Assembly: GCF_013426205.1 (NCBI RefSeq)
Contig: NC_089422.1
Location: forward strand, 9,017,001-9,081,000
Reading direction: 5' to 3'
Source: Metarhizium brunneum
Lineage: Eukaryota; Ascomycota; Sordariomycetes; Hypocreales; Clavicipitaceae
DNA: 64,000 bases
Part shown: one piece after another, positions 1 to 64,000 of the stretch
Layout of the letters: each line of letters starts with the position of its first letter
Position numbering within the stretch: position 1 is the stretch's first letter
Notes under the pieces: model-generated
Seen by the model: the letters and a program-made list of their open reading frames with translations, nothing else
Database searches by the model: none
What the model was told of the DNA's origin: nothing
Translations under genes and position numbers: made by a program

Positions 1-905
1 GCAATCACGACAGGCGGAATCCACATTCGATCACTGCGTTGGAGAAAATGCTGCGCGACGGCGATACTGGCGCAGAGGTACGCCAGCAAGAAAGCCATTG
101 CAAGGTCCTATAGGCAGAGTCAGAACTGGAAATATGCTCTAGTTATTGGAGTTCAACTTACTTGGAAGACAAGGAGGGAAAACACTCCATACCCGAGAAT
201 TGCCCAGACGAAAAAGAGACCAAAGCCCTCGATAGTGTCGTTGTAGCCGATTCCAGCTGTTACGGCAATTGCCCAGTTCCAAAGGATGGCAATAAAATTC
301 CAGGCAAGAGGGCCGCAGATAACTGAAATGCGAGTGAAGTGTGAAAGCTTGCTATGCTTAAAGTAAAGCACAGAGAGGTTGACGAAATTGAGAATCAAGA
401 TACACTCGGCCCAGCCAAAGGCAGAGCGTACAAACAAGACCAGAAAAACAACGTGAAGTAAATTGTTGATGCTGAAATGATTGCTGATTGTGATGTAGCT
501 GATGTCGTTAGAGGCCGCGAAAATATTGGCCAGCATGTGCACAAAGAGCGCGGCATGCATTCCTACCCTAATAGGTGATTTAGCTGCGGATCAGTCTGTT
601 TGATGCTCGATACTAACCAGTAGGCAATGACCATGTTTGGATCAATGGTCAGGCCCGTCTCATACTGAAAATTCTGGTCCCAAATGCGCGCCCCGATGGT
701 GGGACCATCTCGGGGTGCGCGGACCGTGTAGTAAATAGAGACACCGGCAGAGACCCCCCAAGTAAGCGCATCGATAACATGAGCGAGATCGAATCTTCGG
801 TCAAGGTCCACTCTGGACACTTCGTTGACTATGTATGAAGATCAGTACAAGCTATGTGAGGGGGACAGCAGCCTGACGCTTACGAGAGGCCGGCTGCTTT
901 TTCAT
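1..905 (-). CDS. DUF1774-like multi-spanning membrane protein, 3' end beyond window
   Basis: Four exons read on the minus strand: 905-884, 828-618, 567-162 and 107-1 (open at the window edge). Introns are 50-55 bp with GT..AG ends and phases that join cleanly. The start ATG at 905 gives MKKQPASLNEV. The protein has several hydrophobic segments and a W-x-QNFQYETG-like motif followed by a stretch around NLLHVVFLVLFVRSAFGWAE, which I associate with the fungal DUF1774 family (unknown function, integral membrane). A TATA-like box lies about 120 bp upstream. It looks like an ordinary host gene flanking the accessory region. Family assignment is from memory of conserved motifs; exon structure is well supported by frame continuity. 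Confidence 0.75.
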
Positions 906-1025
906 GATGGCGTCTAGGCAGAACTGAATGCTAAGGTTTCTTTGATTTGATGAATATGTCTTAAGTGGCAAGAGGAACTTGGGAAGACAGGAAGTTGTCT
1001 GAGGTGTAGAAGAGGAAGCCGGGAC

Positions 1026-1033
1026 TTATATAA
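1026..1033 (-). promoter_or_regulatory. TATA-like box of the DUF1774-like gene
   Basis: TTATATAA lies 121 bp upstream of the ATG at 905. The motif is palindromic, so the strand is assigned from the neighbouring gene. Confidence 0.4.
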
Positions 1034-1147
1034 GCCCAGGTCATAAACCCCGGCTTTCCTCATTCATCCTCGGTTTATCCTATGTAGCTCGTCCAACGTG
1101 ATTTTAGTCTGCGCAGATACCGCCCGGGACTTTGTTGGCGCCTAGGT

Positions 1148-1159
1148 GCATACGACCTT
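1148..1159. other. Candidate left end of the accessory element
   Basis: GCATACGACC at 1148-1157 matches the 5' terminus expected of a fungal 5S rRNA (normally ACATACGACC) and could pair with the 3' terminus of the truncated 5S gene at 43.6 kb. It overlaps CGACCTT (1153-1159), which is repeated inverted as AAGGTCG at 43,527-43,533 next to that 5S gene. Both matches are short and could be chance; this is a lead, not a demonstrated boundary. Confidence 0.3.
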
Positions 1160-1292
1160 ATCCTCTTTCAGAGCAGCAAGGCATGTTTATGCCACAAATC
1201 GCGCAGGTCACATTACTGCATTTGGACACTGAATTGGATTGGTTGTTACACCCTCTGGGGCGCTCTTAAACTGTCTAACTTATGGTACCACT

Positions 1293-1767
1293 CTAATAGG
1301 TACTATCTACATTCAGTGTATTATCTGATTCAGTTTCCCCAAGCCCGGCCGAATCTCCGTGCTGGAGATTTTGACGGTTTCGCACTTTGACAGTACGTCG
1401 AGACATACTCAGAGGCTTCTAGGTACAACAGTAAGTTTAGTCTCCCCCGTACGCAATCACGTAGTCACTTGACACTCACCAGGTGCTTCAAAGCAAGAAG
1501 TTCGGCAGACAGCTTTTGTATCTGCTTCTCAGCATTTTGTTTCTCGAGACTCCTGACGTAATGCAAATGCTGAATTTCAGTCTGCAATCTGCAATTCTCT
1601 CTTGTCAAATTAAACAGCCGTGTTTCATACTGCGTTATGGAGCGTAAATGCATGATCTCTGAGCCCAGCGCATTGCGCTCTTGTAGGGATGTGAGTGGTG
1701 CTTTGACACCATGACTCTGAGCTTCTGAATGATCCATCGTAGAATGAGGTGAGGTGTGACTTTGCAT
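1293..1767 (-). CDS. Small coiled-coil protein (two exons)
   Basis: Exon 1 is 1767-1480 and exon 2 is 1418-1293, joined by a 61-bp intron (GTGAGT..CTAG, phase 0); 137 aa. Residues about 30-95 are rich in heptad-spaced Leu/Ile/Val with charged residues (RLQTEIQHLHYVRSLEKQ), predicting one long coiled coil. Exon 2 encodes a basic, polar tail. A TATA-like ATTTATATTTATG lies just upstream. I recognise no family. It resembles in size and architecture the other small coiled-coil genes of this region (7.9, 10.5 and 27.4 kb). A second in-frame Met at codon 11 is possible. Confidence 0.55.
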
Positions 1768-2323
1768 TGTATGGCTTCCCTATTCACAAGGCATTACATA
1801 CTGTATTTATATTTATGGAACCGGCGTTATCTTTGATCGGCCGATGGGCCCCGTCGGCTTCAGTTTCCGGACGGCCCCATATCGGGGCAAAGAGAAGGTG
1901 ATGCCCCGGCTTTTTTTTTTTGTGATGAACCCCGAAGCCCCGCTATTTTCGCCGGATACAACACCCGCCCAGTATTGTGATTCCTACGGACGGCATGAAG
2001 CTAGGCGCCCATAATCCACGAAAGGGTGGAGACAAGGGTGAAATTTTCCAAATAGGTTACTCTGGTGAACATGGGTTGGGGGGTAACACGGCACGGCAAG
2101 TGCTGTTGGGAAACTTTGCTGCTGGGGTGCTTGATTTTAAAGTGGAGACAAGCTGTGATAGAGTTGCCTAGCTGTTACCTACCTAGGTACTTGCTCCTCG
2201 TTTATGCACCCAGCGGCTGGCTGAAGGACTCCCCAACTCGAGTGCTTCGATCACATCACATTAATAACGACGCATGCAAATGCATTACAAACTCAAGTGG
2301 CAATCTATTAATCATTCTATAGC
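1768..2323. other. Intergenic, no gene seen
   Basis: Contains a poly-T run near 1911-1921 and short chance reading frames only. It carries the upstream region of the coiled-coil gene and the 3' flank of the next gene. Confidence 0.5.
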
Positions 2324-3700
2324 TTACAAGGCCCAGGACCAGGGTGTGGCGTCGCGAAGGTTGTTAAACACCTTTCCAGTTCGAGCCAGAGCGCCAAGTT
2401 GCCATTTCTGGCCAACTGCAGGTGGACCAATCGAGCTCCGGAACGACTCGGCTCTCAGCGCATCCGGCTCCGTCAAGTTCAACGCAACGAGGTTGCTAAG
2501 GCGCCGGAGCCTGTTTAGGGGAAGATCCACGCTATGTGAGGCGAATGTCATTCGGGACTGTCGATAACAAGACTCGAATGTATCATGTACTGAGAAAATG
2601 CGACCGTCAAATTCTGTCCAGGATATTCCATCAATATTATCTCGTCTTTCTGCCAGCCAGGCGTCAAGCAGTGCGTGGTGCGATGGCCGAATGAAGGACC
2701 GATACAGGGCCCCATAATCAAGCAGGAAGGACTGGGAGTCTCTGAGTGATCGCGTAACTGGCCCTCCGCGTTTGGCCCGATGGAAAGTAAACCCTTGATG
2801 TCTGTATTTCTTCACGTCAAGGTGGGCGTTCTTGTATTTCTGGCCCGGCCATGGTCTCCACATAGATGAGTGTTTGTCCTTAGACTGGGTGTAGTACATG
2901 TGGCCCGCGCACCATCCACTGATGAAGCACTGAACATGGCTGGCGTAAAAGTCTTTGATAAAGCTCATGCAGCTGTTGATGCCTGAATAAGAAGAGCCGA
3001 TAATTAGTTCGACGCCCTGAGACCCTGAACTGGTTTGTATGTATCCTTGAAGAACACTGAGTGCTTCTCTCGCGCTGCTTGTGTCCTGACTATGCGGAAA
3101 AGCTGACTCTTCTGAAGCAATGCCCAAGGTCGGCTTTTCCAGATCAGATAAATGGCAGGCGTCCGAATTGAGCCTGTTGCCGCAGTTCATCTCCTTGTAT
3201 GCCTTTAATCTGCCGTAGAGCTCTGTTCCGAGTAAATTTTCCGCTGCGGCTGGTTCAAGGGATTCTGCCCTTGAGTTGAGACACTCGAGATCCGCACTTG
3301 AGATGGAGGCCGTTCCAAGTGGGCGAAGCGATCTTGCCACTTCAGCTGCATCAAGCTGCCACGAGACCCCGCAAATTTCCAACACATTGACCATGTCTAA
3401 TACTGATTCCTTGTATCCGGGAACGAAGAAAGTCCATGCCGAGTCTTCACTTGACGATGGGAGGAAGAACCCCAAAGCGCGCGGACCAGTGATAACACAG
3501 CCCGAATCAAACATGGCGGACAATAATGTCAGTGGGTACCGGAACGTTCGCGACAAATACCCAACGGGATCAGCTCGCGACTCGTAGCACTGTTTGAGTA
3601 TCGGGCTGTAGGAAAAAGCTTTTCTCAAGACACAGGCATCTCCTATATCGAGATTTTTCATGACGTTTTGAAGGGCTGTAGATTTTTCTGCGAAAGACAT
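2324..3700 (-). CDS. Orphan-family protein with a nucleotidyltransferase-like N-terminal motif
   Basis: Single exon, 458 aa from the ATG at 3700. A longer reading from 3799 would add a Phe-run encoded by a homopolymer and is less likely. The segment FDSGCVITGPRALGFF...SAWTFFVPGYKESV resembles a multi-copy family in accessory genomes of Hypocreales that I remember as G-S-R-A-L-E-F-F...S-D-W-D-F-Y-V-P, a pattern like the G-S..D-x-D motif of nucleotidyltransferase folds. Here the acidic pair is replaced by A and T, so catalysis is doubtful. The middle part has LIIGSSYSGINSCMSFIKDF and FISGWCAGHMYY; the C-terminus includes LLDAWLAERRDNI and WTEFDGRIF. The fold assignment is inference; no function is known to me. 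Confidence 0.65.
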   Translation of the reverse strand: MSFAEKSTALQNVMKNLDIGDACVLRKAFSYSPILKQCYESRADPVGYLSRTFRYPLTLLSAMFDSGCVITGPRALGFFLPSSSEDSAWTFFVPGYKESVLDMVNVLEICGVSWQLDAAEVARSLRPLGTASISSADLECLNSRAESLEPAAAENLLGTELYGRLKAYKEMNCGNRLNSDACHLSDLEKPTLGIASEESAFPHSQDTSSAREALSVLQGYIQTSSGSQGVELIIGSSYSGINSCMSFIKDFYASHVQCFISGWCAGHMYYTQSKDKHSSMWRPWPGQKYKNAHLDVKKYRHQGFTFHRAKRGGPVTRSLRDSQSFLLDYGALYRSFIRPSHHALLDAWLAERRDNIDGISWTEFDGRIFSVHDTFESCYRQSRMTFASHSVDLPLNRLRRLSNLVALNLTEPDALRAESFRSSIGPPAVGQKWQLGALARTGKVFNNLRDATPWSWAL

Positions 3701-5422
3701 CTTGAGGGAAGGTGGGAAAAGAGTTTGGCAGTGTTCTAGATGTGTGGCGTTGGTACAGAAGATGGTCGAGATGCTGAAAAAAAAAAATAGCCCTCTCACT
3801 TGAGCCTTAGCACCTTTAAATAGTTACATGCTCTGATATGTCTAATAAAAAGAGCAGGTTTATCATTCGACTTGATCTCACGTTTGTACGTGTTTCGCAG
3901 CTGAATGCCTTGATGCCTCTCTTGCTCAACAGTCTGGTACTAAATCTAGTTCTGGTCATACTAGGCTGGGCCGTCTCAAAGCGCTAGCTGAGGGCGCGAG
4001 AGCACCACTATCTTTAGTCACAGCGGCTGTCTTCAACCGACCACATTTCTTATTCCTCATAATTCGGCAAACAGCATTGAGTAGTTAGTTTTTGAGCGCT
4101 TAGCACACCTGCAGGCTTCCGGCATTGGAAGATTGCTAATATTTCGGTCTCGCAATGGCTGTGAGAAGACCCTGCTTAGATTAGTAAAATTGCAATTTCG
4201 TAATAAGGTACAAATTCTCTCTAAGAAATTAGGAATTGCATGGAGAGGCAATTTGATCTCGTCCTGGCGGTGAGCGTGGGCGCAACTCGACGCCGGTTGA
4301 CCGTTATGGGTGGAACAGCGGACATGCACGGTAATCCTAGGTGTAATGGGACGCTACGCTTTCGGGGGCTTATCCCCTAAGTTTTCACATGGGCTTTAAA
4401 CAATTAGGGAAGTTGCTGGTATGATCCAGGAGGTGGTGCCGGTAGCCTCGCTTGCAAGGTTACCACCACTCAAAGGGTGCTGGTAGCTTGCTTCAGAATG
4501 CTACTGGTATCAGCGAGTTATCGGTAACATTCATCGGTCGGCTGCCAGTAGTAGTGGTTTGCTAACTAAAAGTTACTAATAACACGGCTCTTGAAAGCCA
4601 TCGGGTGCTGGTAAACGATACGGAATGAGTACCTGGTACTAGAAGATGTGGCCAGCGTTACTGGCAGCACCAATTTTCTCAAACGCGTTGGCGACTGGCA
4701 GCTGGCTTCACCAATGAGCCGCGAGTCGGCGGCCGGTTACAAGGATGTTGGGGTTTGCGCAGATGCAGGCAAATTGATATGTCATTATTTTTTCTATAAC
4801 TAACACTAGCTGAGAATGGTCTGATGTGTACCTAGTAAATAGACTAGCTAGACGACAAGATGCCCTGCAGTAGCCATACGGCGACCGAGACCTAGGCTTA
4901 GGGTGTGATCTTCTGTGAGTCCGCCCCCGCCTTCCCCGGCGACTCTTGGTTCGAAAGTCGTCACTTTGGCGTGAAGACCGACGGTTGCGAGATGATTCAA
5001 TCCGGTCTAGTCCATTTTGTGGCTTTAGTAAATGTAATACTGACGAGACTTACTGGTTACCCTACAGTTTGGTGACGGCATAAGCGCACGCAAAGGCAAC
5101 TGAAAGCTTGACGAGAGTCATGATTGCAATGTATCCTGGGTGGCATCTATGTTGCCGTTGTACGATGGGACATTGTGCCTCTTTGTAGAGTAGCTCTATT
5201 TAATCGAAGAGAGCTTGCGGCAATCTAGGCAACCTTTCCACATTGTGTTGGACCAGTGTTGGCAACTGGCAGATCTAGGCGCTTTCAGCCCACCACAGTT
5301 TTTCTCGGTTGTCATTGCCACCATGTCGTGCGTATACCCCAATCCGAGCTGCATAAAAAGCGCCGCAGCCCTTTGCTTGTGTTTCAAGCGGCGCATCTTA
5401 AAATTAACTTTCACTCCTCACA
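3701..5422. other. 1.7 kb without a convincing gene; degenerate repeats at 4.4-4.7 kb
   Basis: Only short unconvincing frames occur. From about 4430 to 4680 there are repeated variants of GGTGCTGGTA and its inverse TACTGGCAGCACC, plus scattered GGTTAC/GTAACC words up to 5060, suggesting a decayed repetitive element. A CATAAAAAG TATA-like word at about 5351-5359 belongs to the next gene. Confidence 0.4.
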
Positions 5423-6295
5423 ATGCCCGTTGCGTTGCCCACTTTTCGCCAGCTCCTTGCTCAGCTCGGGTATGGTGACTTCGGTCACCCCCAGACAACG
5501 ATCTTCGTCCATGACATACTGGTCTTTTTGAAAGCCATAAATCCTATGAAATTCACGTATTGTCCATCTTACGATGCTACGCTTGAGGTTTATCATGGGC
5601 TTTCACGGCATTTTTTAAACCTACTCGGACGCGGCGATATTTATTGGCCAGCAACTGGAGACGCTGGCCTTGTGTATGCCGCCAATCTCCAGAAGTAAGC
5701 TCTTTATTGTATCTCATTAATTACGACTCTAGTTAACACGTCAGGTAGAATCCAGACACTTGTTGGGTATCTTTTTTTTCGCCTTGCTGAGGAAATTCGG
5801 CGCTGGAGGCGGACGCCTTCTTGTCGAAGTCGCGATGTTAGAGACGGCTTCAGTCTCGAAACACTCTTGACAAACAACAATGCTAATAGCATAATCCAAC
5901 AGGATATCATTACTGACTATATGACAAATACCTGCCACATTGGCAGTTTCCAGTTCAAATATAGCCTAGGAGAAGACTTCAATGGGTACATGAGCTATAA
6001 AACGTGGGAGCCTCCACATAAGTTTAAAGTCACGTCGCTCTCAGAGCTCATGAGCGAACTACCTGGAGCGGGTGACGCATCTGGTGTAAGAATTTCATTC
6101 ACTGGACCTGGTTTTTGTATTAGGGGAGTTACTGTTGATGAGAGTGACTTTAAGAGACTAAAGGTTGAGCTGAACGACCAAGTCTGCCGACTCTTGATCA
6201 ACCGCAAAACAGTTTGGGATAACTTCAATGTACATGTCCAGATAATGATTCTTAGAGAGGTTCGACCTACGAGTCACTGGATCTTCTCGGAATAG
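5423..6295 (+). CDS. Hypothetical protein, two exons
   Basis: Exon 1 is 5423-5694; exon 2 is 5749-6295; intron 5695-5748 (GTAAGC..GTAG, phase 2). The spliced frame is open for 272 aa. An acceptor four bases earlier would give an immediate stop. Features: no signal peptide, a basic patch after the junction (RLAEEIRRWRRTPSCRSR), and a mixed alpha/beta-looking C-terminal half. A TATA-like word lies about 70 bp upstream of the ATG. I do not recognise the family; the exon structure and clean frame argue for a real gene. Confidence 0.5.
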
Positions 6296-6847
6296 ATGAA
6301 GAATGCCGAACGCCGAGCTATACGGACATTATTTAGGCTGCCCTTCGCTTAGTAGTCAGTGTCACCATTTTGTGATTGTGACGGCCCGTGCAGCCTGCCA
6401 GCCAGGGTAAATCGCACAGGTTGGGCGGAAGGTGGGACGTGCATCTGGCCATGGAGGAAAGACGTGGGGGAGTCAACTCCACATACTGAAGCACCTGAAG
6501 CATGAACGGTAGGGTTGGCGTCTGCCATTGTGAGGCTTACTAGCGTAGGCCTCATTGTCTGTCATTGGGGCCCACATAGTGCGGACCGTACCGTCGGTAA
6601 CCAACTAAAAGCGATAGTCACAGCCACGCCAGTCGTCGTCTTCATTTGGCCAACAGGCTTCCTTCACAAAAAACAGGCCACATGTGCACATCTCCTGAAA
6701 GCCCCAGTTTTTATTATTCAAGTGCCATATACATCCCGTGCCCTAGTGTTGAACTATTGCAGAATCGACAATTTGCTTTCGTAATGTCTCCAATAAGAAG
6801 GCGAAGTTCTCTTCACGAATCCCCCTGTCCCACCTCCGCCACCCGAA
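6296..6847. other. Intergenic, no gene seen
   Basis: Only overlapping short frames on both strands; no recognised motif. Lies between convergent 3' ends. Confidence 0.4.
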
Positions 6848-7438
6848 TCAGCGCCTCTTGTTTGGTGATTGCGGATAGTCTTCCGCCTTCCGTTTCTGAC
6901 CCCGACTCCCATTGTGGCAGTGCATACCATTCAGAAGCATCGGCGATGGTCGGCTGTTCTGGCTGACTGGTGGAGGCAGCAGCAACGGGGAAGGGGTTGA
7001 CAGGTCTCGCTGCGGCTCTTGCGTGCTCACAGCTGCGGCAGCGAACCTGTTGAGCGGGCTGGCTACCGGGACAGGGGAGTGCTCTAGTCGTGGATGAGGG
7101 TCAAGGTACAGGGTAATTCCGTGGCACTCATCCCCCTGGAGGTACAAGTCCGTGTGGATAGACAAGAACGGGCCTGGGCATGTTGACGGCACGGTATGAG
7201 GGAAGAAAGTCAAAGAGACTCTAGGAATATTGCTGCTGTCAACGATCTGTGGCTCCACATCGTCTGTTCGCCCGGGTGAGGGTGTTGGGAACCACAGACT
7301 GATTCCGCCATCTTCATCAGTCAGTGATTCCAGCGTCGCGATGCCACGGTGCAGTTGGTCTTTGCACTCCAGAACCACATAGACTCCAGGCCGTCCACGG
7401 TTGTTGGCGTCGACAACTTTGCAGGTAATTGGTGCCAT
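6848..7438 (-). CDS. Transthyretin/HIUase-like domain protein with basic C-terminal tail (intact copy)
   Basis: Single exon, 196 aa. Residues 1-120 follow the 5-hydroxyisourate hydrolase/transthyretin pattern: an opening ITCKVVDANNRGRPGVYVVL strand where family members usually have I-T-x-H-V-L-D, then a T-D-E-D-G-G turn, then a LTFFPHTV..PFLSIHTD..GITLYLDP block. The usual catalytic His of the first motif is Lys, and the C-terminal Y-R-G-S motif is absent, so it is unlikely to be an active HIU hydrolase. A Pro/Ser-rich linker leads to QKRKAEDYPQSPNKRR, a bipartite nuclear-localisation-like tail. TATATATA sits about 50 bp upstream. The 5' part of this gene is inside the duplicated block; the last 39 codons lie outside it. 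Confidence 0.6.
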   Translation of the reverse strand: MAPITCKVVDANNRGRPGVYVVLECKDQLHRGIATLESLTDEDGGISLWFPTPSPGRTDDVEPQIVDSSNIPRVSLTFFPHTVPSTCPGPFLSIHTDLYLQGDECHGITLYLDPHPRLEHSPVPVASPLNRFAAAAVSTQEPQRDLSTPSPLLLPPPVSQNSRPSPMLLNGMHCHNGSRGQKRKAEDYPQSPNKRR

Positions 7439-7484
7439 ATTGTCGTTTATGGTAGTTTCCGTTGATTATGATTCTTTGCACTGG

Positions 7485-7492
7485 TATATATA
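7485..7492 (-). promoter_or_regulatory. TATA box of the transthyretin-like gene
   Basis: TATATATA, 47-54 bp upstream of the ATG at 7438. An identical copy serves the chimeric gene at 12,563-12,570. Confidence 0.45.
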
Positions 7493-7871
7493 TCTCGCCT
7501 CAACGAACTTCGGCGGCTAACGATCTTCAAGATCTACGGAGTATCTTTACTTTAAATCTGTCATTTTGGCCTTCAAGTGCGGGACGAGGTTTAGGACCTG
7601 ATCTAATGGTCCCACGCTCATCCGCTTCTCGATTTACCAGCTTGCAAGGCCCCGGGCCGTCTCCACTCTTTTACGGCTTACCGCCGTGATGTCGGCCGGT
7701 TCTCTTGCGCCAATGTTGCATCCTTCACTCGAGATTTTGGGGGTGTGGGCGGCGGGTTGGGGATATGGGCAGTGCTGGTTTCTCGGGCGTGCACTTGCAT
7801 GTCCAGTCGCATTCGGCACCTGGGCGCTTGCGCGTGTCCGGGATCAATAGTATAAGGACAACGTCGTGTAT

Positions 7872-8396
7872 TTATTTTAAACTGGAGAAATAATCATCCC
7901 TAGACAGGCTAAAATTGCGGAGGAGACCGACCCCCTTGCGCCTCTCATCTCGCTTTGCACGGCGTCTTCCGCTGCAGTTGCGTCCCAGGTGGCCTCCACC
8001 ACAGTCTCTCGATAACCCTAGAACGCAGAGCAAATGGTATTTGATAACGTGGGCTAGCCCATCATCCTGCCTTTTTATGTATTGCCTGTAGGCAGAAAGT
8101 TGTTGTTGTAGCGCGATATTCTGGCTGTCTGCCTCATGAAGAGATATACACAGGCCGGCGTTTTGTTTCTGAAGCTGAGATACTTGTCCTCTCAGTGCAT
8201 TGGCAGTGTCTTGGCTCTTGGCAGATTGGCCAGGTAAGACCAGACGACGATTGGCAATGGGGTGGTGTATGCCTCTTTCGCTCAAGTCGGCTTGCTCGAG
8301 CAGGGATGGGAGCTTTTTGGACGTGTAGTTAGCCATGGTGAATCGGCGGCGATTCGTTTGCACTTGGATGGCCACGTATGCAGGCAAGATGGACAT
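7872..8396 (-). CDS. Coiled-coil protein with Arg-rich tail (copy 1)
   Basis: Single exon, 174 aa; a start at codon 21 (MANYTSKKL, 8336) is also likely. Residues about 60-120 contain heptad-like RGQVSQLQKQNAGLCISLHE and NIALQQQLSAYRQYIKRQ, a coiled coil. The C-terminal 50 residues are basic (GRRRAKRDERRKG), possibly a nuclear-targeting or nucleic-acid-binding tail. No family recognised. An unrecognised intron near the C-terminus cannot be excluded. Confidence 0.5.
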   Translation of the reverse strand: MSILPAYVAIQVQTNRRRFTMANYTSKKLPSLLEQADLSERGIHHPIANRRLVLPGQSAKSQDTANALRGQVSQLQKQNAGLCISLHEADSQNIALQQQLSAYRQYIKRQDDGLAHVIKYHLLCVLGLSRDCGGGHLGRNCSGRRRAKRDERRKGVGLLRNFSLSRDDYFSSLK

Positions 8397-8529
8397 TGAA
8401 GTAGTATGACGGCTTAAATCAATTTCTCACACAAAAAACTAAAATCGTACACGGATTACCTTCCAACGTTCATGCAGCCTCTGTCACTTGCCCCGCTCAA
8501 CCCCCACCCGTGTGTCCGTTGGTTGCGCA

Positions 8530-9146
8530 TTAGCCCTGTTTCTCAAGATCTTCCTCGAGATTTACGCCAAGAATGTGTGGCACCAATCCCCTGGTAAAGT
8601 CTCGAAGACTTTGCTTCAGGTCCTCAACTACCTTGATCATGCCTTCAATGACTGCCAGGCGACTAAGCATGTCGGAAACATGGTTGCCCATCTGATCCAT
8701 GGTTCTATTTCCAGCAGTTGCGGTCTGCTCCAAGTTGGCCATACGTTCGTTCATCCCAATCAACATCCTGAGTGGTGACTAGGTCAGCATGCGAGTTCGC
8801 CATCCTCAATGTCGTTAGAAAGGACCTACCATCTCAAATCGTCGTTGGTGGTAAGTGCGGCATGTAATGTAGATTGATCGTAGGGTGGCAAGGCACTCCC
8901 ACTGAATGCCCCATCAACTTGAAGCAAACTACTATTAAATCCAGACCATTGTGCCCCTGGATTAAGTGCAGTTTGCCCAGAAACGGTTGGCTCGCAGAGC
9001 ATTGTTGCTGATGAGTTTATGGGGAGAGTAGACGAGTCGTGATCCAACTGTGGAACAGCAGAATTGGATACGCTGCTACGCTGTGGATTTTTGGGCGTTG
9101 ATGGCCCTTGTGTGCTCGCTGACATATTGAAGGTGAAGTAAGACAT
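8530..9146 (-). CDS. Hypothetical protein with C-terminal coiled coil (copy 1)
   Basis: Exon 1 is 9146-8830 and exon 2 is 8767-8530, with a 62-bp intron (GTAGGT..CTCAG, phase 2); 184 aa from MSYFTFNMSAS. The N-terminal 105 residues are Ser/Thr/Asn/Pro-rich and look disordered. Exon 2 gives an amphipathic helix with heptads (MNERMANLEQ, SRLAVIEGMIKVVEDLKQSL). No family recognised; the architecture is that of a small regulatory or dimerising protein. A reading from 9236 would add 30 hydrophobic residues but has no obvious support. Confidence 0.5.
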
Positions 9147-9413
9147 GATGCTGTTGCATGAGAGGAGTTGGACAAACAGGAGTTGACTGACGTTTGCGCC
9201 ATCTCCGAGCAAGGCCGCAATTAAATAAACACACATTGCACAGATTTCCTGGTAAGCGCCCGTTAAAGTAAGGCAATCCTAGAGATCACACCAGGATACA
9301 ATTAAATATAAACGGACTTAAAAATAGGTACGTCTCTTGGGTACAAAATGGCCCGATTGACTGCTCTTGCTTCCGAGCCAACAGCATCACTAGAAATAAT
9401 TAACGGCAAAGAA

Positions 9414-10374
9414 ATGTATCGCAACGACGTCTTTTCGATTCTGGCGTGCCTGCTATGGCCGGCCACTGCAATCCATAGCATGTGCCTCACCTCCCCGGTC
9501 GTCTCCCTTGAGGCTGGACAATCGGTCTTGTCGGCTCAGTCAGTTGCATCCCGAGGACCATGACGCGGACACTTGCTAACCCGCCTACACAGCATTAACG
9601 CTCCTCAGTCCACAAGATGTCAAGCCACCATGAGTTTTGGCGATTCCTCTTTCCTCCCTCTGCGCTTCAACTTCTCCACCACACCATGTGAAGGCCAACT
9701 GATCGCAAAATTTACCACCCCTGCGGAGGTCCCCAATGGGGAAGCAGATATCTTTTGGTGAGCACAATAACCATTCCATTGCAAACAGGTCGACTAACTG
9801 TGGTAGGCAATGCGCCGGACTGGCTCCATACTGCTATCAGGCGAATATAACGAATGGCACATCTGATCCTACCATGCAGCTTGATAGGGAGGCACAAGTT
9901 GGATGCATTAACGAGGTACTCAGAACAACCAGTGTCCTTGTTGTCAAAACCATGTCCACTCGTACAACAACCGAAACTGCAGTGTCAGTCTTTACCTGGA
10001 CAACGACTAGTTTCCCTAGATCACAGGAGACATCACCCACAGTCACACTCCCGTCCCAGTCATGGGTCACTTCTGGGGTGGCAACACCATCATCTACAGT
10101 GATGAACAAGGATCCAACGGGGACGGACACAACAGCCGCCCGGGCTCCGGCTGCTGACTCCGTTCGAGTGGAGATCCCCCGGTCCGATATGATCGGAAGA
10201 ACTGTTAGAACCACATCTCCCTTGCCTGTGACAACAGACACAGTCTTTGACAGTGGCGCTTCCAAGGTCACCACCCCTCTTGTCACCTCTGCGGTGACTA
10301 CATTTTTGACGACGACACTATTGCGGACCGTAACGGTTAGTTGCGCAGCAGGGAGCGCAACAGGGAAGGCATAA
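9414..10374 (+). CDS. Secreted or surface Thr-rich protein (copy 1)
   Basis: The start at 9414 gives a signal-peptide-like N-terminus (MYRNDVFSILACLLWPATAI). Exon joining is clear at the second intron, 9758-9807 (GTGAGC..GTAG), producing EADIFWQCAGLAPYCYQANI. The first intron lies between about 9490 and 9612, but its donor is not canonical and I could not fix it; an acceptor at CTCCTCAG (9609) fits the frame. The core domain has paired Cys (TTPCEGQL, QCAGLAPYC, QVGC) and potential N-glycosylation sites (NFS, NITN), followed by about 120 residues rich in Thr/Ser/Val, typical of an O-glycosylated stalk. The family name is unknown to me. Confidence 0.5.
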
Positions 10375-10518
10375 ATGGATCTTAGCTTGTGCATATTAGA
10401 CTCTGGTCGGACGTGTTGTTGAGCTAGTTTAGGTACTGAAATACATACTTCATCGATTTCCTCTCCGCCTGGTTTGCTTTTACGCATACTTGCAAATTTC
10501 CTCTGAAAGCATCTGATA

Positions 10519-11124
10519 ATGCCTGACAGCCGTCTGCTTCCACTGCGACCTGCCCAAACAAAGCAGGATGTGATTATAGGCTCAAGTGATCCTCGGCAAA
10601 GCCCGTCATCTTCTCTCAAGCTGGTTCTAGAGCAAGCAAACGCAGGATCGTCCAATACTTGCCGGGCCATTCATGCTCTATGGAGCCAGGATGTGAAAGA
10701 AGTTACCTCGAGAATGTATCTGGTTGAGGCAAGCCTAAGTGCGTCTCAGGATGAAATGGCAAGGTGCGATGAGCAGCACGAAGAGGACATGCACAAACTT
10801 CGGACCAAGATGTATGTTCTGGAGGAGAAGGTTCATGTCCTACAAGAAGACATGCTGAATTCCCGACAAGAGCACTATGATTTCAGCCAGGAATTACGTG
10901 CCGAGTTACATCGGACTCGAGAGCGTTTGCATCAAATAACAGGAGATATCCAAGTACTGAAAGACAATGAGGTTCGCATTTATGTATCTTCTTTCTCATG
11001 GCACATTAGCTACTTACACGTAGAGAGTCCAGGCTTAGTCGAAGTTGCGAATAGCTCAGAGGGATTCGACTCTGCCTCCAGCCCAGCAACACCGGAAGCG
11101 ATAGATGCCTGGGGCACCAAATAG
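10519..11124 (+). CDS. Coiled-coil protein (copy 1)
   Basis: Single open frame, 201 aa. Residues about 60-150 form a long charged coiled coil with heptads (MYLVEASLSASQDEMARC, KMYVLEEKVHVLQEDM, ELRAELHRTRERLHQI). The last 50 residues are Ser/Ala-rich. The 3' end overlaps the 3' end of the convergent MADS-like gene by 115 bp, so an unrecognised terminal intron (for example after LKDNE) is possible and would shorten or change the tail. Confidence 0.55.
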   Translation: MPDSRLLPLRPAQTKQDVIIGSSDPRQSPSSSLKLVLEQANAGSSNTCRAIHALWSQDVKEVTSRMYLVEASLSASQDEMARCDEQHEEDMHKLRTKMYVLEEKVHVLQEDMLNSRQEHYDFSQELRAELHRTRERLHQITGDIQVLKDNEVRIYVSSFSWHISYLHVESPGLVEVANSSEGFDSASSPATPEAIDAWGTK

Positions 11125-11572
11125 CCAGATGGCTTCTCCATGCAATATTCCTTCTTGGTGAAGTCATCTGGACCGAGTAAAACCGGCAGAGGGTACATAT
11201 TAGCCTAGAGCAGGTTAGAAATATGTCACACACATATTGCCTCGTACGCCATACCATCTCATCTTGTGAAGGTGGAGTGAAGTCGCTGGAGTATTGCCAG
11301 ATTTTGTTATCCTTTCTGCTGCATACGCACAGGTAAACATCTACTTCGCAGTCCTTCTGTTGATCGTGTACCTTCTTCAGAAAATTCCGTCTCCGCTTAG
11401 AGAAACGGCTGGATCGGTTCTTTTGTACCCGTTGCAGGTCACTGATTCTGACCGGTCGGCAATCCTTTGATGGATTGCACATTATATGATCGCTATATAT
11501 CCGTGCAAGTTCGTTCCCCATAAACGGTGAGAATCTTGCGAAACATCTAAAAGACGTGAGCTGGATAATCAC
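11010..11572 (-). CDS. Degenerate MADS-box-like protein (copy 1)
   Basis: Exon 1 is 11,572-11,255 and exon 2 is 11,204-11,010, with a 50-bp intron (GTATGG..CTAG, CTAAC branch site, phase 0); up to 170 aa. Residues about 45-95 read RVQKNRSSRFSKRRRNFLKK followed by a VDVYLCVCS strand and an IWQYSSD end. This matches the MADS pattern N-K-x-R..F-S-K-R-R-x-G-L-x-K-K-A..(E/D)V-x-L-I-x-x-S..Y. The Gly before the Leu is Asn-Phe here. MADS proteins are DNA-binding dimers; this one keeps the basic helix and the first strand. Possible starts are Met1, Met18 and Met31. Confidence 0.65.
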
Positions 11573-11877
11573 TTTACCTGGTGTGGAAAACCTGCTGATT
11601 GCAAGTCATGTTGGTTCACTCGTGCCTTGTTGCAGGCTGAGGCCTAATCCCTAACTACTCGTAACCTCTATACCAGTTGCCAATTTTAACTTTAGTACAC
11701 CTGCTACTGCCAGGGTATATGCCATAGAGGTTCGGGGCTTCTTAAAAATAGGTCACCTAGCATTGCAGTTTGCCGCGCGCTTGGCATGTGAGGAAGTTTT
11801 GGTGTCCCGACCACCACACATCTGGCACGCTATAGCTCGCGGATTATGGTCTACGTTTAGTGAGAGAACTCCTGGTA
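11573..11877. other. Intergenic inside the duplicated unit, no gene seen
   Basis: No recognised feature; duplicated at 16,650-16,954. Confidence 0.4.
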
Positions 11878-12516
11878 TTATTCCTGTCTGAAGTTGTAAA
11901 CTAATACGATTACCATGGAAAAGAATCCGCATATTGCAGCGCCAAAAATCACCCAGCCATAGATCACGCCTTGGCCTATCACGGCGGTGAACCCCATACT
12001 CGTGATTGCTCTCGTCGCATTTGTTAGTGAGACGACCGCCATGACTGGTGGAGGCAGCAGCAACGGGGAAGGGGTTGACAGGTCTCGCTGCGGCTCTTGC
12101 GTGCTCACAGCTGCGGCAGCGAACCTGTTGAGCGGGCTGGCTACCGGGACAGGGGAGTGCTCTAGTCGTGGATGAGGGTCAAGGTACAGGGTAATTCCGT
12201 GGCACTCATCCCCCTGGAGGTACAAGTCCGTGTGGATAGACAAGAACGGGCCTGGGCATGTTGACGGCACGGTATGAGGGAAGAAAGTCAAAGAGACTCT
12301 AGGAATATTGCTGCTGTCAACGATCTGTGGCTCCACATCGTCTGTTCGCCCGGGTGAGGGTGTTGGGAACCACAGACTGATTCCGCCATCTTCATCAGTC
12401 AGTGATTCCAGCGTCGCGATGCCACGGTGCAGTTGGTCTTTGCACTCCAGAACCACATAGACTCCAGGCCGTCCACGGTTGTTGGCGTCGACAACTTTGC
12501 AGGTAATTGGTGCCAT
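11878..12516 (-). CDS. Chimeric gene: transthyretin-like N-terminus fused to a membrane-protein C-terminus
   Basis: Single open frame, 212 aa. Codons 1-158 are identical to the transthyretin-like protein at 7438 up to its PPPV linker. From 12,041 downward the frame continues in register into the last 50-odd codons of the four-span membrane protein (AVVSLTNATRAITSMGF to YNFRQE, stop at 11,878). The join is the boundary between the two tandem units, so the chimera is a direct product of the duplication. It keeps the parental TATA box and start, loses the basic nuclear-type tail, and gains one strong C-terminal transmembrane segment (IYGWVIFGAAICGFFSMVIV). Expression is unknown. Confidence 0.75.
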   Translation of the reverse strand: MAPITCKVVDANNRGRPGVYVVLECKDQLHRGIATLESLTDEDGGISLWFPTPSPGRTDDVEPQIVDSSNIPRVSLTFFPHTVPSTCPGPFLSIHTDLYLQGDECHGITLYLDPHPRLEHSPVPVASPLNRFAAAAVSTQEPQRDLSTPSPLLLPPPVMAVVSLTNATRAITSMGFTAVIGQGVIYGWVIFGAAICGFFSMVIVLVYNFRQE

Positions 12517-12949
12517 ATTGTCGTTTATGGTAGTTTCCGTTGATTATGATTCTTTGCACTGGTATATATATCTCGCCTCAACGAACTTCGGCGGCTAACG
12601 ATCTTCAAGATCTACGGAGTATCTTTACTTTAAATCTGTCATTTTGGCCTTCAAGTGCGGGACGAGGTTTAGGACCTGATCTAATGGTCCCACGCTCATC
12701 CGCTTCTCGATTTACCAGCTTGCAAGGCCCCGGGCCGTCTCCACTCTTTTACGGCTTACCGCCGTGATGTCGGCCGGTTCTCTTGCGCCAATGTTGCATC
12801 CTTCACTCGAGATTTTGGGGGTGTGGGCGGCGGGTTGGGGATATGGGCAGTGCTGGTTTCTCGGGCGTGCACTTGCATGTCCAGTCGCATTCGGCACCTG
12901 GGCGCTTGCGCGTGTCCGGGATCAATAGTATAAGGACAACGTCGTGTAT

Positions 12950-13474
12950 TTATTTTAAACTGGAGAAATAATCATCCCTAGACAGGCTAAAATTGCGGAG
13001 GAGACCGACCCCCTTGCGCCTCTCATCTCGCTTTGCACGGCGTCTTCCGCTGCAGTTGCGTCCCAGGTGGCCTCCACCACAGTCTCTCGATAACCCTAGA
13101 ACGCAGAGCAAATGGTATTTGATAACGTGGGCTAGCCCATCATCCTGCCTTTTTATGTATTGCCTGTAGGCAGAAAGTTGTTGTTGTAGCGCGATATTCT
13201 GGCTGTCTGCCTCATGAAGAGATATACACAGGCCGGCGTTTTGTTTCTGAAGCTGAGATACTTGTCCTCTCAGTGCATTGGCAGTGTCTTGGCTCTTGGC
13301 AGATTGGCCAGGTAAGACCAGACGACGATTGGCAATGGGGTGGTGTATGCCTCTTTCGCTCAAGTCGGCTTGCTCGAGCAGGGATGGGAGCTTTTTGGAC
13401 GTGTAGTTAGCCATGGTGAATCGGCGGCGATTCGTTTGCACTTGGATGGCCACGTATGCAGGCAAGATGGACAT
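12950..13474 (-). CDS. Coiled-coil protein with Arg-rich tail (copy 2)
   Basis: Translation identical to the protein at 7872-8396; second copy in the tandem unit, including the upstream region. Same alternative start at codon 21. Confidence 0.5.
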   Translation of the reverse strand: MSILPAYVAIQVQTNRRRFTMANYTSKKLPSLLEQADLSERGIHHPIANRRLVLPGQSAKSQDTANALRGQVSQLQKQNAGLCISLHEADSQNIALQQQLSAYRQYIKRQDDGLAHVIKYHLLCVLGLSRDCGGGHLGRNCSGRRRAKRDERRKGVGLLRNFSLSRDDYFSSLK

Positions 13475-13606
13475 TGAAGTAGTATGACGGCTTAAATCAA
13501 TTTCTCACACAAAAACTAAAATCGTACACGGATTACCTTCCAACGTTCATGCAGCCTCTGTCACTTGCCCCGCTCAACCCCCACCCGTGTGTCCGTTGGT
13601 TGCGCA

Positions 13607-14223
13607 TTAGCCCTGTTTCTCAAGATCTTCCTCGAGATTTACGCCAAGAATGTGTGGCACCAATCCCCTGGTAAAGTCTCGAAGACTTTGCTTCAGGTCC
13701 TCAACTACCTTGATCATGCCTTCAATGACTGCCAGGCGACTAAGCATGTCGGAAACATGGTTGCCCATCTGATCCATGGTTCTATTTCCAGCAGTTGCGG
13801 TCTGCTCCAAGTTGGCCATACGTTCGTTCATCCCAATCAACATCCTGAGTGGTGACTAGGTCAGCATGCGAGTTCGCCATCCTCAATGTCGTTAGAAAGG
13901 ACCTACCATCTCAAATCGTCGTTGGTGGTAAGTGCGGCATGTAATGTAGATTGATCGTAGGGTGGCAAGGCACTCCCACTGAATGCCCCATCAACTTGAA
14001 GCAAACTACTATTAAATCCAGACCATTGTGCCCCTGGATTAAGTGCAGTTTGCCCAGAAACGGTTGGCTCGCAGAGCATTGTTGCTGATGAGTTTATGGG
14101 GAGAGTAGACGAGTCGTGATCCAACTGTGGAACAGCAGAATTGGATACGCTGCTACGCTGTGGATTTTTGGGCGTTGATGGCCCTTGTGTGCTCGCTGAC
14201 ATATTGAAGGTGAAGTAAGACAT
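13607..14223 (-). CDS. Hypothetical protein with C-terminal coiled coil (copy 2)
   Basis: Exons 14,223-13,907 and 13,844-13,607; identical in translation and splice sites to the copy at 8530-9146. Confidence 0.5.
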
Positions 14224-14490
14224 GATGCTGTTGCATGAGAGGAGTTGGACAAACAGGAGTTGACTGACGTTTGCGCCATCTCCGAGCAAGGCCGCAATTA
14301 AATAAACACACATTGCACAGATTTCCTGGTAAGCGCCCGTTAAAGTAAGGCAATCCTAGAGATCACACCAGGATACAATTAAATATAAACGGACTTAAAA
14401 ATAGGTACGTCTCTTGGGTACAAAATGGCCCGATTGACTGCTCTTGCTTCCGAGCCAACAGCATCACTAGAAATAATTAACGGCAAAGAA

Positions 14491-15451
14491 ATGTATCGCA
14501 ACGACGTCTTTTCGATTCTGGCGTGCCTGCTATGGCCGGCCACTGCAATCCATAGCATGTGCCTCACCTCCCCGGTCGTCTCCCTTGAGGCTGGACAATC
14601 GGTCTTGTCGGCTCAGTCAGTTGCATCCCGAGGACCATGACGCGGACACTTGCTAACCCGCCTACACAGCATTAACGCTCCTCAGTCCACAAGATGTCAA
14701 GCCACCATGAGTTTTGGCGATTCCTCTTTCCTCCCTCTGCGCTTCAACTTCTCCACCACACCATGTGAAGGCCAACTGATCGCAAAATTTACCACCCCTG
14801 CGGAGGTCCCCAATGGGGAAGCAGATATCTTTTGGTGAGCACAATAACCATTCCATTGCAAACAGGTCGACTAACTGTGGTAGGCAATGCGCCGGACTGG
14901 CTCCATACTGCTATCAGGCGAATATAACGAATGGCACATCTGATCCTACCATGCAGCTTGATAGGGAGGCACAAGTTGGATGCATTAACGAGGTACTCAG
15001 AACAACCAGTGTCCTTGTTGTCAAAACCATGTCCACTCGTACAACAACCGAAACTGCAGTGTCAGTCTTTACCTGGACAACGACTAGTTTCCCTAGATCA
15101 CAGGAGACATCACCCACAGTCACACTCCCGTCCCAGTCATGGGTCACTTCTGGGGTGGCAACACCATCATCTACAGTGATGAACAAGGATCCAACGGGGA
15201 CGGACACAACAGCCGCCCGGGCTCCGGCTGCTGACTCCGTTCGAGTGGAGATCCCCCGGTCCGATATGATCGGAAGAACTGTTAGAACCACATCTCCCTT
15301 GCCTGTGACAACAGACACAGTCTTTGACAGTGGCGCTTCCAAGGTCACCACCCCTCTTGTCACCTCTGCGGTGACTACATTTTTGACGACGACACTATTG
15401 CGGACCGTAACGGTTAGTTGCGCAGCAGGGAGCGCAACAGGGAAGGCATAA
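14491..15451 (+). CDS. Secreted or surface Thr-rich protein (copy 2)
   Basis: Identical to the copy at 9414-10,374, with the same unresolved first intron and the clear second intron (14,835-14,884). Confidence 0.5.
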
Positions 15452-15595
15452 ATGGATCTTAGCTTGTGCATATTAGACTCTGGTCGGACGTGTTGTTGAG
15501 CTAGTTTAGGTACTGAAATACATACTTCATCGATTTCCTCTCCGCCTGGTTTGCTTTTACGCATACTTGCAAATTTCCTCTGAAAGCATCTGATA

Positions 15596-16201
15596 ATGCC
15601 TGACAGCCGTCTGCTTCCACTGCGACCTGCCCAAACAAAGCAGGATGTGATTATAGGCTCAAGTGATCCTCGGCAAAGCCCGTCATCTTCTCTCAAGCTG
15701 GTTCTAGAGCAAGCAAACGCAGGATCGTCCAATACTTGCCGGGCCATTCATGCTCTATGGAGCCAGGATGTGAAAGAAGTTACCTCGAGAATGTATCTGG
15801 TTGAGGCAAGCCTAAGTGCGTCTCAGGATGAAATGGCAAGGTGCGATGAGCAGCACGAAGAGGACATGCACAAACTTCGGACCAAGATGTATGTTCTGGA
15901 GGAGAAGGTTCATGTCCTACAAGAAGACATGCTGAATTCCCGACAAGAGCACTATGATTTCAGCCAGGAATTACGTGCCGAGTTACATCGGACTCGAGAG
16001 CGTTTGCATCAAATAACAGGAGATATCCAAGTACTGAAAGACAATGAGGTTCGCATTTATGTATCTTCTTTCTCATGGCACATTAGCTACTTACACGTAG
16101 AGAGTCCAGGCTTAGTCGAAGTTGCGAATAGCTCAGAGGGATTCGACTCTGCCTCCAGCCCAGCAACACCGGAAGCGATAGATGCCTGGGGCACCAAATA
16201 G
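15596..16201 (+). CDS. Coiled-coil protein (copy 2)
   Basis: Identical in translation to the copy at 10,519-11,124; again overlaps the convergent MADS-like gene. Confidence 0.55.
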   Translation: MPDSRLLPLRPAQTKQDVIIGSSDPRQSPSSSLKLVLEQANAGSSNTCRAIHALWSQDVKEVTSRMYLVEASLSASQDEMARCDEQHEEDMHKLRTKMYVLEEKVHVLQEDMLNSRQEHYDFSQELRAELHRTRERLHQITGDIQVLKDNEVRIYVSSFSWHISYLHVESPGLVEVANSSEGFDSASSPATPEAIDAWGTK

Positions 16202-16649
16202 CCAGATGGCTTCTCCATGCAATATTCCTTCTTGGTGAAGTCATCTGGACCGAGTAAAACCGGCAGAGGGTACATATTAGCCTAGAGCAGGTTAGAAATA
16301 TGTCACACACATATTGCCTCGTACGCCATACCATCTCATCTTGTGAAGGTGGAGTGAAGTCGCTGGAGTATTGCCAGATTTTGTTATCCTTTCTGCTGCA
16401 TACGCACAGGTAAACATCTACTTCGCAGTCCTTCTGTTGATCGTGTACCTTCTTCAGAAAATTCCGTCTCCGCTTAGAGAAACGGCTGGATCGGTTCTTT
16501 TGTACCCGTTGCAGGTCACTGATTCTGACCGGTCGGCAATCCTTTGATGGATTGCACATTATATGATCGCTATATATCCGTGCAAGTTCGTTCCCCATAA
16601 ACGGTGAGAATCTTGCGAAACATCTAAAAGACGTGAGCTGGATAATCAC
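16087..16649 (-). CDS. Degenerate MADS-box-like protein (copy 2)
   Basis: Exons 16,649-16,332 and 16,281-16,087; identical to the copy at 11,010-11,572. Confidence 0.65.
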
Positions 16650-16954
16650 TTTACCTGGTGTGGAAAACCTGCTGATTGCAAGTCATGTTGGTTCACTCGT
16701 GCCTTGTTGCAGGCTGAGGCCTAATCCCTAACTACTCGTAACCTCTATACCAGTTGCCAATTTTAACTTTAGTACACCTGCTACTGCCAGGGTATATGCC
16801 ATAGAGGTTCGGGGCTTCTTAAAAATAGGTCACCTAGCATTGCAGTTTGCCGCGCGCTTGGCATGTGAGGAAGTTTTGGTGTCCCGACCACCACACATCT
16901 GGCACGCTATAGCTCGCGGATTATGGTCTACGTTTAGTGAGAGAACTCCTGGTA

Positions 16955-17595
16955 TTATTCCTGTCTGAAGTTGTAAACTAATACGATTACCATGGAAAAG
17001 AATCCGCATATTGCAGCGCCAAAAATCACCCAGCCATAGATCACGCCTTGGCCTATCACGGCGGTGAACCCCATACTCGTGATTGCTCTCGTCGCATTTG
17101 TTAGTGAGACGACCGCCACGGTAACAGGTGCTATCACTAGCATGATACAAAACAAGACGCCAACTCTAACCCAAATTGTAGGTTTTCTTGCAAGGAGCAG
17201 TGCACAACATATTACCGCTGCTGACACCGCGAGCAACATCTCAATTTCGGACAAGCACTCCAAGTGAATTGTAGATATCTGTTGGATAATGCGATTCGTA
17301 GAGTTCGTTGACATTGCTAGAACTGCTTCGTCGTAGCGAACACACCGGATTTCATTGGTCAAGCTAACACAGGAGCCCCGAATTCCAATGGTTAAGTTTG
17401 TTGAGACATGAGCATCTTGTTTGGGTATCTACGGAGCATATCAGTCTTAGCTGACATTGTTCGTAACACGATACACACCTGAAAAACTATGAGGCCGCGG
17501 TCAGAAAATGCAGAACTGTGTCGAATAATGGCGGTAATTACTGTATTTGTGATAAAGGCTGCCAATGAGGCGCACACAAATGCATTCCTCTTCAT
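16955..17595 (-). CDS. Four-span membrane protein (intact copy)
   Basis: Exon 1 is 17,595-17,477 and exon 2 is 17,363-16,955, intron 113 bp (GTGTAT..GTTAG, phase 2, found by frame continuity; moderately certain). 175 aa with four hydrophobic segments: CASLAAFITNTVITAII, the segment around LLAVSAAVICCALLLA, the segment around VGVLFCIMLVIAPVTVAVV, and a last one around IFGAAICGFFSMVIVLVY. An NST/NAT glycosylation-like context lies between them. No family recognised. Its last third, without the promoter and first exon, is also present at 12,041-11,878 as the tail of the chimeric gene. Confidence 0.55.
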
Positions 17596-17811
17596 GGTGA
17601 GAGAAGAGTTGGCTTAACGCGTTAGCTGGTGTGTCTCGTGGGGCTTGCGTTTTATTATCTGGTGAATTAAGCCTGCGGCAATCGGGTAACTAGCTAACTA
17701 CATTTAAATTAATTCAGCCCGGAGGGCGTTTATACAATAAAGACAGCACTTGAGCCCTAAGTCGATTCTAGCTAGGGAGATGATAGATCAATGTACCCGC
17801 TCTACTCTCAA

Positions 17812-20169
17812 TTAGTCCCCGATAGCAAAAAGCTCAGCCTCCTGTTCTAGGTGAGGAGGAGAGAAGGCCTCATCGTAGTTAATTTCAGGAATTTGCGGGT
17901 TATTTTCGGGATGGACATGCTGAGCAGGTTTCGAAAGTGGTTCGGGACCTCGCTGAACTACTGGTGTTGAATTCTGGGAATTCATAGAGGGCGGTAGCGC
18001 AGGCGTTGCAACGGGTGCTTCCAAGGGTGCCTTCATCTCCCAGCGCACATCCTGTGACGTGCTAGCTAGATCATCCACTACTGCTCGTCCTGGCTCCTCG
18101 GCCGGCTGTATTTGGGTGACCTGCTCTGCTCCAGCCTGCTCTCCCACGGCTTGAATCCCCCCGACCTGGTCCTTCCTCCTATTCCTCTTTTCTGGCACTT
18201 CTGCTGCTTCATATACTTCATCATGCTTGCGTTTCTTTTCTTTGGCCCGATTTGGATTCTTAGTCGGGGGTGTCAAGTGCGCCAGCGCTTGAGTCGGGAT
18301 ACCCGCTGGATCTACTGGTGGGCCAACGTAGAGATCAGACGCCCGAGTCGCTGGGATGTCTGGGACATTCTGCTGCCTGAATGTGAACTTGGGCCCTTTG
18401 CCCCGAACGCGCGGCTTGTCGCGACTTGTTGCAGACCGAGCAATACCTCGAGGCATTTTGTCCTTTCCTTTCTTTTTGGGGCGCGTTTCATTATTGCCCC
18501 TTGGCCATAACTTTAATACTTCACCTAGCCTTGTGTCTTCGTTTATCTCTGCCTCACTCCTCCATGCCTCATTTGGCTCTGTTGTATCCACGTCCATTTC
18601 AGCACGAAGAGATGCAGCTGATGCCAGTGATGGAACCTTCGGTTTACCCCCAAAAAAAGCTTGCAAAATATCGCTTTGCACACGTAGCTCTGGTGGCACC
18701 TTGTCATCTAAGGGTTCCGCGAATAGTTGTGGGAAAAAAGACGATTGCAGTAGGATGTGGTACCCCGCGAGGCAAGGTTTTCCACTGCGCCAGTCCCTCC
18801 TCCTCTTCGGCTGGGTGTACGATATGTGCCGGTTCTCAATCGGGTGAAGACGCCCTTTCTCAATATTCGCGTTAGAGAAACCTAAATCTTTAAGAGTGAC
18901 ACAGAGACGGCTTAGAACGCTATTATCAAAATTGCCCGCCATCCACACTCTCTTGTCAAAGTCCCTTAGAGGCGCCTCGGGTGACAAGTAAGGGAAGTAG
19001 CGCAATGCGGCTAGAAATGCTTGAATGACTGCAGCGTCGGCAGTTGGCTCATTCACCTGGATCATGCGACCGTGGCCGACTTCCATCGAAGCCCCACGAC
19101 TGTTCCAGTCCTTTTTTAAATTCTCAATAAGACTGGAACACATGGGCTCGATTGTATCAGCCCGGCTCTCTGACGGCCTGTTCTCAATGTGTTTCTCAAG
19201 GATTTTAGCTCCAATCGTCAAATATCTCATGTTTTCATGAAAGGTCTGGATGCTAGGTATTGAATCCGGGAGCTCAAGAATGTTGTCTTTAATTCTGTCT
19301 CGAGCACTCTTTGATAAAATGCCAGGAAACAGTGTTCCGTCCTCAAAAAGATCGCAGATCTGTGCTCGGTCTTGCGAATTCCACGACGGCGCCCGATATT
19401 GAAGAATTGCAACTGTATTTGCATCAAATAGATGCAGCTTGTCTTCATGTCCAGCCATTATTTTCAAAGCGACGTTCTTAATATGCACCCAATAGTTGAT
19501 GATGAGCGGATTGATGCGGGCGGCCAGATGTTTTGCCCAGTTACCAAGCTGAAGTCCATCCCAATAACCAGGAAAACAAAGCATGCTATCCATAGCTGCT
19601 ATTATATCCGGATGTTTCAATAGACTACCCAGTATCTTCCTCTTGGACCCCGACAGCTTGTCCATCCAGGCTTGGGCAACAGACACACGATTCTTTTTCC
19701 AAGACCCGGCCATGTAATACCGCACGTTCTGGAAGACGGCACCATCGCAAATCTTGCGAGGTTGTACTAGCATATTGATAAGAACGTGACCAAACGCTTC
19801 GATGGTAATCTTCAATTATGACATACCTGGAATGCAGTACAAGCGTACGTTGCAAATATGATCCCTTCCGAGGGCAGCCTTCGCTCTGTCCAGATCGAAG
19901 TCCTTGGCAGCGTAGAAAACTTGGTGATCATTGATCAAAGGACTAGATTCCAATTCAAGCGTCGCATACAATTGCTCGGGTGAGTAGCTCAAGTCCCGTA
20001 GAATGTCATCTCGGGTCCTTGGAGTAATCCGAACTGAGATGGCATGTCCTGGATCACGAAGATGCTCAATGATGTTGATCGGGAATGACGATGAATCAAC
20101 ATCCAAATCCTCGCTCTTCAGACTCGACAAAGGAACTCGAGCTTTTCCTTCTAGATACTTAGACTCCAT
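17812..20169 (-). CDS. DUF3723 family protein
   Basis: Exon 1 is 20,169-19,827 and exon 2 is 19,766-17,812, with a 60-bp intron (GTATGT..GCTAG, phase 1); 765 aa. An in-frame TAA at 19,816-19,818 lies inside this intron. Residues about 115-350 match the DUF3723 pattern I remember: a GAVFQNVRYYMAG motif, a MDKLSGSKRKILGSLLKHPD stretch, FPGYWDGLQLG, AILQYRAPSWNSQDRAQI and FEDGTLFPG. The C-terminal 300 residues are low-complexity, basic and Pro/Ala-rich, with nuclear-localisation-like clusters (PKKKGKDK, AKEKKRKHDE). The function of DUF3723 is unknown; it is one of the commonest Starship passengers. It is divergent from the PLP gene, with 283 bp between start codons. Confidence 0.85.
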
Positions 20170-20452
20170 CTTCTGTGGTTACTGGCAACTTCTTGTTGAT
20201 GGTTTAGCCAAGCCAGAGTAATTATACAAATGGGTACTACTATTTGTCCTGCAGAGTTAAATCTAATACAGTCCAAGAAATATATAATACAAGGGTATTG
20301 TTTAAAGCCCACAACAACCGGTCTCCCGGCCCCCGGTGTCAGTGCCCCATCGGACAAGGCAAAATTAAAAATAATACCCAACGCCCAGGCTCCAGTGGAC
20401 TCCGTCTCCCGCACACCGACACACACAATCTTGCCGTCGCAATCCCCTAAGC
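20170..20452. promoter_or_regulatory. Divergent promoter between DUF3723 and PLP genes
   Basis: 283 bp separate the two start codons. It contains ATATATAATAC near 20,280-20,290 facing the PLP gene. Shared control of two Starship passenger genes is possible but inferred only from spacing. Confidence 0.4.
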
Positions 20453-22388
20453 ATGCAGCCCAACGACCTCCTCCACATTCGGTCTAGTGCAGCTGGTCTT
20501 CCTGGGCCATACCTGCAAGAAAACATGGCGCCGTACGAAATCCTCGACAAAATAGGCGAAGCAAAACCACGGACCATTCTTCTTATACAGGGGCGTACTG
20601 AGCAAGGCGATGGTCTCAAGGGTGCCATGAGATTCCCATATAGAAAATTCGCCATAGCCCTTCAGCGTCAAGGGTGTAACTTAGTGGTGATGTGCGACAT
20701 GCACAAGCAACCAGGCAACGCCATACCTCGCATCATAGCGGGGCCCGTTCCAGGCAACTACTGTTACCACCTGGTGCAACAGCCGCCCGCAACCATGACA
20801 GATTTGGCTTACAGAGTTTATTGCGATGTCTTTGCTTTGTTCAGCGACATAGTGTTAATCTCTGTAGCGGATTTCGGTGGACTTGAACGGGTCCTGTCGT
20901 TTGTATGCTCTTGGGTCCTGCGCCGACAGTTGCAAAAACCCAAGCTTCGGACTCACTTTGTTGTCGCAACTGACAAATACTGCTTAAAGGACATTCAATT
21001 TGAACTTCTAGCTACTATGATGGCAGACCAGTGGACACAATCAGTGGCGAGTGTAAAAAGAACAATAAGTGATTATACAGAGCTCAGCGTTATTAACGAG
21101 TCTTCTGCCAGCCCTGGCCTGGTAGTAAAGCTATTTGGTCTCAGGAACCATCGACAAGCTGAAGGGCTTCACTTCACTGGGTCCGATACTAGAATACTCC
21201 TTCGCGCCGCTATTGCACATTATACTGCCAAACCCATGGAGACATTCAATTTGGTCGCCGCATCCCGCCCGTCATGGCCAGTTCCTGAAGAACTGGGCCA
21301 CCACATTGGAGAATTTTTGGCGGCTTGCCCTCCAGAACCTGTGGACCATTACCCCATCATTGCGTCCGCACTTGTAATGAACGCATTTCACCCAGGATTA
21401 CACTGTGAGTAATCTGCCACTACAACCGAATCTTTTCTAACGCAAATTAGCGTTTCCTCCGAACCTGACGTTTGAGTCTTTATATGTCAAGCATTTGGCC
21501 GCATTTGAACAGCAGGCAGGCTGCAAGGGCTTAACGGACCAGGTCCGCAGCGCGTTTGTCGACATCGCCAAATACACGATCGGACCCGTGGTTGAACCTA
21601 GGGTACAACATCTCGCCAGACTGCAAGGCTGGAGACCCATTTCGAGCGTGAAACTCCGAGCGACTTGCTCAATCTGTCTCATCAGGGCCGGTGTTTTCAT
21701 GATGGATTGCAGCCACTTACTATGCGACTATTGTGTTGCCATTTGTTGCTTGCCTGTACAACCTTGCCACTACCAGTCGCCACTGTGCTTTTTATGCCAG
21801 CAACCAAATCGTACTACTTTTGTGCTGAACCCGCCTACGGCTGGACTCCGCAAATTGGAGCTGGGCTGCCCAGCACCACGGCTGTACAACACGGCGGAGA
21901 GGCTGTTCTGTTCACTTTTTTACATCGAATTGAGCCACAAACCAAACTTCTACGCCTCTCCAGACAACTGCGTGGTCAAAATTCTTTGCCGTACACATCC
22001 GAGTCCGGCTCTCACGAGAACTCTAGCCTGGCTTCATGTAAACCGAATCCACATCAAGTACAGAGGCCATCAGTCTAGTACGTTAGAAGCAGTGCTTTGC
22101 ACGGCCGAGGTCTTACAGAAATGCTGGGAAGGGCAGCCGTTTTGCAGAACGGTAGTTATTGCTGCACATTCGCTGGATACCATAATCCAAATGCAGTTAG
22201 GCCCCATTGAAGGAAGGTTTCATCATGTCAGTAACTCTCCGTATAAGCTGGGTCATCTTCTTCAGCATCAAGAACAAGGCTGGCTCTTCAATAGCCAAGG
22301 ACATCCGCAGAATTGGGAGCGGAGCTGTAATAGTGCACTACAACTAGAACTAGACCGACTTATAGAGGTAATAAGATTGACATTGTAA
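20453..22388 (+). CDS. PLP (patatin-like) family protein lacking the patatin catalytic core
   Basis: Exon 1 is 20,453-21,404 and exon 2 is 21,451-22,388, with a 46-bp intron (GTGAGT..TTAG, phase 1); 629 aa. The N-terminal 300 residues (VYCDVFALFSDIVLISVADF, GGLERVL) and a Cys/His zinc-binding block at about 390-440 (CSICL, MMDCSHLLCDYC, PLCFLC) correspond to the front half of large fungal RING-patatin proteins as I remember them. In those proteins the block is followed by a PPTAG-x-R-V-L-S-x-D-G-G-G-x-R-G patatin start. Here NPPTAGLRKLELGCPAPRL passes straight into the C-terminal region, with no G-G-G-x-R-G, G-x-S-x-G or D-G-G motif. About 250-400 residues appear to be missing, so no lipase activity is expected. 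Confidence 0.65.
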
Positions 22389-22470
22389 ATAGCTTAATTG
22401 TACACAACTGAAAAAAGATGATTCTAATGATATAAGACAAAACATGCAAAGTGGCCAAAGGCTGTTGAGA

Positions 22471-23118
22471 TCATTCGAACTTCTTGATGAGTGCTAGGAT
22501 TTCCTCTCTCTTGATCCTAGACAAAGGAGTTGGTTGGCGAATGTCCTCCTTGGCCGGTTTTGTGATGCGAATGGGACAAATGGTTTCTGGGGAGGCACAG
22601 CGCTGGGCATTTGGGATGCTGTGAACCTCAGCCCATGGATGCAAGGGCTCTTCCATGAACCCCTCCCCCTCCTCACAGTGAGGAGTACGTACAATATTCA
22701 GAAGCGCGACACCAGGCTCTGCTTCCTCCATGATGCCGGGTGATGTTTCGGTTCCTATCGAGTCGACACATGATGACGACGCTCTCGACGAGCGATTTTC
22801 TGTCGAGTCGAGACATGACGAGGATCTCGACGAGCTCATAGCTCTTAGTACCGCGACCCCTTTGCTTGGTTTGGACATATAGGGATCCACCTCATGAGGC
22901 CCAAGCAGATCCTGCTCGTTGATCTGTAGGAAGTCCCGAGCTAGACCAGGACGCGATTGATAGCCTCCTATACCACCATCGGGTCTCCTTGCAATGACCA
23001 CTACATCGACATCGTACTGTCGGAATAAGGCGTTGGCTTTGGAAAACATTCCCCAGCTGCAGTTTAAAGTGCCGATTTCTGGTCTCTTGTTGACCTTTGA
23101 GCGCTGTCTCCGGGGCAT
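22471..23118 (-). CDS. Degenerate MADS-box-like protein A
   Basis: Single exon, 215 aa from MPRRQRSKVNKR at 23,118 (a start 8 codons upstream is possible). Residues 1-65 match a MADS-type domain: RSKVNK, then GMFSKANALFRQYDVDVVVI, then GGIGGYQSRPG. This aligns with N-K..G-L-x-K-K-A..L..x-x-V-x-L-I..G..Y. It is clearly paralogous to the protein at 28.3-29.0 kb. The tail is Ser-rich with an internal repeat around SSRSSSCLDS and SSRASSSCVDS. The gene ends 82 bp from the convergent PLP gene and is divergent from the ferric reductase (478 bp between starts). The role as DNA-binding regulator is inferred. Confidence 0.65.
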   Translation of the reverse strand: MPRRQRSKVNKRPEIGTLNCSWGMFSKANALFRQYDVDVVVIARRPDGGIGGYQSRPGLARDFLQINEQDLLGPHEVDPYMSKPSKGVAVLRAMSSSRSSSCLDSTENRSSRASSSCVDSIGTETSPGIMEEAEPGVALLNIVRTPHCEEGEGFMEEPLHPWAEVHSIPNAQRCASPETICPIRITKPAKEDIRQPTPLSRIKREEILALIKKFE

Positions 23119-23595
23119 TTTGGACGCTGTGTTGAGATGCACAATAAGACTCGTTATGTATTAAGTGAGCGTGGTGAAATCTAAGGTTGTACTTTGGGTG
23201 GGCATGCGTCTTCCTTTATCAAGACTTCTGTCCATCTCCTATCTCTCGATTGAATCCGGACGGCTCAGCATCCGGCGGCAAAGCACCCTTCAATGATTGA
23301 TGGCTCCGAGTCCGAAGCGCCGTGCCGGAGATGGTGGGCCAGGCCGGCAGTCAGGACCCCGGTGTTTAAGTGGTCATGAGAACCGCCTCCTAGACGGGGA
23401 CGCGCCTATTAAATATAGCCATTCTATTATTAGTATGGCAACTTGCAGGCATCAATCTCTATCGGCGTTTGTAGCAGTTCCTCTGCACTACACTCGGCCC
23501 GTTCTATCCTTAACCACGCCTTGATCTTCTTCTCCCATCAACAATCCAACATTGTGCGGTAACATTTCATTTCCCTTGCAATCATAACAGAAACC
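23119..23595. promoter_or_regulatory. Divergent intergenic region between MADS-like A and ferric reductase
   Basis: 477 bp between two start codons, with a TATTAAATATAG word near 23,407-23,418 facing the ferric reductase. No GATA-cluster was scored; iron regulation is untested. Confidence 0.35.
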
Positions 23596-25520
23596 ATGGA
23601 CGACTGGAATATATGGTACATGGTAGCACTCTTCAGTTTCATTTGCTTAGCTGTACTCGTGTGGACTTTCAAGAAGACCGTCACAAACCCGAAACTCTTC
23701 CTCATTCGCCATTTCCGATACCCACTGGTATTTCCCAAAGGCTGGTTCAGCATCACGCGGGTACAAGCATTAACTGTGGTTCTCTTTATGCTATCAAATT
23801 GCGCGATAGTCTTGGCTCCTTCTTTCTTCGCAGATTGGAGAAAGCTTCAACAGCGTGCCGCTCTAGCCGCAGCAGTGAATTTGGCACCACTTTGTGTAGG
23901 AGGACGAGCACCTGTTATTGACGCTCTTAATGTCCCTCGCCGTTGGTATACCCTCATTCACTTCACTTTGGGTGTCATTGCGACATTACAGGGAATATGC
24001 CATGCAGCCATAGCCTTGGCACATCATCCAAAGCCCGGGCAGATGACGAATTTTGGATGGGCTGTAGGTGTTCGCAAAATGAGAGCGCAGTGGCATACTG
24101 ACAACAGCAGGTGTTTGGTTTGATCATCGGATCCTCTTGTATGGCCATACCAATTATAAAACGATCCTTGGGGAAATGGTTTCAATGGTCCCATAGGGCA
24201 ACGTCAGTCGGAGCCATGGTTGCCCTGCTCTTGCATATCTTACCGACATCGTCCAATCGTGCTCGGATTCTAGTCTGTTCCTCTTGTGGACTATGGCTCC
24301 TTACAACCGCGGTACGAGTTATGAAGATGCTATACTATAAACATACGGCCGAAGTTACATACGTTTCCAACACTGCGGGCGCTGTCTTCGTCAACGTTAG
24401 ATTGGACCATCCGATCTTATTAAAACCCGGTTGTTATTTCTACATTTTCTTCCCCATGACTTGGCCACCATTGGTGTGGATAAGATACAATTTTCTTCAT
24501 AGCTTTACGGCCATTGCACAGTACAATTCACCGGCCGACAAAAGCGGACAAGTGTCTACTGTGAGCTTCCTCCTCTCCCGTCATGGAAATCACGGGACGG
24601 CCATCTCAATGCTCCATGAAGGAAGTCTTCTATTTCTAGATGGACCTTACGGCCAAGAGGTAGACTTGGCAACGGATGATATATTAATTTTGGCTGCGAA
24701 GGGTATGGGTATTGCAGGTGTACTTCCGATGGTTACAGACCTCGCGCTACGCCGAGACCATGACAACCGCATCAGAGAAAGAATCCAAGGTTTAACAGAA
24801 AGACTCGGAAATGAAGGTAATAATGAAGCGCTTTTAAAAGAAATTGCGTACGTAAAGGCAATGCGTCTGTTTCGTGACGCAACCAAAAAAGTCATCTTAT
24901 TCTGGTCTCTAGAATGCAATTCTCAGATGGAATGGGTTGAGAAACAGCTCAAGTGGCTTCAAGAGATGGACCCCCATAATGTAAGTTTTCATTCCCCAAA
25001 ATAACATCTTATTGACTAGCATAGAAACTACTCGTGGTTTGGTGTCGTTATCCTGATTTGCGGACTGGTCATGATCCCTTTGACCTCCGATCTCGCTTCT
25101 GGATGTGCTTAGACTCAAGTGCAACACCATCATTTGAGAAACTCATCCCAATCAAAATAAAGGAAGAAAGATTGCGCATGGCCGGAAGAATGACTGTTTT
25201 TGGTATGCAGGTCACTGAGTCGCGTTTTCTTCACAAGGCTTACATGTACAGCTTGCGGCGATGCGTATTTTACGGCCTTGATGCGAGACGGGACTATCAA
25301 GATCCTCAAGGACAAGCCCGTCAAGTTTCTTGAATCCGAGTATCAAAGTCGTTCTTTGGTACGAGTGAGCTCAGTGGAAGGACCCCGCCGTGGGAACCCA
25401 CGGAAAAGGAAGAAGCTGCGAGGGCATACCGAGCGTTTAGAGCTTCAGAATATGGCCAATAATAGACAAACAACGTATTCGCCAGTATCCGAGGGGAGTT
25501 TTTACTCTGTAAAGTTGTAA
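23596..25520 (+). CDS. Ferric reductase (FRE/NOX-type transmembrane metalloreductase)
   Basis: Four exons: 23,596-24,063; 24,111-24,980; 25,025-25,202; 25,252-25,520 (594 aa), all joined in frame by GT-AG introns of 44-49 bp. It reduces extracellular Fe(III) using cytosolic NADPH through FAD and two haems. Haem ligands are visible as two pairs spaced by 13 residues: His122/His136 and His184/His198. The FAD-binding block has LKPGCYFYIFFPMTWPP and HSFTAIA (usual H-P-F is H-S-F here). NADPH binding is shown by GPYGQEVDL, ILILAAKGMGIAGVLP and the C-terminal ACGDAYFTALMRDG. After that motif the protein continues with about 55 basic residues (GPRRGNPRKRKKLRG), an unusual extension for the family. 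Ferric reductases are recurrent Starship passengers. Confidence 0.88.
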
Positions 25521-25873
25521 TTCATTTTTAGGTCATCTTAGCTATTCTACGGTTCCTGGGCTAGTTTGATAATTGTACGCTGTCTTTAGTTACTCTTAAA
25601 TTGTCCCGTTTTACAGTGAATGCTTGGTTTGCCGTCAGCCCAAATGGAGCAGGGAAAACAGCCTTTAGGAAGCTCTGCTGGACGAACCCCCCACGTTAAA
25701 GTTAGTGCACGAAAGTACAACCCAGAAACCCCGTAACTACAAGGCGATTAATCTTAATCCGGCGGCAACTCAAAATGGAATGTGTCGCGGCTATGCTGAT
25801 GTATATATTCGTCGACACTTCCGCCTGTCCACCACATCTGGATCCGTAGCATTATACTTCAACCATAACAATC
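25521..25873. other. Intergenic and promoter of the BRCT gene
   Basis: 353 bp, no gene. TATATAT at 25,802-25,808 lies 66 bp upstream of the next ATG. Confidence 0.4.
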
Positions 25874-27082
25874 ATGTCTCCTCTCAACTCCCCAGAAGGC
25901 CAATATTTGTCTCTTGCTGGTTCGTTCCAAAAAAGTCAAAAAACTTTAGCAAATAATTTTAAAACATGGGGTCTAAAGCCCTCCTCCAAAAACCAGGCAC
26001 CCACAATCCTTGCTGCGACAGAAGCAGCCTATACCAACTCGGTAAAGCAAGTTGAAGACGCTCGCAACAGACAAATACTCATCCTTAATGAGGACTGGGT
26101 TGATGAGTGTTGTGAACAAAAGTCCTGGATAGCACCGGAGGACAAACATATTTGGGAGAAGGGCGGGACGAAAGAAAGTCTCGCGGAGACAGGTTCCACG
26201 GCCAGCGGTGAACCCGCTGGCAAGCCAACGGAGGACGACTCAGCGAAGGCCCCTAATCCTCCTCCCAACCCACCTGAGAACCCTCAACCACAGCCGCCTA
26301 ATCCAACTGAGAATTCTCCACCGCAGTCGCCTAATCCACCTGAGATTCCTCAACCACAGCCGCCTATTCCACCTGAGAACCCTCCGAAGCATGAATCTGA
26401 TAATGAGAGCATGGAGGTTGCTCTTCTAAAAAAACAAATTGAAGATTTAAAGAACAGCAAGACAAATGGTAAAGATGGCCCTTCAGATCGATATGATCAA
26501 TCTGAAGACCAGAAGGAGTGCTTTGACGTATTTTGCGAATGGTCCAGGCGCTTTGATGACACAGATGATCCCAACACGAACAGAGTTGAGGTGGATTGTC
26601 ACCCAGCCGACATCAACAAACCGCTCAGCGATCGACGTAAAGAATATGAGATGGAGATTATGCTAATAACTCAATTTCGATCTTACGTATTTGTGATTGA
26701 CCCGGAGGGGAAAATTGAAGGTTACGACTGTTTGAGGCCTGGGTACCTGATTCCAAGATCAGATTGCCCATCAGCGGCACGGAAATATGAAGACAACGGT
26801 GGGGAGATAGTGAGAGCAAAACAAAGAGAAAATCTCCAGGGCAAGCAAATGACCGACTTCATCTGGTGGAGTGTAGCTACGGATCCGGAGGGCCGTTTTT
26901 GCTACTGCTTGGGAGCTTTCAAGGGGGACAAACGGCCCTCGCTCTATTCCCGGTCAACCTTTAAGGCCAAATGGGGCAAGCTTGCTGATGATCAAATCAA
27001 TGAAATACGGCGGAAGTTCAGTCAGGCGGAGCTGAACAAGCAGGCAAAGGCACGGTCGCAAAAATTGCTGAAGTTGAACTAA
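25874..27082 (+). CDS. BRCT-domain protein with Pro-rich linker
   Basis: Single exon, 402 aa. Residues about 8-90 follow the BRCT fold pattern: LSLAGSF..KTWG, a THLVAT-like TILAATEAAY, a KQVEDARN helix, then the ILILNEDWVDECCEQKSWI strand-helix with the conserved W-x-x-x-C. BRCT domains bind phosphopeptides, mostly in DNA-damage proteins. Residues 120-180 are Pro-rich with short repeats (NPPENPQPQPP and variants). A short coiled helix (EVALLKKQIEDLKN) leads to a C-terminal domain of about 170 residues (YVFVIDPEGKIEGYDCLRPG, FIWWSVATDPEGRFCYCLG) that I do not recognise. No PARP catalytic domain is present. Confidence 0.65.
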   Translation: MSPLNSPEGQYLSLAGSFQKSQKTLANNFKTWGLKPSSKNQAPTILAATEAAYTNSVKQVEDARNRQILILNEDWVDECCEQKSWIAPEDKHIWEKGGTKESLAETGSTASGEPAGKPTEDDSAKAPNPPPNPPENPQPQPPNPTENSPPQSPNPPEIPQPQPPIPPENPPKHESDNESMEVALLKKQIEDLKNSKTNGKDGPSDRYDQSEDQKECFDVFCEWSRRFDDTDDPNTNRVEVDCHPADINKPLSDRRKEYEMEIMLITQFRSYVFVIDPEGKIEGYDCLRPGYLIPRSDCPSAARKYEDNGGEIVRAKQRENLQGKQMTDFIWWSVATDPEGRFCYCLGAFKGDKRPSLYSRSTFKAKWGKLADDQINEIRRKFSQAELNKQAKARSQKLLKLN

Positions 27083-27272
27083 GCTGGTAATATATGTCGC
27101 TCACTTAGGAAAGTTGCAATTATTTTTTTGGAGGTAAAATGCGTTCATAGCAGACAGACTGATGTTTAATTAGTTACTTGACCTTCTGTTTTCGCATTCC
27201 TGCTTCCAGTGTAACTGTCGGTTTCCTAGAGCCCGCAACATAGCGTCCCATTGAATACCTGTTCTAGCCTAA

Positions 27273-27655
27273 TCACCAACCCTTGGCCGTCCCACCATTA
27301 GCACGCCATGGCGCAACAGGAGCGGTCGGAGTAGTAGGAGTTTCTGGTGGCAGCTTTTGAACGGTCAGCCACGTATCGATTGAACGTTTATTGCACGTAC
27401 CTCTTTTTTAAGTGATATAATGTTAAGTCTCAAGTGGGTGATTAGTCTTGATGTTTTGACCTCAATATCGGACAGTTCGCTCATAAGGAAGTTGATGTCT
27501 TCCCGTTTTGCTTGGAGCGCTTTCTCTGTGTCTTCAAGCAGCATTATGCAGCTTTCGACAACCGATACTTTGTCATGAAGAGGGACAAGGCAGAAGGCGT
27601 CAGATTTGACATGAGAAGACATCGTAAACTTATAGACTGGTAAATCCTTGTACAT
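27273..27655 (-). CDS. Small coiled-coil protein (two exons)
   Basis: Exon 1 is 27,655-27,401 and exon 2 is 27,353-27,273, with a 47-bp intron (GTACGT..AAAG, phase 0); 111 aa, or 100 from the Met at 27,622. Residues 25-85 form a coiled coil (KVSVVESCIMLLEDTEKALQ, DINFLMSELSDIEVKTSRLI). Exon 2 encodes a Pro/Thr-rich tail (LPPETPTTPTAPVAPW). Same size class and two-exon plan as the gene at 1.3-1.8 kb. It lies 605 bp downstream of a MADS-like gene on the same strand. No family recognised. Confidence 0.5.
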
Positions 27656-28260
27656 TGGTCGATGTTTTGTAATGTGGAATTGCGTGAATTTATACTCTTT
27701 TGCGATCTATTAATAGCCGGAGAGGAAGCACAGCAGATTACGCCCCCGGCCGAGACCGTCAAGCGGGGTGGCTGCCGGGAGGGAACAAAGAATGGGCGTA
27801 CGGTGCTCGGCGTCGTAACGGGCGGGGCCTACCATACAGGCCGAGTCACCAACTAAGGCCTAATTCCGCATCACATCAGCTATTCTTAAAGCCTGGCTGT
27901 TTTTAGGGGGTGAAACAACTTAACAGGCAATCGTGGTCCAGGATCCATACCACAGTGCATACAAGGCCCAGCACGAGCTTCAGATACTATTTTCTGTTGG
28001 CTCAGTCGCCCCAAAAGCAGCCACAGTATGTGCGAATGTGATAATATACGAAGTGGCCCTTATTTTTTAGAAGGAAACAATCCCAAATTAAAGTAATATG
28101 GATATCAATTTGTGCCGGGTGCCGGAAAAGAATAAAAGCAGACTAATGATGAATATCTCTTCTGAGTCCGCATCGCATAGGTAGTAGCTTTTATTACGGC
28201 AGGTTATTCACGCAAATGTAGTAGTTATTCAGAAACTAAACAAGATTTGTGTTTCTCGCA
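27656..28260. other. Intergenic, no gene seen
   Basis: About 600 bp between two same-strand genes; contains only short frames. Confidence 0.4.
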
Positions 28261-29016
28261 CTATCGACTAAACTTTCCAAGCCAAGACCATATGAAGCTG
28301 CTCTTCCCAGCAGGAGCCGACGTCGGCTGGCAGACTTCATCTGACGCCGGGGAGAGTGGCCCGAGACTATTGACATTAGAATCGCCATTGGTGCTACCAA
28401 GTAGATGAGCTGCCACGTCTAGGTTTGTGTCCCCTTTGAGTACCAAATTTCGTTGTTCCCGCGCAGAAACAGCATGCGATGACGCGAGGAGTGCAGCTTC
28501 TGCCAAGCAATCCAGGGGCGTGTTCTTGTCACATTGGCTGCCATGGCATGTATTGCCTTGACGACTGTCTGCGCTATCAGATGCAGCGACTGAGCTTGTT
28601 GGAGGGTGTGGCGAGAACGTTTGGTGGCTTTCTGCAACAGAAGATGATGGCGACACGGATGGTTGACTATGTGTGGGCATGCGTAGCCGTCGCTTTTGGT
28701 AATTGCATTCTTCAATAATGTGCGGTAGGAGTAAGGGAACCTCCTCATTCCGAAGAAGCTCTTGAGCCAGCCCAGGTTTTGACTCATACCCTCCAATGTA
28801 ACCGTCTGATGTCTTCATGACAAGCGCTATGTCAACATTATAGCGCCGGAAAAGGGTATTGGCCTTGACGCATAACCCATTTTGACGATTTTTTTTGCCC
28901 ACCTGAAAATTTTTGTTCACCTTTGATCGAGTGCGCCGTTTGGGGTCCATCTGTGTCCCAACGTCCCAAACATGACCAATACCTGAGACATCGCGAGAGC
29001 GAAGGTTAGGAGCCAT
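28261..29016 (-). CDS. Degenerate MADS-box-like protein B
   Basis: Single exon, 251 aa from 29,016; the Met at 28,950 (MDPKRRTRSKVNKN) matches the start of paralogue A. The MADS-like segment is RTRSKVNKN, then KKNRQNGLCVKANTLF, then VDIALVMKTSDGYIGGYES. It is the best of the set: N-K..Q-V..K-x-R-x-N-G-L-x-x-K-A..L..(D)x-A-L-x-x-x-x-S-x-G..Y-x-S. The tail is Ser/Pro-rich and then Ala/Leu-rich, probably disordered. Paralogy with A (22.5-23.1 kb) is plain across the first 75 residues, and the tails differ. Confidence 0.68.
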   Translation of the reverse strand: MAPNLRSRDVSGIGHVWDVGTQMDPKRRTRSKVNKNFQVGKKNRQNGLCVKANTLFRRYNVDIALVMKTSDGYIGGYESKPGLAQELLRNEEVPLLLPHIIEECNYQKRRLRMPTHSQPSVSPSSSVAESHQTFSPHPPTSSVAASDSADSRQGNTCHGSQCDKNTPLDCLAEAALLASSHAVSAREQRNLVLKGDTNLDVAAHLLGSTNGDSNVNSLGPLSPASDEVCQPTSAPAGKSSFIWSWLGKFSR

Positions 29017-32000
29017 GTTGTGCCGGAGGAATAGGTAGGATAGTATGGGCTTAGTTATATGAGAATGGTGATATTGCTCCTGAAGTTTGTACATAGAGTT
29101 GCTTGGGGATCATGCTTCCCTTTTGTATTAAGCATTACCTCAAACTGGCCGCTTGAATGGGATTGATTACGCGGCCCCGAGAGTGAGTGTACCAATGACC
29201 GGCGACCGGTAAGCGCCGTCCCACGGGGAAGTTGACACCTGTAGGGTGGGCAACAACCATAGCCCTGAGACTTGGTTCCTATTCACCCCCTCGTCGTATT
29301 TAGACCGTCTCTCTCTATTTTTAGGACATTGAAGAGCTACGACTCTAAGCGCCGCCCATGCATAGCCTTCAGTTTGCTCAAGGATCTCCGGGCGTTGCAG
29401 ATGATGGGTGGCCGAGAAAAGTGGGTGGCCGGCCGAGATGGATGCGGAGTGGGGTCGCCGGAATGCCGAAGCGCCGAAGAGGACTGATCATGGAGGGCAT
29501 GCTTGAAAAGGAGTCTAGGGTCTGGCCTGTTCGAATATCTTTCCTCATGAGGATATGGCGCCATCGCCGTTTACCTGGTCGTTCGATGGCTGCTTGGCGA
29601 CTAGCGCAGTCTTTTGTGGCAGGAACAGGACATGACCATGAGTGCCGACACCTGCCTGCCGCTCCGCTGCTGTCTCCAACTTAAGTGAACAGGAATATCA
29701 TGGTCAAGCCGGCTACCAGATGCTGGTGGACGATTCTGGCTTTCATAGCATGTACAGCACGGTCAAGAACACGTTATGCTAGATAAATAAGATGAAGCAA
29801 GCTGCCTAATTGATAACTTTCTGACTAGATTGCCTAGTTGCCTGCACTGGAAGCCAAATCGCGCGTCTCTTCATCCCTCCGTACAGCAACCCAGATCGGC
29901 CTCTAAACGGCTTTGTACTTCAAACGTTCGCTTATACTTCCCTTTCCTCTCGAAAAAAAGCAACTGACCGCGCAAAAATTTGCGCCTTGGTGTTTTACCG
30001 GCTGAAGCGCGTTTCTTCTCGACATGGGACAGGCTACTACCTCTAGCAACAATGGGCATGTTCTCCTCCCCTTCCTATCGCTCCGCTTTTTCCTTCGTGA
30101 AGGACTTCTTTCTGCTGATGTGACACTCCGATCTACGTCAATTGCAGGCTGAGAATAGCAAGGGTTGGCAGCCTCAGGCGTTGAATCTTACACCATAGGA
30201 CGCATAAAACTATTCTCTTTGAGTTCCAGGCTAACGGCCCTCAAACTTTCTTGTAGAGTCATAAGGGGTTTCAGAGCCATCAGTATCTTCTGTGTCAGAG
30301 TAGCTTGGGCAAATATTATCGATAGAGCTGCAGCGTTTCGCTCCTGGTGCAACCGGGGCTGCTGGTCCGACGATGCGGAGCCGTTTGACTAGACCTGAGA
30401 TTGCTCAGCTGTTGGATTTCGATAATCCTCATACCAGCGATAAACCTTTGCCATGTCCAAATGTATTCCGCTGGCATTTCTCATATTGGAGGGATGTTCT
30501 GAAGACACTTAAATGGGAAGAAGGAAGGGTAGTAAGACGGATGGGCAAGGTCGAGATCCCTCAGATATGAAAGGGGACTGTTCTGTCGGTGACAGTCAAT
30601 GCTCGGGACGGCATATCTTGGTAAGTCGGCTCAGACCTAGCTCGCGGTGGCGGAATTGCACGTCAGTGGGCTGGGTAGCTTAGCTCTGTATTCAAGCTGC
30701 TTATCAAAGATCTGCCACACTGGCCATTGCATTTTTTTTTTTTTTTTGGCGGTGGTATGTGCTTCTTGTCGATGCGGAAGCCGCTCTCGCAGGATGTGAA
30801 CGCGGCGCAGGAGACGAGGATACCCGGCGGACGCCAAAGGCCCCATTCATTTGTACGTGCATCCAAGGTTGCCAATCTTAAAACCGCGGACGACTTCGCA
30901 TGCGAAATACCGGGCCTGGAAGCAAGACTCAGGCAGAAAACCTGGCAAGAGCTTGTGGAACATCTAGCAGGTGTCGAGACAATAGGTAGGTCGATGCGGC
31001 TCTACGACGATGATCTCCCCACCGAACACGAGCTGGTAGGGAGCATGCGCGACCGCATGGAAAACTCCATGACTTGGAGCTGTGTATGTAGGCTGGTTGC
31101 CTCAAGTCAAGCTCCTTCTCGATGCTGGTCGTGACTTGACAGTCTGTGATAGCTAAGTCACCCTGCTCCGCGAGGTACAAGACGGGCGAGTGCGATATGA
31201 GCGGGCGGTCGTGTCGCGACGCGTTGGTGAAAGGTTGGCCCTGAATGGCGCGGTTAAAACCGGTCAGTGGGCGATAAATGTCACGACACAGCGCAGCCAC
31301 TTGCTCGACTCAGATGCGACTCTGCGGGAGGGGTAGCAGGATGTCCCCTGGCTCACATTCCACAGCCACCGTGATTGGTAAACCATTGTGATGTCGTCGC
31401 ATGATGGCGATTGCTTGAGATAACCTCACACAACTGAGAGGACGGAGTTGTGACTGACTAGTGATTTCTCATTCCCGGTCGACTCGAGAAAGTTCGCATT
31501 CACATCGACGGCGGTTGAATCACTGTTCCAGTCATACTGTCTGGTAGATGCTGTCCTGTCATAAAAAATGTGAAATGATTGGTTTCTCAGGGTTTAACAG
31601 CGGGGCCCCTGATTCCCGTGCGAACTAAGGGAGTAACGGCCGGGAGACTGCGAGGTCGAGATGCAAGATATGAACATCAACTCTGACCAATGCTTCCGCG
31701 CGGAGCGACGACACTCCGGTTGCACAGACGGCGCGATATTCCAACTTTTCCAGCTCGTTGGTCAAGAACAATGGTTGTCACCCGCATAGACCGGCAGGGC
31801 GGTGGTCGCCCTCCTTCTGCGTTGTGCAAGTGACAGCCCTGGTTTCTCCGACATTTGGAGCCCAACGAGTGTCAGCCGATCTCCGATGTTCTCCTAATTA
31901 GGTATTCTCCCAGTCACTCTGGGTGTTGGGTTTGTGGGCGACGCTAAATCTGTCATTTCATTGGGATGCTTCTCTTCTGCAAGCCTTCTCCGTACACTAA

Positions 32001-32065
32001 AGAACTTACAATCTCACCTATCCACGTTGAGGTCCTCCATGAGTCGGTATGCCTTACCCTGGAGA
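29017..32065. other. 3 kb gene-poor stretch
   Basis: Short frames on both strands, none with a recognised domain or convincing splice structure. Poly-T run at 30,732-30,747. Possibly remains of decayed genes, given the pseudogene that follows, but nothing can be named. Confidence 0.4.
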
Positions 32066-33056
32066 CTACACTTGGCTGGATCTGTGCTATAACTACAGAG
32101 TACGTTGCCCGCAGGCCTTCCTAGATGAGAGACATGATGGACCGGAATCTCTCCCATCCACCGACAACAACAATTAGCACAATGGGCAGGATGGGGAAAC
32201 ACAATGTTGTTATCGCTGTCTTCCCAGATGGGGAGTACAGTACATCCTCTGCGGCAGTCATCGCAAGAGATATGCTGCACAGCTTTCCTAATGTCAGAAT
32301 CGGTCTAATGGTAGGCATCGGGGGTGGTGCGCCGACTGCATACCAAGATGTCCGACTAGGCGACATCGTGGTCAGTGCTCCTGAGAATAGAAATGGCGGC
32401 ATATTCCAGTATGACTTCGGCAAGACGATCCAGGGGGAAAGGTTTCACACAACGGGTCTCCTAAATCAGCCTCCAGTTGTATGGCTGCTGTCCACGGCTG
32501 TCAATATCTTGTAGTCGTATGACTTGATGTCAGGGCCAGTCGGTGGTGGCAAGTGTCACAATTCAGTAAAATGGGCATGGGTTGGTTCACCCCACAGAAT
32601 CGCTCTGGAAGATCCTAAGAAACGCCACCAAAGATCCCTGGGCAGGACCCGTAATTATAGCTCGATGCCCTGGACGAATGCGCTGAATTTGAGTTTTCGG
32701 ACCTGGTGTGGAATATAGACAGCCAGTTCAGCAGCGACCGGTTGGGCAGTGGCAAGTTAAAGTATCTTACGAGCCGCCCGTATCACCAAATCGTGTCCAA
32801 TTTCGACAGCCGGTTAGAAGCTTTCCCAAATATCCGTATACCAGCAGAGGAAGAGTCGGAGACCATTGATCGGGAGGTAAGTCGCGTTATTGCATACCGG
32901 GCTAATCAGCTATCGAAGGAAAAAAGCCTCTCAGACCAAATCAGGTGTCACCTGGAGGCAAAGCTACGATAGAAGACCCATCGCACTTATCTTTGGGTAT
33001 ACCTTGTGTTCGATTACCTAGAGAAACAAGACGTCAAAAAGACAAAGAAGGGGTAG
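32066..33056 (+). pseudogene. Relic of a PNP_UDP-NACHT NLR gene
   Basis: Pieces of one NLR are visible in three frames. First GWICAITTEY (near 32,076) and [19 protein letters not shown], then a nucleoside-phosphorylase-like run from 32,183 ([32 protein letters not shown]). A GPVGGGKC remnant of a P-loop follows near 32,530, then a shifted DALDECAEFEFSDLVWNID (Walker B, near 32,668). Next are LKYLTSRPYHQIVSNFDSRL (sensor) and EESETIDREVSRVIAYR, and in another frame RTYLWVYLVFDYLEKQDVKK (near 33,000). At least four frameshifts and several stops break the gene. The PNP C-terminus is missing and nothing recognisable follows 33,110. The original protein type is a fungal STAND immune-like receptor. 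Confidence 0.75.
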
Positions 33057-33083
33057 ATGAGTCAACCATTAAAATACAGGAAT

Positions 33084-34324
33084 TCATAACTCCGTCGTGG
33101 TCGTCTGTGTAATTTTTGAACTCTTTCTTCTAGACATTACTCCCCAAGCCAGCTGCACGACTATCGTCAGTACTACCGTAACTACGACATACATCCAGGC
33201 CCATGCAGACACCCGTGGTTTCTCCGAGTCTAAGAAATTGAAAAAGGTCATCGAAAAGAATGTCTTTAGTCATTGTCAGTAAACACGTTCGTATTTTAAA
33301 AATTTTGGTTTGGTAACTTACAGCTGTAAAGGTGGCAGGAAGGAATAGCATCGTGACCGCAGCAATCACCTGCATTGCTGCGCTGTCTTGTGCAGCTGCG
33401 AGCGCCACTGCCCGAGAGTCTCTTGCTATTTGGATCATCAGCTCGTTGTCTTGCCGACCGAGCTCTGCAAGTGACCTCATGGCCCCGTTCTCCTTATGGC
33501 TTTGCTCAGCGATTTCGCGAGACGACTGAGCAATTTCTGTATTTGTTGAGCTATCCTGGGACGCAATGAGGCAATAGACCTGCACTAATTAGCTTGCGGC
33601 TCTCTGAGTGGGCTGTGTTTCATACAGTTTGGCTTTGCGCTGTAGCTCGCTCTGACAAATAGCCGCAATTCGCTGCGACCCCTAGAAACCAATTATCTAT
33701 ATGCTGGAGTTTGTAAACAAGTTCTCGTTGGTCGTTATCCATAATCAGTAAGTTAGTACTTCGAATCATCTGCTGCACAAGATGCCTTCCAGTCTCTGCC
33801 TGCATCTTGATGAAGGCAAATCGAGCGAGAAAGCTGCTAAGTTCACGAGTAATTGAGATCAAATCCAGGTTCTTCCAATCTGAAGCGTTGTTGCCCCTTT
33901 TCTCATGCGGATAATTGAACTGTCTCATCCCAGTCGTGGTCTCAATAGCATGGATGTGCCTCCTACAGTTTTTAATGGTCATGCTGAGGCTATGAGCTTG
34001 CAGCTCCATAGCTATGGTGGGAATCAGCATTGGCCCGTGTATTCGGGGTAGCATTGACTCGACATATTCGAACAGATCTAGCAGTGTCGAAGATTCCACT
34101 CCAAGTATCAGGACACGAGTTTTGAGGGTCCTAACATTGTGATTCATCGCTATCGAGAACGCAGAGTATGCCCCGTTCTGCTGAATAACGTATTCTGGAC
34201 TGTTATTAAGTAGCTTTCTTGACGCAGGAAATGTAATAGTTTTACGAACGTATACTTTCGCATGTTGAAACATCCTCTGTGCCGCTGGCCGGAACTGTGT
34301 CGGCATACATTGCCAGACCGGCAT
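33084..34324 (-). CDS. CorA-like membrane protein
   Basis: Exons 34,324-33,626, 33,579-33,322 and 33,263-33,084, joined in frame (GTATGA..GCAG and GTAAGT..AAAG); 378 aa as given. The C-terminus has the CorA-like end of many fungal orphan proteins: a helical region rich in RDSRAVALAAAQDSAAMQ, first membrane segment VIAAVTMLFLPATFTATFFS, then SMTFFNFLDSEKP and a second segment around MYVVVTVVLTIVVQLAW. The G-M-N ion-selectivity motif of true CorA channels is replaced by F-S-M, as is usual in these fungal members. An additional upstream exon starting near 34,366 (MQVFDLPASFLTALNAGLA) fits family N-termini, but I could not find a compatible splice junction. The role is unknown. Confidence 0.7.
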
Positions 34325-35265
34325 TCAGGGCAGTTAAGAACGATGCGGGCAGGTCAAAGACTTGCATCGTATGCTGAAACAATGTTCTGGAGATTGGGAG
34401 AGGTAGTTTTCCATTACGTTCGTTCGTGCGATTCGTGAATGCCCTGTCGTTTTATTACCCGTGTTCCACCAATTCGCAGACCAGTACAAATACCTACAAT
34501 ATACACATATTTGACTGTATATTAGTAGAGGAAACAATTAGTGGAAGATTTTTATAATGATGATCGAGCAGAGAGTGTGCCTTATCGTTATCGTCAAGAA
34601 AGCTATACACGTCTTTTTCAGTGTCAAACGTGAACCTCTTCGGTGGGGAAGGAACTGAGCTCGTCGGGTTTGGAGGGCCAACTGTTACACCCTGGCGGAA
34701 AATGGCATAATTAGATCAGCGAGTTATTTCCTGGGTGAGTTTGTTGCTATTTGCGAACCTGAAGGATTGAAGAAAAGGCCAGGCATTGGTTAAACTCGCC
34801 AAAGAGTTCTGGTTCCTCACCCAGAGAGGAAGAAAGCCATTCCCACCCCGACATCGCGGAAGATGTCACGTTTTGGTGTAACCCGAAGAGAAACGTGGAG
34901 GTAAGGGCTCAGTCCCGGTAGACAAACAAAGTTAGAGCCGGAGCAAATCTTCACTAAATATATTCAGCAGCTTAAAAATGCATTCGAATAAAAGCTGGTG
35001 TATTTGAAGGTTTAAGGTTTCAGTTGGGCATCAGCGCTGGCAGGTCGTGTCAGGCAGCGAATGCGTGTGGCTATGTCGACAGAAAATGGATCAGTCACAA
35101 GCGGGGTCGACAAAGTGAGGCTGCGTCGCAGCTCTTATTACCACTCAATGGCCTTATTCTTGTATTTTTCTTACACATTGAGAAATTCGTCTTCAGATTT
35201 ATTTGTCCCTGAATATCTGCATTTAAACAGTGACGAATTTGGACCCCTCCACGTCTGTGGAACAA
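34325..35265. other. Intergenic, possible upstream exon of the CorA-like gene at its left edge
   Basis: 940 bp. Apart from the possible first exon of the minus-strand gene (34,366 downward), no gene is seen. Confidence 0.35.
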
Positions 35266-38200
35266 ATGAACAGTGGTGGTCAATCCACAGCTTCGGCTCC
35301 TGGGATCAGGGTCTTGGTTGAGCCTGCAGAACAAGAAGTAGGCAGTCCCAACAAGAACGATGACGGAATTGAGTATGTGCTCTCATCCTGGACTAGTCAC
35401 ACATTGTTGACGCTCTGCAGTATAGTCGCAATTCACGGAATTGGAGCCGACCCGGACAAAACTTGGACTGGGCGGGGGCCAGCCGGGGAACGAGTCAGTT
35501 GGCTCTCGGATTCTGGAATGCTCCCTAAGGCGGTACCTACTGCCCGGATTATGCGTTTTGGATATGAATCCGCCTGGTACGGCACTAAACTGGACGAGCC
35601 CAAGAAAACACACGTGTTCGACGTAGCTGAAATGTTGCTCAAACAGCTGGAACTCAATCGCCAAGTAAGCCAGAATCTATGAGCGCCTGCCCTTGTGCTA
35701 AGGAGTAAATAGGATATTACTCGGCCGATAATATTTATCGCACATAGTTACGGTGGCCTTGTGCTTATGCAGGCTCTTAGACGCTCCTTCGACAATCCGA
35801 ATAAGTGTGGGCATCTATTCCGGTTTACAGCTGGTGCCATATTTTTTGGAACACCATTTCGAGGACGGAGAGGCCTTACGCTAGCTCAAATTATTGAGGC
35901 AGTTGCACAACATAATCCGGACCTTCAAATCTATTCAGAAACGATGGCGCTGTCTGTTGAAGAGAATCCCTATCTTCAGAATATAGTCTATCAGTTTACA
36001 GAAACACGTCGCTGCGATCATCCGATACCACTTTGGTGTTTCTACGAGACTAAGCCAAGTCCGATAGGCAAGACACTGCTAAATAGTGCTATAAAAGATG
36101 TAAGTCAATCGTCGTAGCTGTTTGACAGCTGGCATATTAATCGTATTGCAGGGGTACCTCATACCAGCGGAATCAGCATGTTTAGATCCATCCAAGAGCA
36201 TAGAACGGTATCCTCTGGAACGTCATCATTACAATCTCCAGAAATTCTCCGGCCCCTCAGATCCAGGGTATCTAGTTGCCAAGAAAGCAATCGTGGACCT
36301 GGCTACAAGAGCACATAACTACCTTCGAGAATGTTGTATTGGTAAGTCGATTTTGCTGCCACACTATGCTGATAAGCGTGCTGGCTGAACGAGTTCTACA
36401 ACCAGATAGGACGCGTGCTAGAGTGTGTATGGCACCATTAGCTCAGGAAAATTCACTAACTCAATATAAGATAGGACGCAGAAATCTTGCTATCATATTG
36501 AACTTGCCAAGAACAATCAATTTACCGGTCGCAACTCTATATTAAAGGCGATTGAGCAGAAGTTCTTCGGCAAGGACCAAAGCCAAAGGATTGCGCTCGC
36601 CGGACTCGGCGGAGTAGGCAAAACTCAAATAGCTTTGCATTTTGTCTATCAATTAAAGGAAAAGCGACCGGATTATTCGATCTTTTGGGTGCCACTTCTG
36701 GGTCATGAGAGCGTGGAGCGGGCTTACAGAGAAATTGCCAAAAAGCTTCATTTGCAGAAGAGCAGTGACAACGAGGATATGAAAGACATGGTTTACCAAT
36801 ATCTCAGCTTGTGCAAAGCTGATAAATGGCTCTTTATTTTGGACAACGCTGACGATCAAGAGCTTATGTTTGGATCCGCCCACAAGCCAGGTGTAGAAGA
36901 GTATTTGCCTAAGAATGAAAACGGCATAATCTTATTGACGACCCGATCTAGGCAAGTCGCGGTCGAGTTCGCACGAGCTGATGTGATCGACATCGAACAA
37001 ATGAATCAAGAAGAAGCGGCGAATCTCTTTAAGAAATCTTTAGTTCAAGATCAGCCGCCTCTGGACGAAGCCCTTGTCACCGAGCTGCTCACCTATCTAA
37101 CATTTCTCCCGTTGGCTATCACGCAGGCTGCAGCATATCTAAACGTGACCATGGCGCCTATTCAAACTTATTTGGGGCTCTTGCGAGGTGCTGAGAAGGA
37201 CGTTACCAGATTGTTGGGTAGAGAATTCAAGGACAGCACCCGGTACAGGGGTTCCCGAAACGCCGTAGGAACAACATGGCTAGTGACTTTCGACCAGATC
37301 GAAAAGTCGGACCCGGTCGCGGTCGATCTGTTGTCATTTATATCATGCATTGAGCCGAAGGCAATTCCGCAATCGATATTATCAAATATTGAACCTGAGC
37401 AGATGGAGTGGGCGGTTGGCACGCTTCGCAGCTACTCGTTTCTGGTTCGTCGGGAAGATAGTAGCACGTTTGACATGCACAGTCTTGTACACATGGCGAC
37501 GCGAGAATGGGTCAAGAGGCAGGGCCGGAGGGAGGAGGTGGTGAACGACGCGATATGTCATCTTGCAAGGATCTTCCCTCCAAACAACCGTGCTAACCAT
37601 GAGTTGAGGAGAGAGTACCTACCACATGTGACGCGGTCTCTGTATCAAAATGATGAGCAATGGACAGATGATGCCTACTATCTGTTTGGGGAAATTGGAG
37701 ATTGCTTCTACAACGACAGACGATTTAAAGAAGCGGCGAAGTGTTACGAGGCCGTGTGTCGGTGGCAACAAGACCATCTTTCCAAAGACGACCATAATGG
37801 ACTAGCATCAGAGCACAACCTTGCAAGCGCATACCTCAGTGACCGACGCATTAAGGATGCGATTGAGATATTCGAGCGTGTGGTGGCAGTTCAAAAGGAG
37901 ACGCTGGACGAGAAGGACCATTCTCGACTAACATCAGAGCACGCACTTGCAAGCGCATACCTCGATGACGGACGCATCAAGGATGCGATTAAGATACTCA
38001 AGCATGTAGTGGCAGTTCGAAAGGAGACGTTGGACGAGAAGGACCATTCTCGACTAACATCAGAGCACGCACTTGCAAGCGCATACCTCGATGACGGACG
38101 CATTAAGGGTGCGATTAAGATATTCGAGCGTGTGGTGGCAGTTCGAAAGGAGACGTTGGATGAGAAGGACCATTCTCGACTAACATCAGAGCACGAACTT

Positions 38201-38476
38201 GCAAGGGCATACCTCAGTGATCAACGCTTTAAGGATGCGATTGAGATATTAGAGCGTGTGGTGGGAGTTCGAAAGGAGACGCTGGATGAGAAGGACCATT
38301 CTCGACTAACATCAGAGCACGCACTTGCAAGCGCATACCTCGATGACGGACGCATTAAGGATGCGATTGAGATGCTTGGACGCATTGTGGCTCTGGAGAG
38401 TGATATACTTGCTCATGATGACCCAAGAAGACTGTTATCCGTTGACTTGCTTACAGAAGCATATGGGAGAATGTAG
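35266..38476 (+). CDS. NLR: alpha/beta-hydrolase, NB-ARC, TPR (STAND immune-like receptor)
   Basis: Six exons: 35,266-35,372; 35,421-35,664; 35,713-36,099; 36,152-36,341; 36,406-36,422 (17-nt microexon, alternative: one intron to 36,470); 36,482-38,476; 979 aa. The hydrolase head has IVAIHGIGADPDKTW and nucleophile Ser129 in IAHSYGG, followed by GAIFFGTPFRG. NB-ARC: P-loop GLGGVGKTQIAL (about 356-367), Walker B WLFILDNADDQ, LLTTRSR sensor, LPLAITQAAAYL, and an MHD-like FDMHSLVHMATREW. The C-terminal TPR domain is built from nearly identical 42-residue repeats. Such proteins act in non-self recognition or regulated cell death in fungi by family analogy. The reading frame is intact. Confidence 0.88.
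37789..38410 (+). repeat. 126-bp tandem repeats encoding the TPR domain of the NLR
   Basis: Units begin at about 37,789, 37,915, 38,041, 38,167 and 38,293, each opening with GACCAT. Three to four are almost identical at DNA level (CTCGACTAACATCAGAGCAC recurs). Such homogenised repeats are typical of fast-evolving NLR ligand-sensing domains. Confidence 0.85.
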
Positions 38477-39302
38477 TTGTTAGACGAGACTACATACAAA
38501 GCATAATCTAAACGTTCAGACCTTCACACACTCTCTCTGGCGTGTTGTGAGCTATGCTATCTACCCATGATAAAAACAGGAGTAGCGAACTCGCCCCTGT
38601 GGTTAGCATGACCGGAAGAAATGCGCCTACGCCACAACAAGCTTTTTTAGAAGGCGTTTACAAATTCTCTTGCGCAATAAACCATGTCACAGCTATGGCC
38701 TGCTAAGCTAGACAATGCCGATGCCCAAAAATTGTCATGACTACTGGATGAGATGGTTCGAGACATCTATCCAAGTGCTGAACGACATCATCACGATAGC
38801 TCACACTCAAAACTAACAACGGCCTCTCAAATCATTGTATCATCTTCTACACGCCCCAAGGTAACTGGAGACAATGTAGTTCATTAATTTGCACATCCCT
38901 GTAAACATACAGGCACACATATTTTTAGATCGACCCATTTTACCTGTATCAAGACAAACGAGATCGAGATTAAGAAAGCAAGCAAAAACAAAAGTGAATA
39001 AAGGGGAGAATTTGATACAGAAATTTTAAACATATAGGTAATTGATAGTGATATTCGGAGAGGACTCACGTGACGCTGGATACTTTCGCAGCTTTACGCC
39101 ATGTAGTCGCTCCACGTGGTTCTTGAAAGGCCCAAACTGGTTAGGAAGTCACCCAAATGCTCGTGAGTCGATTGTTGGCTTGTTGGTCAGTCTGGTTGTG
39201 AAAAGCGGCTTATGAAGTAGGTCGACAGCAACTGCAGGAGAAACTGTCTGCGAAGGCCAAGTCAAAAACATAAGATAGCGCCTAACAGGCTATTCATTAA
39301 TG
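38477..39302. other. Intergenic, no gene seen
   Basis: 826 bp, AT-rich in the middle, no recognised feature. Confidence 0.45.
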
Positions 39303-39956
39303 TTATCTACTCGATCTCGTAGCTAAAGCAAGACGACCAGACCTACGCATCTCCTCATCCCACGTAACTTCGTCGTACTCATTGAGGATGAGCTCCTCGG
39401 CTTCTTTCAATGACCGAGTTCCCCAGAGGTCCTCAAGGGTGCCCCAAGTTGGCTTCCAACAGATCTTGAACTGAATGCGTCCGCCGACACCTTCTCGGAC
39501 CGCTCCTAAGCGTGAATACTCAAAAACCTGTGTTCTGCTAACCGCGGCGCGCTTCTTCTGAATAAGATGTTCGCCAGAGACAGTAGTTCTCGTTGTATTA
39601 TTCTTTCGCTTCTGATTACTCCGTCGGATTCTCCCAGTGGTCTCTTCATCGTCCGCCACACGTATTGTAGCACCTTCCAAGTCGGCCTCTGGGCTAACAG
39701 TTCGCGATGTCATATCTCCTGAATCCAAGTCGGAGCCTCCGAGACCACTTTCAAGGACGGACTGAAGACGTTCTCGAGAGTTTTGCGGGTCACTGCCGGG
39801 GACAGAATCGTAGTGCCTTGCATTGACAGGTGAGGAACTGGCTGGGGGTGCGAAAGACTCCTTTGCGGATACAAAGGATCGTAGCAATGAACAGCGGCGA
39901 GTGGGGGACGGCCAGGAATAATTCTTCTCTAAAGTAATTCGATCCATCCTCACCAT
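39303..39956 (-). CDS. Hypothetical protein with chromodomain-like C-terminus, beside the captain
   Basis: Single exon, 217 aa. The N-terminal 110 residues are Ser/Asp-rich and disordered, with a basic cluster (GRIRRSNQKRKNN). Residues about 155-205 (GRIQFKICWKPTWGTLEDLW, then an acidic helix) resemble the V-x-W-x-G-(x)n-W chromodomain core, and the end reads TWDEEMRRSGRLALATR. It lies 283 bp downstream of the captain on the same strand. The chromodomain call is tentative; a chromatin-targeting helper is conceivable but unproven. Confidence 0.5.
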   Translation of the reverse strand: MVRMDRITLEKNYSWPSPTRRCSLLRSFVSAKESFAPPASSSPVNARHYDSVPGSDPQNSRERLQSVLESGLGGSDLDSGDMTSRTVSPEADLEGATIRVADDEETTGRIRRSNQKRKNNTTRTTVSGEHLIQKKRAAVSRTQVFEYSRLGAVREGVGGRIQFKICWKPTWGTLEDLWGTRSLKEAEELILNEYDEVTWDEEMRRSGRLALATRSSR

Positions 39957-40239
39957 CGTGAAGTTAGCGTTCGCCTGAAGACGATGAACGCGAAAAACAA
40001 TGGGGGGAGTCCGGTAGGGACGTTCAAGCTCCCTTTATGGACGGAAGGGTAAGAGTGCTCTGTTGACAAGAGTAGAAGGAAGGCCGGTTAAGCAAAGGTA
40101 GGCCGGGAATGATAAGTTATAGGTAAGATTGAACAAAGGTTTGAGTTCTTGCTAAGCTTCAAGGGCGGGCACGGTCCCTTTTATGCTCATCACCCATCTC
40201 TGGTCACGGGTCTGGTCTCTTTCAAAACGGCCAGGCTGA

Positions 40240-42988
40240 CTACTCCCTTCCATCAACCCAGAACTCTTCATCCGCGTGAGGATCAGGTGATGAGACTTCC
40301 CAATCCGAGTCACCACTAGTATGTGCGTAAGGTTGTGATAAGGCCGTTTTCGCCCGTTTATATGGGAGGGGAGCCGATGGTACAGCGTTACCTGCCTTTC
40401 TCTTGCGATCCACTTGTCGTCTTCTCGCAAGCTCTTTTCTGTGTTGCGCCTCGGCAGGGTTTATGTCTATTGGAGCGATTTCAGCATCTGAACATGAGGT
40501 CTTGTAGACCTCTATGGCTCCGAGAACTCTGTCACCTCCGTGAACGTCTGCTACGTGGGTGATCCAGCCTCCCATTCCCTCGACTTCGACCTTCCTGCCC
40601 TCTTGTAGACATGCTGGACATGAGATTGGCTCGTCAAATAGCTCATGATGAGTGTTCAGGTGGCGAGAGAACCCTCTCTGTTTGTATTCTTGGTCGCATA
40701 AGAGGCAGAGAACATCCGGTAGAGACTCTAGGTTTGGGGTGTGAACCGCGCCATGGACTCTTCGAACATGACTACTCCAGGCACAGGGATTCGCCTCAAT
40801 CACCACATCTCCAAGGTTCATCCGCTTGCACTCGGGGCACAAGAACCGGGCCTTAAAGATATGCATGTGTAGATGGCGAACATGTCTTGTGAGCGCTGAC
40901 GTGTTAAAGAAGGTTCCACAGCCAAAGAGACATCGCGCGGGTTCCTTCGATTCCTTCCTGAAATGATGAACATCTCCAATCTCGTTCAGTACGCTTGCTC
41001 CGCTTATAAAAGCGACAAGACGATCTGCTAGAGCGGAAGTGATATTCGTTTGGAATAAAAGACTAGCCAGCTTAGCGGCATAGGCACTGCTATTTCCGAA
41101 CCTCTTTCTTTTTAAATTTTGCACCTCTTGTTTAAGATGTGCCGTTGATTTGTTCATTGCACGTAGCTTATCTGCTTCCTCAAAGTACTTGCGGCGTTTT
41201 TCCTGAATTTCTAGTCTCTCTAGGCAGTCAAGAGTATATCTGATTCGCGATGAGACTTTCTTTGCTTCTTGACTAGATGACCCTTCTTTGGCTGTGATGT
41301 ATTTCAGCTCCTTGCGAAGCTCTGTTATATCTTTTCTTGATTCAAATTGATCAATTTCCTTTTTAGTTAGACGTGTAGGCGCGTTTGGGTCTCGATTATG
41401 CAGGCTATTAGAGATAGCTTCCCAAAGCGCTGTGTCATGCCTTGCTTTATCGCCGAATGCGATATTCGCCAGGTTCGCACGCAGTCTAACTGGTTGGTAG
41501 CTTCGCTCAAATACCTCGGTGGAATGAGATACTATAAAGTTTCGAAGTGCCGGTTGAAGACATCCTAGGGATAAACGGTTAGAGGCAAGAAGGTACTCCA
41601 ATTCAGAGGCAGCTTACCATCCAATCTACCCACCGCGCCAACACGAACTGAGTAGGGACGGAGGCTAGATCGAGATCCCAATACCATTCGCACCTCGTTC
41701 CAAAGATTAATAAATTTATGGTAATTCATTGGCATAATATACTTATCATCACTCATAAACTCCTCTTTCCAGCGCAACTCTACAAAGTTAACGCCCTCCT
41801 CGAGTGTTTCAGGGTGAAGCACCTCATCACAGGACGTAAACCCAGCCTCAAAGGCATTATCTCTTATTGCTCTAATTGTGAACATGGTAGTTAAGCATAG
41901 AACTAACGTTGGAACCACGGAGAGTGCGTAGCTCAAGCTATATGAGCCGCTTATTAGCTTATTTATCAATTATGAGTGATGGAATAAATTACTGGGATCA
42001 TTTACCTTGAACGTTGTTCTCGCTCGATTCTAAGCCGTCGAAGCTTGTTATGATCAACGGTAGACCAGCATATAGTCCGCGTAACAGATGGGTTAACAGG
42101 ATCTCTAACCCACGCGAGCTTTACATGATTATACTTCTTCAGTTCTAACGCTCCTGGCCGCCAACCTCCTAGACCCATTTCAACAACATACATAGTGAAA
42201 GAGAGTCTATCGTCAGGTGAACACCTAACATCATTTGCTCTATTCCACAAAGTGGAAAGAATAGTTAAAATATCGTCTGTAGTCGCGCCATCTTTTTGAA
42301 AAGTCTGCCCCAAGTTTAATCCAACTTCTGTGCCGAACTCAGGAATCCACTATAGTTAATTAGGGATTAGAGAAGTCTGTTGATAAGGAGAGGGGCCAAG
42401 GACTCACACGAGCTATCTCATAAGTAGGACCGCAAGTCGATGAAGTCCTCCTAGAAGAATACTTCAATGACCAGATTCCGGCATTCTCGCGATCTTGAAG
42501 CCTTTTTGGTTTCATAATCCGATCGTCTGCATGATTGACCAGCAAACACCATACATCTTCTATTGTTGACGCGCAATTAATCGTGTGTACTTCCTCATAT
42601 TCCTCAGGGCCAAGGCAGGGACGCAACGTCACAGACTGCTCCCAGTATTGTCTGAGAAATCCTTGGAAGATGGCTTGAACTTCTGGTTTGCCTAAGCAAA
42701 GGTCAAACCATATATCGACCGGGTCGACTTCAGCGCAAGCGGCAAATCTACATGGAATAAAATCAGTAATAGCTCACTGCCTAGGAATAAAGATAAGAGG
42801 GGGATGCCTCACTCTTCCCAGTTCTGCCAGATCCTCTCGCGACGCTGCCTCGTTTTTGGGTCAAGGCGGCAAACCTCACTCAGCGGCTTCTCCTGATACT
42901 TTTGCACCGCCGCCTTAGCGGCATCTTTGTTAAATTGACGCACACTTGGGCGGGCAAAGCGAAGCGAAGATTTCGTATCTCGGGGCAT
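40240..42988 (-). CDS. DUF3435/FluG-type tyrosine recombinase with C2H2 fingers (Starship captain candidate)
   Basis: Five exons: 42,988-42,813; 42,747-42,408; 42,349-42,006; 41,937-41,618; 41,564-40,240; all introns GT-AG (53-68 bp) with matching phases; 834 aa. Tyrosine-recombinase residues visible: Arg236 in GLGGWRPGAL, Arg385 in LRPYSVRVGAVGRLDG, His407 in IVSHSTEVF and nucleophile candidate Tyr416 in FERSYQPVRL. A coiled segment (about 460-560) precedes four zinc-finger-like blocks between 605 and 736 (for example CLFGCGTFFNTSALTRHVRH, CLLCDQEYKQRGFSRHLNTH). Captains catalyse excision and insertion of Starship elements, and are normally the first gene, reading inward from the 5' end, as here. 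Caution: zinc-finger DUF3435 proteins also exist outside recognised Starships. Confidence 0.8.
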
Positions 42989-43526
42989 GATGATAAAGTG
43001 AGCGAAGGCAGCTTCAGTGGCAGTACAGGTGAATGAGAAAAGGGGGCAGAGGACTGAATGTCATGGACGGCAAACCAACCAAGGACAAATGAAAGGGGGA
43101 GAAGGGGCATTTTATCTAGTCAGCCCATCACTTGAATTCAATAAGGCCAACGGGGCCCTGCAGTACACGTAGGCATTCTCAGGTGGGATAATCACGAGCT
43201 GACCAACACGGCACATTGACGCCAGGCGGACTGAACATGGACCTGCGACAAGACCAATGGAGAAAAAGACTTGTCGATAAAACCAGGGGGAGAGGAAGGG
43301 GTGGCGGCGTCGGGCGCCTCCCCCGAGCCTGGCGAGGATGTCATGCGAAGGCCAGGGTCGAAAACAGGCAACATGAGGGTGTGTATTACTACGCGGCGTG
43401 CGGTCTCGTCCATTGCCCGGCGCTTCGGTATCGGAGTGGAAAGCCCGGGGACAGAGAAGCAAAACGGTGGCAGGATGGGGAAACGGAGAGGACGGGAAAA
43501 GCGGGTCCGGACGGGCGTTTCGGGTA
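42989..43526. other. Upstream region of the captain up to the proposed element end
   Basis: About 540 bp, increasingly GC-rich to the right, no gene. It would hold the captain promoter and the element's terminal sequence. Confidence 0.4.
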
Positions 43527-43533
43527 AAGGTCG
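43527..43533. other. Candidate right end of the accessory element
   Basis: AAGGTCG is the inverse of CGACCTT at 1153-1159 and immediately precedes the remaining 5S rRNA sequence. A 7-bp match is weak on its own. Confidence 0.3.
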
Positions 43534-43645
43534 GGCGAGTTCACATTTCGGACGCGGTATCCCGTCCGATCTTGTACGATAACCTAGTGAGCGCTGGATT
43601 AGTAGTTGGGTCGGTGACGACCAGCGAATACCCAGTGTTGTATGT
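43534..43645 (+). rRNA. 5S rRNA gene, 5' terminus missing
   Basis: Strong 5S signature: TATCCCGTCCGATCTTGTACG (43,558 on), GGATTAGTAGTTGGGTCGGT, GACGACCAGCGAATACCC and the 3' end GTGTTGTATGT followed by a T6 run (43,647-43,652), a Pol III terminator. GGTCG/CGACC shows a paired helix, and GTTCAC (43,538 on) can pair with GTGAGC, so helix II is kept. The 3' strand of helix I (GTTGTATGT) lacks its partner: the expected ACATACGAC is absent upstream. About 112 of roughly 119 nt are present. The break is consistent with insertion of the element into the first few bases of the gene. Confidence 0.8.
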
Positions 43646-46600
43646 ATTTTTTGCTGTATTTCGTGCTAGATGCATGCCTATAATTGTCTCTCTCTTATCC
43701 TTTTGCAGCAGACACATAACTAAAGAGCCGAGTGGTCCACATGAAGACGATCTACCCGAAGGCCTACCTGTCCCGGTGCCGAAGGATTCACAGACACTGC
43801 CTCCATGCACAACCGTTCACAAACCGTAAATATATATACCAGGGCCATTCGCAGTTTGAAGCTTTTGCTTTGTATAATGCGTGTAGAAGATCAAGTCTTC
43901 TTCCCATCCAAGCGAAGCTTCATTTTACCCGTGAACGGCATCCACACAGTTCTCAGAAGCCTATTCGACTAGAATTCATCACAGACGCCCCAGGACGAAA
44001 AGAGAAGCTTGTTTTCTAAACCTTAGGACGCTCCTCGCCCGATCGACAGCATCCGAGGCCTATTCTCTCGCCGCCGCCGTTCAATCGTTCGAACCGGAGA
44101 ACGCCATATCCAGTGATTCCACTCAGCATATATGCTGACTGGGATTGCATCCCAGTAAAGGCCAAGCCGATCCAAGGTTGAAACTAATTGAAATTGAAAA
44201 TCCCTCAGACATCTAACTGTTGTGATCAGGAGGTTGTGCCATTGGCTCTGCCACTTACAGCCATGGCTGAGCTTCGATTATTGCTTTTCCTGTGGCAGCC
44301 TTCGGCACTTGTTCGACAACACGGTATTTACGCAGCAATGTCGTAACTCTCCCCAATATGCTGCATGGGGGCCAATGCGGACGCCATAACAATGGCTGGA
44401 CGGCTTGTGCTCAAAAATGGGCTAGTGCGCGGGCCGGCCTGTTCAATAGTCTGCTTGAACAGCTGGTGATGTACAGAGCGCCTCACAAACTAAAGTAAAT
44501 GATGACGCCGTGGCAGTTTCGCAATTGGGTAGTCCGAGCTTTAGTAAAGATACAACATTAGTTTACATGCAGTTTCAAAGACAATTGAGATTTGAGTCAC
44601 TGCCAGGGAAAAGCGTTACGGAATGGGCATACCTTAAGCTACCTGCTCTGAAGGGCAGCAACAGACTAAACATGTTGGTCCTTGGAGAATGAGGTGGCGC
44701 CAATCCCCGCATCATGGTTAGCGTTTCCCAGTTGGCTGGCTGCTTGGGTGCTGACTGGGTTCTGAATAAACGGTCACTCCGTGGCAGAAGGGATGTCTGA
44801 TGTGTTGCCCTAGATCAAGCTCTTGAAGCTTTCTGCGGCTGGCTTCCCTCCATTCCGAGAGCGGCGGCGAGAAATGGGGGCGGGTGCCAGATTCGATGCT
44901 GGGTGGCACATTTTCGTCGACCTCTTCAAAACGTTGGCTTCAAAATCGCGCTCAGCCCTAGTTAGTTGGTGCTAAAGCCTTGTGCAATACGACGCTGGTA
45001 CCGACATACGGCCTGTTGTCTAGGATCATGACTTGAAGACTTCGACACGAGGTGGCGAGCTCGACAATGGAACATGTCAGGATGGCTCCGACTCCATAGA
45101 CTCCTGCCATGCCAGGTCTCCTGGTCTTAATAAGCGCTGGCAGATCCTAAAAACTCTAAGCACCTATAATATTAGGTAAGTACCAGGTAAGTTAGTCCTC
45201 GCGGCCTTCGCGGCAGGCAGGTCACAAGGGCCGTAGCGGTACTCAGAGTTTAAATGGTTTCCAACGACTCGGACCAACCGCTGCACCTCTTGCTGCTCCA
45301 GATTTGTAGCCTCGAAGTAACATCGGGGACTTGGGGGAGAAAATTCAGGATGCCATTGCAGCTCTCAGAGTAATTGAGGTGGGGCTGGGCATGACAGCTG
45401 CAAGGATTGCGGAGCATGGCAGCCCTGGAAGACAGTGCCGCGCGCACTGTTTGCACACCAACCCAGGGAAGAGTACATAAGCATGTCACTGCTCGTCCGC
45501 AAAATGGCATGTGGGAGACTTGATCAAGACTAAAACCTGTCGTGACAAAGTCTCGATTCTGTTCCTGAATGGCGCCGCACTCCGATGGCAGAAAAGGCCC
45601 TTCCACGGTACTTCGGGCTTGTTTTTTTTGTTGGCTGGCTGCCGGGCTTGCTTGGCGATGTTGCTGAATGTGCAGAATTACAGTTTATCGAGAATGATGC
45701 CAATGCCGAGGCTTGATGAGACGGGGTTAGTACTCTCCCTGGAACTTGACATGACAACCTTCCGGGTCGTGGCTTATAAGCTTTCTTTGTGTTATTTCAG
45801 TGGCGGACGGCAGACGACGAATGAGCTCGGATCAGGCCATGAGCTGAAAGTCATGGATTCCATCAGACAACTGCCTGGCAGGAGTATCGGTTCTGACGGA
45901 CAGGTGGTACTCCGTACTAGTGCCTGATGCCGACAAGAACCGTGAACAGAGAGCTGGACAGACAGAGACGTTCGGCTCCAGGGGCAGCACGGCAAGGGAG
46001 CCGCATGGTGAGACATGGGGCGTGAGGAGGCACCGTTGGTTGGACGTTGGAAATGTATCACGGCCCGGATGACTGTCGCGAGCTAAAGAGCAAAGCCAAC
46101 CCATGATACCGTGGACTTGAGGACGAGTCTGACGCCTTTCGATATGGCCGTCCATATCGACCAATGGCCACAGGCTGCTCGTATGTACTCGGTTTAGCCC
46201 AACACAGTACGGCATGTCTGCCACGCACCAATCCTCGGTCATGCCATGCAAACCATGGCGCCGACAATCGTGGGCGACTCATCATTCGATGAGGCGTTTG
46301 GCGTGAGCGGGCTGAGCATTCAAGCACTGTCCCCCAGGATGAAAAGGCGAGAAATCCTGCTCAGACAGTCAGACAGTCCAGTCAGACAGCCAGTCAAACA
46401 AATCAGCTATGCCATCTTTGGACTAGCGTTAAACTACCAGGGAAGATCCACCAACGGCTGACATCCAGCCAACCAGCATCAGTCATGTCCCTCCCACCTC
46501 CCCTCGGAGAGTACTGTACTCGTCTGGAGAGGCAAGAGCAACAAGGGCAACAAGGCAGCGCCAGCACAACACCAGTGGACGCCACCAGACAGCTGTCGGT

Positions 46601-47610
46601 GCTGTCCGGCGCCGTCGGCGCGCGAGCAGAAGCCTTGATGTTGGCTGGCCCAACATCCAACACTGCGGTGAAGCACGACAGGACAAGCACTTGCAGGGCA
46701 GGTATTCGAGATCCTCCTCCAGGCTGCCCGTAGGTACCAAGGTACCTTGAGGTACTGGGTTCAATTACCCGGGCGCCCAGGGTGCTGGGGCGCTGGGTGC
46801 TGGACAGGCGACCCAATCAGCGGTCATTCTCGGCTCGCCGCTCGTGCTGGATTGGCGCCTTCCCGGCATGGGTGAACTCACATCGCTTTTGGCACGCGCC
46901 CCTCTGTGCTGCCTTCTCTCTCGTGCTCCGGCTGCCAGTACCTGTCCGCAGGCCACGCAGGCCACGCAGCGACATCTGGGCGACGGGCAAAACTGCTTGG
47001 GCACTCGCAGTCACGCGGTGGCAGTCCTCGCTCGCCCACCCGCCCCCAGCCCAGCCATGCAGCCAGGTCCATCTGGCCAAGTCCAGCCAAGTCTGGCCCA
47101 GTCATCATTCTTCTCCTCTCTCTCGCTCCTCGTCGTTCCCCCAGATTTTACTACTCTGCTCCCACCCTCCCACAGTACTAGTTCGTACCGTCTCCTGCCC
47201 TGGCTCTCCTTCACTACTCTCCTTCGCTTGCAACTCAAATTTCCTCTCACGACCCAAGAATCCCAAGTCTTCGCCCTTGACCTCGTTCTCGATATCCGAC
47301 ACCTGCTCGACGGCTTGCGACGACTTCTTATTCCCGTTGTACCAGCATCGCTGTCAAGTCCATTTATCCCCCGTTCACCAACGAAATCATCCCGTTCCAC
47401 CAGACGAATCCGCCCAAACAATATCCAGCCTTTGCCCCGACCCAGGCCGAGCAATCAACACGCCACCGAGATATACGGGCTGGTTTTGCCCACAGCAGTA
47501 GTTATCGCGACGTAATACCCCCCGTGTCTCCATCATTCTATTCGTTCTCAAGTCCGCAAGTCCGACAGCGCGAGCCTTAATCCTGGATTGACGTCCTCAC
47601 AACCGCAACC
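43646..47610. other. 4 kb without a recognised gene; 5' leader/promoter of the sugar transporter at the right
   Basis: No domain-bearing frame seen. Notable items: a perfect 16-bp palindrome TCAGCATATATGCTGA at 44,123-44,138; CAGA-type short repeats at about 46,365-46,400; and a GC- and pyrimidine-rich stretch 46,780-47,520 with overlapping long open frames on both strands, probably leader sequence of the downstream transporter rather than genes. Confidence 0.45.
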
Positions 47611-49687
47611 ATGGCCATTGCCATGGGCTGGCAGAAGCCCGACAATGTCGCTGGCTCGTCAGCGCCGGCCATCATGGTCGGGCTTTTTGTCGCTTCTGGT
47701 GGATTGCTCTTTGGTTATGATACTGGGTAAGTAGGCGTCAACCAAAGTTCTTTCCTCCTGCCTTGGCCCTTAAAAGCCGTTTAGTACAGACTGGGACCGC
47801 GACCTAGGATGCGTTGAAGTCGCTTTTGTGGTGCAAGTACAGTTTAAACTTAAACCATGTGCTTGTTAGTCTAGGGGCGCGCTGGGAGCGGTCAAGGAAC
47901 AATACGTCCCAACTGGATCGCCGCGCGCAATCTCTTGGAATGCTGCTGCGTTTTTGTGGAAAGCAATATGTTGTGCTAATATCTTTTTCTCACTTGTTAG
48001 AGCCATAAATGGCATCTTAGCCATGGATGCTTTCAAGACGCAGTTTGGTGCCAATTGCCATTCGACAACAACAAGCGACTCTTCGTTATCGATTTGTCCC
48101 AAAGATGCGTCTCTCATCGTTGCCATCCTTAGCGCCGGCACAGCTATCGGAGCACTCCTTGCCGCCCCGGCGGGAGACTCACTAGGTCGACGAATCAGCC
48201 TCCTCATCTCGGTAGGCATTTTTTGTATCGGTGCCATCTGTCAAGTCTGCGCCAGCGAGACTGCCCTTTTGCTTGTCGGCAGGTGTGTCATATCCAAGTC
48301 TTGCGTCTTTCTCTTTAATGAACGCACTGCTTGTACGAATCAATCTTGCTAACTGCGATGCAGGGCATTGGCTGGCGTTGGTGTTGGCGCCGTCTCAGTT
48401 TTGGTCCCATTATATCAGTCAGAAATGGCCCCGAAATGGATTCGTGGAACATTAGTGTGTGCATACCAACTTTCAATCACCGTTGGTCTACTGTCCGCCT
48501 CCGTTATCAATATCATAACATCGAAGCTCGACGACTCCTCTGCATACCGAATTCCCCTGGGTCTGCAAATTATCCCTGCCCTCATTCTCACCGCTGGTCT
48601 GCTTGTGCTCCCTGAAACCCCGCGTTTCCTCGTCAAGCAAGGCAAAAATGAGGCTGCCGGCCTTTCCTTGAGTCGGCTTCGACGGTTGGACATTACACAT
48701 CCCGCACTGATCGAAGAGCTGCAGGAAATCATCGCAAACCACCAGTACGAACTGAGTCTTGGTCCTTCAACCTACAGGGACGCCTTCTTTGGGACTCCTC
48801 ACCTTGGTCGCCGGACATTCACGGGCTGTGGTCTGCAGATGCTTCAGCAATTAACCGGCATCAACTTCATCATGTATTACAGTACGACATTCTTTAACGG
48901 CGCTGGGGTCAACAGTCCGTACACGAAATCTACAATTATCAATGTCATCAACGTTGTATCCACCATCCCTGGTTTGCTCATTATTGAATCTTGGGGCCGG
49001 CGGAGCCTGCTCATGACTGGCGCTTTGGGAATGGCGACATGCCAACTGTTCATGGCGTCATTTACTACAGCTGCCGGCGAGGGTTTTAAGAATATCAAGG
49101 AAACGATCCTTGTTGTTTTCTGCTGCTTCAATATTTTCTTTTTTGCCGCTTCTTGGGGTCCAGTTGTCTGGGTCGTCACATCAGAGATCTACCCCTTGAA
49201 AGTACGAGCTAAATCTATGTCGCTCTCTACCGCTTCCAACTGGATTTTGAATTTTGGAATCGCCTATGCCACCCCATTTATGGTTGAATCAGGTCCCGGA
49301 TCGGCTAGTTTTGGGCCGAAAATATTTTTTATTTGGGGTGCATTCTGTATCGTCGCTTTCATCTTTGTTTGGTGCATGGTCTACGAAACCAGCAAGATCA
49401 GCCTGGAGCAGATAGACGAAATGTACGAACGCGTCAATCACGCATGGAACAGCAAAACCTTTCAGCCGAGCTGGAGTTTTCAGCAGATTCTCGACCAGGG
49501 CTGGTCGCCAAGTGGCATCCCAGAACACGAGTTGCAAACTACAGCATCACAAAGCAGCGCGGATACGACGCTTGGCGACTCAGGGTCGTCAACCATTACT
49601 ATACACCATAGCGAGGAAGGCCAACAAGCAAGGCAATCCAATGAAAATAAGGCGATACCGATGGCGACGGTTGATTTCAGTTATTAA
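47611..49687 (+). CDS. MFS sugar transporter (hexose transporter or glucose-sensor type)
   Basis: Exons 47,611-47,726, 48,001-48,282 and 48,364-49,687 (introns 274 and 81 bp, phase 2 each); 573 aa with 12 predicted membrane spans. Sugar-porter signatures: GGLLFGYDTGAINGI in span 1, GDSLGRRISLL, PETPRFLVKQGK, the QQLTGINFIMYYSTTFF motif in span 7, ESWGRRSLL, and WVVTSEIYPLKVRAKSMSLS. It should import hexoses with protons across the plasma membrane. The N-terminus resembles RCO-3/MoST1-like fungal proteins, so a sensor role is possible. The cytosolic C-terminal tail of about 90 residues is polar and Ser/Thr-rich. Confidence 0.9.
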
Positions 49688-50533
49688 GCGATATACCCGC
49701 GCCAGGCGAGCGCAGCACATGTAGAAAACACCTACATATTGGGATTTTTTAAACGGAGCTGGGAACTGGGATTCTGATGTGGTACTACGAAATCCACTTG
49801 TTATCAGCGATGGAGTTTTGACTGTCAAATGGAGTTTTGGTATGGAAATGACGGAATGCATATATCTTTTAGCCAGCAATTTTGGAAAGGAAGTTCCAAA
49901 GAATCAAAGTGGGTTTTTTTTTGTCGCCCTGATCATTTGGGCTTTTTGTCCTAATGTCGCCGGGTCATATTTTCGGTTCTTGGATATGGGACCGCTTGGG
50001 GAAATTAAGAAAAGAAACAACTTACGTTATGATTCAAGCCTAATATCAGAGGGGCACGTGGCGGCGTCGTCATTACCAACTTATTATAGAGATACTGCCA
50101 AAGCTGTGAAGAAAATCCCAGTGCGAATGTATATCATGATGTGCAGTTAGTTGTAGGCAGGCCACAGGCAAGCAAATTGTCGTTGGACGCTCTTCAAAAT
50201 ATGATTGAATGTGCAGCGTACTCCGTACAGCGGCATTGTTTCGAGTAACGAGCACTCTCTGCGAAACATCGAGAGTAGCAAGGACGCGCCCGTTTCAGTA
50301 GACACCCTGAAGATTCTGCTGTACAAATCTCCTCATCTGAAAAGTTCACAAAATTACAGACATAGGTCGGAAGTTTGAACATCGCACATGTATGTATGTC
50401 ACTCGGTTTTTCGGACGGACCCAATGCCACTACCCTATACTGTCAACCAGGACAGGGTTTATAAAATAAATTAACCTCGTGCCCGTCAACAACCAGCGAA
50501 TCAATTGGTCCGGCGGGGTAACACCCCTCCCCT
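49688..50533. other. Intergenic, no gene seen
   Basis: 3' flank of the transporter and 5' flank of the tRNA; short chance frames only. Confidence 0.45.
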
Positions 50534-50620
50534 CTCCGGGTAGTCTAGTTGGTTTATGGCGTCTGACTGTAAGATTTATAGTTTATCAGAATGTCGCGTG
50601 TTCGAATCACGCCCTGGAGA
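50534..50620 (+). tRNA. tRNA-Tyr (GUA), intron-containing
   Basis: The acceptor stem CTCCGGG (50,534-50,540) pairs with CCTGGAG (50,613-50,619), discriminator A50620. D arm GTC..GGC with AGTTGG loop. Anticodon stem TCTGA/TCAGA (50,562-50,566 and 50,586-50,590), anticodon GTA at 50,569-50,571. A 12-nt intron (50,573-50,584) follows position 37, as in other fungal tRNA-Tyr genes. T arm GCGTG-TTCGAAT-CACGC. A run of nine T follows as Pol III terminator. Confidence 0.95.
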
Positions 50621-50623
50621 CTC

Positions 50624-50632
50624 TTTTTTTTT
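50624..50632 (+). terminator. Pol III terminator of tRNA-Tyr
   Basis: T9 run four bases downstream of the mature tRNA end. Confidence 0.85.
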
Positions 50633-51498
50633 GTACTAGACAACGTCGTACGATTTTTCACGTCTGTTGGGCCGACCGCTTGTGTTTTGATCCGTCCGTG
50701 CGTGATGGTTTTTTTTTGGTGCCGAGGTAGGCTGTCGCTGGCTTTTACTTTTGTGCTCGGGTTTTAGGATGTTACTTGTTTTATTGGCCCTTGATGCCAA
50801 CCATGTCCGCGGGGCACGGTGAGTCGGTGCCACGTAGCCGTGCCAGTCAGTCCGGTTCTCTGCTACTATCGGCATACTGCTTGCTGGCCACACGGTCTCC
50901 TCTCAAGCTGCGAGTTGTGCATGAAGCGCTGGTATATATGGCCGTCGTGGGAGGCTGATGGAACTTGGTGGTGTTTTGGGTCCGGGGGCGAAGAGCACGT
51001 TTGACTGCCAGCCATTCATTCATTATATTCATTAGTCATAAATTCCCATAATGCCTTGTTTCTGCTACATCAATAGTCTTTCTGCTACTTTCTCTTGCTC
51101 TCAGGTGTTCTGTCTTTCTGTGGCTTACGAAAGGCCAATAGTCATCGCCTCTAAACAACCCGGGACACTGCGTTGCCGTTGGATTCAATTGTATCCAGCT
51201 GTCATGTCTGTCTTGCACCGTTGCCCCATTTTCATTCTCCTGGATATGTGGTTGGATAATGAAAAAAAAAGCGAGAGCATTTGTGTCCAACACCGTCACC
51301 GCATCTTCTTGCAAGAATTCCTAACCGCTTCATGCAGAACAAACGTGCTTCCAGAGCTGAATTGTAAAAAAAAAAACCGAGAAACAGGTCAATATGAAAG
51401 ACATTGTCAAGGTGACTTGCAAATTTCTGTCATCAAATGCGACGCTGATGTGCTTCAAGCCCGAGGGGGTCGCCCCAGGGGGTCCTGTGGAAAGGCGA
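50633..51498. other. Intergenic, no gene seen
   Basis: Only unsupported frames; two poly-A/T runs (50,710-50,717 and 51,366-51,376). Confidence 0.45.
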
Positions 51499-51984
51499 CT
51501 ACGGATGCTCCCGCATCCTCTTCAATTGTTGTCCAATAATACTGAGTTCGGCATCCATGGTGTTGTAGCCGGAATAATCAGGAACAAAGCTCGCTGCTCG
51601 TTGCCGCATTTCCTCCTTCTCTTCTTCCGTCATCTGCTCCCTGTGCTTTGACCGCCCAGCTCGAGAGCTCTTGTCACTGTGATCCTTACTCTTGCGCGAC
51701 CGCCCATTCTGTTTCGCAGATGATGATTTCTGGGCAGACCGAGAAGATGGTGCCCGCCTACTAGACTTGCCTTCCGACGCGCTGCTGCTGCTACCGGTTC
51801 GTTCGGATGACGAAGCCGATTCCCCCGTTTGCCAGTTGGCAAGTTCGCTTTGCTGGGCAGCCCATTCTTCAAGTCCAGCACTGTGCAAGATGGAGAGAAA
51901 TGACGACTCCATCTGGCATCTGACAGGTGCATCATCCATCCCAACAAAGGGCCTGTGGTCGCGAGGATCCTGGGAAGACGCCAT
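51499..51984 (-). CDS. Ser-rich hypothetical protein
   Basis: Single exon, 161 aa. The middle 60 residues are Ser/Lys/Arg-rich (SSSSASEGKSSRRAPSSRSA), then a charged helix (REQMTEEEKEEMRQRAASFV) and PDYSGYNTMDAELSIIGQQL. It looks like a short nuclear or cytosolic disordered protein; the conserved-looking C-terminal 45 residues suggest a real gene. No family name recognised. Confidence 0.55.
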   Translation of the reverse strand: MASSQDPRDHRPFVGMDDAPVRCQMESSFLSILHSAGLEEWAAQQSELANWQTGESASSSERTGSSSSASEGKSSRRAPSSRSAQKSSSAKQNGRSRKSKDHSDKSSRAGRSKHREQMTEEEKEEMRQRAASFVPDYSGYNTMDAELSIIGQQLKRMREHP

Positions 51985-54812
51985 GTTGGAGGATATTAAT
52001 GTGTTCGGCCGTGGTTTCTAGTTGACAAACAATCCACTTGAACGGCTCAAGACACAGTACCAGATGAACACTGGTGTATCGCGGTTGTTGAGGCCCAATA
52101 CTCCTAGTCCGTCCGTATACGCCAATATTCTAGGTTGAGTCACACAAGGCAAGGCAGCTAGCTTGCCAATGGCCGCCGATTCACTCTAGGGCAGTTCGTA
52201 GTTGTCAAGGACGCTGAACATGCGGGATTATCCCAACCTCAAACGCTGTGAGAGCTTGCGAAAACAGTACCGAGTATATGGCTAATCTCCAACGTCCCTC
52301 ACCGCAGCAAATAATTCAGTCGTCCCAAGACCAATGGGTATAACAAAACGGGGGGTTGCCGGTGGAGGAAGTGCTCAAGGTTGGCGGAGAGGCAAACTTC
52401 TTGACTGCTTGCAAAGAGATGACCAAGTTTTCAATGGCAATGACGGAAAGAAGACAGAAATGACGCTCCTCAGAGGAGGGGATACGGATGATATAAAGAT
52501 TGCGTTGCGCCCACAGGCCCGGATGAAATGTCTAGTACGCCGTACGGTAGCATCGAATTGGGCCGCTTCGGGCGTGCCACAAAGAGTCAACATGTTCTTC
52601 ACTTCACCGTGTCTCCAGTGGCACGGGGAGGTGCTTCCGGGGATCCTGGGGAGCACAGTCGGCAAACCGGTGCGGGAATGGGCTAACGCCGTCTGTGGAT
52701 GGTACTGTGGAGGCATCGTTGTTTAACCCTTTGGGATCCCCATGTGGTTCCCCAATGTGGTTGAATAGCATTGGCGGAGGTGCAAGTCGGCGATATGGAG
52801 CGGATCGGACATAGCCTTACGGGCGAGGCACAATCGTAGAGACACAACCAAAACAACTCGTCGGGACCCGGGAGTCTGGTAAGTTGGGCGAGCCAACAAC
52901 AAAAGATGCCCTCTCGAGGTAGTGAGATGCCCGAATAGGTAGAACTGCATGCCGAGATGGAACGGGGTGCCAGACTAGTCCTCGACTCATGGTGGAGCAG
53001 GCGAGAGATGATGAAGCTTTTGCAACCAGGCCCGAGCCGCATTCACTTCGCGCCGAATCAGAAACGCAGCTGGCCGGAGGGATAATCACGGGCGACAGGG
53101 GATGCGGACTCGAAACCGCATATGCATCGACGACAGAGGCTTCTGCACCTGGACTTTCGCACTGCATCTTTGCTTGAATGGTGGATCTGCGGCGGGGACA
53201 GTTCGAGACGGGACTGACAGCAAAGTTCAAACCGCCGCCCCTCTCGATGCTTTTGCCAAAGGCGCCTCTGGCCAATGATGTGCCAATTATGCCCGAGCAA
53301 GACTCCTGCATGCGCGTCAAATGCTCAAGCGTATCGTATCAAATCAAACTTGATGTTTCACGCATTCTGTTTGATGAACTGCAAAACGGCAAATGAAACT
53401 TGCGGAGAAGAGGCTGCCTGCCGGCATTGTCCCCATTGTTAATTTGTGCGCTCAGGGTGACGGCAGTGTCCCGTCTGCCGCCCGCCTCGCGAAGTCAATC
53501 GATGGAGGATGCAACTTCAGGTGAACTTGAGGTGATATTGCAGAATAGAGAACCGCAAGAAGCCGTCCCGAGGTAAAAACTTCCAACGTCAATGGCGGAG
53601 AGGCGTGATGGGCCGTGATATTTACTGTGCTTCACCACAAGCACTAAATAGGGCACGAGACCTCCAGCCTGGGAGCCAAACCAGGCAAATACGTCAGCAA
53701 AAGCCACGATTCCGGGGCCGACTCTTCAGGACACTGCGCCCTGATGAGCGTCGCAGGACCCTTGCGGCCGAAAACGAGCGAGCAACGGCCGAGAGGTGTC
53801 TCGCAATCGCCGCCAGCGGACGACTAGCCATGCAAGCTGTGGCCTTTGCGGCATTAGCTGCCCCACCTTCTCACTGATCCAACCTGCCAGTCATCGCTGC
53901 ACCAGAGATTCCGCTTGAACCCTCCGAGGGAGCACTGAATTGCTCGAGAGCTGATTCTTGTTGGGTTTGACGACAATGACGCATGGTGAGTTGCCCTTGA
54001 AGGGTTGCGCGCACCACCAGGTATGCCACGAATCTTACGTGGTAATAACAACGGCCGCTCATGTCCTCTACGTATCATCAGCGCCGAAATTCCTCGCTGG
54101 AGGGCGGCAGGAGGACAGCAGGACTACGACGCCGCAAGCATGATTGGCCACTGGCCAGACACTGCATGTTGATATTAGATTGTTGCAAGATGGTAGGTAG
54201 GCTTTACGAGACATGCATGCATTTGAACGTCGTCTACCTTTCTCCTCCGTAGGGAATGGCGATTTGTTTCAACGTGGTGAAACTTCTATTTTGCGTTGGA
54301 GACTTTGGTCTGGAGTGCGGCGTGGTTGGAGATGGTGGAGATGATGGGATGTGATACGCCATGGATGAAGGGACTGTCGCCGTCTCTTGACGGGCCGTCC
54401 GTCGTCGTTTTATCGTCATCGGATTTGTGGTTTCGCGACATATTGCGGTGTGGCTTGATGTGCCTCAACGCTTGTGATGAATGGTCAAAGATCGGCAGTT
54501 CGAGTCAGAGTGTGATGGAGTAGAAGACGACGAAAAAGCAAGAGGGGACGGACATATGCAATTTGGAATACGGACATGGAAGAGCATGCACAAACATTGG
54601 AGCGGAGGAAGAGGCGAGGCTGCTTTGAGAGAGCCTCCTCAGTTCACGGTTGGGCCAATCAAGTGGCTGCCACTAGATCAGTCGGCGGCAAGAGCTCGAA
54701 ATGCCAGGTCGATGTTACGGTGTGCCGGCCGACCGCTCCTTCCAAATCTGTCCGTCCTGCGTGCGTGGCATCGCCTTCTCGCCTTTATGGCCTCCATCAT
54801 CGCCATCGTCAT

Positions 54813-54861
54813 CACCACCACCACCACCACCACCACCACAACCACAACCACAACCACAACC
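54813..54861. repeat. (CAC)n/(CAACCA)n microsatellite
   Basis: Nine CAC/ACC triplets followed by four ACAACC-type units. It explains the His/Thr and Val runs in overlapping frames. Confidence 0.9.
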
Positions 54862-56338
54862 AGCTGCGTGTGATTACATGTTACTTGGACAGCCTCTGGC
54901 GTCGTGTCGAATGCAATCCAACGCCCGTGCGGATATCTGCACACGTCCGCCTCGGGGCTACGTCGCCAATGTCTCGCGGCTCCTGCAGGACATATGTAGG
55001 CGGCATTCACTCCATTACATGGCCTCATAATTGCAGATTAATGGACCGTTGACAAGTCACTCATGTCCATGCCAGCTAGACCAGAGCCGAGACTTGCAAC
55101 TCTCCTGTGTGCTTATATCTTGGCATTGCTTTCACTCTCAGCCGAAAACTTTAAGTCACCGTTGCTTTGCAGCCACCTGCATGGACGAAAAGGGGCTGAA
55201 TGTGACGAAAGATCTGACCATGGCACTCGAGTTGATGTCGATACCAGCCAGTCTCTTCGGAGAGCCAGGAAGAGAGGCGCATGTCACACGACCCGTCTTC
55301 ATAGGCCCCGGCTATTGACCTATTGACAAACTTCGAACCGCCCCGCCCGCGTGCTGCTTGCCAAATTGGTTTTGATTATCAAGGTGTAGGGAACAAATGC
55401 TAGAAACTTTTGTTGCGCATGATACCTCGACAAGGACTCCAGTGAGGGCGTAACGTCCGAGGCCGTGGTGCGTGTAAGACACCCATCTGCCCAGAGAGCT
55501 GCGACTGCTCTAAAGTATCTGGTGTCGTCTAAATCTCAAGATATTCTTGTTTTCATTCCGACACTCGGCTTTCACGTCAGACGTGTTGGGATCTCTGAAT
55601 CTCATTCTGTGGAGTTTCATACAGAACAGTTGTCCCCGTTTAAACTTGGTGCAGTGGCAGTTGCCTCGGTTGCAAACATGGATGAACAGCGGTGCAAACA
55701 TGACGCCTCAGCGCCAGTCCCAATACCGCTCTCTTAACATGCGAGAACGAAGGCGATAACGCCGATATATAGGTTTCGGACCCAGCCATTCCTTGCTATT
55801 TGCTGCCCCATGCCAAGGGAGTCGGTGACTCCGACCATGTATCGCGGAGATGCGAACGGCTAAAGAGGGTACTCTGTAGACAAGGTCGACTTGCAGCCAG
55901 GCTATCCAATTCTTGACTGGCCCAGCTGACCGGCCCAGGGGCCGCTTTCTACTGCAGGGATGTCGACATGCTGCTTAATCCATCAGCCTCTCAAGCTGTC
56001 TCCAACATGACCTGATTCCGGTTCGGATTATTTACGAAACCGAGTCACTGCAAAGACGACATGGCCTTGGAATTTGACACCTGACCCGCTAGAATATAAC
56101 TTGACATGTAATTAGTGCGGTATGTTATGCTCCGGAACGGGTCAGTCGGACCATGTGTGCAAGGCATTCGTAGATGGTAGCCTTAGGCAGATAGCCGACT
56201 AGATTTGGCCCCTTTATATAGAGCCTCCTAGCTATAATAGCTGCCAATAATAACAAGCATCTCTCATTTCTTTGAATCTTTGTTAGGGTGGCTATTGAGT
56301 CGCACCACCAGGCCATGGAACAAAGGGATGCAGCAATG

Positions 56339-56680
56339 GTGACCTGTCACACGGCAAAGGTCAGAACAAAGGCATCAGCCGGAACAAGGGTATCAACCAC
56401 AAAGGTTACACAACAACAAAGGAAGCCATCACGAGAGTCCGGGGTTAGACCTTGGTGAGGGCTGCCTTGGCCTCTAAGGCCCACCAATTTCTTGTATTTA
56501 TAGAGATGTGTTATGTCGCACGGTCAAGACCTGGACAAAGGTATCAGACTACAAAGGTTACACAACAACAAAGAACGGTATCAGGAGAGCCCAGGGTCAG
56601 GTCATAAGCGAGGACTGCCTCGGACACTAGCCCTCGCCGTCTTTTTGTATTTATAGAGACCTCTGACCCTTTATGGCTTC
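56339..56680. repeat. Two diverged tandem copies of an LTR-like segment
   Basis: Spacing about 152 bp. Shared blocks: CACGG.CAAGACC-like start, ACAAAGGTTACACAACAACA (56,399 and 56,551), a GAGAG(T/C)CC(A/G)GGGT block, and CTTGTATTTATAGAGA versus TTTGTATTTATAGAGA. TGTATTTATAGAG may be a retrotransposon promoter box. No reverse transcriptase or integrase is seen nearby, so these are relics. Confidence 0.55.
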
Positions 56681-58110
56681 TTAGAAAACCAAGGACCTTG
56701 AATACCTCAAAGTCGATTATTGAATTGATATTTGAACACGCGTTTCAGGACTAGTCACCCTGCCCTTGTCACATGGCCCTTTGACAAGTATCCCCGATAT
56801 TGAGCTTACAAGTACATATGTATGCACGTCCTCCGGGACATGGTAAAGCTAGCAGATGGTGCTTATTTTCGGCAGCTAGCCTTTTGGTATGTTTGAATCA
56901 CCCACCCTGCTAGCTTTTAACGCATCGAGGCGCGTGCATCCATGATGTATTGCGTGGTGTATTACGGTTCTCTGGTTTAGGTGCGGTCAGACAGCGGACA
57001 AATGGTGTTGTTTTACTCGGTCTTTGCCACAGAAAGAACGCGCTCTACTTCAACAGCATTTATACACCCTTATAATTTCGTTGAAAATGTGGCTTCATAT
57101 AGCGCTTGTATGAATATTTGGATAGGTAAAGTGACAAATATGCACATCTTGGCTTTTTCTCCATGGCCGCTGACAATCTTATTTCCAGTCAGAATGCTAC
57201 GGCTTGGCCAAGAGAATATATTGAAAGCAATTATATATAAAGGCCTCAGCTTTATGTATACATAATCACTTTCTTGGCTGTATTTAATCTCTTAATCCGT
57301 CTCTCAGTCTAGTTGCGATAGTTTACACATGGAGAGATGAGTACACATAAAAGGAACATCTGGCTACACCATTTAACATTGTCTGAAAGTTGTTGAGAAC
57401 TTTCTAACTACTGATTTGCTTCATGTTTGTTGAAAACTTGCCAGCACTCTTATCCAACCGTTTTTGAGACCGTGCTCATCATGATTTCCATCAACCCTGC
57501 GTCGGCATGCCAGCGTCCATCACCGCTGTAGTCACCAGATGACATTTATTCCGGATATTTCCTTCCGTTCAATGGCCCCATGTCAGCCCAATCATCACCT
57601 CTGCGGTAACGACCAACGATCCGGGTTGGGTTTTCGAGCATCTTTCATTTGAATTGTATGTCAGAAGGTTATATCTCGTTGGGTTGGGGTGGGGATGAGG
57701 GAGGATGAGGATGACTCGCGATCTGGCGATGGCCCTCTATGTCTGTGAGAAAATGGCCAGAGGCCAAAACCCCGGTGCCATTCGCAGCAGACGTCCCATC
57801 ATCCTTTGCAGCGAGTCTCGAAGCACGTTGAACCGCGTTTGCAACTAATCTGTGGATGTACGTACCCAAACAGGGCCTTTGATTACGACTCCCTCGCAAC
57901 CAGCCAATGGCGAACATTCAAGGTCGTCACCGGGCGGGAGATCTGTCCACACTGGCTCCCCATAATCGTCGAGTGTCCGCAGAATAGGGTCGCAATAATG
58001 GACCCTGTAACTGGTAATCTTCTCAGTTGTAATGCAAATTTCCAGGTTATAGACGCACATGGTGATGAATGCTGCAGAGGGGTCTTCACGTGGATGTCTT
58101 GATCTTGGCT

Positions 58111-58143
58111 GTTGTTCTTGTTGTTAATATTGTTGTTATTGTT

Positions 58144-58175
<32 letters not shown>

Positions 58176-58191
58176 TGTTGTTGTTGTTGTT
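58111..58191. repeat. (GTT)n/(GTC)n microsatellite
   Basis: Imperfect GTT repeats, ten consecutive GTC-type units, then seven GTT units. Confidence 0.9.
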
Positions 58192-59529
58192 ATTTTTTCT
58201 TGGTTGAAAATAGACAAGATGTGCTGTATTTATACATTCTTCTCGTCCCGTACTTGCTTTTCTCCCTTTTTGTGCTCTGCCCTTTCATAGTGTGTGAAAG
58301 GAAATCTGCAATGAAGCAGGTATTCATTGCTTCTTGGTGATTTTTAAGTGTCGTTTCCTTGTTCAGGGTACATCTGGCTGCTATGTTTAACTACATGGGT
58401 AGCTACGTGGCGCAGTCTTTTTTACAATCCGTGTGCACCAGGCTGGTCTTTGTGAAGCATGGATGTACTTTAAAACTTCACTGCACTAAGACATTCTGCC
58501 ATGGCCACGGGGTTAAATGTGCCGAGTGTTGTGCAAGGAATAAGTGAACAATATGTGTGGGCGAGTGTCATTGATTCTGAAACCATGTCCAAGATTCTCG
58601 CGCTTACACTCAATGTTCAGCTGGCATTCTTTTTTTAAACGCGTGGGTATGATGCTCAATGTACTTCAAGTTGGGGCTAAAAGCTCTGACAACCACCAAA
58701 AAGTGTCGGACGGCGCCCTCTCGCACACGCCAGGCCGCACCGGAATAAACCAACTATGGCCGAAGGGTATCAAATTCGCTGTATTCTGTGATTCCGTGCA
58801 GACCTGATGCTGATCATTTTCGTTGGACGAACGTGAATCTGCGGCAAGGAATGGAACCTGGATGAAGCTGTTCATAATCCAAGAGTAGGTCGGCCAGGCA
58901 CCCCATCTGTTGGAAGGATTCTACTCTGCGGTATTCTAAAAAGATATTCACGAGGTCCAGGTGCGTAAATTAAAGTCAAATTCATCCGGACCTCGACCTC
59001 GCCGCCAGACACGTTCACCGCTGACTAAGCGATGGGAAGCCACATGCAGTCTCAACTTTTGAGGTCTCAGGGGCTAAACGGTTCAACGCGGGTTCAACTC
59101 CACAAGCCCTGTGAATCCCACAATACGACCATGTGCCGCCAGGGACGAGTCTGGTTGACATCAATTGATCTCCGGCGTCCTTGAGTGGCTGTAGATCCCG
59201 AGGCCCCACGTTTGCGCTCGCGGCGAGGCGTCGAATGCCACGTCCTCCATCCACCATCCTCATCCCTCTCTGCATGTTTGCCATCTATTCTTGCTGACAA
59301 GACACGTCGCACGTCGTCTCAGCCTGAACGTCATCGTTACCGCTCCCTTTGACCAGTCACTCGTTTCACTCACCTGACCCCTCAACGCTGCACGTCGACG
59401 GCGCCCCTTTGAACCATTAATTTGAACTCTTGCGCGGACACTGTTTGTCGAAAATGAGCTGACCCTGCCGCCGTCCCTTTCATCCTTGAGCCACGCCTAC
59501 AGAACAAAAGGCGCAGACGTCTGTCCACC

Positions 59530-61597
59530 ATGGGCGTCTTCTCTTTCTTCCGCAAGGTCTATGACATCGACACCCTCGACACTCGGTTCATGAGCTCGTC
59601 GTCCGTTCCCTACCAGACTGTTATCGAGGCGCGCAGCGATCCCGATGCCGTGAAGGAGGCCGCCGATAAAGCGCGAGCTCGTGCACCTCCACCGAAATGG
59701 CAAACGCCAGAGTTTTACCTGTATTATTTTGTGTTTTTGTGGGCGGTGCCGTACATGTTTTGGGTTGCGTATAGCGTTTCACGGCGTATGTGACTTGTTT
59801 GTTGCTCTTTTTGTCCTTCTTTGAGTCGACACCAGCCGCTAACCGGGTGCTGGAATAGCCTCCGATCCGCGATATCACAAGTACGAGCGATTTCTTTCCG
59901 ATGGCTGGATTCCCGGCCGCAAAGTCGACATTTCCGATGCGCAGTATCACACGTTTCGAGGCAACTTGCCCTACCTGGCTGCGCTGCTGATATTCCATCC
60001 TCTGCTCCGAAAGGTCTGGGAATCAGTATACACCGGCGCCAACGGCAATAGGGGCCCCAAAGGCTCCTCGCGGCTGGAGCAGCGCGCCTTGTTCGACTTT
60101 ACATTTGCGATTTTGTTCTTGGTCATCTTGCATGGCATCTCGGCATTCAAGGTCCTCACTATTCTGTACATAAACTTTCAGATTGGGCGGAAACTCCCGC
60201 GCAAATATGTGCCCATTGCCACCTGGGTGTTTAACATCTCAACTCTGTTTGCGAATGAGCTCTGTGAGGGCTACCACCTACGAAACGTAGCGAGTCACAT
60301 CTCGCCACCGGTCAAATCTGCTTCTACTGGGCAACTGACGGATTCGCCCTTGATGCAGACGGGTGCGTGGTTGGATGGGTTTGGAGGCATCATGCCACGG
60401 TGGGAGGTTTTGTTCAACATTACGATTCTGCGATTGATTAGCTACAATATGGATTATTATTGGAGCATCGATAAGAAGGCTTCCAGTTCCTTGGAGGTAA
60501 GTGCGCCTCAACCCCGTTTTGTCGGCCATTCCTCCTCCGCAATGCCGCTAATGCACACAAGAAGAAACAATTGGACCCGGCCAACCTGTCTGAGCGAGAT
60601 CGAATCACGATATCCGCCGAGCCGGCCGACTACTCGTTCCGCAATTACATCGCATACGCCATATACGCACCCCTCTATCTGGCGGGACCCATTCTCACCT
60701 TCAACGATTACATCTCCCAGCTCAAATTCAAGGCAGCCAGCATCGAGAAACCACGTACTATCCGCTATGGTGTTCGGTTCCTGCTGGTTCTGCTTGCCAT
60801 GGAGCTCGTCCTGCACTTTGACTACGTCGGCGCAATTAGCCTGGCCAACCCCGTTTGGGGGGAATATTCCGCCGCTCAACTCAGCTTGCTCTCATTCTTC
60901 AACCTCCACATAATCTGGTTGAAGCTCCTTTTGCCGTGGCGACTGTTCCGCCTGTGGGCGTTGGTAGATGGCATCGACCCGCCAGAGAACATGGTTCGGT
61001 GCGTGAGCAACAACTATAGCACGCAACTGTTTTGGCGCGCATGGCACCGATCGTACAACCGATGGCTTATTCGATACTTGTACGTTCCTCTTGGGGGCGC
61101 ATCCTTCCGCAACTGGGCCGCTGCGGCTCAGTCGACAGTTACGTACTTGTGTGTGTTCACCTTTGTGGCACTGTGGCATGACATTCAGCTCCGCCTCCTC
61201 ATCTGGGGCTGGCTGATTGTCCTGTTCATGGTGCCCGAGTGGACGGCGGCATTTTTGTTTCCCAAGAGGAAGTGGGAGAGCCGTCCTACCGAGTATCGCA
61301 TGCTGTGTTGTGTTGGTGCGGTTGCGAACGTGCTCATGATGATGGCGGCCAATCTGGTTGGTTTCGCGGTAGGCTTGGATGGGTTGCAGAGCATTGTTGC
61401 GGGCATATTGCATGAATGGTCAGGTGAGTTGCCTCGTGTTCTTTCGTGACATTTTGTTTGGAATCAAATTGCTTACTGACAATATACTAGGCGTCATCTT
61501 TCTGACTGTGGCGTGTGCCTGTTTATTTGTGGGTATCCAGGTCATGTTTGAGATTCGCGAATCAGAGAAGCGCAAGGGAGCAACGTTGAAGTGCTGA
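59530..61597 (+). CDS. GUP1: GUP1, MBOAT-family O-acyltransferase
   Basis: Exons 59,530-59,785, 59,859-60,496, 60,562-61,423 and 61,491-61,597 (introns 73, 65 and 67 bp, all GT-AG); 620 aa. GUP1 is an ER membrane acyltransferase that remodels GPI anchors by adding a long fatty acid, and was first described in glycerol uptake. Diagnostic features: the N-terminal DIDTLDTRF motif, KWQTPEFYLYYFVF, DGWIPGRKVDISDAQY, the MBOAT core LAGPILTFNDYISQL, RYLYVPLGGASFRNWA, and FVALWHDIQLRLLIWGW containing the catalytic His. About ten hydrophobic segments. The length matches fungal orthologues. A housekeeping gene, marking host DNA. Confidence 0.93.
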
Positions 61598-61818
61598 GAT
61601 GGGAACTATATGACTGTACCATACAAGAATACAAGTATTTATAATGACACTGTCAACAAGTGTGCAAACGGCGCCTAAGAAATTCCCGACCCGTATGCTC
61701 GTCGATATATATACCGGCGACCTCTCAAGCAGGCATTCATTATTTTCTACATCACCACACACGACGCGGACCTCGCAATTGTATCTATAGTGTATAAAAT
61801 CTGGTACAACTCGGGCCA

Positions 61819-62698
61819 CTACTCGCCCTCTTTGACTGGACTCATTTCCACATCCACCCTCCTCTCGACAACAAACCTGCCCATCCTACCCATCTTAGCC
61901 TCCGTCACCCACTTCCTCAGCCAAACGACAGCCCACACGACGACAAAAATAACGACGATGCCCACGGCTATGCCAAACACATACGCAGCCACGTAGCCCC
62001 TCCCGCCGACCTTGTCGTGGTCCAAAAAGCTATACGTGTACCAGCCCTGGGTGGCGAGGGTGATGAAGGCAACCCCTAGATAGCCCAGCAATATGGCAAT
62101 CAGCCACACCAGATGCACCCACGGCATGGCCTCGGTCCTCGCGGCAAGCACCTCGAACAGCGCAAACAGCGAGTTGAGCGCGTGCTGCGAGACATTGTGC
62201 CACCCGTCAAAGGGCAGCTCGAACCAGGGCGCCTTGTACAGCACGGCCCAGTAGACGGCCGTCACGAGAAACGGCAGCGTGACAATGGACGTGTAGAAGA
62301 GCGAGTGGAGGGCCTGCAGGGGCCGCGGGAACGAGGCGAGCAGCGGCCGCCCGCCGCGCACCATGTACGTGAGCGTGTGGACGGACGCGGCGGCAAAGTA
62401 GAAGCCCAGGCCCCAGTAGGTGATGACGGTGAAGTAGGAGAAGGAGCGGCGCACGGTGAGGCAGCCGCCCAGCGAGGCGTGGGCGCACGTGTAGCCCATG
62501 ATGAAGAAGAGCGTCGTGAAGATGTAGACGCTCTGCACGTGTGGGTTAGTCTTGCGCGAGAGGGCGCGGAGGGGAGGAGCGTACAATCAGGGCCCGGCAG
62601 GCGAGGAGCATCCAGGGCGGGAGCAGCCATGATGTTGCGAAGCGGTTCGTGGGGTCGAAGGGCTGGGTGGCGAACGAGAAGACGTTTTTGAGGGCCAT
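61819..62698 (-). CDS. Multi-spanning membrane protein (possibly FAR-17a/AIG1-like)
   Basis: Exon 1 is 62,698-62,585 and exon 2 is 62,532-61,819, with a 52-bp intron (GTACGC..GCAG, phase 0); 275 aa. Six hydrophobic spans. The N-terminus FDPTNRFATSWLLPPWMLLA and the motifs YWGLGFYFAAASVHTLTY, RPLQALHSLFYTSIVTLPFL and DGWHNVSQHALNSLFALFE recall a conserved ascomycete membrane family that I tentatively link to FAR-17a/AIG1-like proteins. GC-rich coding with strong third-position G/C, unlike genes of the left half. Convergent with GUP1, 221 bp between ends. Confidence 0.65.
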
Positions 62699-63657
62699 GG
62701 CTCGCCGGCCTGGCGCTGCAGCGGTGCCGCGCGACGTGGTGATGGTGCGCAACGCGACGCGAGGTCGGTTGTTTGTGGTTTGGTCGTTTGAAGCAATTCC
62801 CAGAATGTAGATGCACAGACTGACGGCTGTTGGGGGATTTTTTTTTTCTGGGAGCCCAATGTGAGGATATGGGGTCGTGACGTGGACCGGCACTTGTCAT
62901 GGCGTCTTGGCGTGGACGTGAGGCTGAGCCGAGACACGGGTGGATCGTTGGGAATTTTCGTGGTTGTCTGCCGGGCATTCAGGGTCTTTGCTATACGTGG
63001 CGTCGTGATATTATTCCAAGGATTGGTGCTAGTGGTGAGCGAGGATGAAAACAGCACCATGCTGCGCTCGGAACTGAAGCCACAGAACGCCTCGCATGCT
63101 GCGCAAATGAGCGGGTTCCCTCTGCTGGTTGAGTATTCCCATGCCTGGACTCGGACGCTGGAGTTGCTCGTTGTACTAGTGTTGGCTGCCAAGGGACGCG
63201 AGACTCGGGCCCAAGTCGACGTGATTTCATTGTTTTCAATGTTGTTGGCCGCCACGATCGATGCTGATGTAGATGTTCTGGATTTGCAGCAGAGCTCCGA
63301 GTACCGGGTAGCCATTCGGGTATTTGCCCGCGCGCCCAATTTCCCCCTTTTTAGAAACGGATCCTTCAGCACATGTTCAAAGGTACCGAAATTACCATCT
63401 CTTTAGCGAAATACGCTTGCCGTCCGCAAAAACGGTCGACTTTACGCGGGACAAAATGCAGTCGCATTCAAAACCCATTTCCTCCACGGTCAGCGACGCG
63501 TGGCAGCCGTTTTCAACGTCGGTCCGCAAAAGGCGTGAGCTCAGACAAGTTGCCCGTTTGTCTGCGTCCTTCCTTGTCATGCTCCGCTAGGCGCTGGATT
63601 ATTCATTTCATGAGCCTCGCCTTTCTTTGACGAGCAGGAATCGCCGTTGCTGCGACT
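62699..63657. other. Divergent upstream region, no gene seen
   Basis: 959 bp between two divergent genes; T9-10 run near 62,841-62,849. Frames here are not supported. Confidence 0.4.
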
Positions 63658-64000
63658 ATGAATAAGGATGTGTACGTCTCGCCCCTCCCGTCCGGCCTGC
63701 TCTGTTCCCAACTGATGATGCGTTTGCGAAGCTATATCTGCCTGATCCTGGCGACCTTTTCGGCTGCTGCCATTGGTACATGCCATCACGGACACTGCCC
63801 ATGAGAAATCTCACTGATGAGTTACTTGTAGGAACAAGCTTCGTCATCACAAGAAAGGTTTTATTTGCATCCCATGACCCAGGCAGAGTCCATCCCATGA
63901 ACCTCGGCTGACCTTGGCAATCCTCAGGGCTTGATGGATGCGCGCAAAAACCAGGGATTCAATGGCGACGGCTTTGAGTACCTGAGAAACCCGCTGTGGT
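63658..64000 (+). CDS. NIPA-type magnesium transporter, 5' part only
   Basis: Exons 63,658-63,775, 63,832-63,857 (26 nt) and 63,928 onward, cut by the window end. The spliced reading gives a first membrane segment (YICLILATFSAAAIG) running into TSFVITRK, GLMDARKNQGF and YLRNPLW. This is the signature opening of the NIPA/DUF803 Mg2+ transporter family (A-I-G-T-S-F-I-I-T-K-K-G-L..Y-L-x-N-P-x-W-W). The start Met chosen adds about 24 residues before the span; a further upstream exon is possible. Confidence 0.75.

Follow-up and report, generated by a model that had tools for sequence, protein, structure and literature searches.

The window, a 64,000-nucleotide stretch of chromosome 1 of Metarhizium brunneum ARSEF 4556 (NC_089422.1, positions 9,017,001 to 9,081,000), contains the right 43.6 kb of a giant element whose best ends lie at chromosome 1 positions 8,958,265 and 9,060,558, a length of 102,294 bp. 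A sister element of 108,774 bp, with the same type of boundaries, is present on chromosome 7. The two elements, roughly 102 and 109 kb long, occupy unlinked sites, have matching ends, each split a 5S rRNA gene, both carry an uninterrupted captain gene, and differ in the cargo modules found between their shared blocks. We consider it very probable that the element is a Starship mobilised by its captain, a tyrosine recombinase that would act on nucleotides 33-40 of the 5S gene so that insertion splits one such gene. Starship identity had been proposed in a first-pass annotation, and it is upheld by the two copies at unlinked 5S genes, the loss of homology at the 5S halves, the 8-bp duplication and the uninterrupted captain 570 bp inside the right end. 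The features that define this end are as follows.

1..43558, no strand: right 43.6 kb of the element, colinear with the chromosome 7 copy, split 5S genes marking the ends
42989..43558, no strand: right (captain-side) terminus, common to the chromosome 1 and chromosome 7 copies
43559..43566, plus strand: right copy of the target duplication, ATCCCGTC, 8 bp of sequence at the right junction
43559..43645, plus strand: 3' portion of the broken 5S rRNA gene, nt 33-119, lying beyond the element
43646..64000, no strand: right host flank, with host-type genes and no chromosome 7 homology past the 5S part
47870-49687: sugar transporter, host-type gene of the right flank
50534-50621: tRNA-Arg in the right flank
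60475-61449: MBOAT gene, host-type gene of the right flank

The right end falls at 43,558, within the broken 5S gene and 25 bp from the boundary first placed at 43533, and the host genes expected beyond it are present in the form of the sugar transporter, MBOAT and tRNA-Arg genes. The 5S half that matches the right one sits 58.8 kb to the left of the window, and element sequence runs on for 58.7 kb past the window's edge to a left end at window coordinate -58,735. The left terminus, AAGC, is invariant in all seven aligned left ends, each of them preceded by a 5S 5' half. The 8-bp target copies correspond to nt 33-40 of the 5S gene; they are perfect on both sides of the chromosome 7 element, and the left copy of the chromosome 1 element has one mismatch, which counts against the reading. 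When joined, the halves make a gene of 119 nt at both sites, the length also seen in eight of ten intact genes. Both chromosome 1 halves share the helix-II variant ACTAG/CTAGTG, a rarer form found in one of the ten intact genes. The chromosome 7 halves, on the other hand, differ in helix-II variant, one having GCTAG and the other CTGGC, and this counts against the reading, although the two still pair through a G-U. When halves taken from different sites were paired as a control, they reached similar identity to intact 5S (88.2-94.1% at best), so identity alone is no proof that two halves belong together. The empty site is predicted, on the basis of these junctions, to join chromosome 1 position 8,958,264 to window position 43,567 (9,060,567), giving back a 5S gene.

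A second left terminus lies 3.3 kb further out, at C1:8,954,916, and is equally able to restore the 5S gene, which counts against the ends chosen here. The true mate of the right end might be this outer terminus, which would bring the element to about 105.6 kb; alternatively, two insertions might have combined into a composite left end. The outer 5S half is likewise of the ACTAG variant and would restore a gene of 119 nt too, and the stretch separating the two left ends contains a HET-domain gene. However, the inner terminus is nearer, has a 5S half of its own and aligns over a longer distance to the chromosome 7 terminus (213 as against 174 bp), and we therefore regard the outer or composite left end as improbable. 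No terminal inverted repeat was found above shuffles in the terminal 80 bp of both copies, the best local match being equalled or exceeded by 297 of 500 shuffles for chromosome 1 and 122 of 500 for chromosome 7; this too counts against the Starship reading.

The DUF3435-type recombinase that had been noted at the right end, reading inward, proved to be a complete gene, with its start codon 570 bp inside the end.

40240..42988, minus strand: captain, DUF3435 tyrosine recombinase of 834 aa, spliced five-exon model reading inward
42988-42813, 42747-42408, 42349-42006, 41937-41618 and 41564-40240, minus strand: the five captain exons

The spliced captain matches PF11917 with 79.1 bits (E 4e-22) and ends in four C2H2 fingers. 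Its open reading is uninterrupted by any stop in the chromosome 1 copy and free of coding indels in the chromosome 7 copy, and a homologue of equal length and 91.7% identity occurs in M. robertsii. A Foldseek search with a model of this homologue gave Cre or the Cre-derived Tre recombinase as its best 21 rows, at E-values of 0.005 or weaker and TM-scores of at most 0.17 by query length. M. robertsii likewise has both the captain and the PLP-like gene described below, and this is to be set against the Starship reading. Among the 31 captain homologues listed (7,994 candidates scored) there was no Aspergillus name. A profile search with 20 of them listed ten proteins, three of them new, including one from Pochonia, with no other captain family among the ten. 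The VIA-align list held no Starship or Crypton recombinase and was uninformative.

According to the mechanism we propose, the captain would recognise the core, nt 33-40, of dispersed 5S rRNA genes and recombine the element ends with it, leaving an 8-bp direct repeat and splitting one 5S gene per insertion. We infer that the captain is still functional, that its C2H2 fingers aid the finding of 5S DNA, and that excision and insertion of the element are the captain's own work rather than that of some other DUF3435 protein. The last point is complicated by a second DUF3435 gene, 2.8 kb from the left end of the chromosome 7 copy, which counts against a simple captain account. Relatives of this gene (77-88% nucleotide identity) occur on C4 in the same orientation, some 19 and 71 kb inward of two solo left ends, as might be expected if that family were the mobiliser and the right-end gene a passenger. 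However, the chromosome 1 copy has no such left-end gene and the chromosome 7 gene has stops within the match (possibly explained by introns), whereas the right-end gene is uninterrupted, 570 bp from the end and found in both copies, and it is thus very unlikely that the left-end family moves these elements.

The shared blocks of the two copies are mostly 97-99.9% identical per kb, and matches longer than 1 kb have a transition/transversion ratio of 1.51, a figure to which the tandem paralogues contribute repeatedly. The idea that the window copy has suffered RIP was considered and rejected, none of the 2-kb bins of either copy passing both set thresholds. Colinearity over tens of kb could also be produced by a host segmental duplication between chromosomes 1 and 7, with no transposition. 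Nevertheless both copies stop at the identical 5S point on both sides, their outside flanks are unrelated (49.8% and 44.9% identity, compared with 48.4% for shuffled sequence), and additional solo left ends sharing the element's terminus occur at other 5S genes, leaving segmental duplication hardly credible.

The relics comprise five further left ends and one right end, the latter an AT-rich relic of the right terminus at C4:4,360,840(-); on C4 the sequence inward of the solo ends is AT-rich. Seven orphan 5S 5' matches were inspected and four (L038, L039, L040 and L044) have an element terminus. Two others, L041 and L042, were rejected as chance matches, and L043 is a divergent intact 5S gene, above threshold, instead of an orphan half. 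No tblastn match to the M. robertsii captain at E <= 1 was obtained at seven loci with solo or left ends (L037-L040, L044, L028 and L029). Taken together, the relics suggest that 5S genes have been colonised repeatedly.

The reading of positions 1148-43533 as a complete 42-kb Starship did place the captain at the right end and the right boundary within 25 bp, but it can be dismissed, as the chromosome 7 copy passes 1148 unbroken (window 1-2400 is 99.83% identical), the left terminus lies behind a 5S half 58.7 kb further left, and the actual element is more than twice as long. The host genes assumed to the left of 1148 were likewise not confirmed, element sequence occupying that side, and an empty site joining about 1157 to about 43534 is not to be expected given the unbroken sister copy.

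The cargo within the window is composed of the following features.

6964..17118, no strand: tandem duplication (6964-12041 and 12042-17118), copies 99.98% identical
17812..19815, minus strand: DUF3723 gene, PF12520 at 167.4 bits
20375..22388, plus strand: PLP-like gene with no detectable patatin domain, homologue of M. robertsii MAA_08021
23563..25520, plus strand: weak ferric-reductase-like gene, NAD_binding_6 below cut-off
32125..32972, plus strand: NLR-like fragment, DUF7069 at its 27-bit cut-off
32472..39233, no strand: cargo module of the chromosome 1 copy
35227..38476, plus strand: NLR, NB-ARC at 57.8 bits and a TPR array at 98.2 bits with 126-bp repeats

The DUF3723, NLR and duplicated genes suggested as cargo are thus borne out, the NLR having a weak alpha/beta-hydrolase region, under its cut-off at 18.0 bits, ahead of the NB-ARC, and each tandem copy being a hybrid of two diverged chromosome 7 paralogues. 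The ferric reductase survives in weakened form, its sole domain match, NAD_binding_6, reaching 18.3 bits for a single exon and 16.6 bits for the joined exons against a cut-off of 22.2. Assignment of the PLP-like gene to the PLP family was not borne out by domain searches: its ORFs (20375-21412 and 21441-22388) matched no Pfam family, and none of the seven patatin matches in the genome is inside either element. It matches MAA_08021 at 96% over 63% of the query. The weakest of its four homologues (22% identity) has PF01734, so that the gene may be a degenerate PLP relative. The proposed BRCT-like (25850-27082), CorA-like (33130-34324) and MADS-like genes (the last given no coordinates and tried at 1465-1779) gave no Pfam match above curated cut-off. 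Three modules differ between the copies, the chromosome 7 element carrying, in place of 32472..39233, a 9.5-kb module of its own that includes a P-type cation ATPase.

Base-pair ends, a target and a captain can now be given for giant transposons in an insect-killing biocontrol fungus, and a pair with matching ends and different cargo, both within a single finished genome, makes Starship cargo gain and exchange testable. Chromosome 7 is reported to be dispensable (PMC7842015), and this could help its copy of the element to spread. It is conceivable, if rather unlikely, that the captain comes from a distinct DUF3435 lineage, mainly Hypocrealean, in which four conserved C2H2 fingers read 5S DNA, rather like the host factor TFIIIA, that its 5S targeting is independent of Enterprise/Osiris, and that the elements are renewed by module swaps between co-resident copies, one of them on dispensable chromosome 7. 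A literature search returned no paper on Starships of Metarhizium or Beauveria, as judged by titles and the start of abstracts, and one by locus tags of the M. robertsii region found nothing.

Starships that target 5S are already known, and this element is another of them. Cryptons are also fungal tyrosine recombinase transposons, but the Metarhizium element is of about 100 kb with large cargo, and PMC12134995 describes large cargo as a Starship trait and the domains of captains and Cryptons as very remote relatives. The same paper gives 5S rDNA as a preferred site of some captain families. Starships in general, as described there, resemble the present element in their captain, direct repeats and large cargo that includes DUF3723 and NLR genes; what sets the Metarhizium element apart is the presence of two full-size sisters, carrying alternative modules of cargo, within a single haploid assembly. 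The closest comparison is with the Osiris Starships of Aspergillus fumigatus, of the Enterprise captain family, which according to PMC12153272 insert into and fragment 5S rDNA and have DUF3435 captains, direct repeats of more than 6 bp and mean lengths of 38-138 kb. Insertion into 5S rDNA, a trait of the Osiris/Enterprise family, was found here, as was large variable cargo between conserved ends, the elements being 102 and 109 kb long with three differing modules. The Metarhizium element is like Osiris in its DUF3435 captain, its fragmentation of 5S rDNA, its direct repeats and its size, and unlike it in host, in cargo and in having no terminal inverted repeat above shuffles, whereas such repeats are given for 18 of 20 A. 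fumigatus Starships (PMC12153272).

The window maps to contig 1, 9,017,001-9,081,000, in the assembly of this genome (37,771,916 bases in 7 contigs), where a 1,374-bp stretch containing the last exon of the captain, the DUF3435 tyrosine recombinase at the right end, gave one other match, at 98%, on chromosome 7. When 138 kb around the window was compared with 133 kb of chromosome 7, several colinear blocks were found between -42.5 and -29.1 kb (negative positions lying left of the window), followed by one long run (about -22.0 to 31.7 kb), a short one at 32.2-32.5 kb and a last block at 39.2-43.65 kb. Identity per full kb, with the tandem duplication left out, was mostly 97-99.9%, with dips to 89-96%. 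The first-pass annotation had placed the left end at 1148, but window 1-2400 matches chromosome 7 (2,492,715-2,495,116) at 99.83% with no break there, and 1148 is therefore in the interior of the element. One stretch of about 3 kb (L013, -14,429 to -11,426) is only 89-94% identical between copies, against 96-99.9% in neighbouring stretches, a hint that recombination with a third copy may have occurred.

On the right, homology between the chromosomes stops at 43,652. Its last 94 or so bases have 26 other matches in the genome, of which two span no more than 54-58 bp. Rfam called a 5S rRNA at three of four scanned loci, the remaining locus being the chromosome 7 element end, and 23 of 27 5S matches lie above its threshold. 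In the window the gene is reduced to nt 33-119, and for this reason Rfam made no 5S call there at the gathering score; the remnant reaches 33.3 bits, below the threshold of 38. The right end, earlier put at 43533, lies at the edge of this remnant. For the left end, the genome was searched with the initial 16 bases of 5S, allowing at most one mismatch. Among the 32 matches, 5S starts without a 3' part were found at C1:8,958,225 and C7:2,430,878, and both continue through CCCGTC immediately into an identical terminus, AAGCTCTTCTCC. These orphan starts and their common terminus therefore give an element of 102,294 bp on chromosome 1 (8,958,265-9,060,558) and 108,774 bp on chromosome 7 (2,430,918-2,539,691). 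Past the 5S halves, the sequences flanking the two copies show no relation to each other (49.8% and 44.9% identity, compared with 48.4% for a shuffled left flank). The host flank has a pair of diverged direct repeats at 56396-56659, about 50 bp in length and with a spacing of 152-153 bp.

Right end and unpaired left ends of the element family
Window 43,558: element right end; the 5S remnant starts at 43,559 with ATCCCGTC
C1:8,954,916: unpaired left end adjoining a 5S half
C4:673,124 (-): unpaired left end adjoining a 5S half
C4:722,355 (+): unpaired left end adjoining a 5S half
C7:559,515 (-): unpaired left end adjoining a 5S half
C1:6,640,311 (+): unpaired left end adjoining a 5S half, degraded

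At each site the rejoined 5S halves make 119 nt, the length of eight of the ten intact genes examined. Best identity to those ten, which differ mutually by 1.7-10.9%, is 93.3% for chromosome 1 and 89.9% for chromosome 7. Control pairings of halves from different sites scored about as well (best identity 88.2-94.1%), so that the rejoined identity shows a 5S gene and not its partner. Both chromosome 1 halves carry the rarer helix-II variant ACTAG/CTAGTG (one of ten intact genes); those on chromosome 7 carry different variants, GCTAG and CTGGC, which would still pair via G-U. The mate is ambiguous on chromosome 1, where an additional left terminus, 3.3 kb outward at C1:8,954,916, also has a 5S half of its own. 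This outer terminus would equally restore a 119-nt gene, and the unusual CGCAAACCCGTC is common to both left halves. The interval between the termini (L028, C1:8,954,916-8,958,224), just outside the element, holds a HET-domain gene (108.2 bits). It is very probable that the inner terminus, C1:8,958,265, is the mate of the right end.

In an alignment of seven left ends (two with a right-end partner, five without), AAGC directly after the 5S half is invariant in all seven. A right-end relic at C4:4,360,840(-) retains 76% identity across 150 bp. Going inward from it, the G+C content of 300-bp bins is 7-32%, as repeat-induced point mutation would leave. Some solo ends at other 5S genes are likewise AT-rich, as if hit by this process. 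No signature of it was found in 2-kb bins of the two long copies.

Domain scans covered selected ORFs rather than the full gene set. Among the passengers named at first pass, DUF3723 and an NB-ARC-TPR NLR were upheld in the window and the ferric reductase was weak, while the PLP-like gene has no detectable patatin domain; an NLR-like fragment and many ORFs without family assignment are also present. Left of the window are a PNP-NACHT-ankyrin NLR, a fungal protein kinase (469 bits), a chromo-domain protein, a transcription-factor-like gene and an EST1-like gene. A 99-bp repeat array, 78-86% alike, lies inside the ankyrin repeats of this NLR (L028/L030, -56,154 to -54,685). The TPRs of the window NLR are encoded at 37664-38419 by five 126-bp repeat units, four of which are 83-90% alike, as in fast-evolving fungal NLRs. 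The copies differ in three stretches, the left 16-20 kb, -29.1 to -22.0 kb, and 32.5-39.2 kb, the last containing the window NLR on chromosome 1 and a P-type cation ATPase on chromosome 7. Eight shared ORFs were compared, and all are free of internal stops in both copies; dN/dS is below 1 in six of them, 1.34 in another and undefined in the last.

The tandem duplication and a second DUF3435 gene lie as follows.

Window 6964-12041: tandem copy A
Window 12042-17118: tandem copy B, 99.98% identical to A
C7:2,433,734-2,434,842 (+): second DUF3435 gene (L029), near the left end of the chromosome 7 element

The chromosome 7 counterpart of the tandem (2,499,662-2,510,638) consists of two paralogues just 73.5% alike over 4.4 kb. 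The first 2.75 kb or so of copy A matches chromosome 7 copy 1 at 96-99% and the remainder matches copy 2 at 97-100%; copy B equals copy A in every bin of this comparison. Such a hybrid points to unequal crossing-over between paralogues and then a further duplication, although a near-identical hybrid tandem may instead be an assembly artefact. The second DUF3435 gene shows no relation to the right captain by tblastn and has 77-88% nucleotide identity to C4 copies near 653 kb and 793 kb. As its reading frames also carry zinc-finger motifs, zinc fingers alone do not mark a 5S binder.

The best captain homologue is in Metarhizium robertsii. There MAA_08028 matches the captain and MAA_08021 the PLP-like gene, and because both lie on a contig of the same size, 4,491,770 bp, the element or a relative is probably also present in that species. 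Whatever the M. robertsii site, two copies at unlinked 5S genes of one genome show that the element has moved.

The analysis shows the ends, the target, the captain and two insertions. The simplest account would be that the captain inserts the element at nt 33-40 of a 5S gene. With many such genes, dispersed and redundant, a target would always be present and its loss would be tolerable. Activity of the captain, its action on these ends and a role for its fingers are inferred. The words 'starship' and 'DUF3435' are absent from the main text of a comparison of M. brunneum strains (PMC11457142), and 'transposon' from that of PMC7842015. In the literature searched, no paper on Starships of Metarhizium or Beauveria was found, as judged by title and the start of the abstract, and a catalogue or preprint may already list the element. 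There is prior knowledge of Starships, of 5S targeting and of these passenger families. One study reports a link between direct repeats longer than 6 bp and 5S rDNA targeting, and describes Osiris elements, of the Enterprise family, that fragment the 5S genes into which they insert (PMC12153272).
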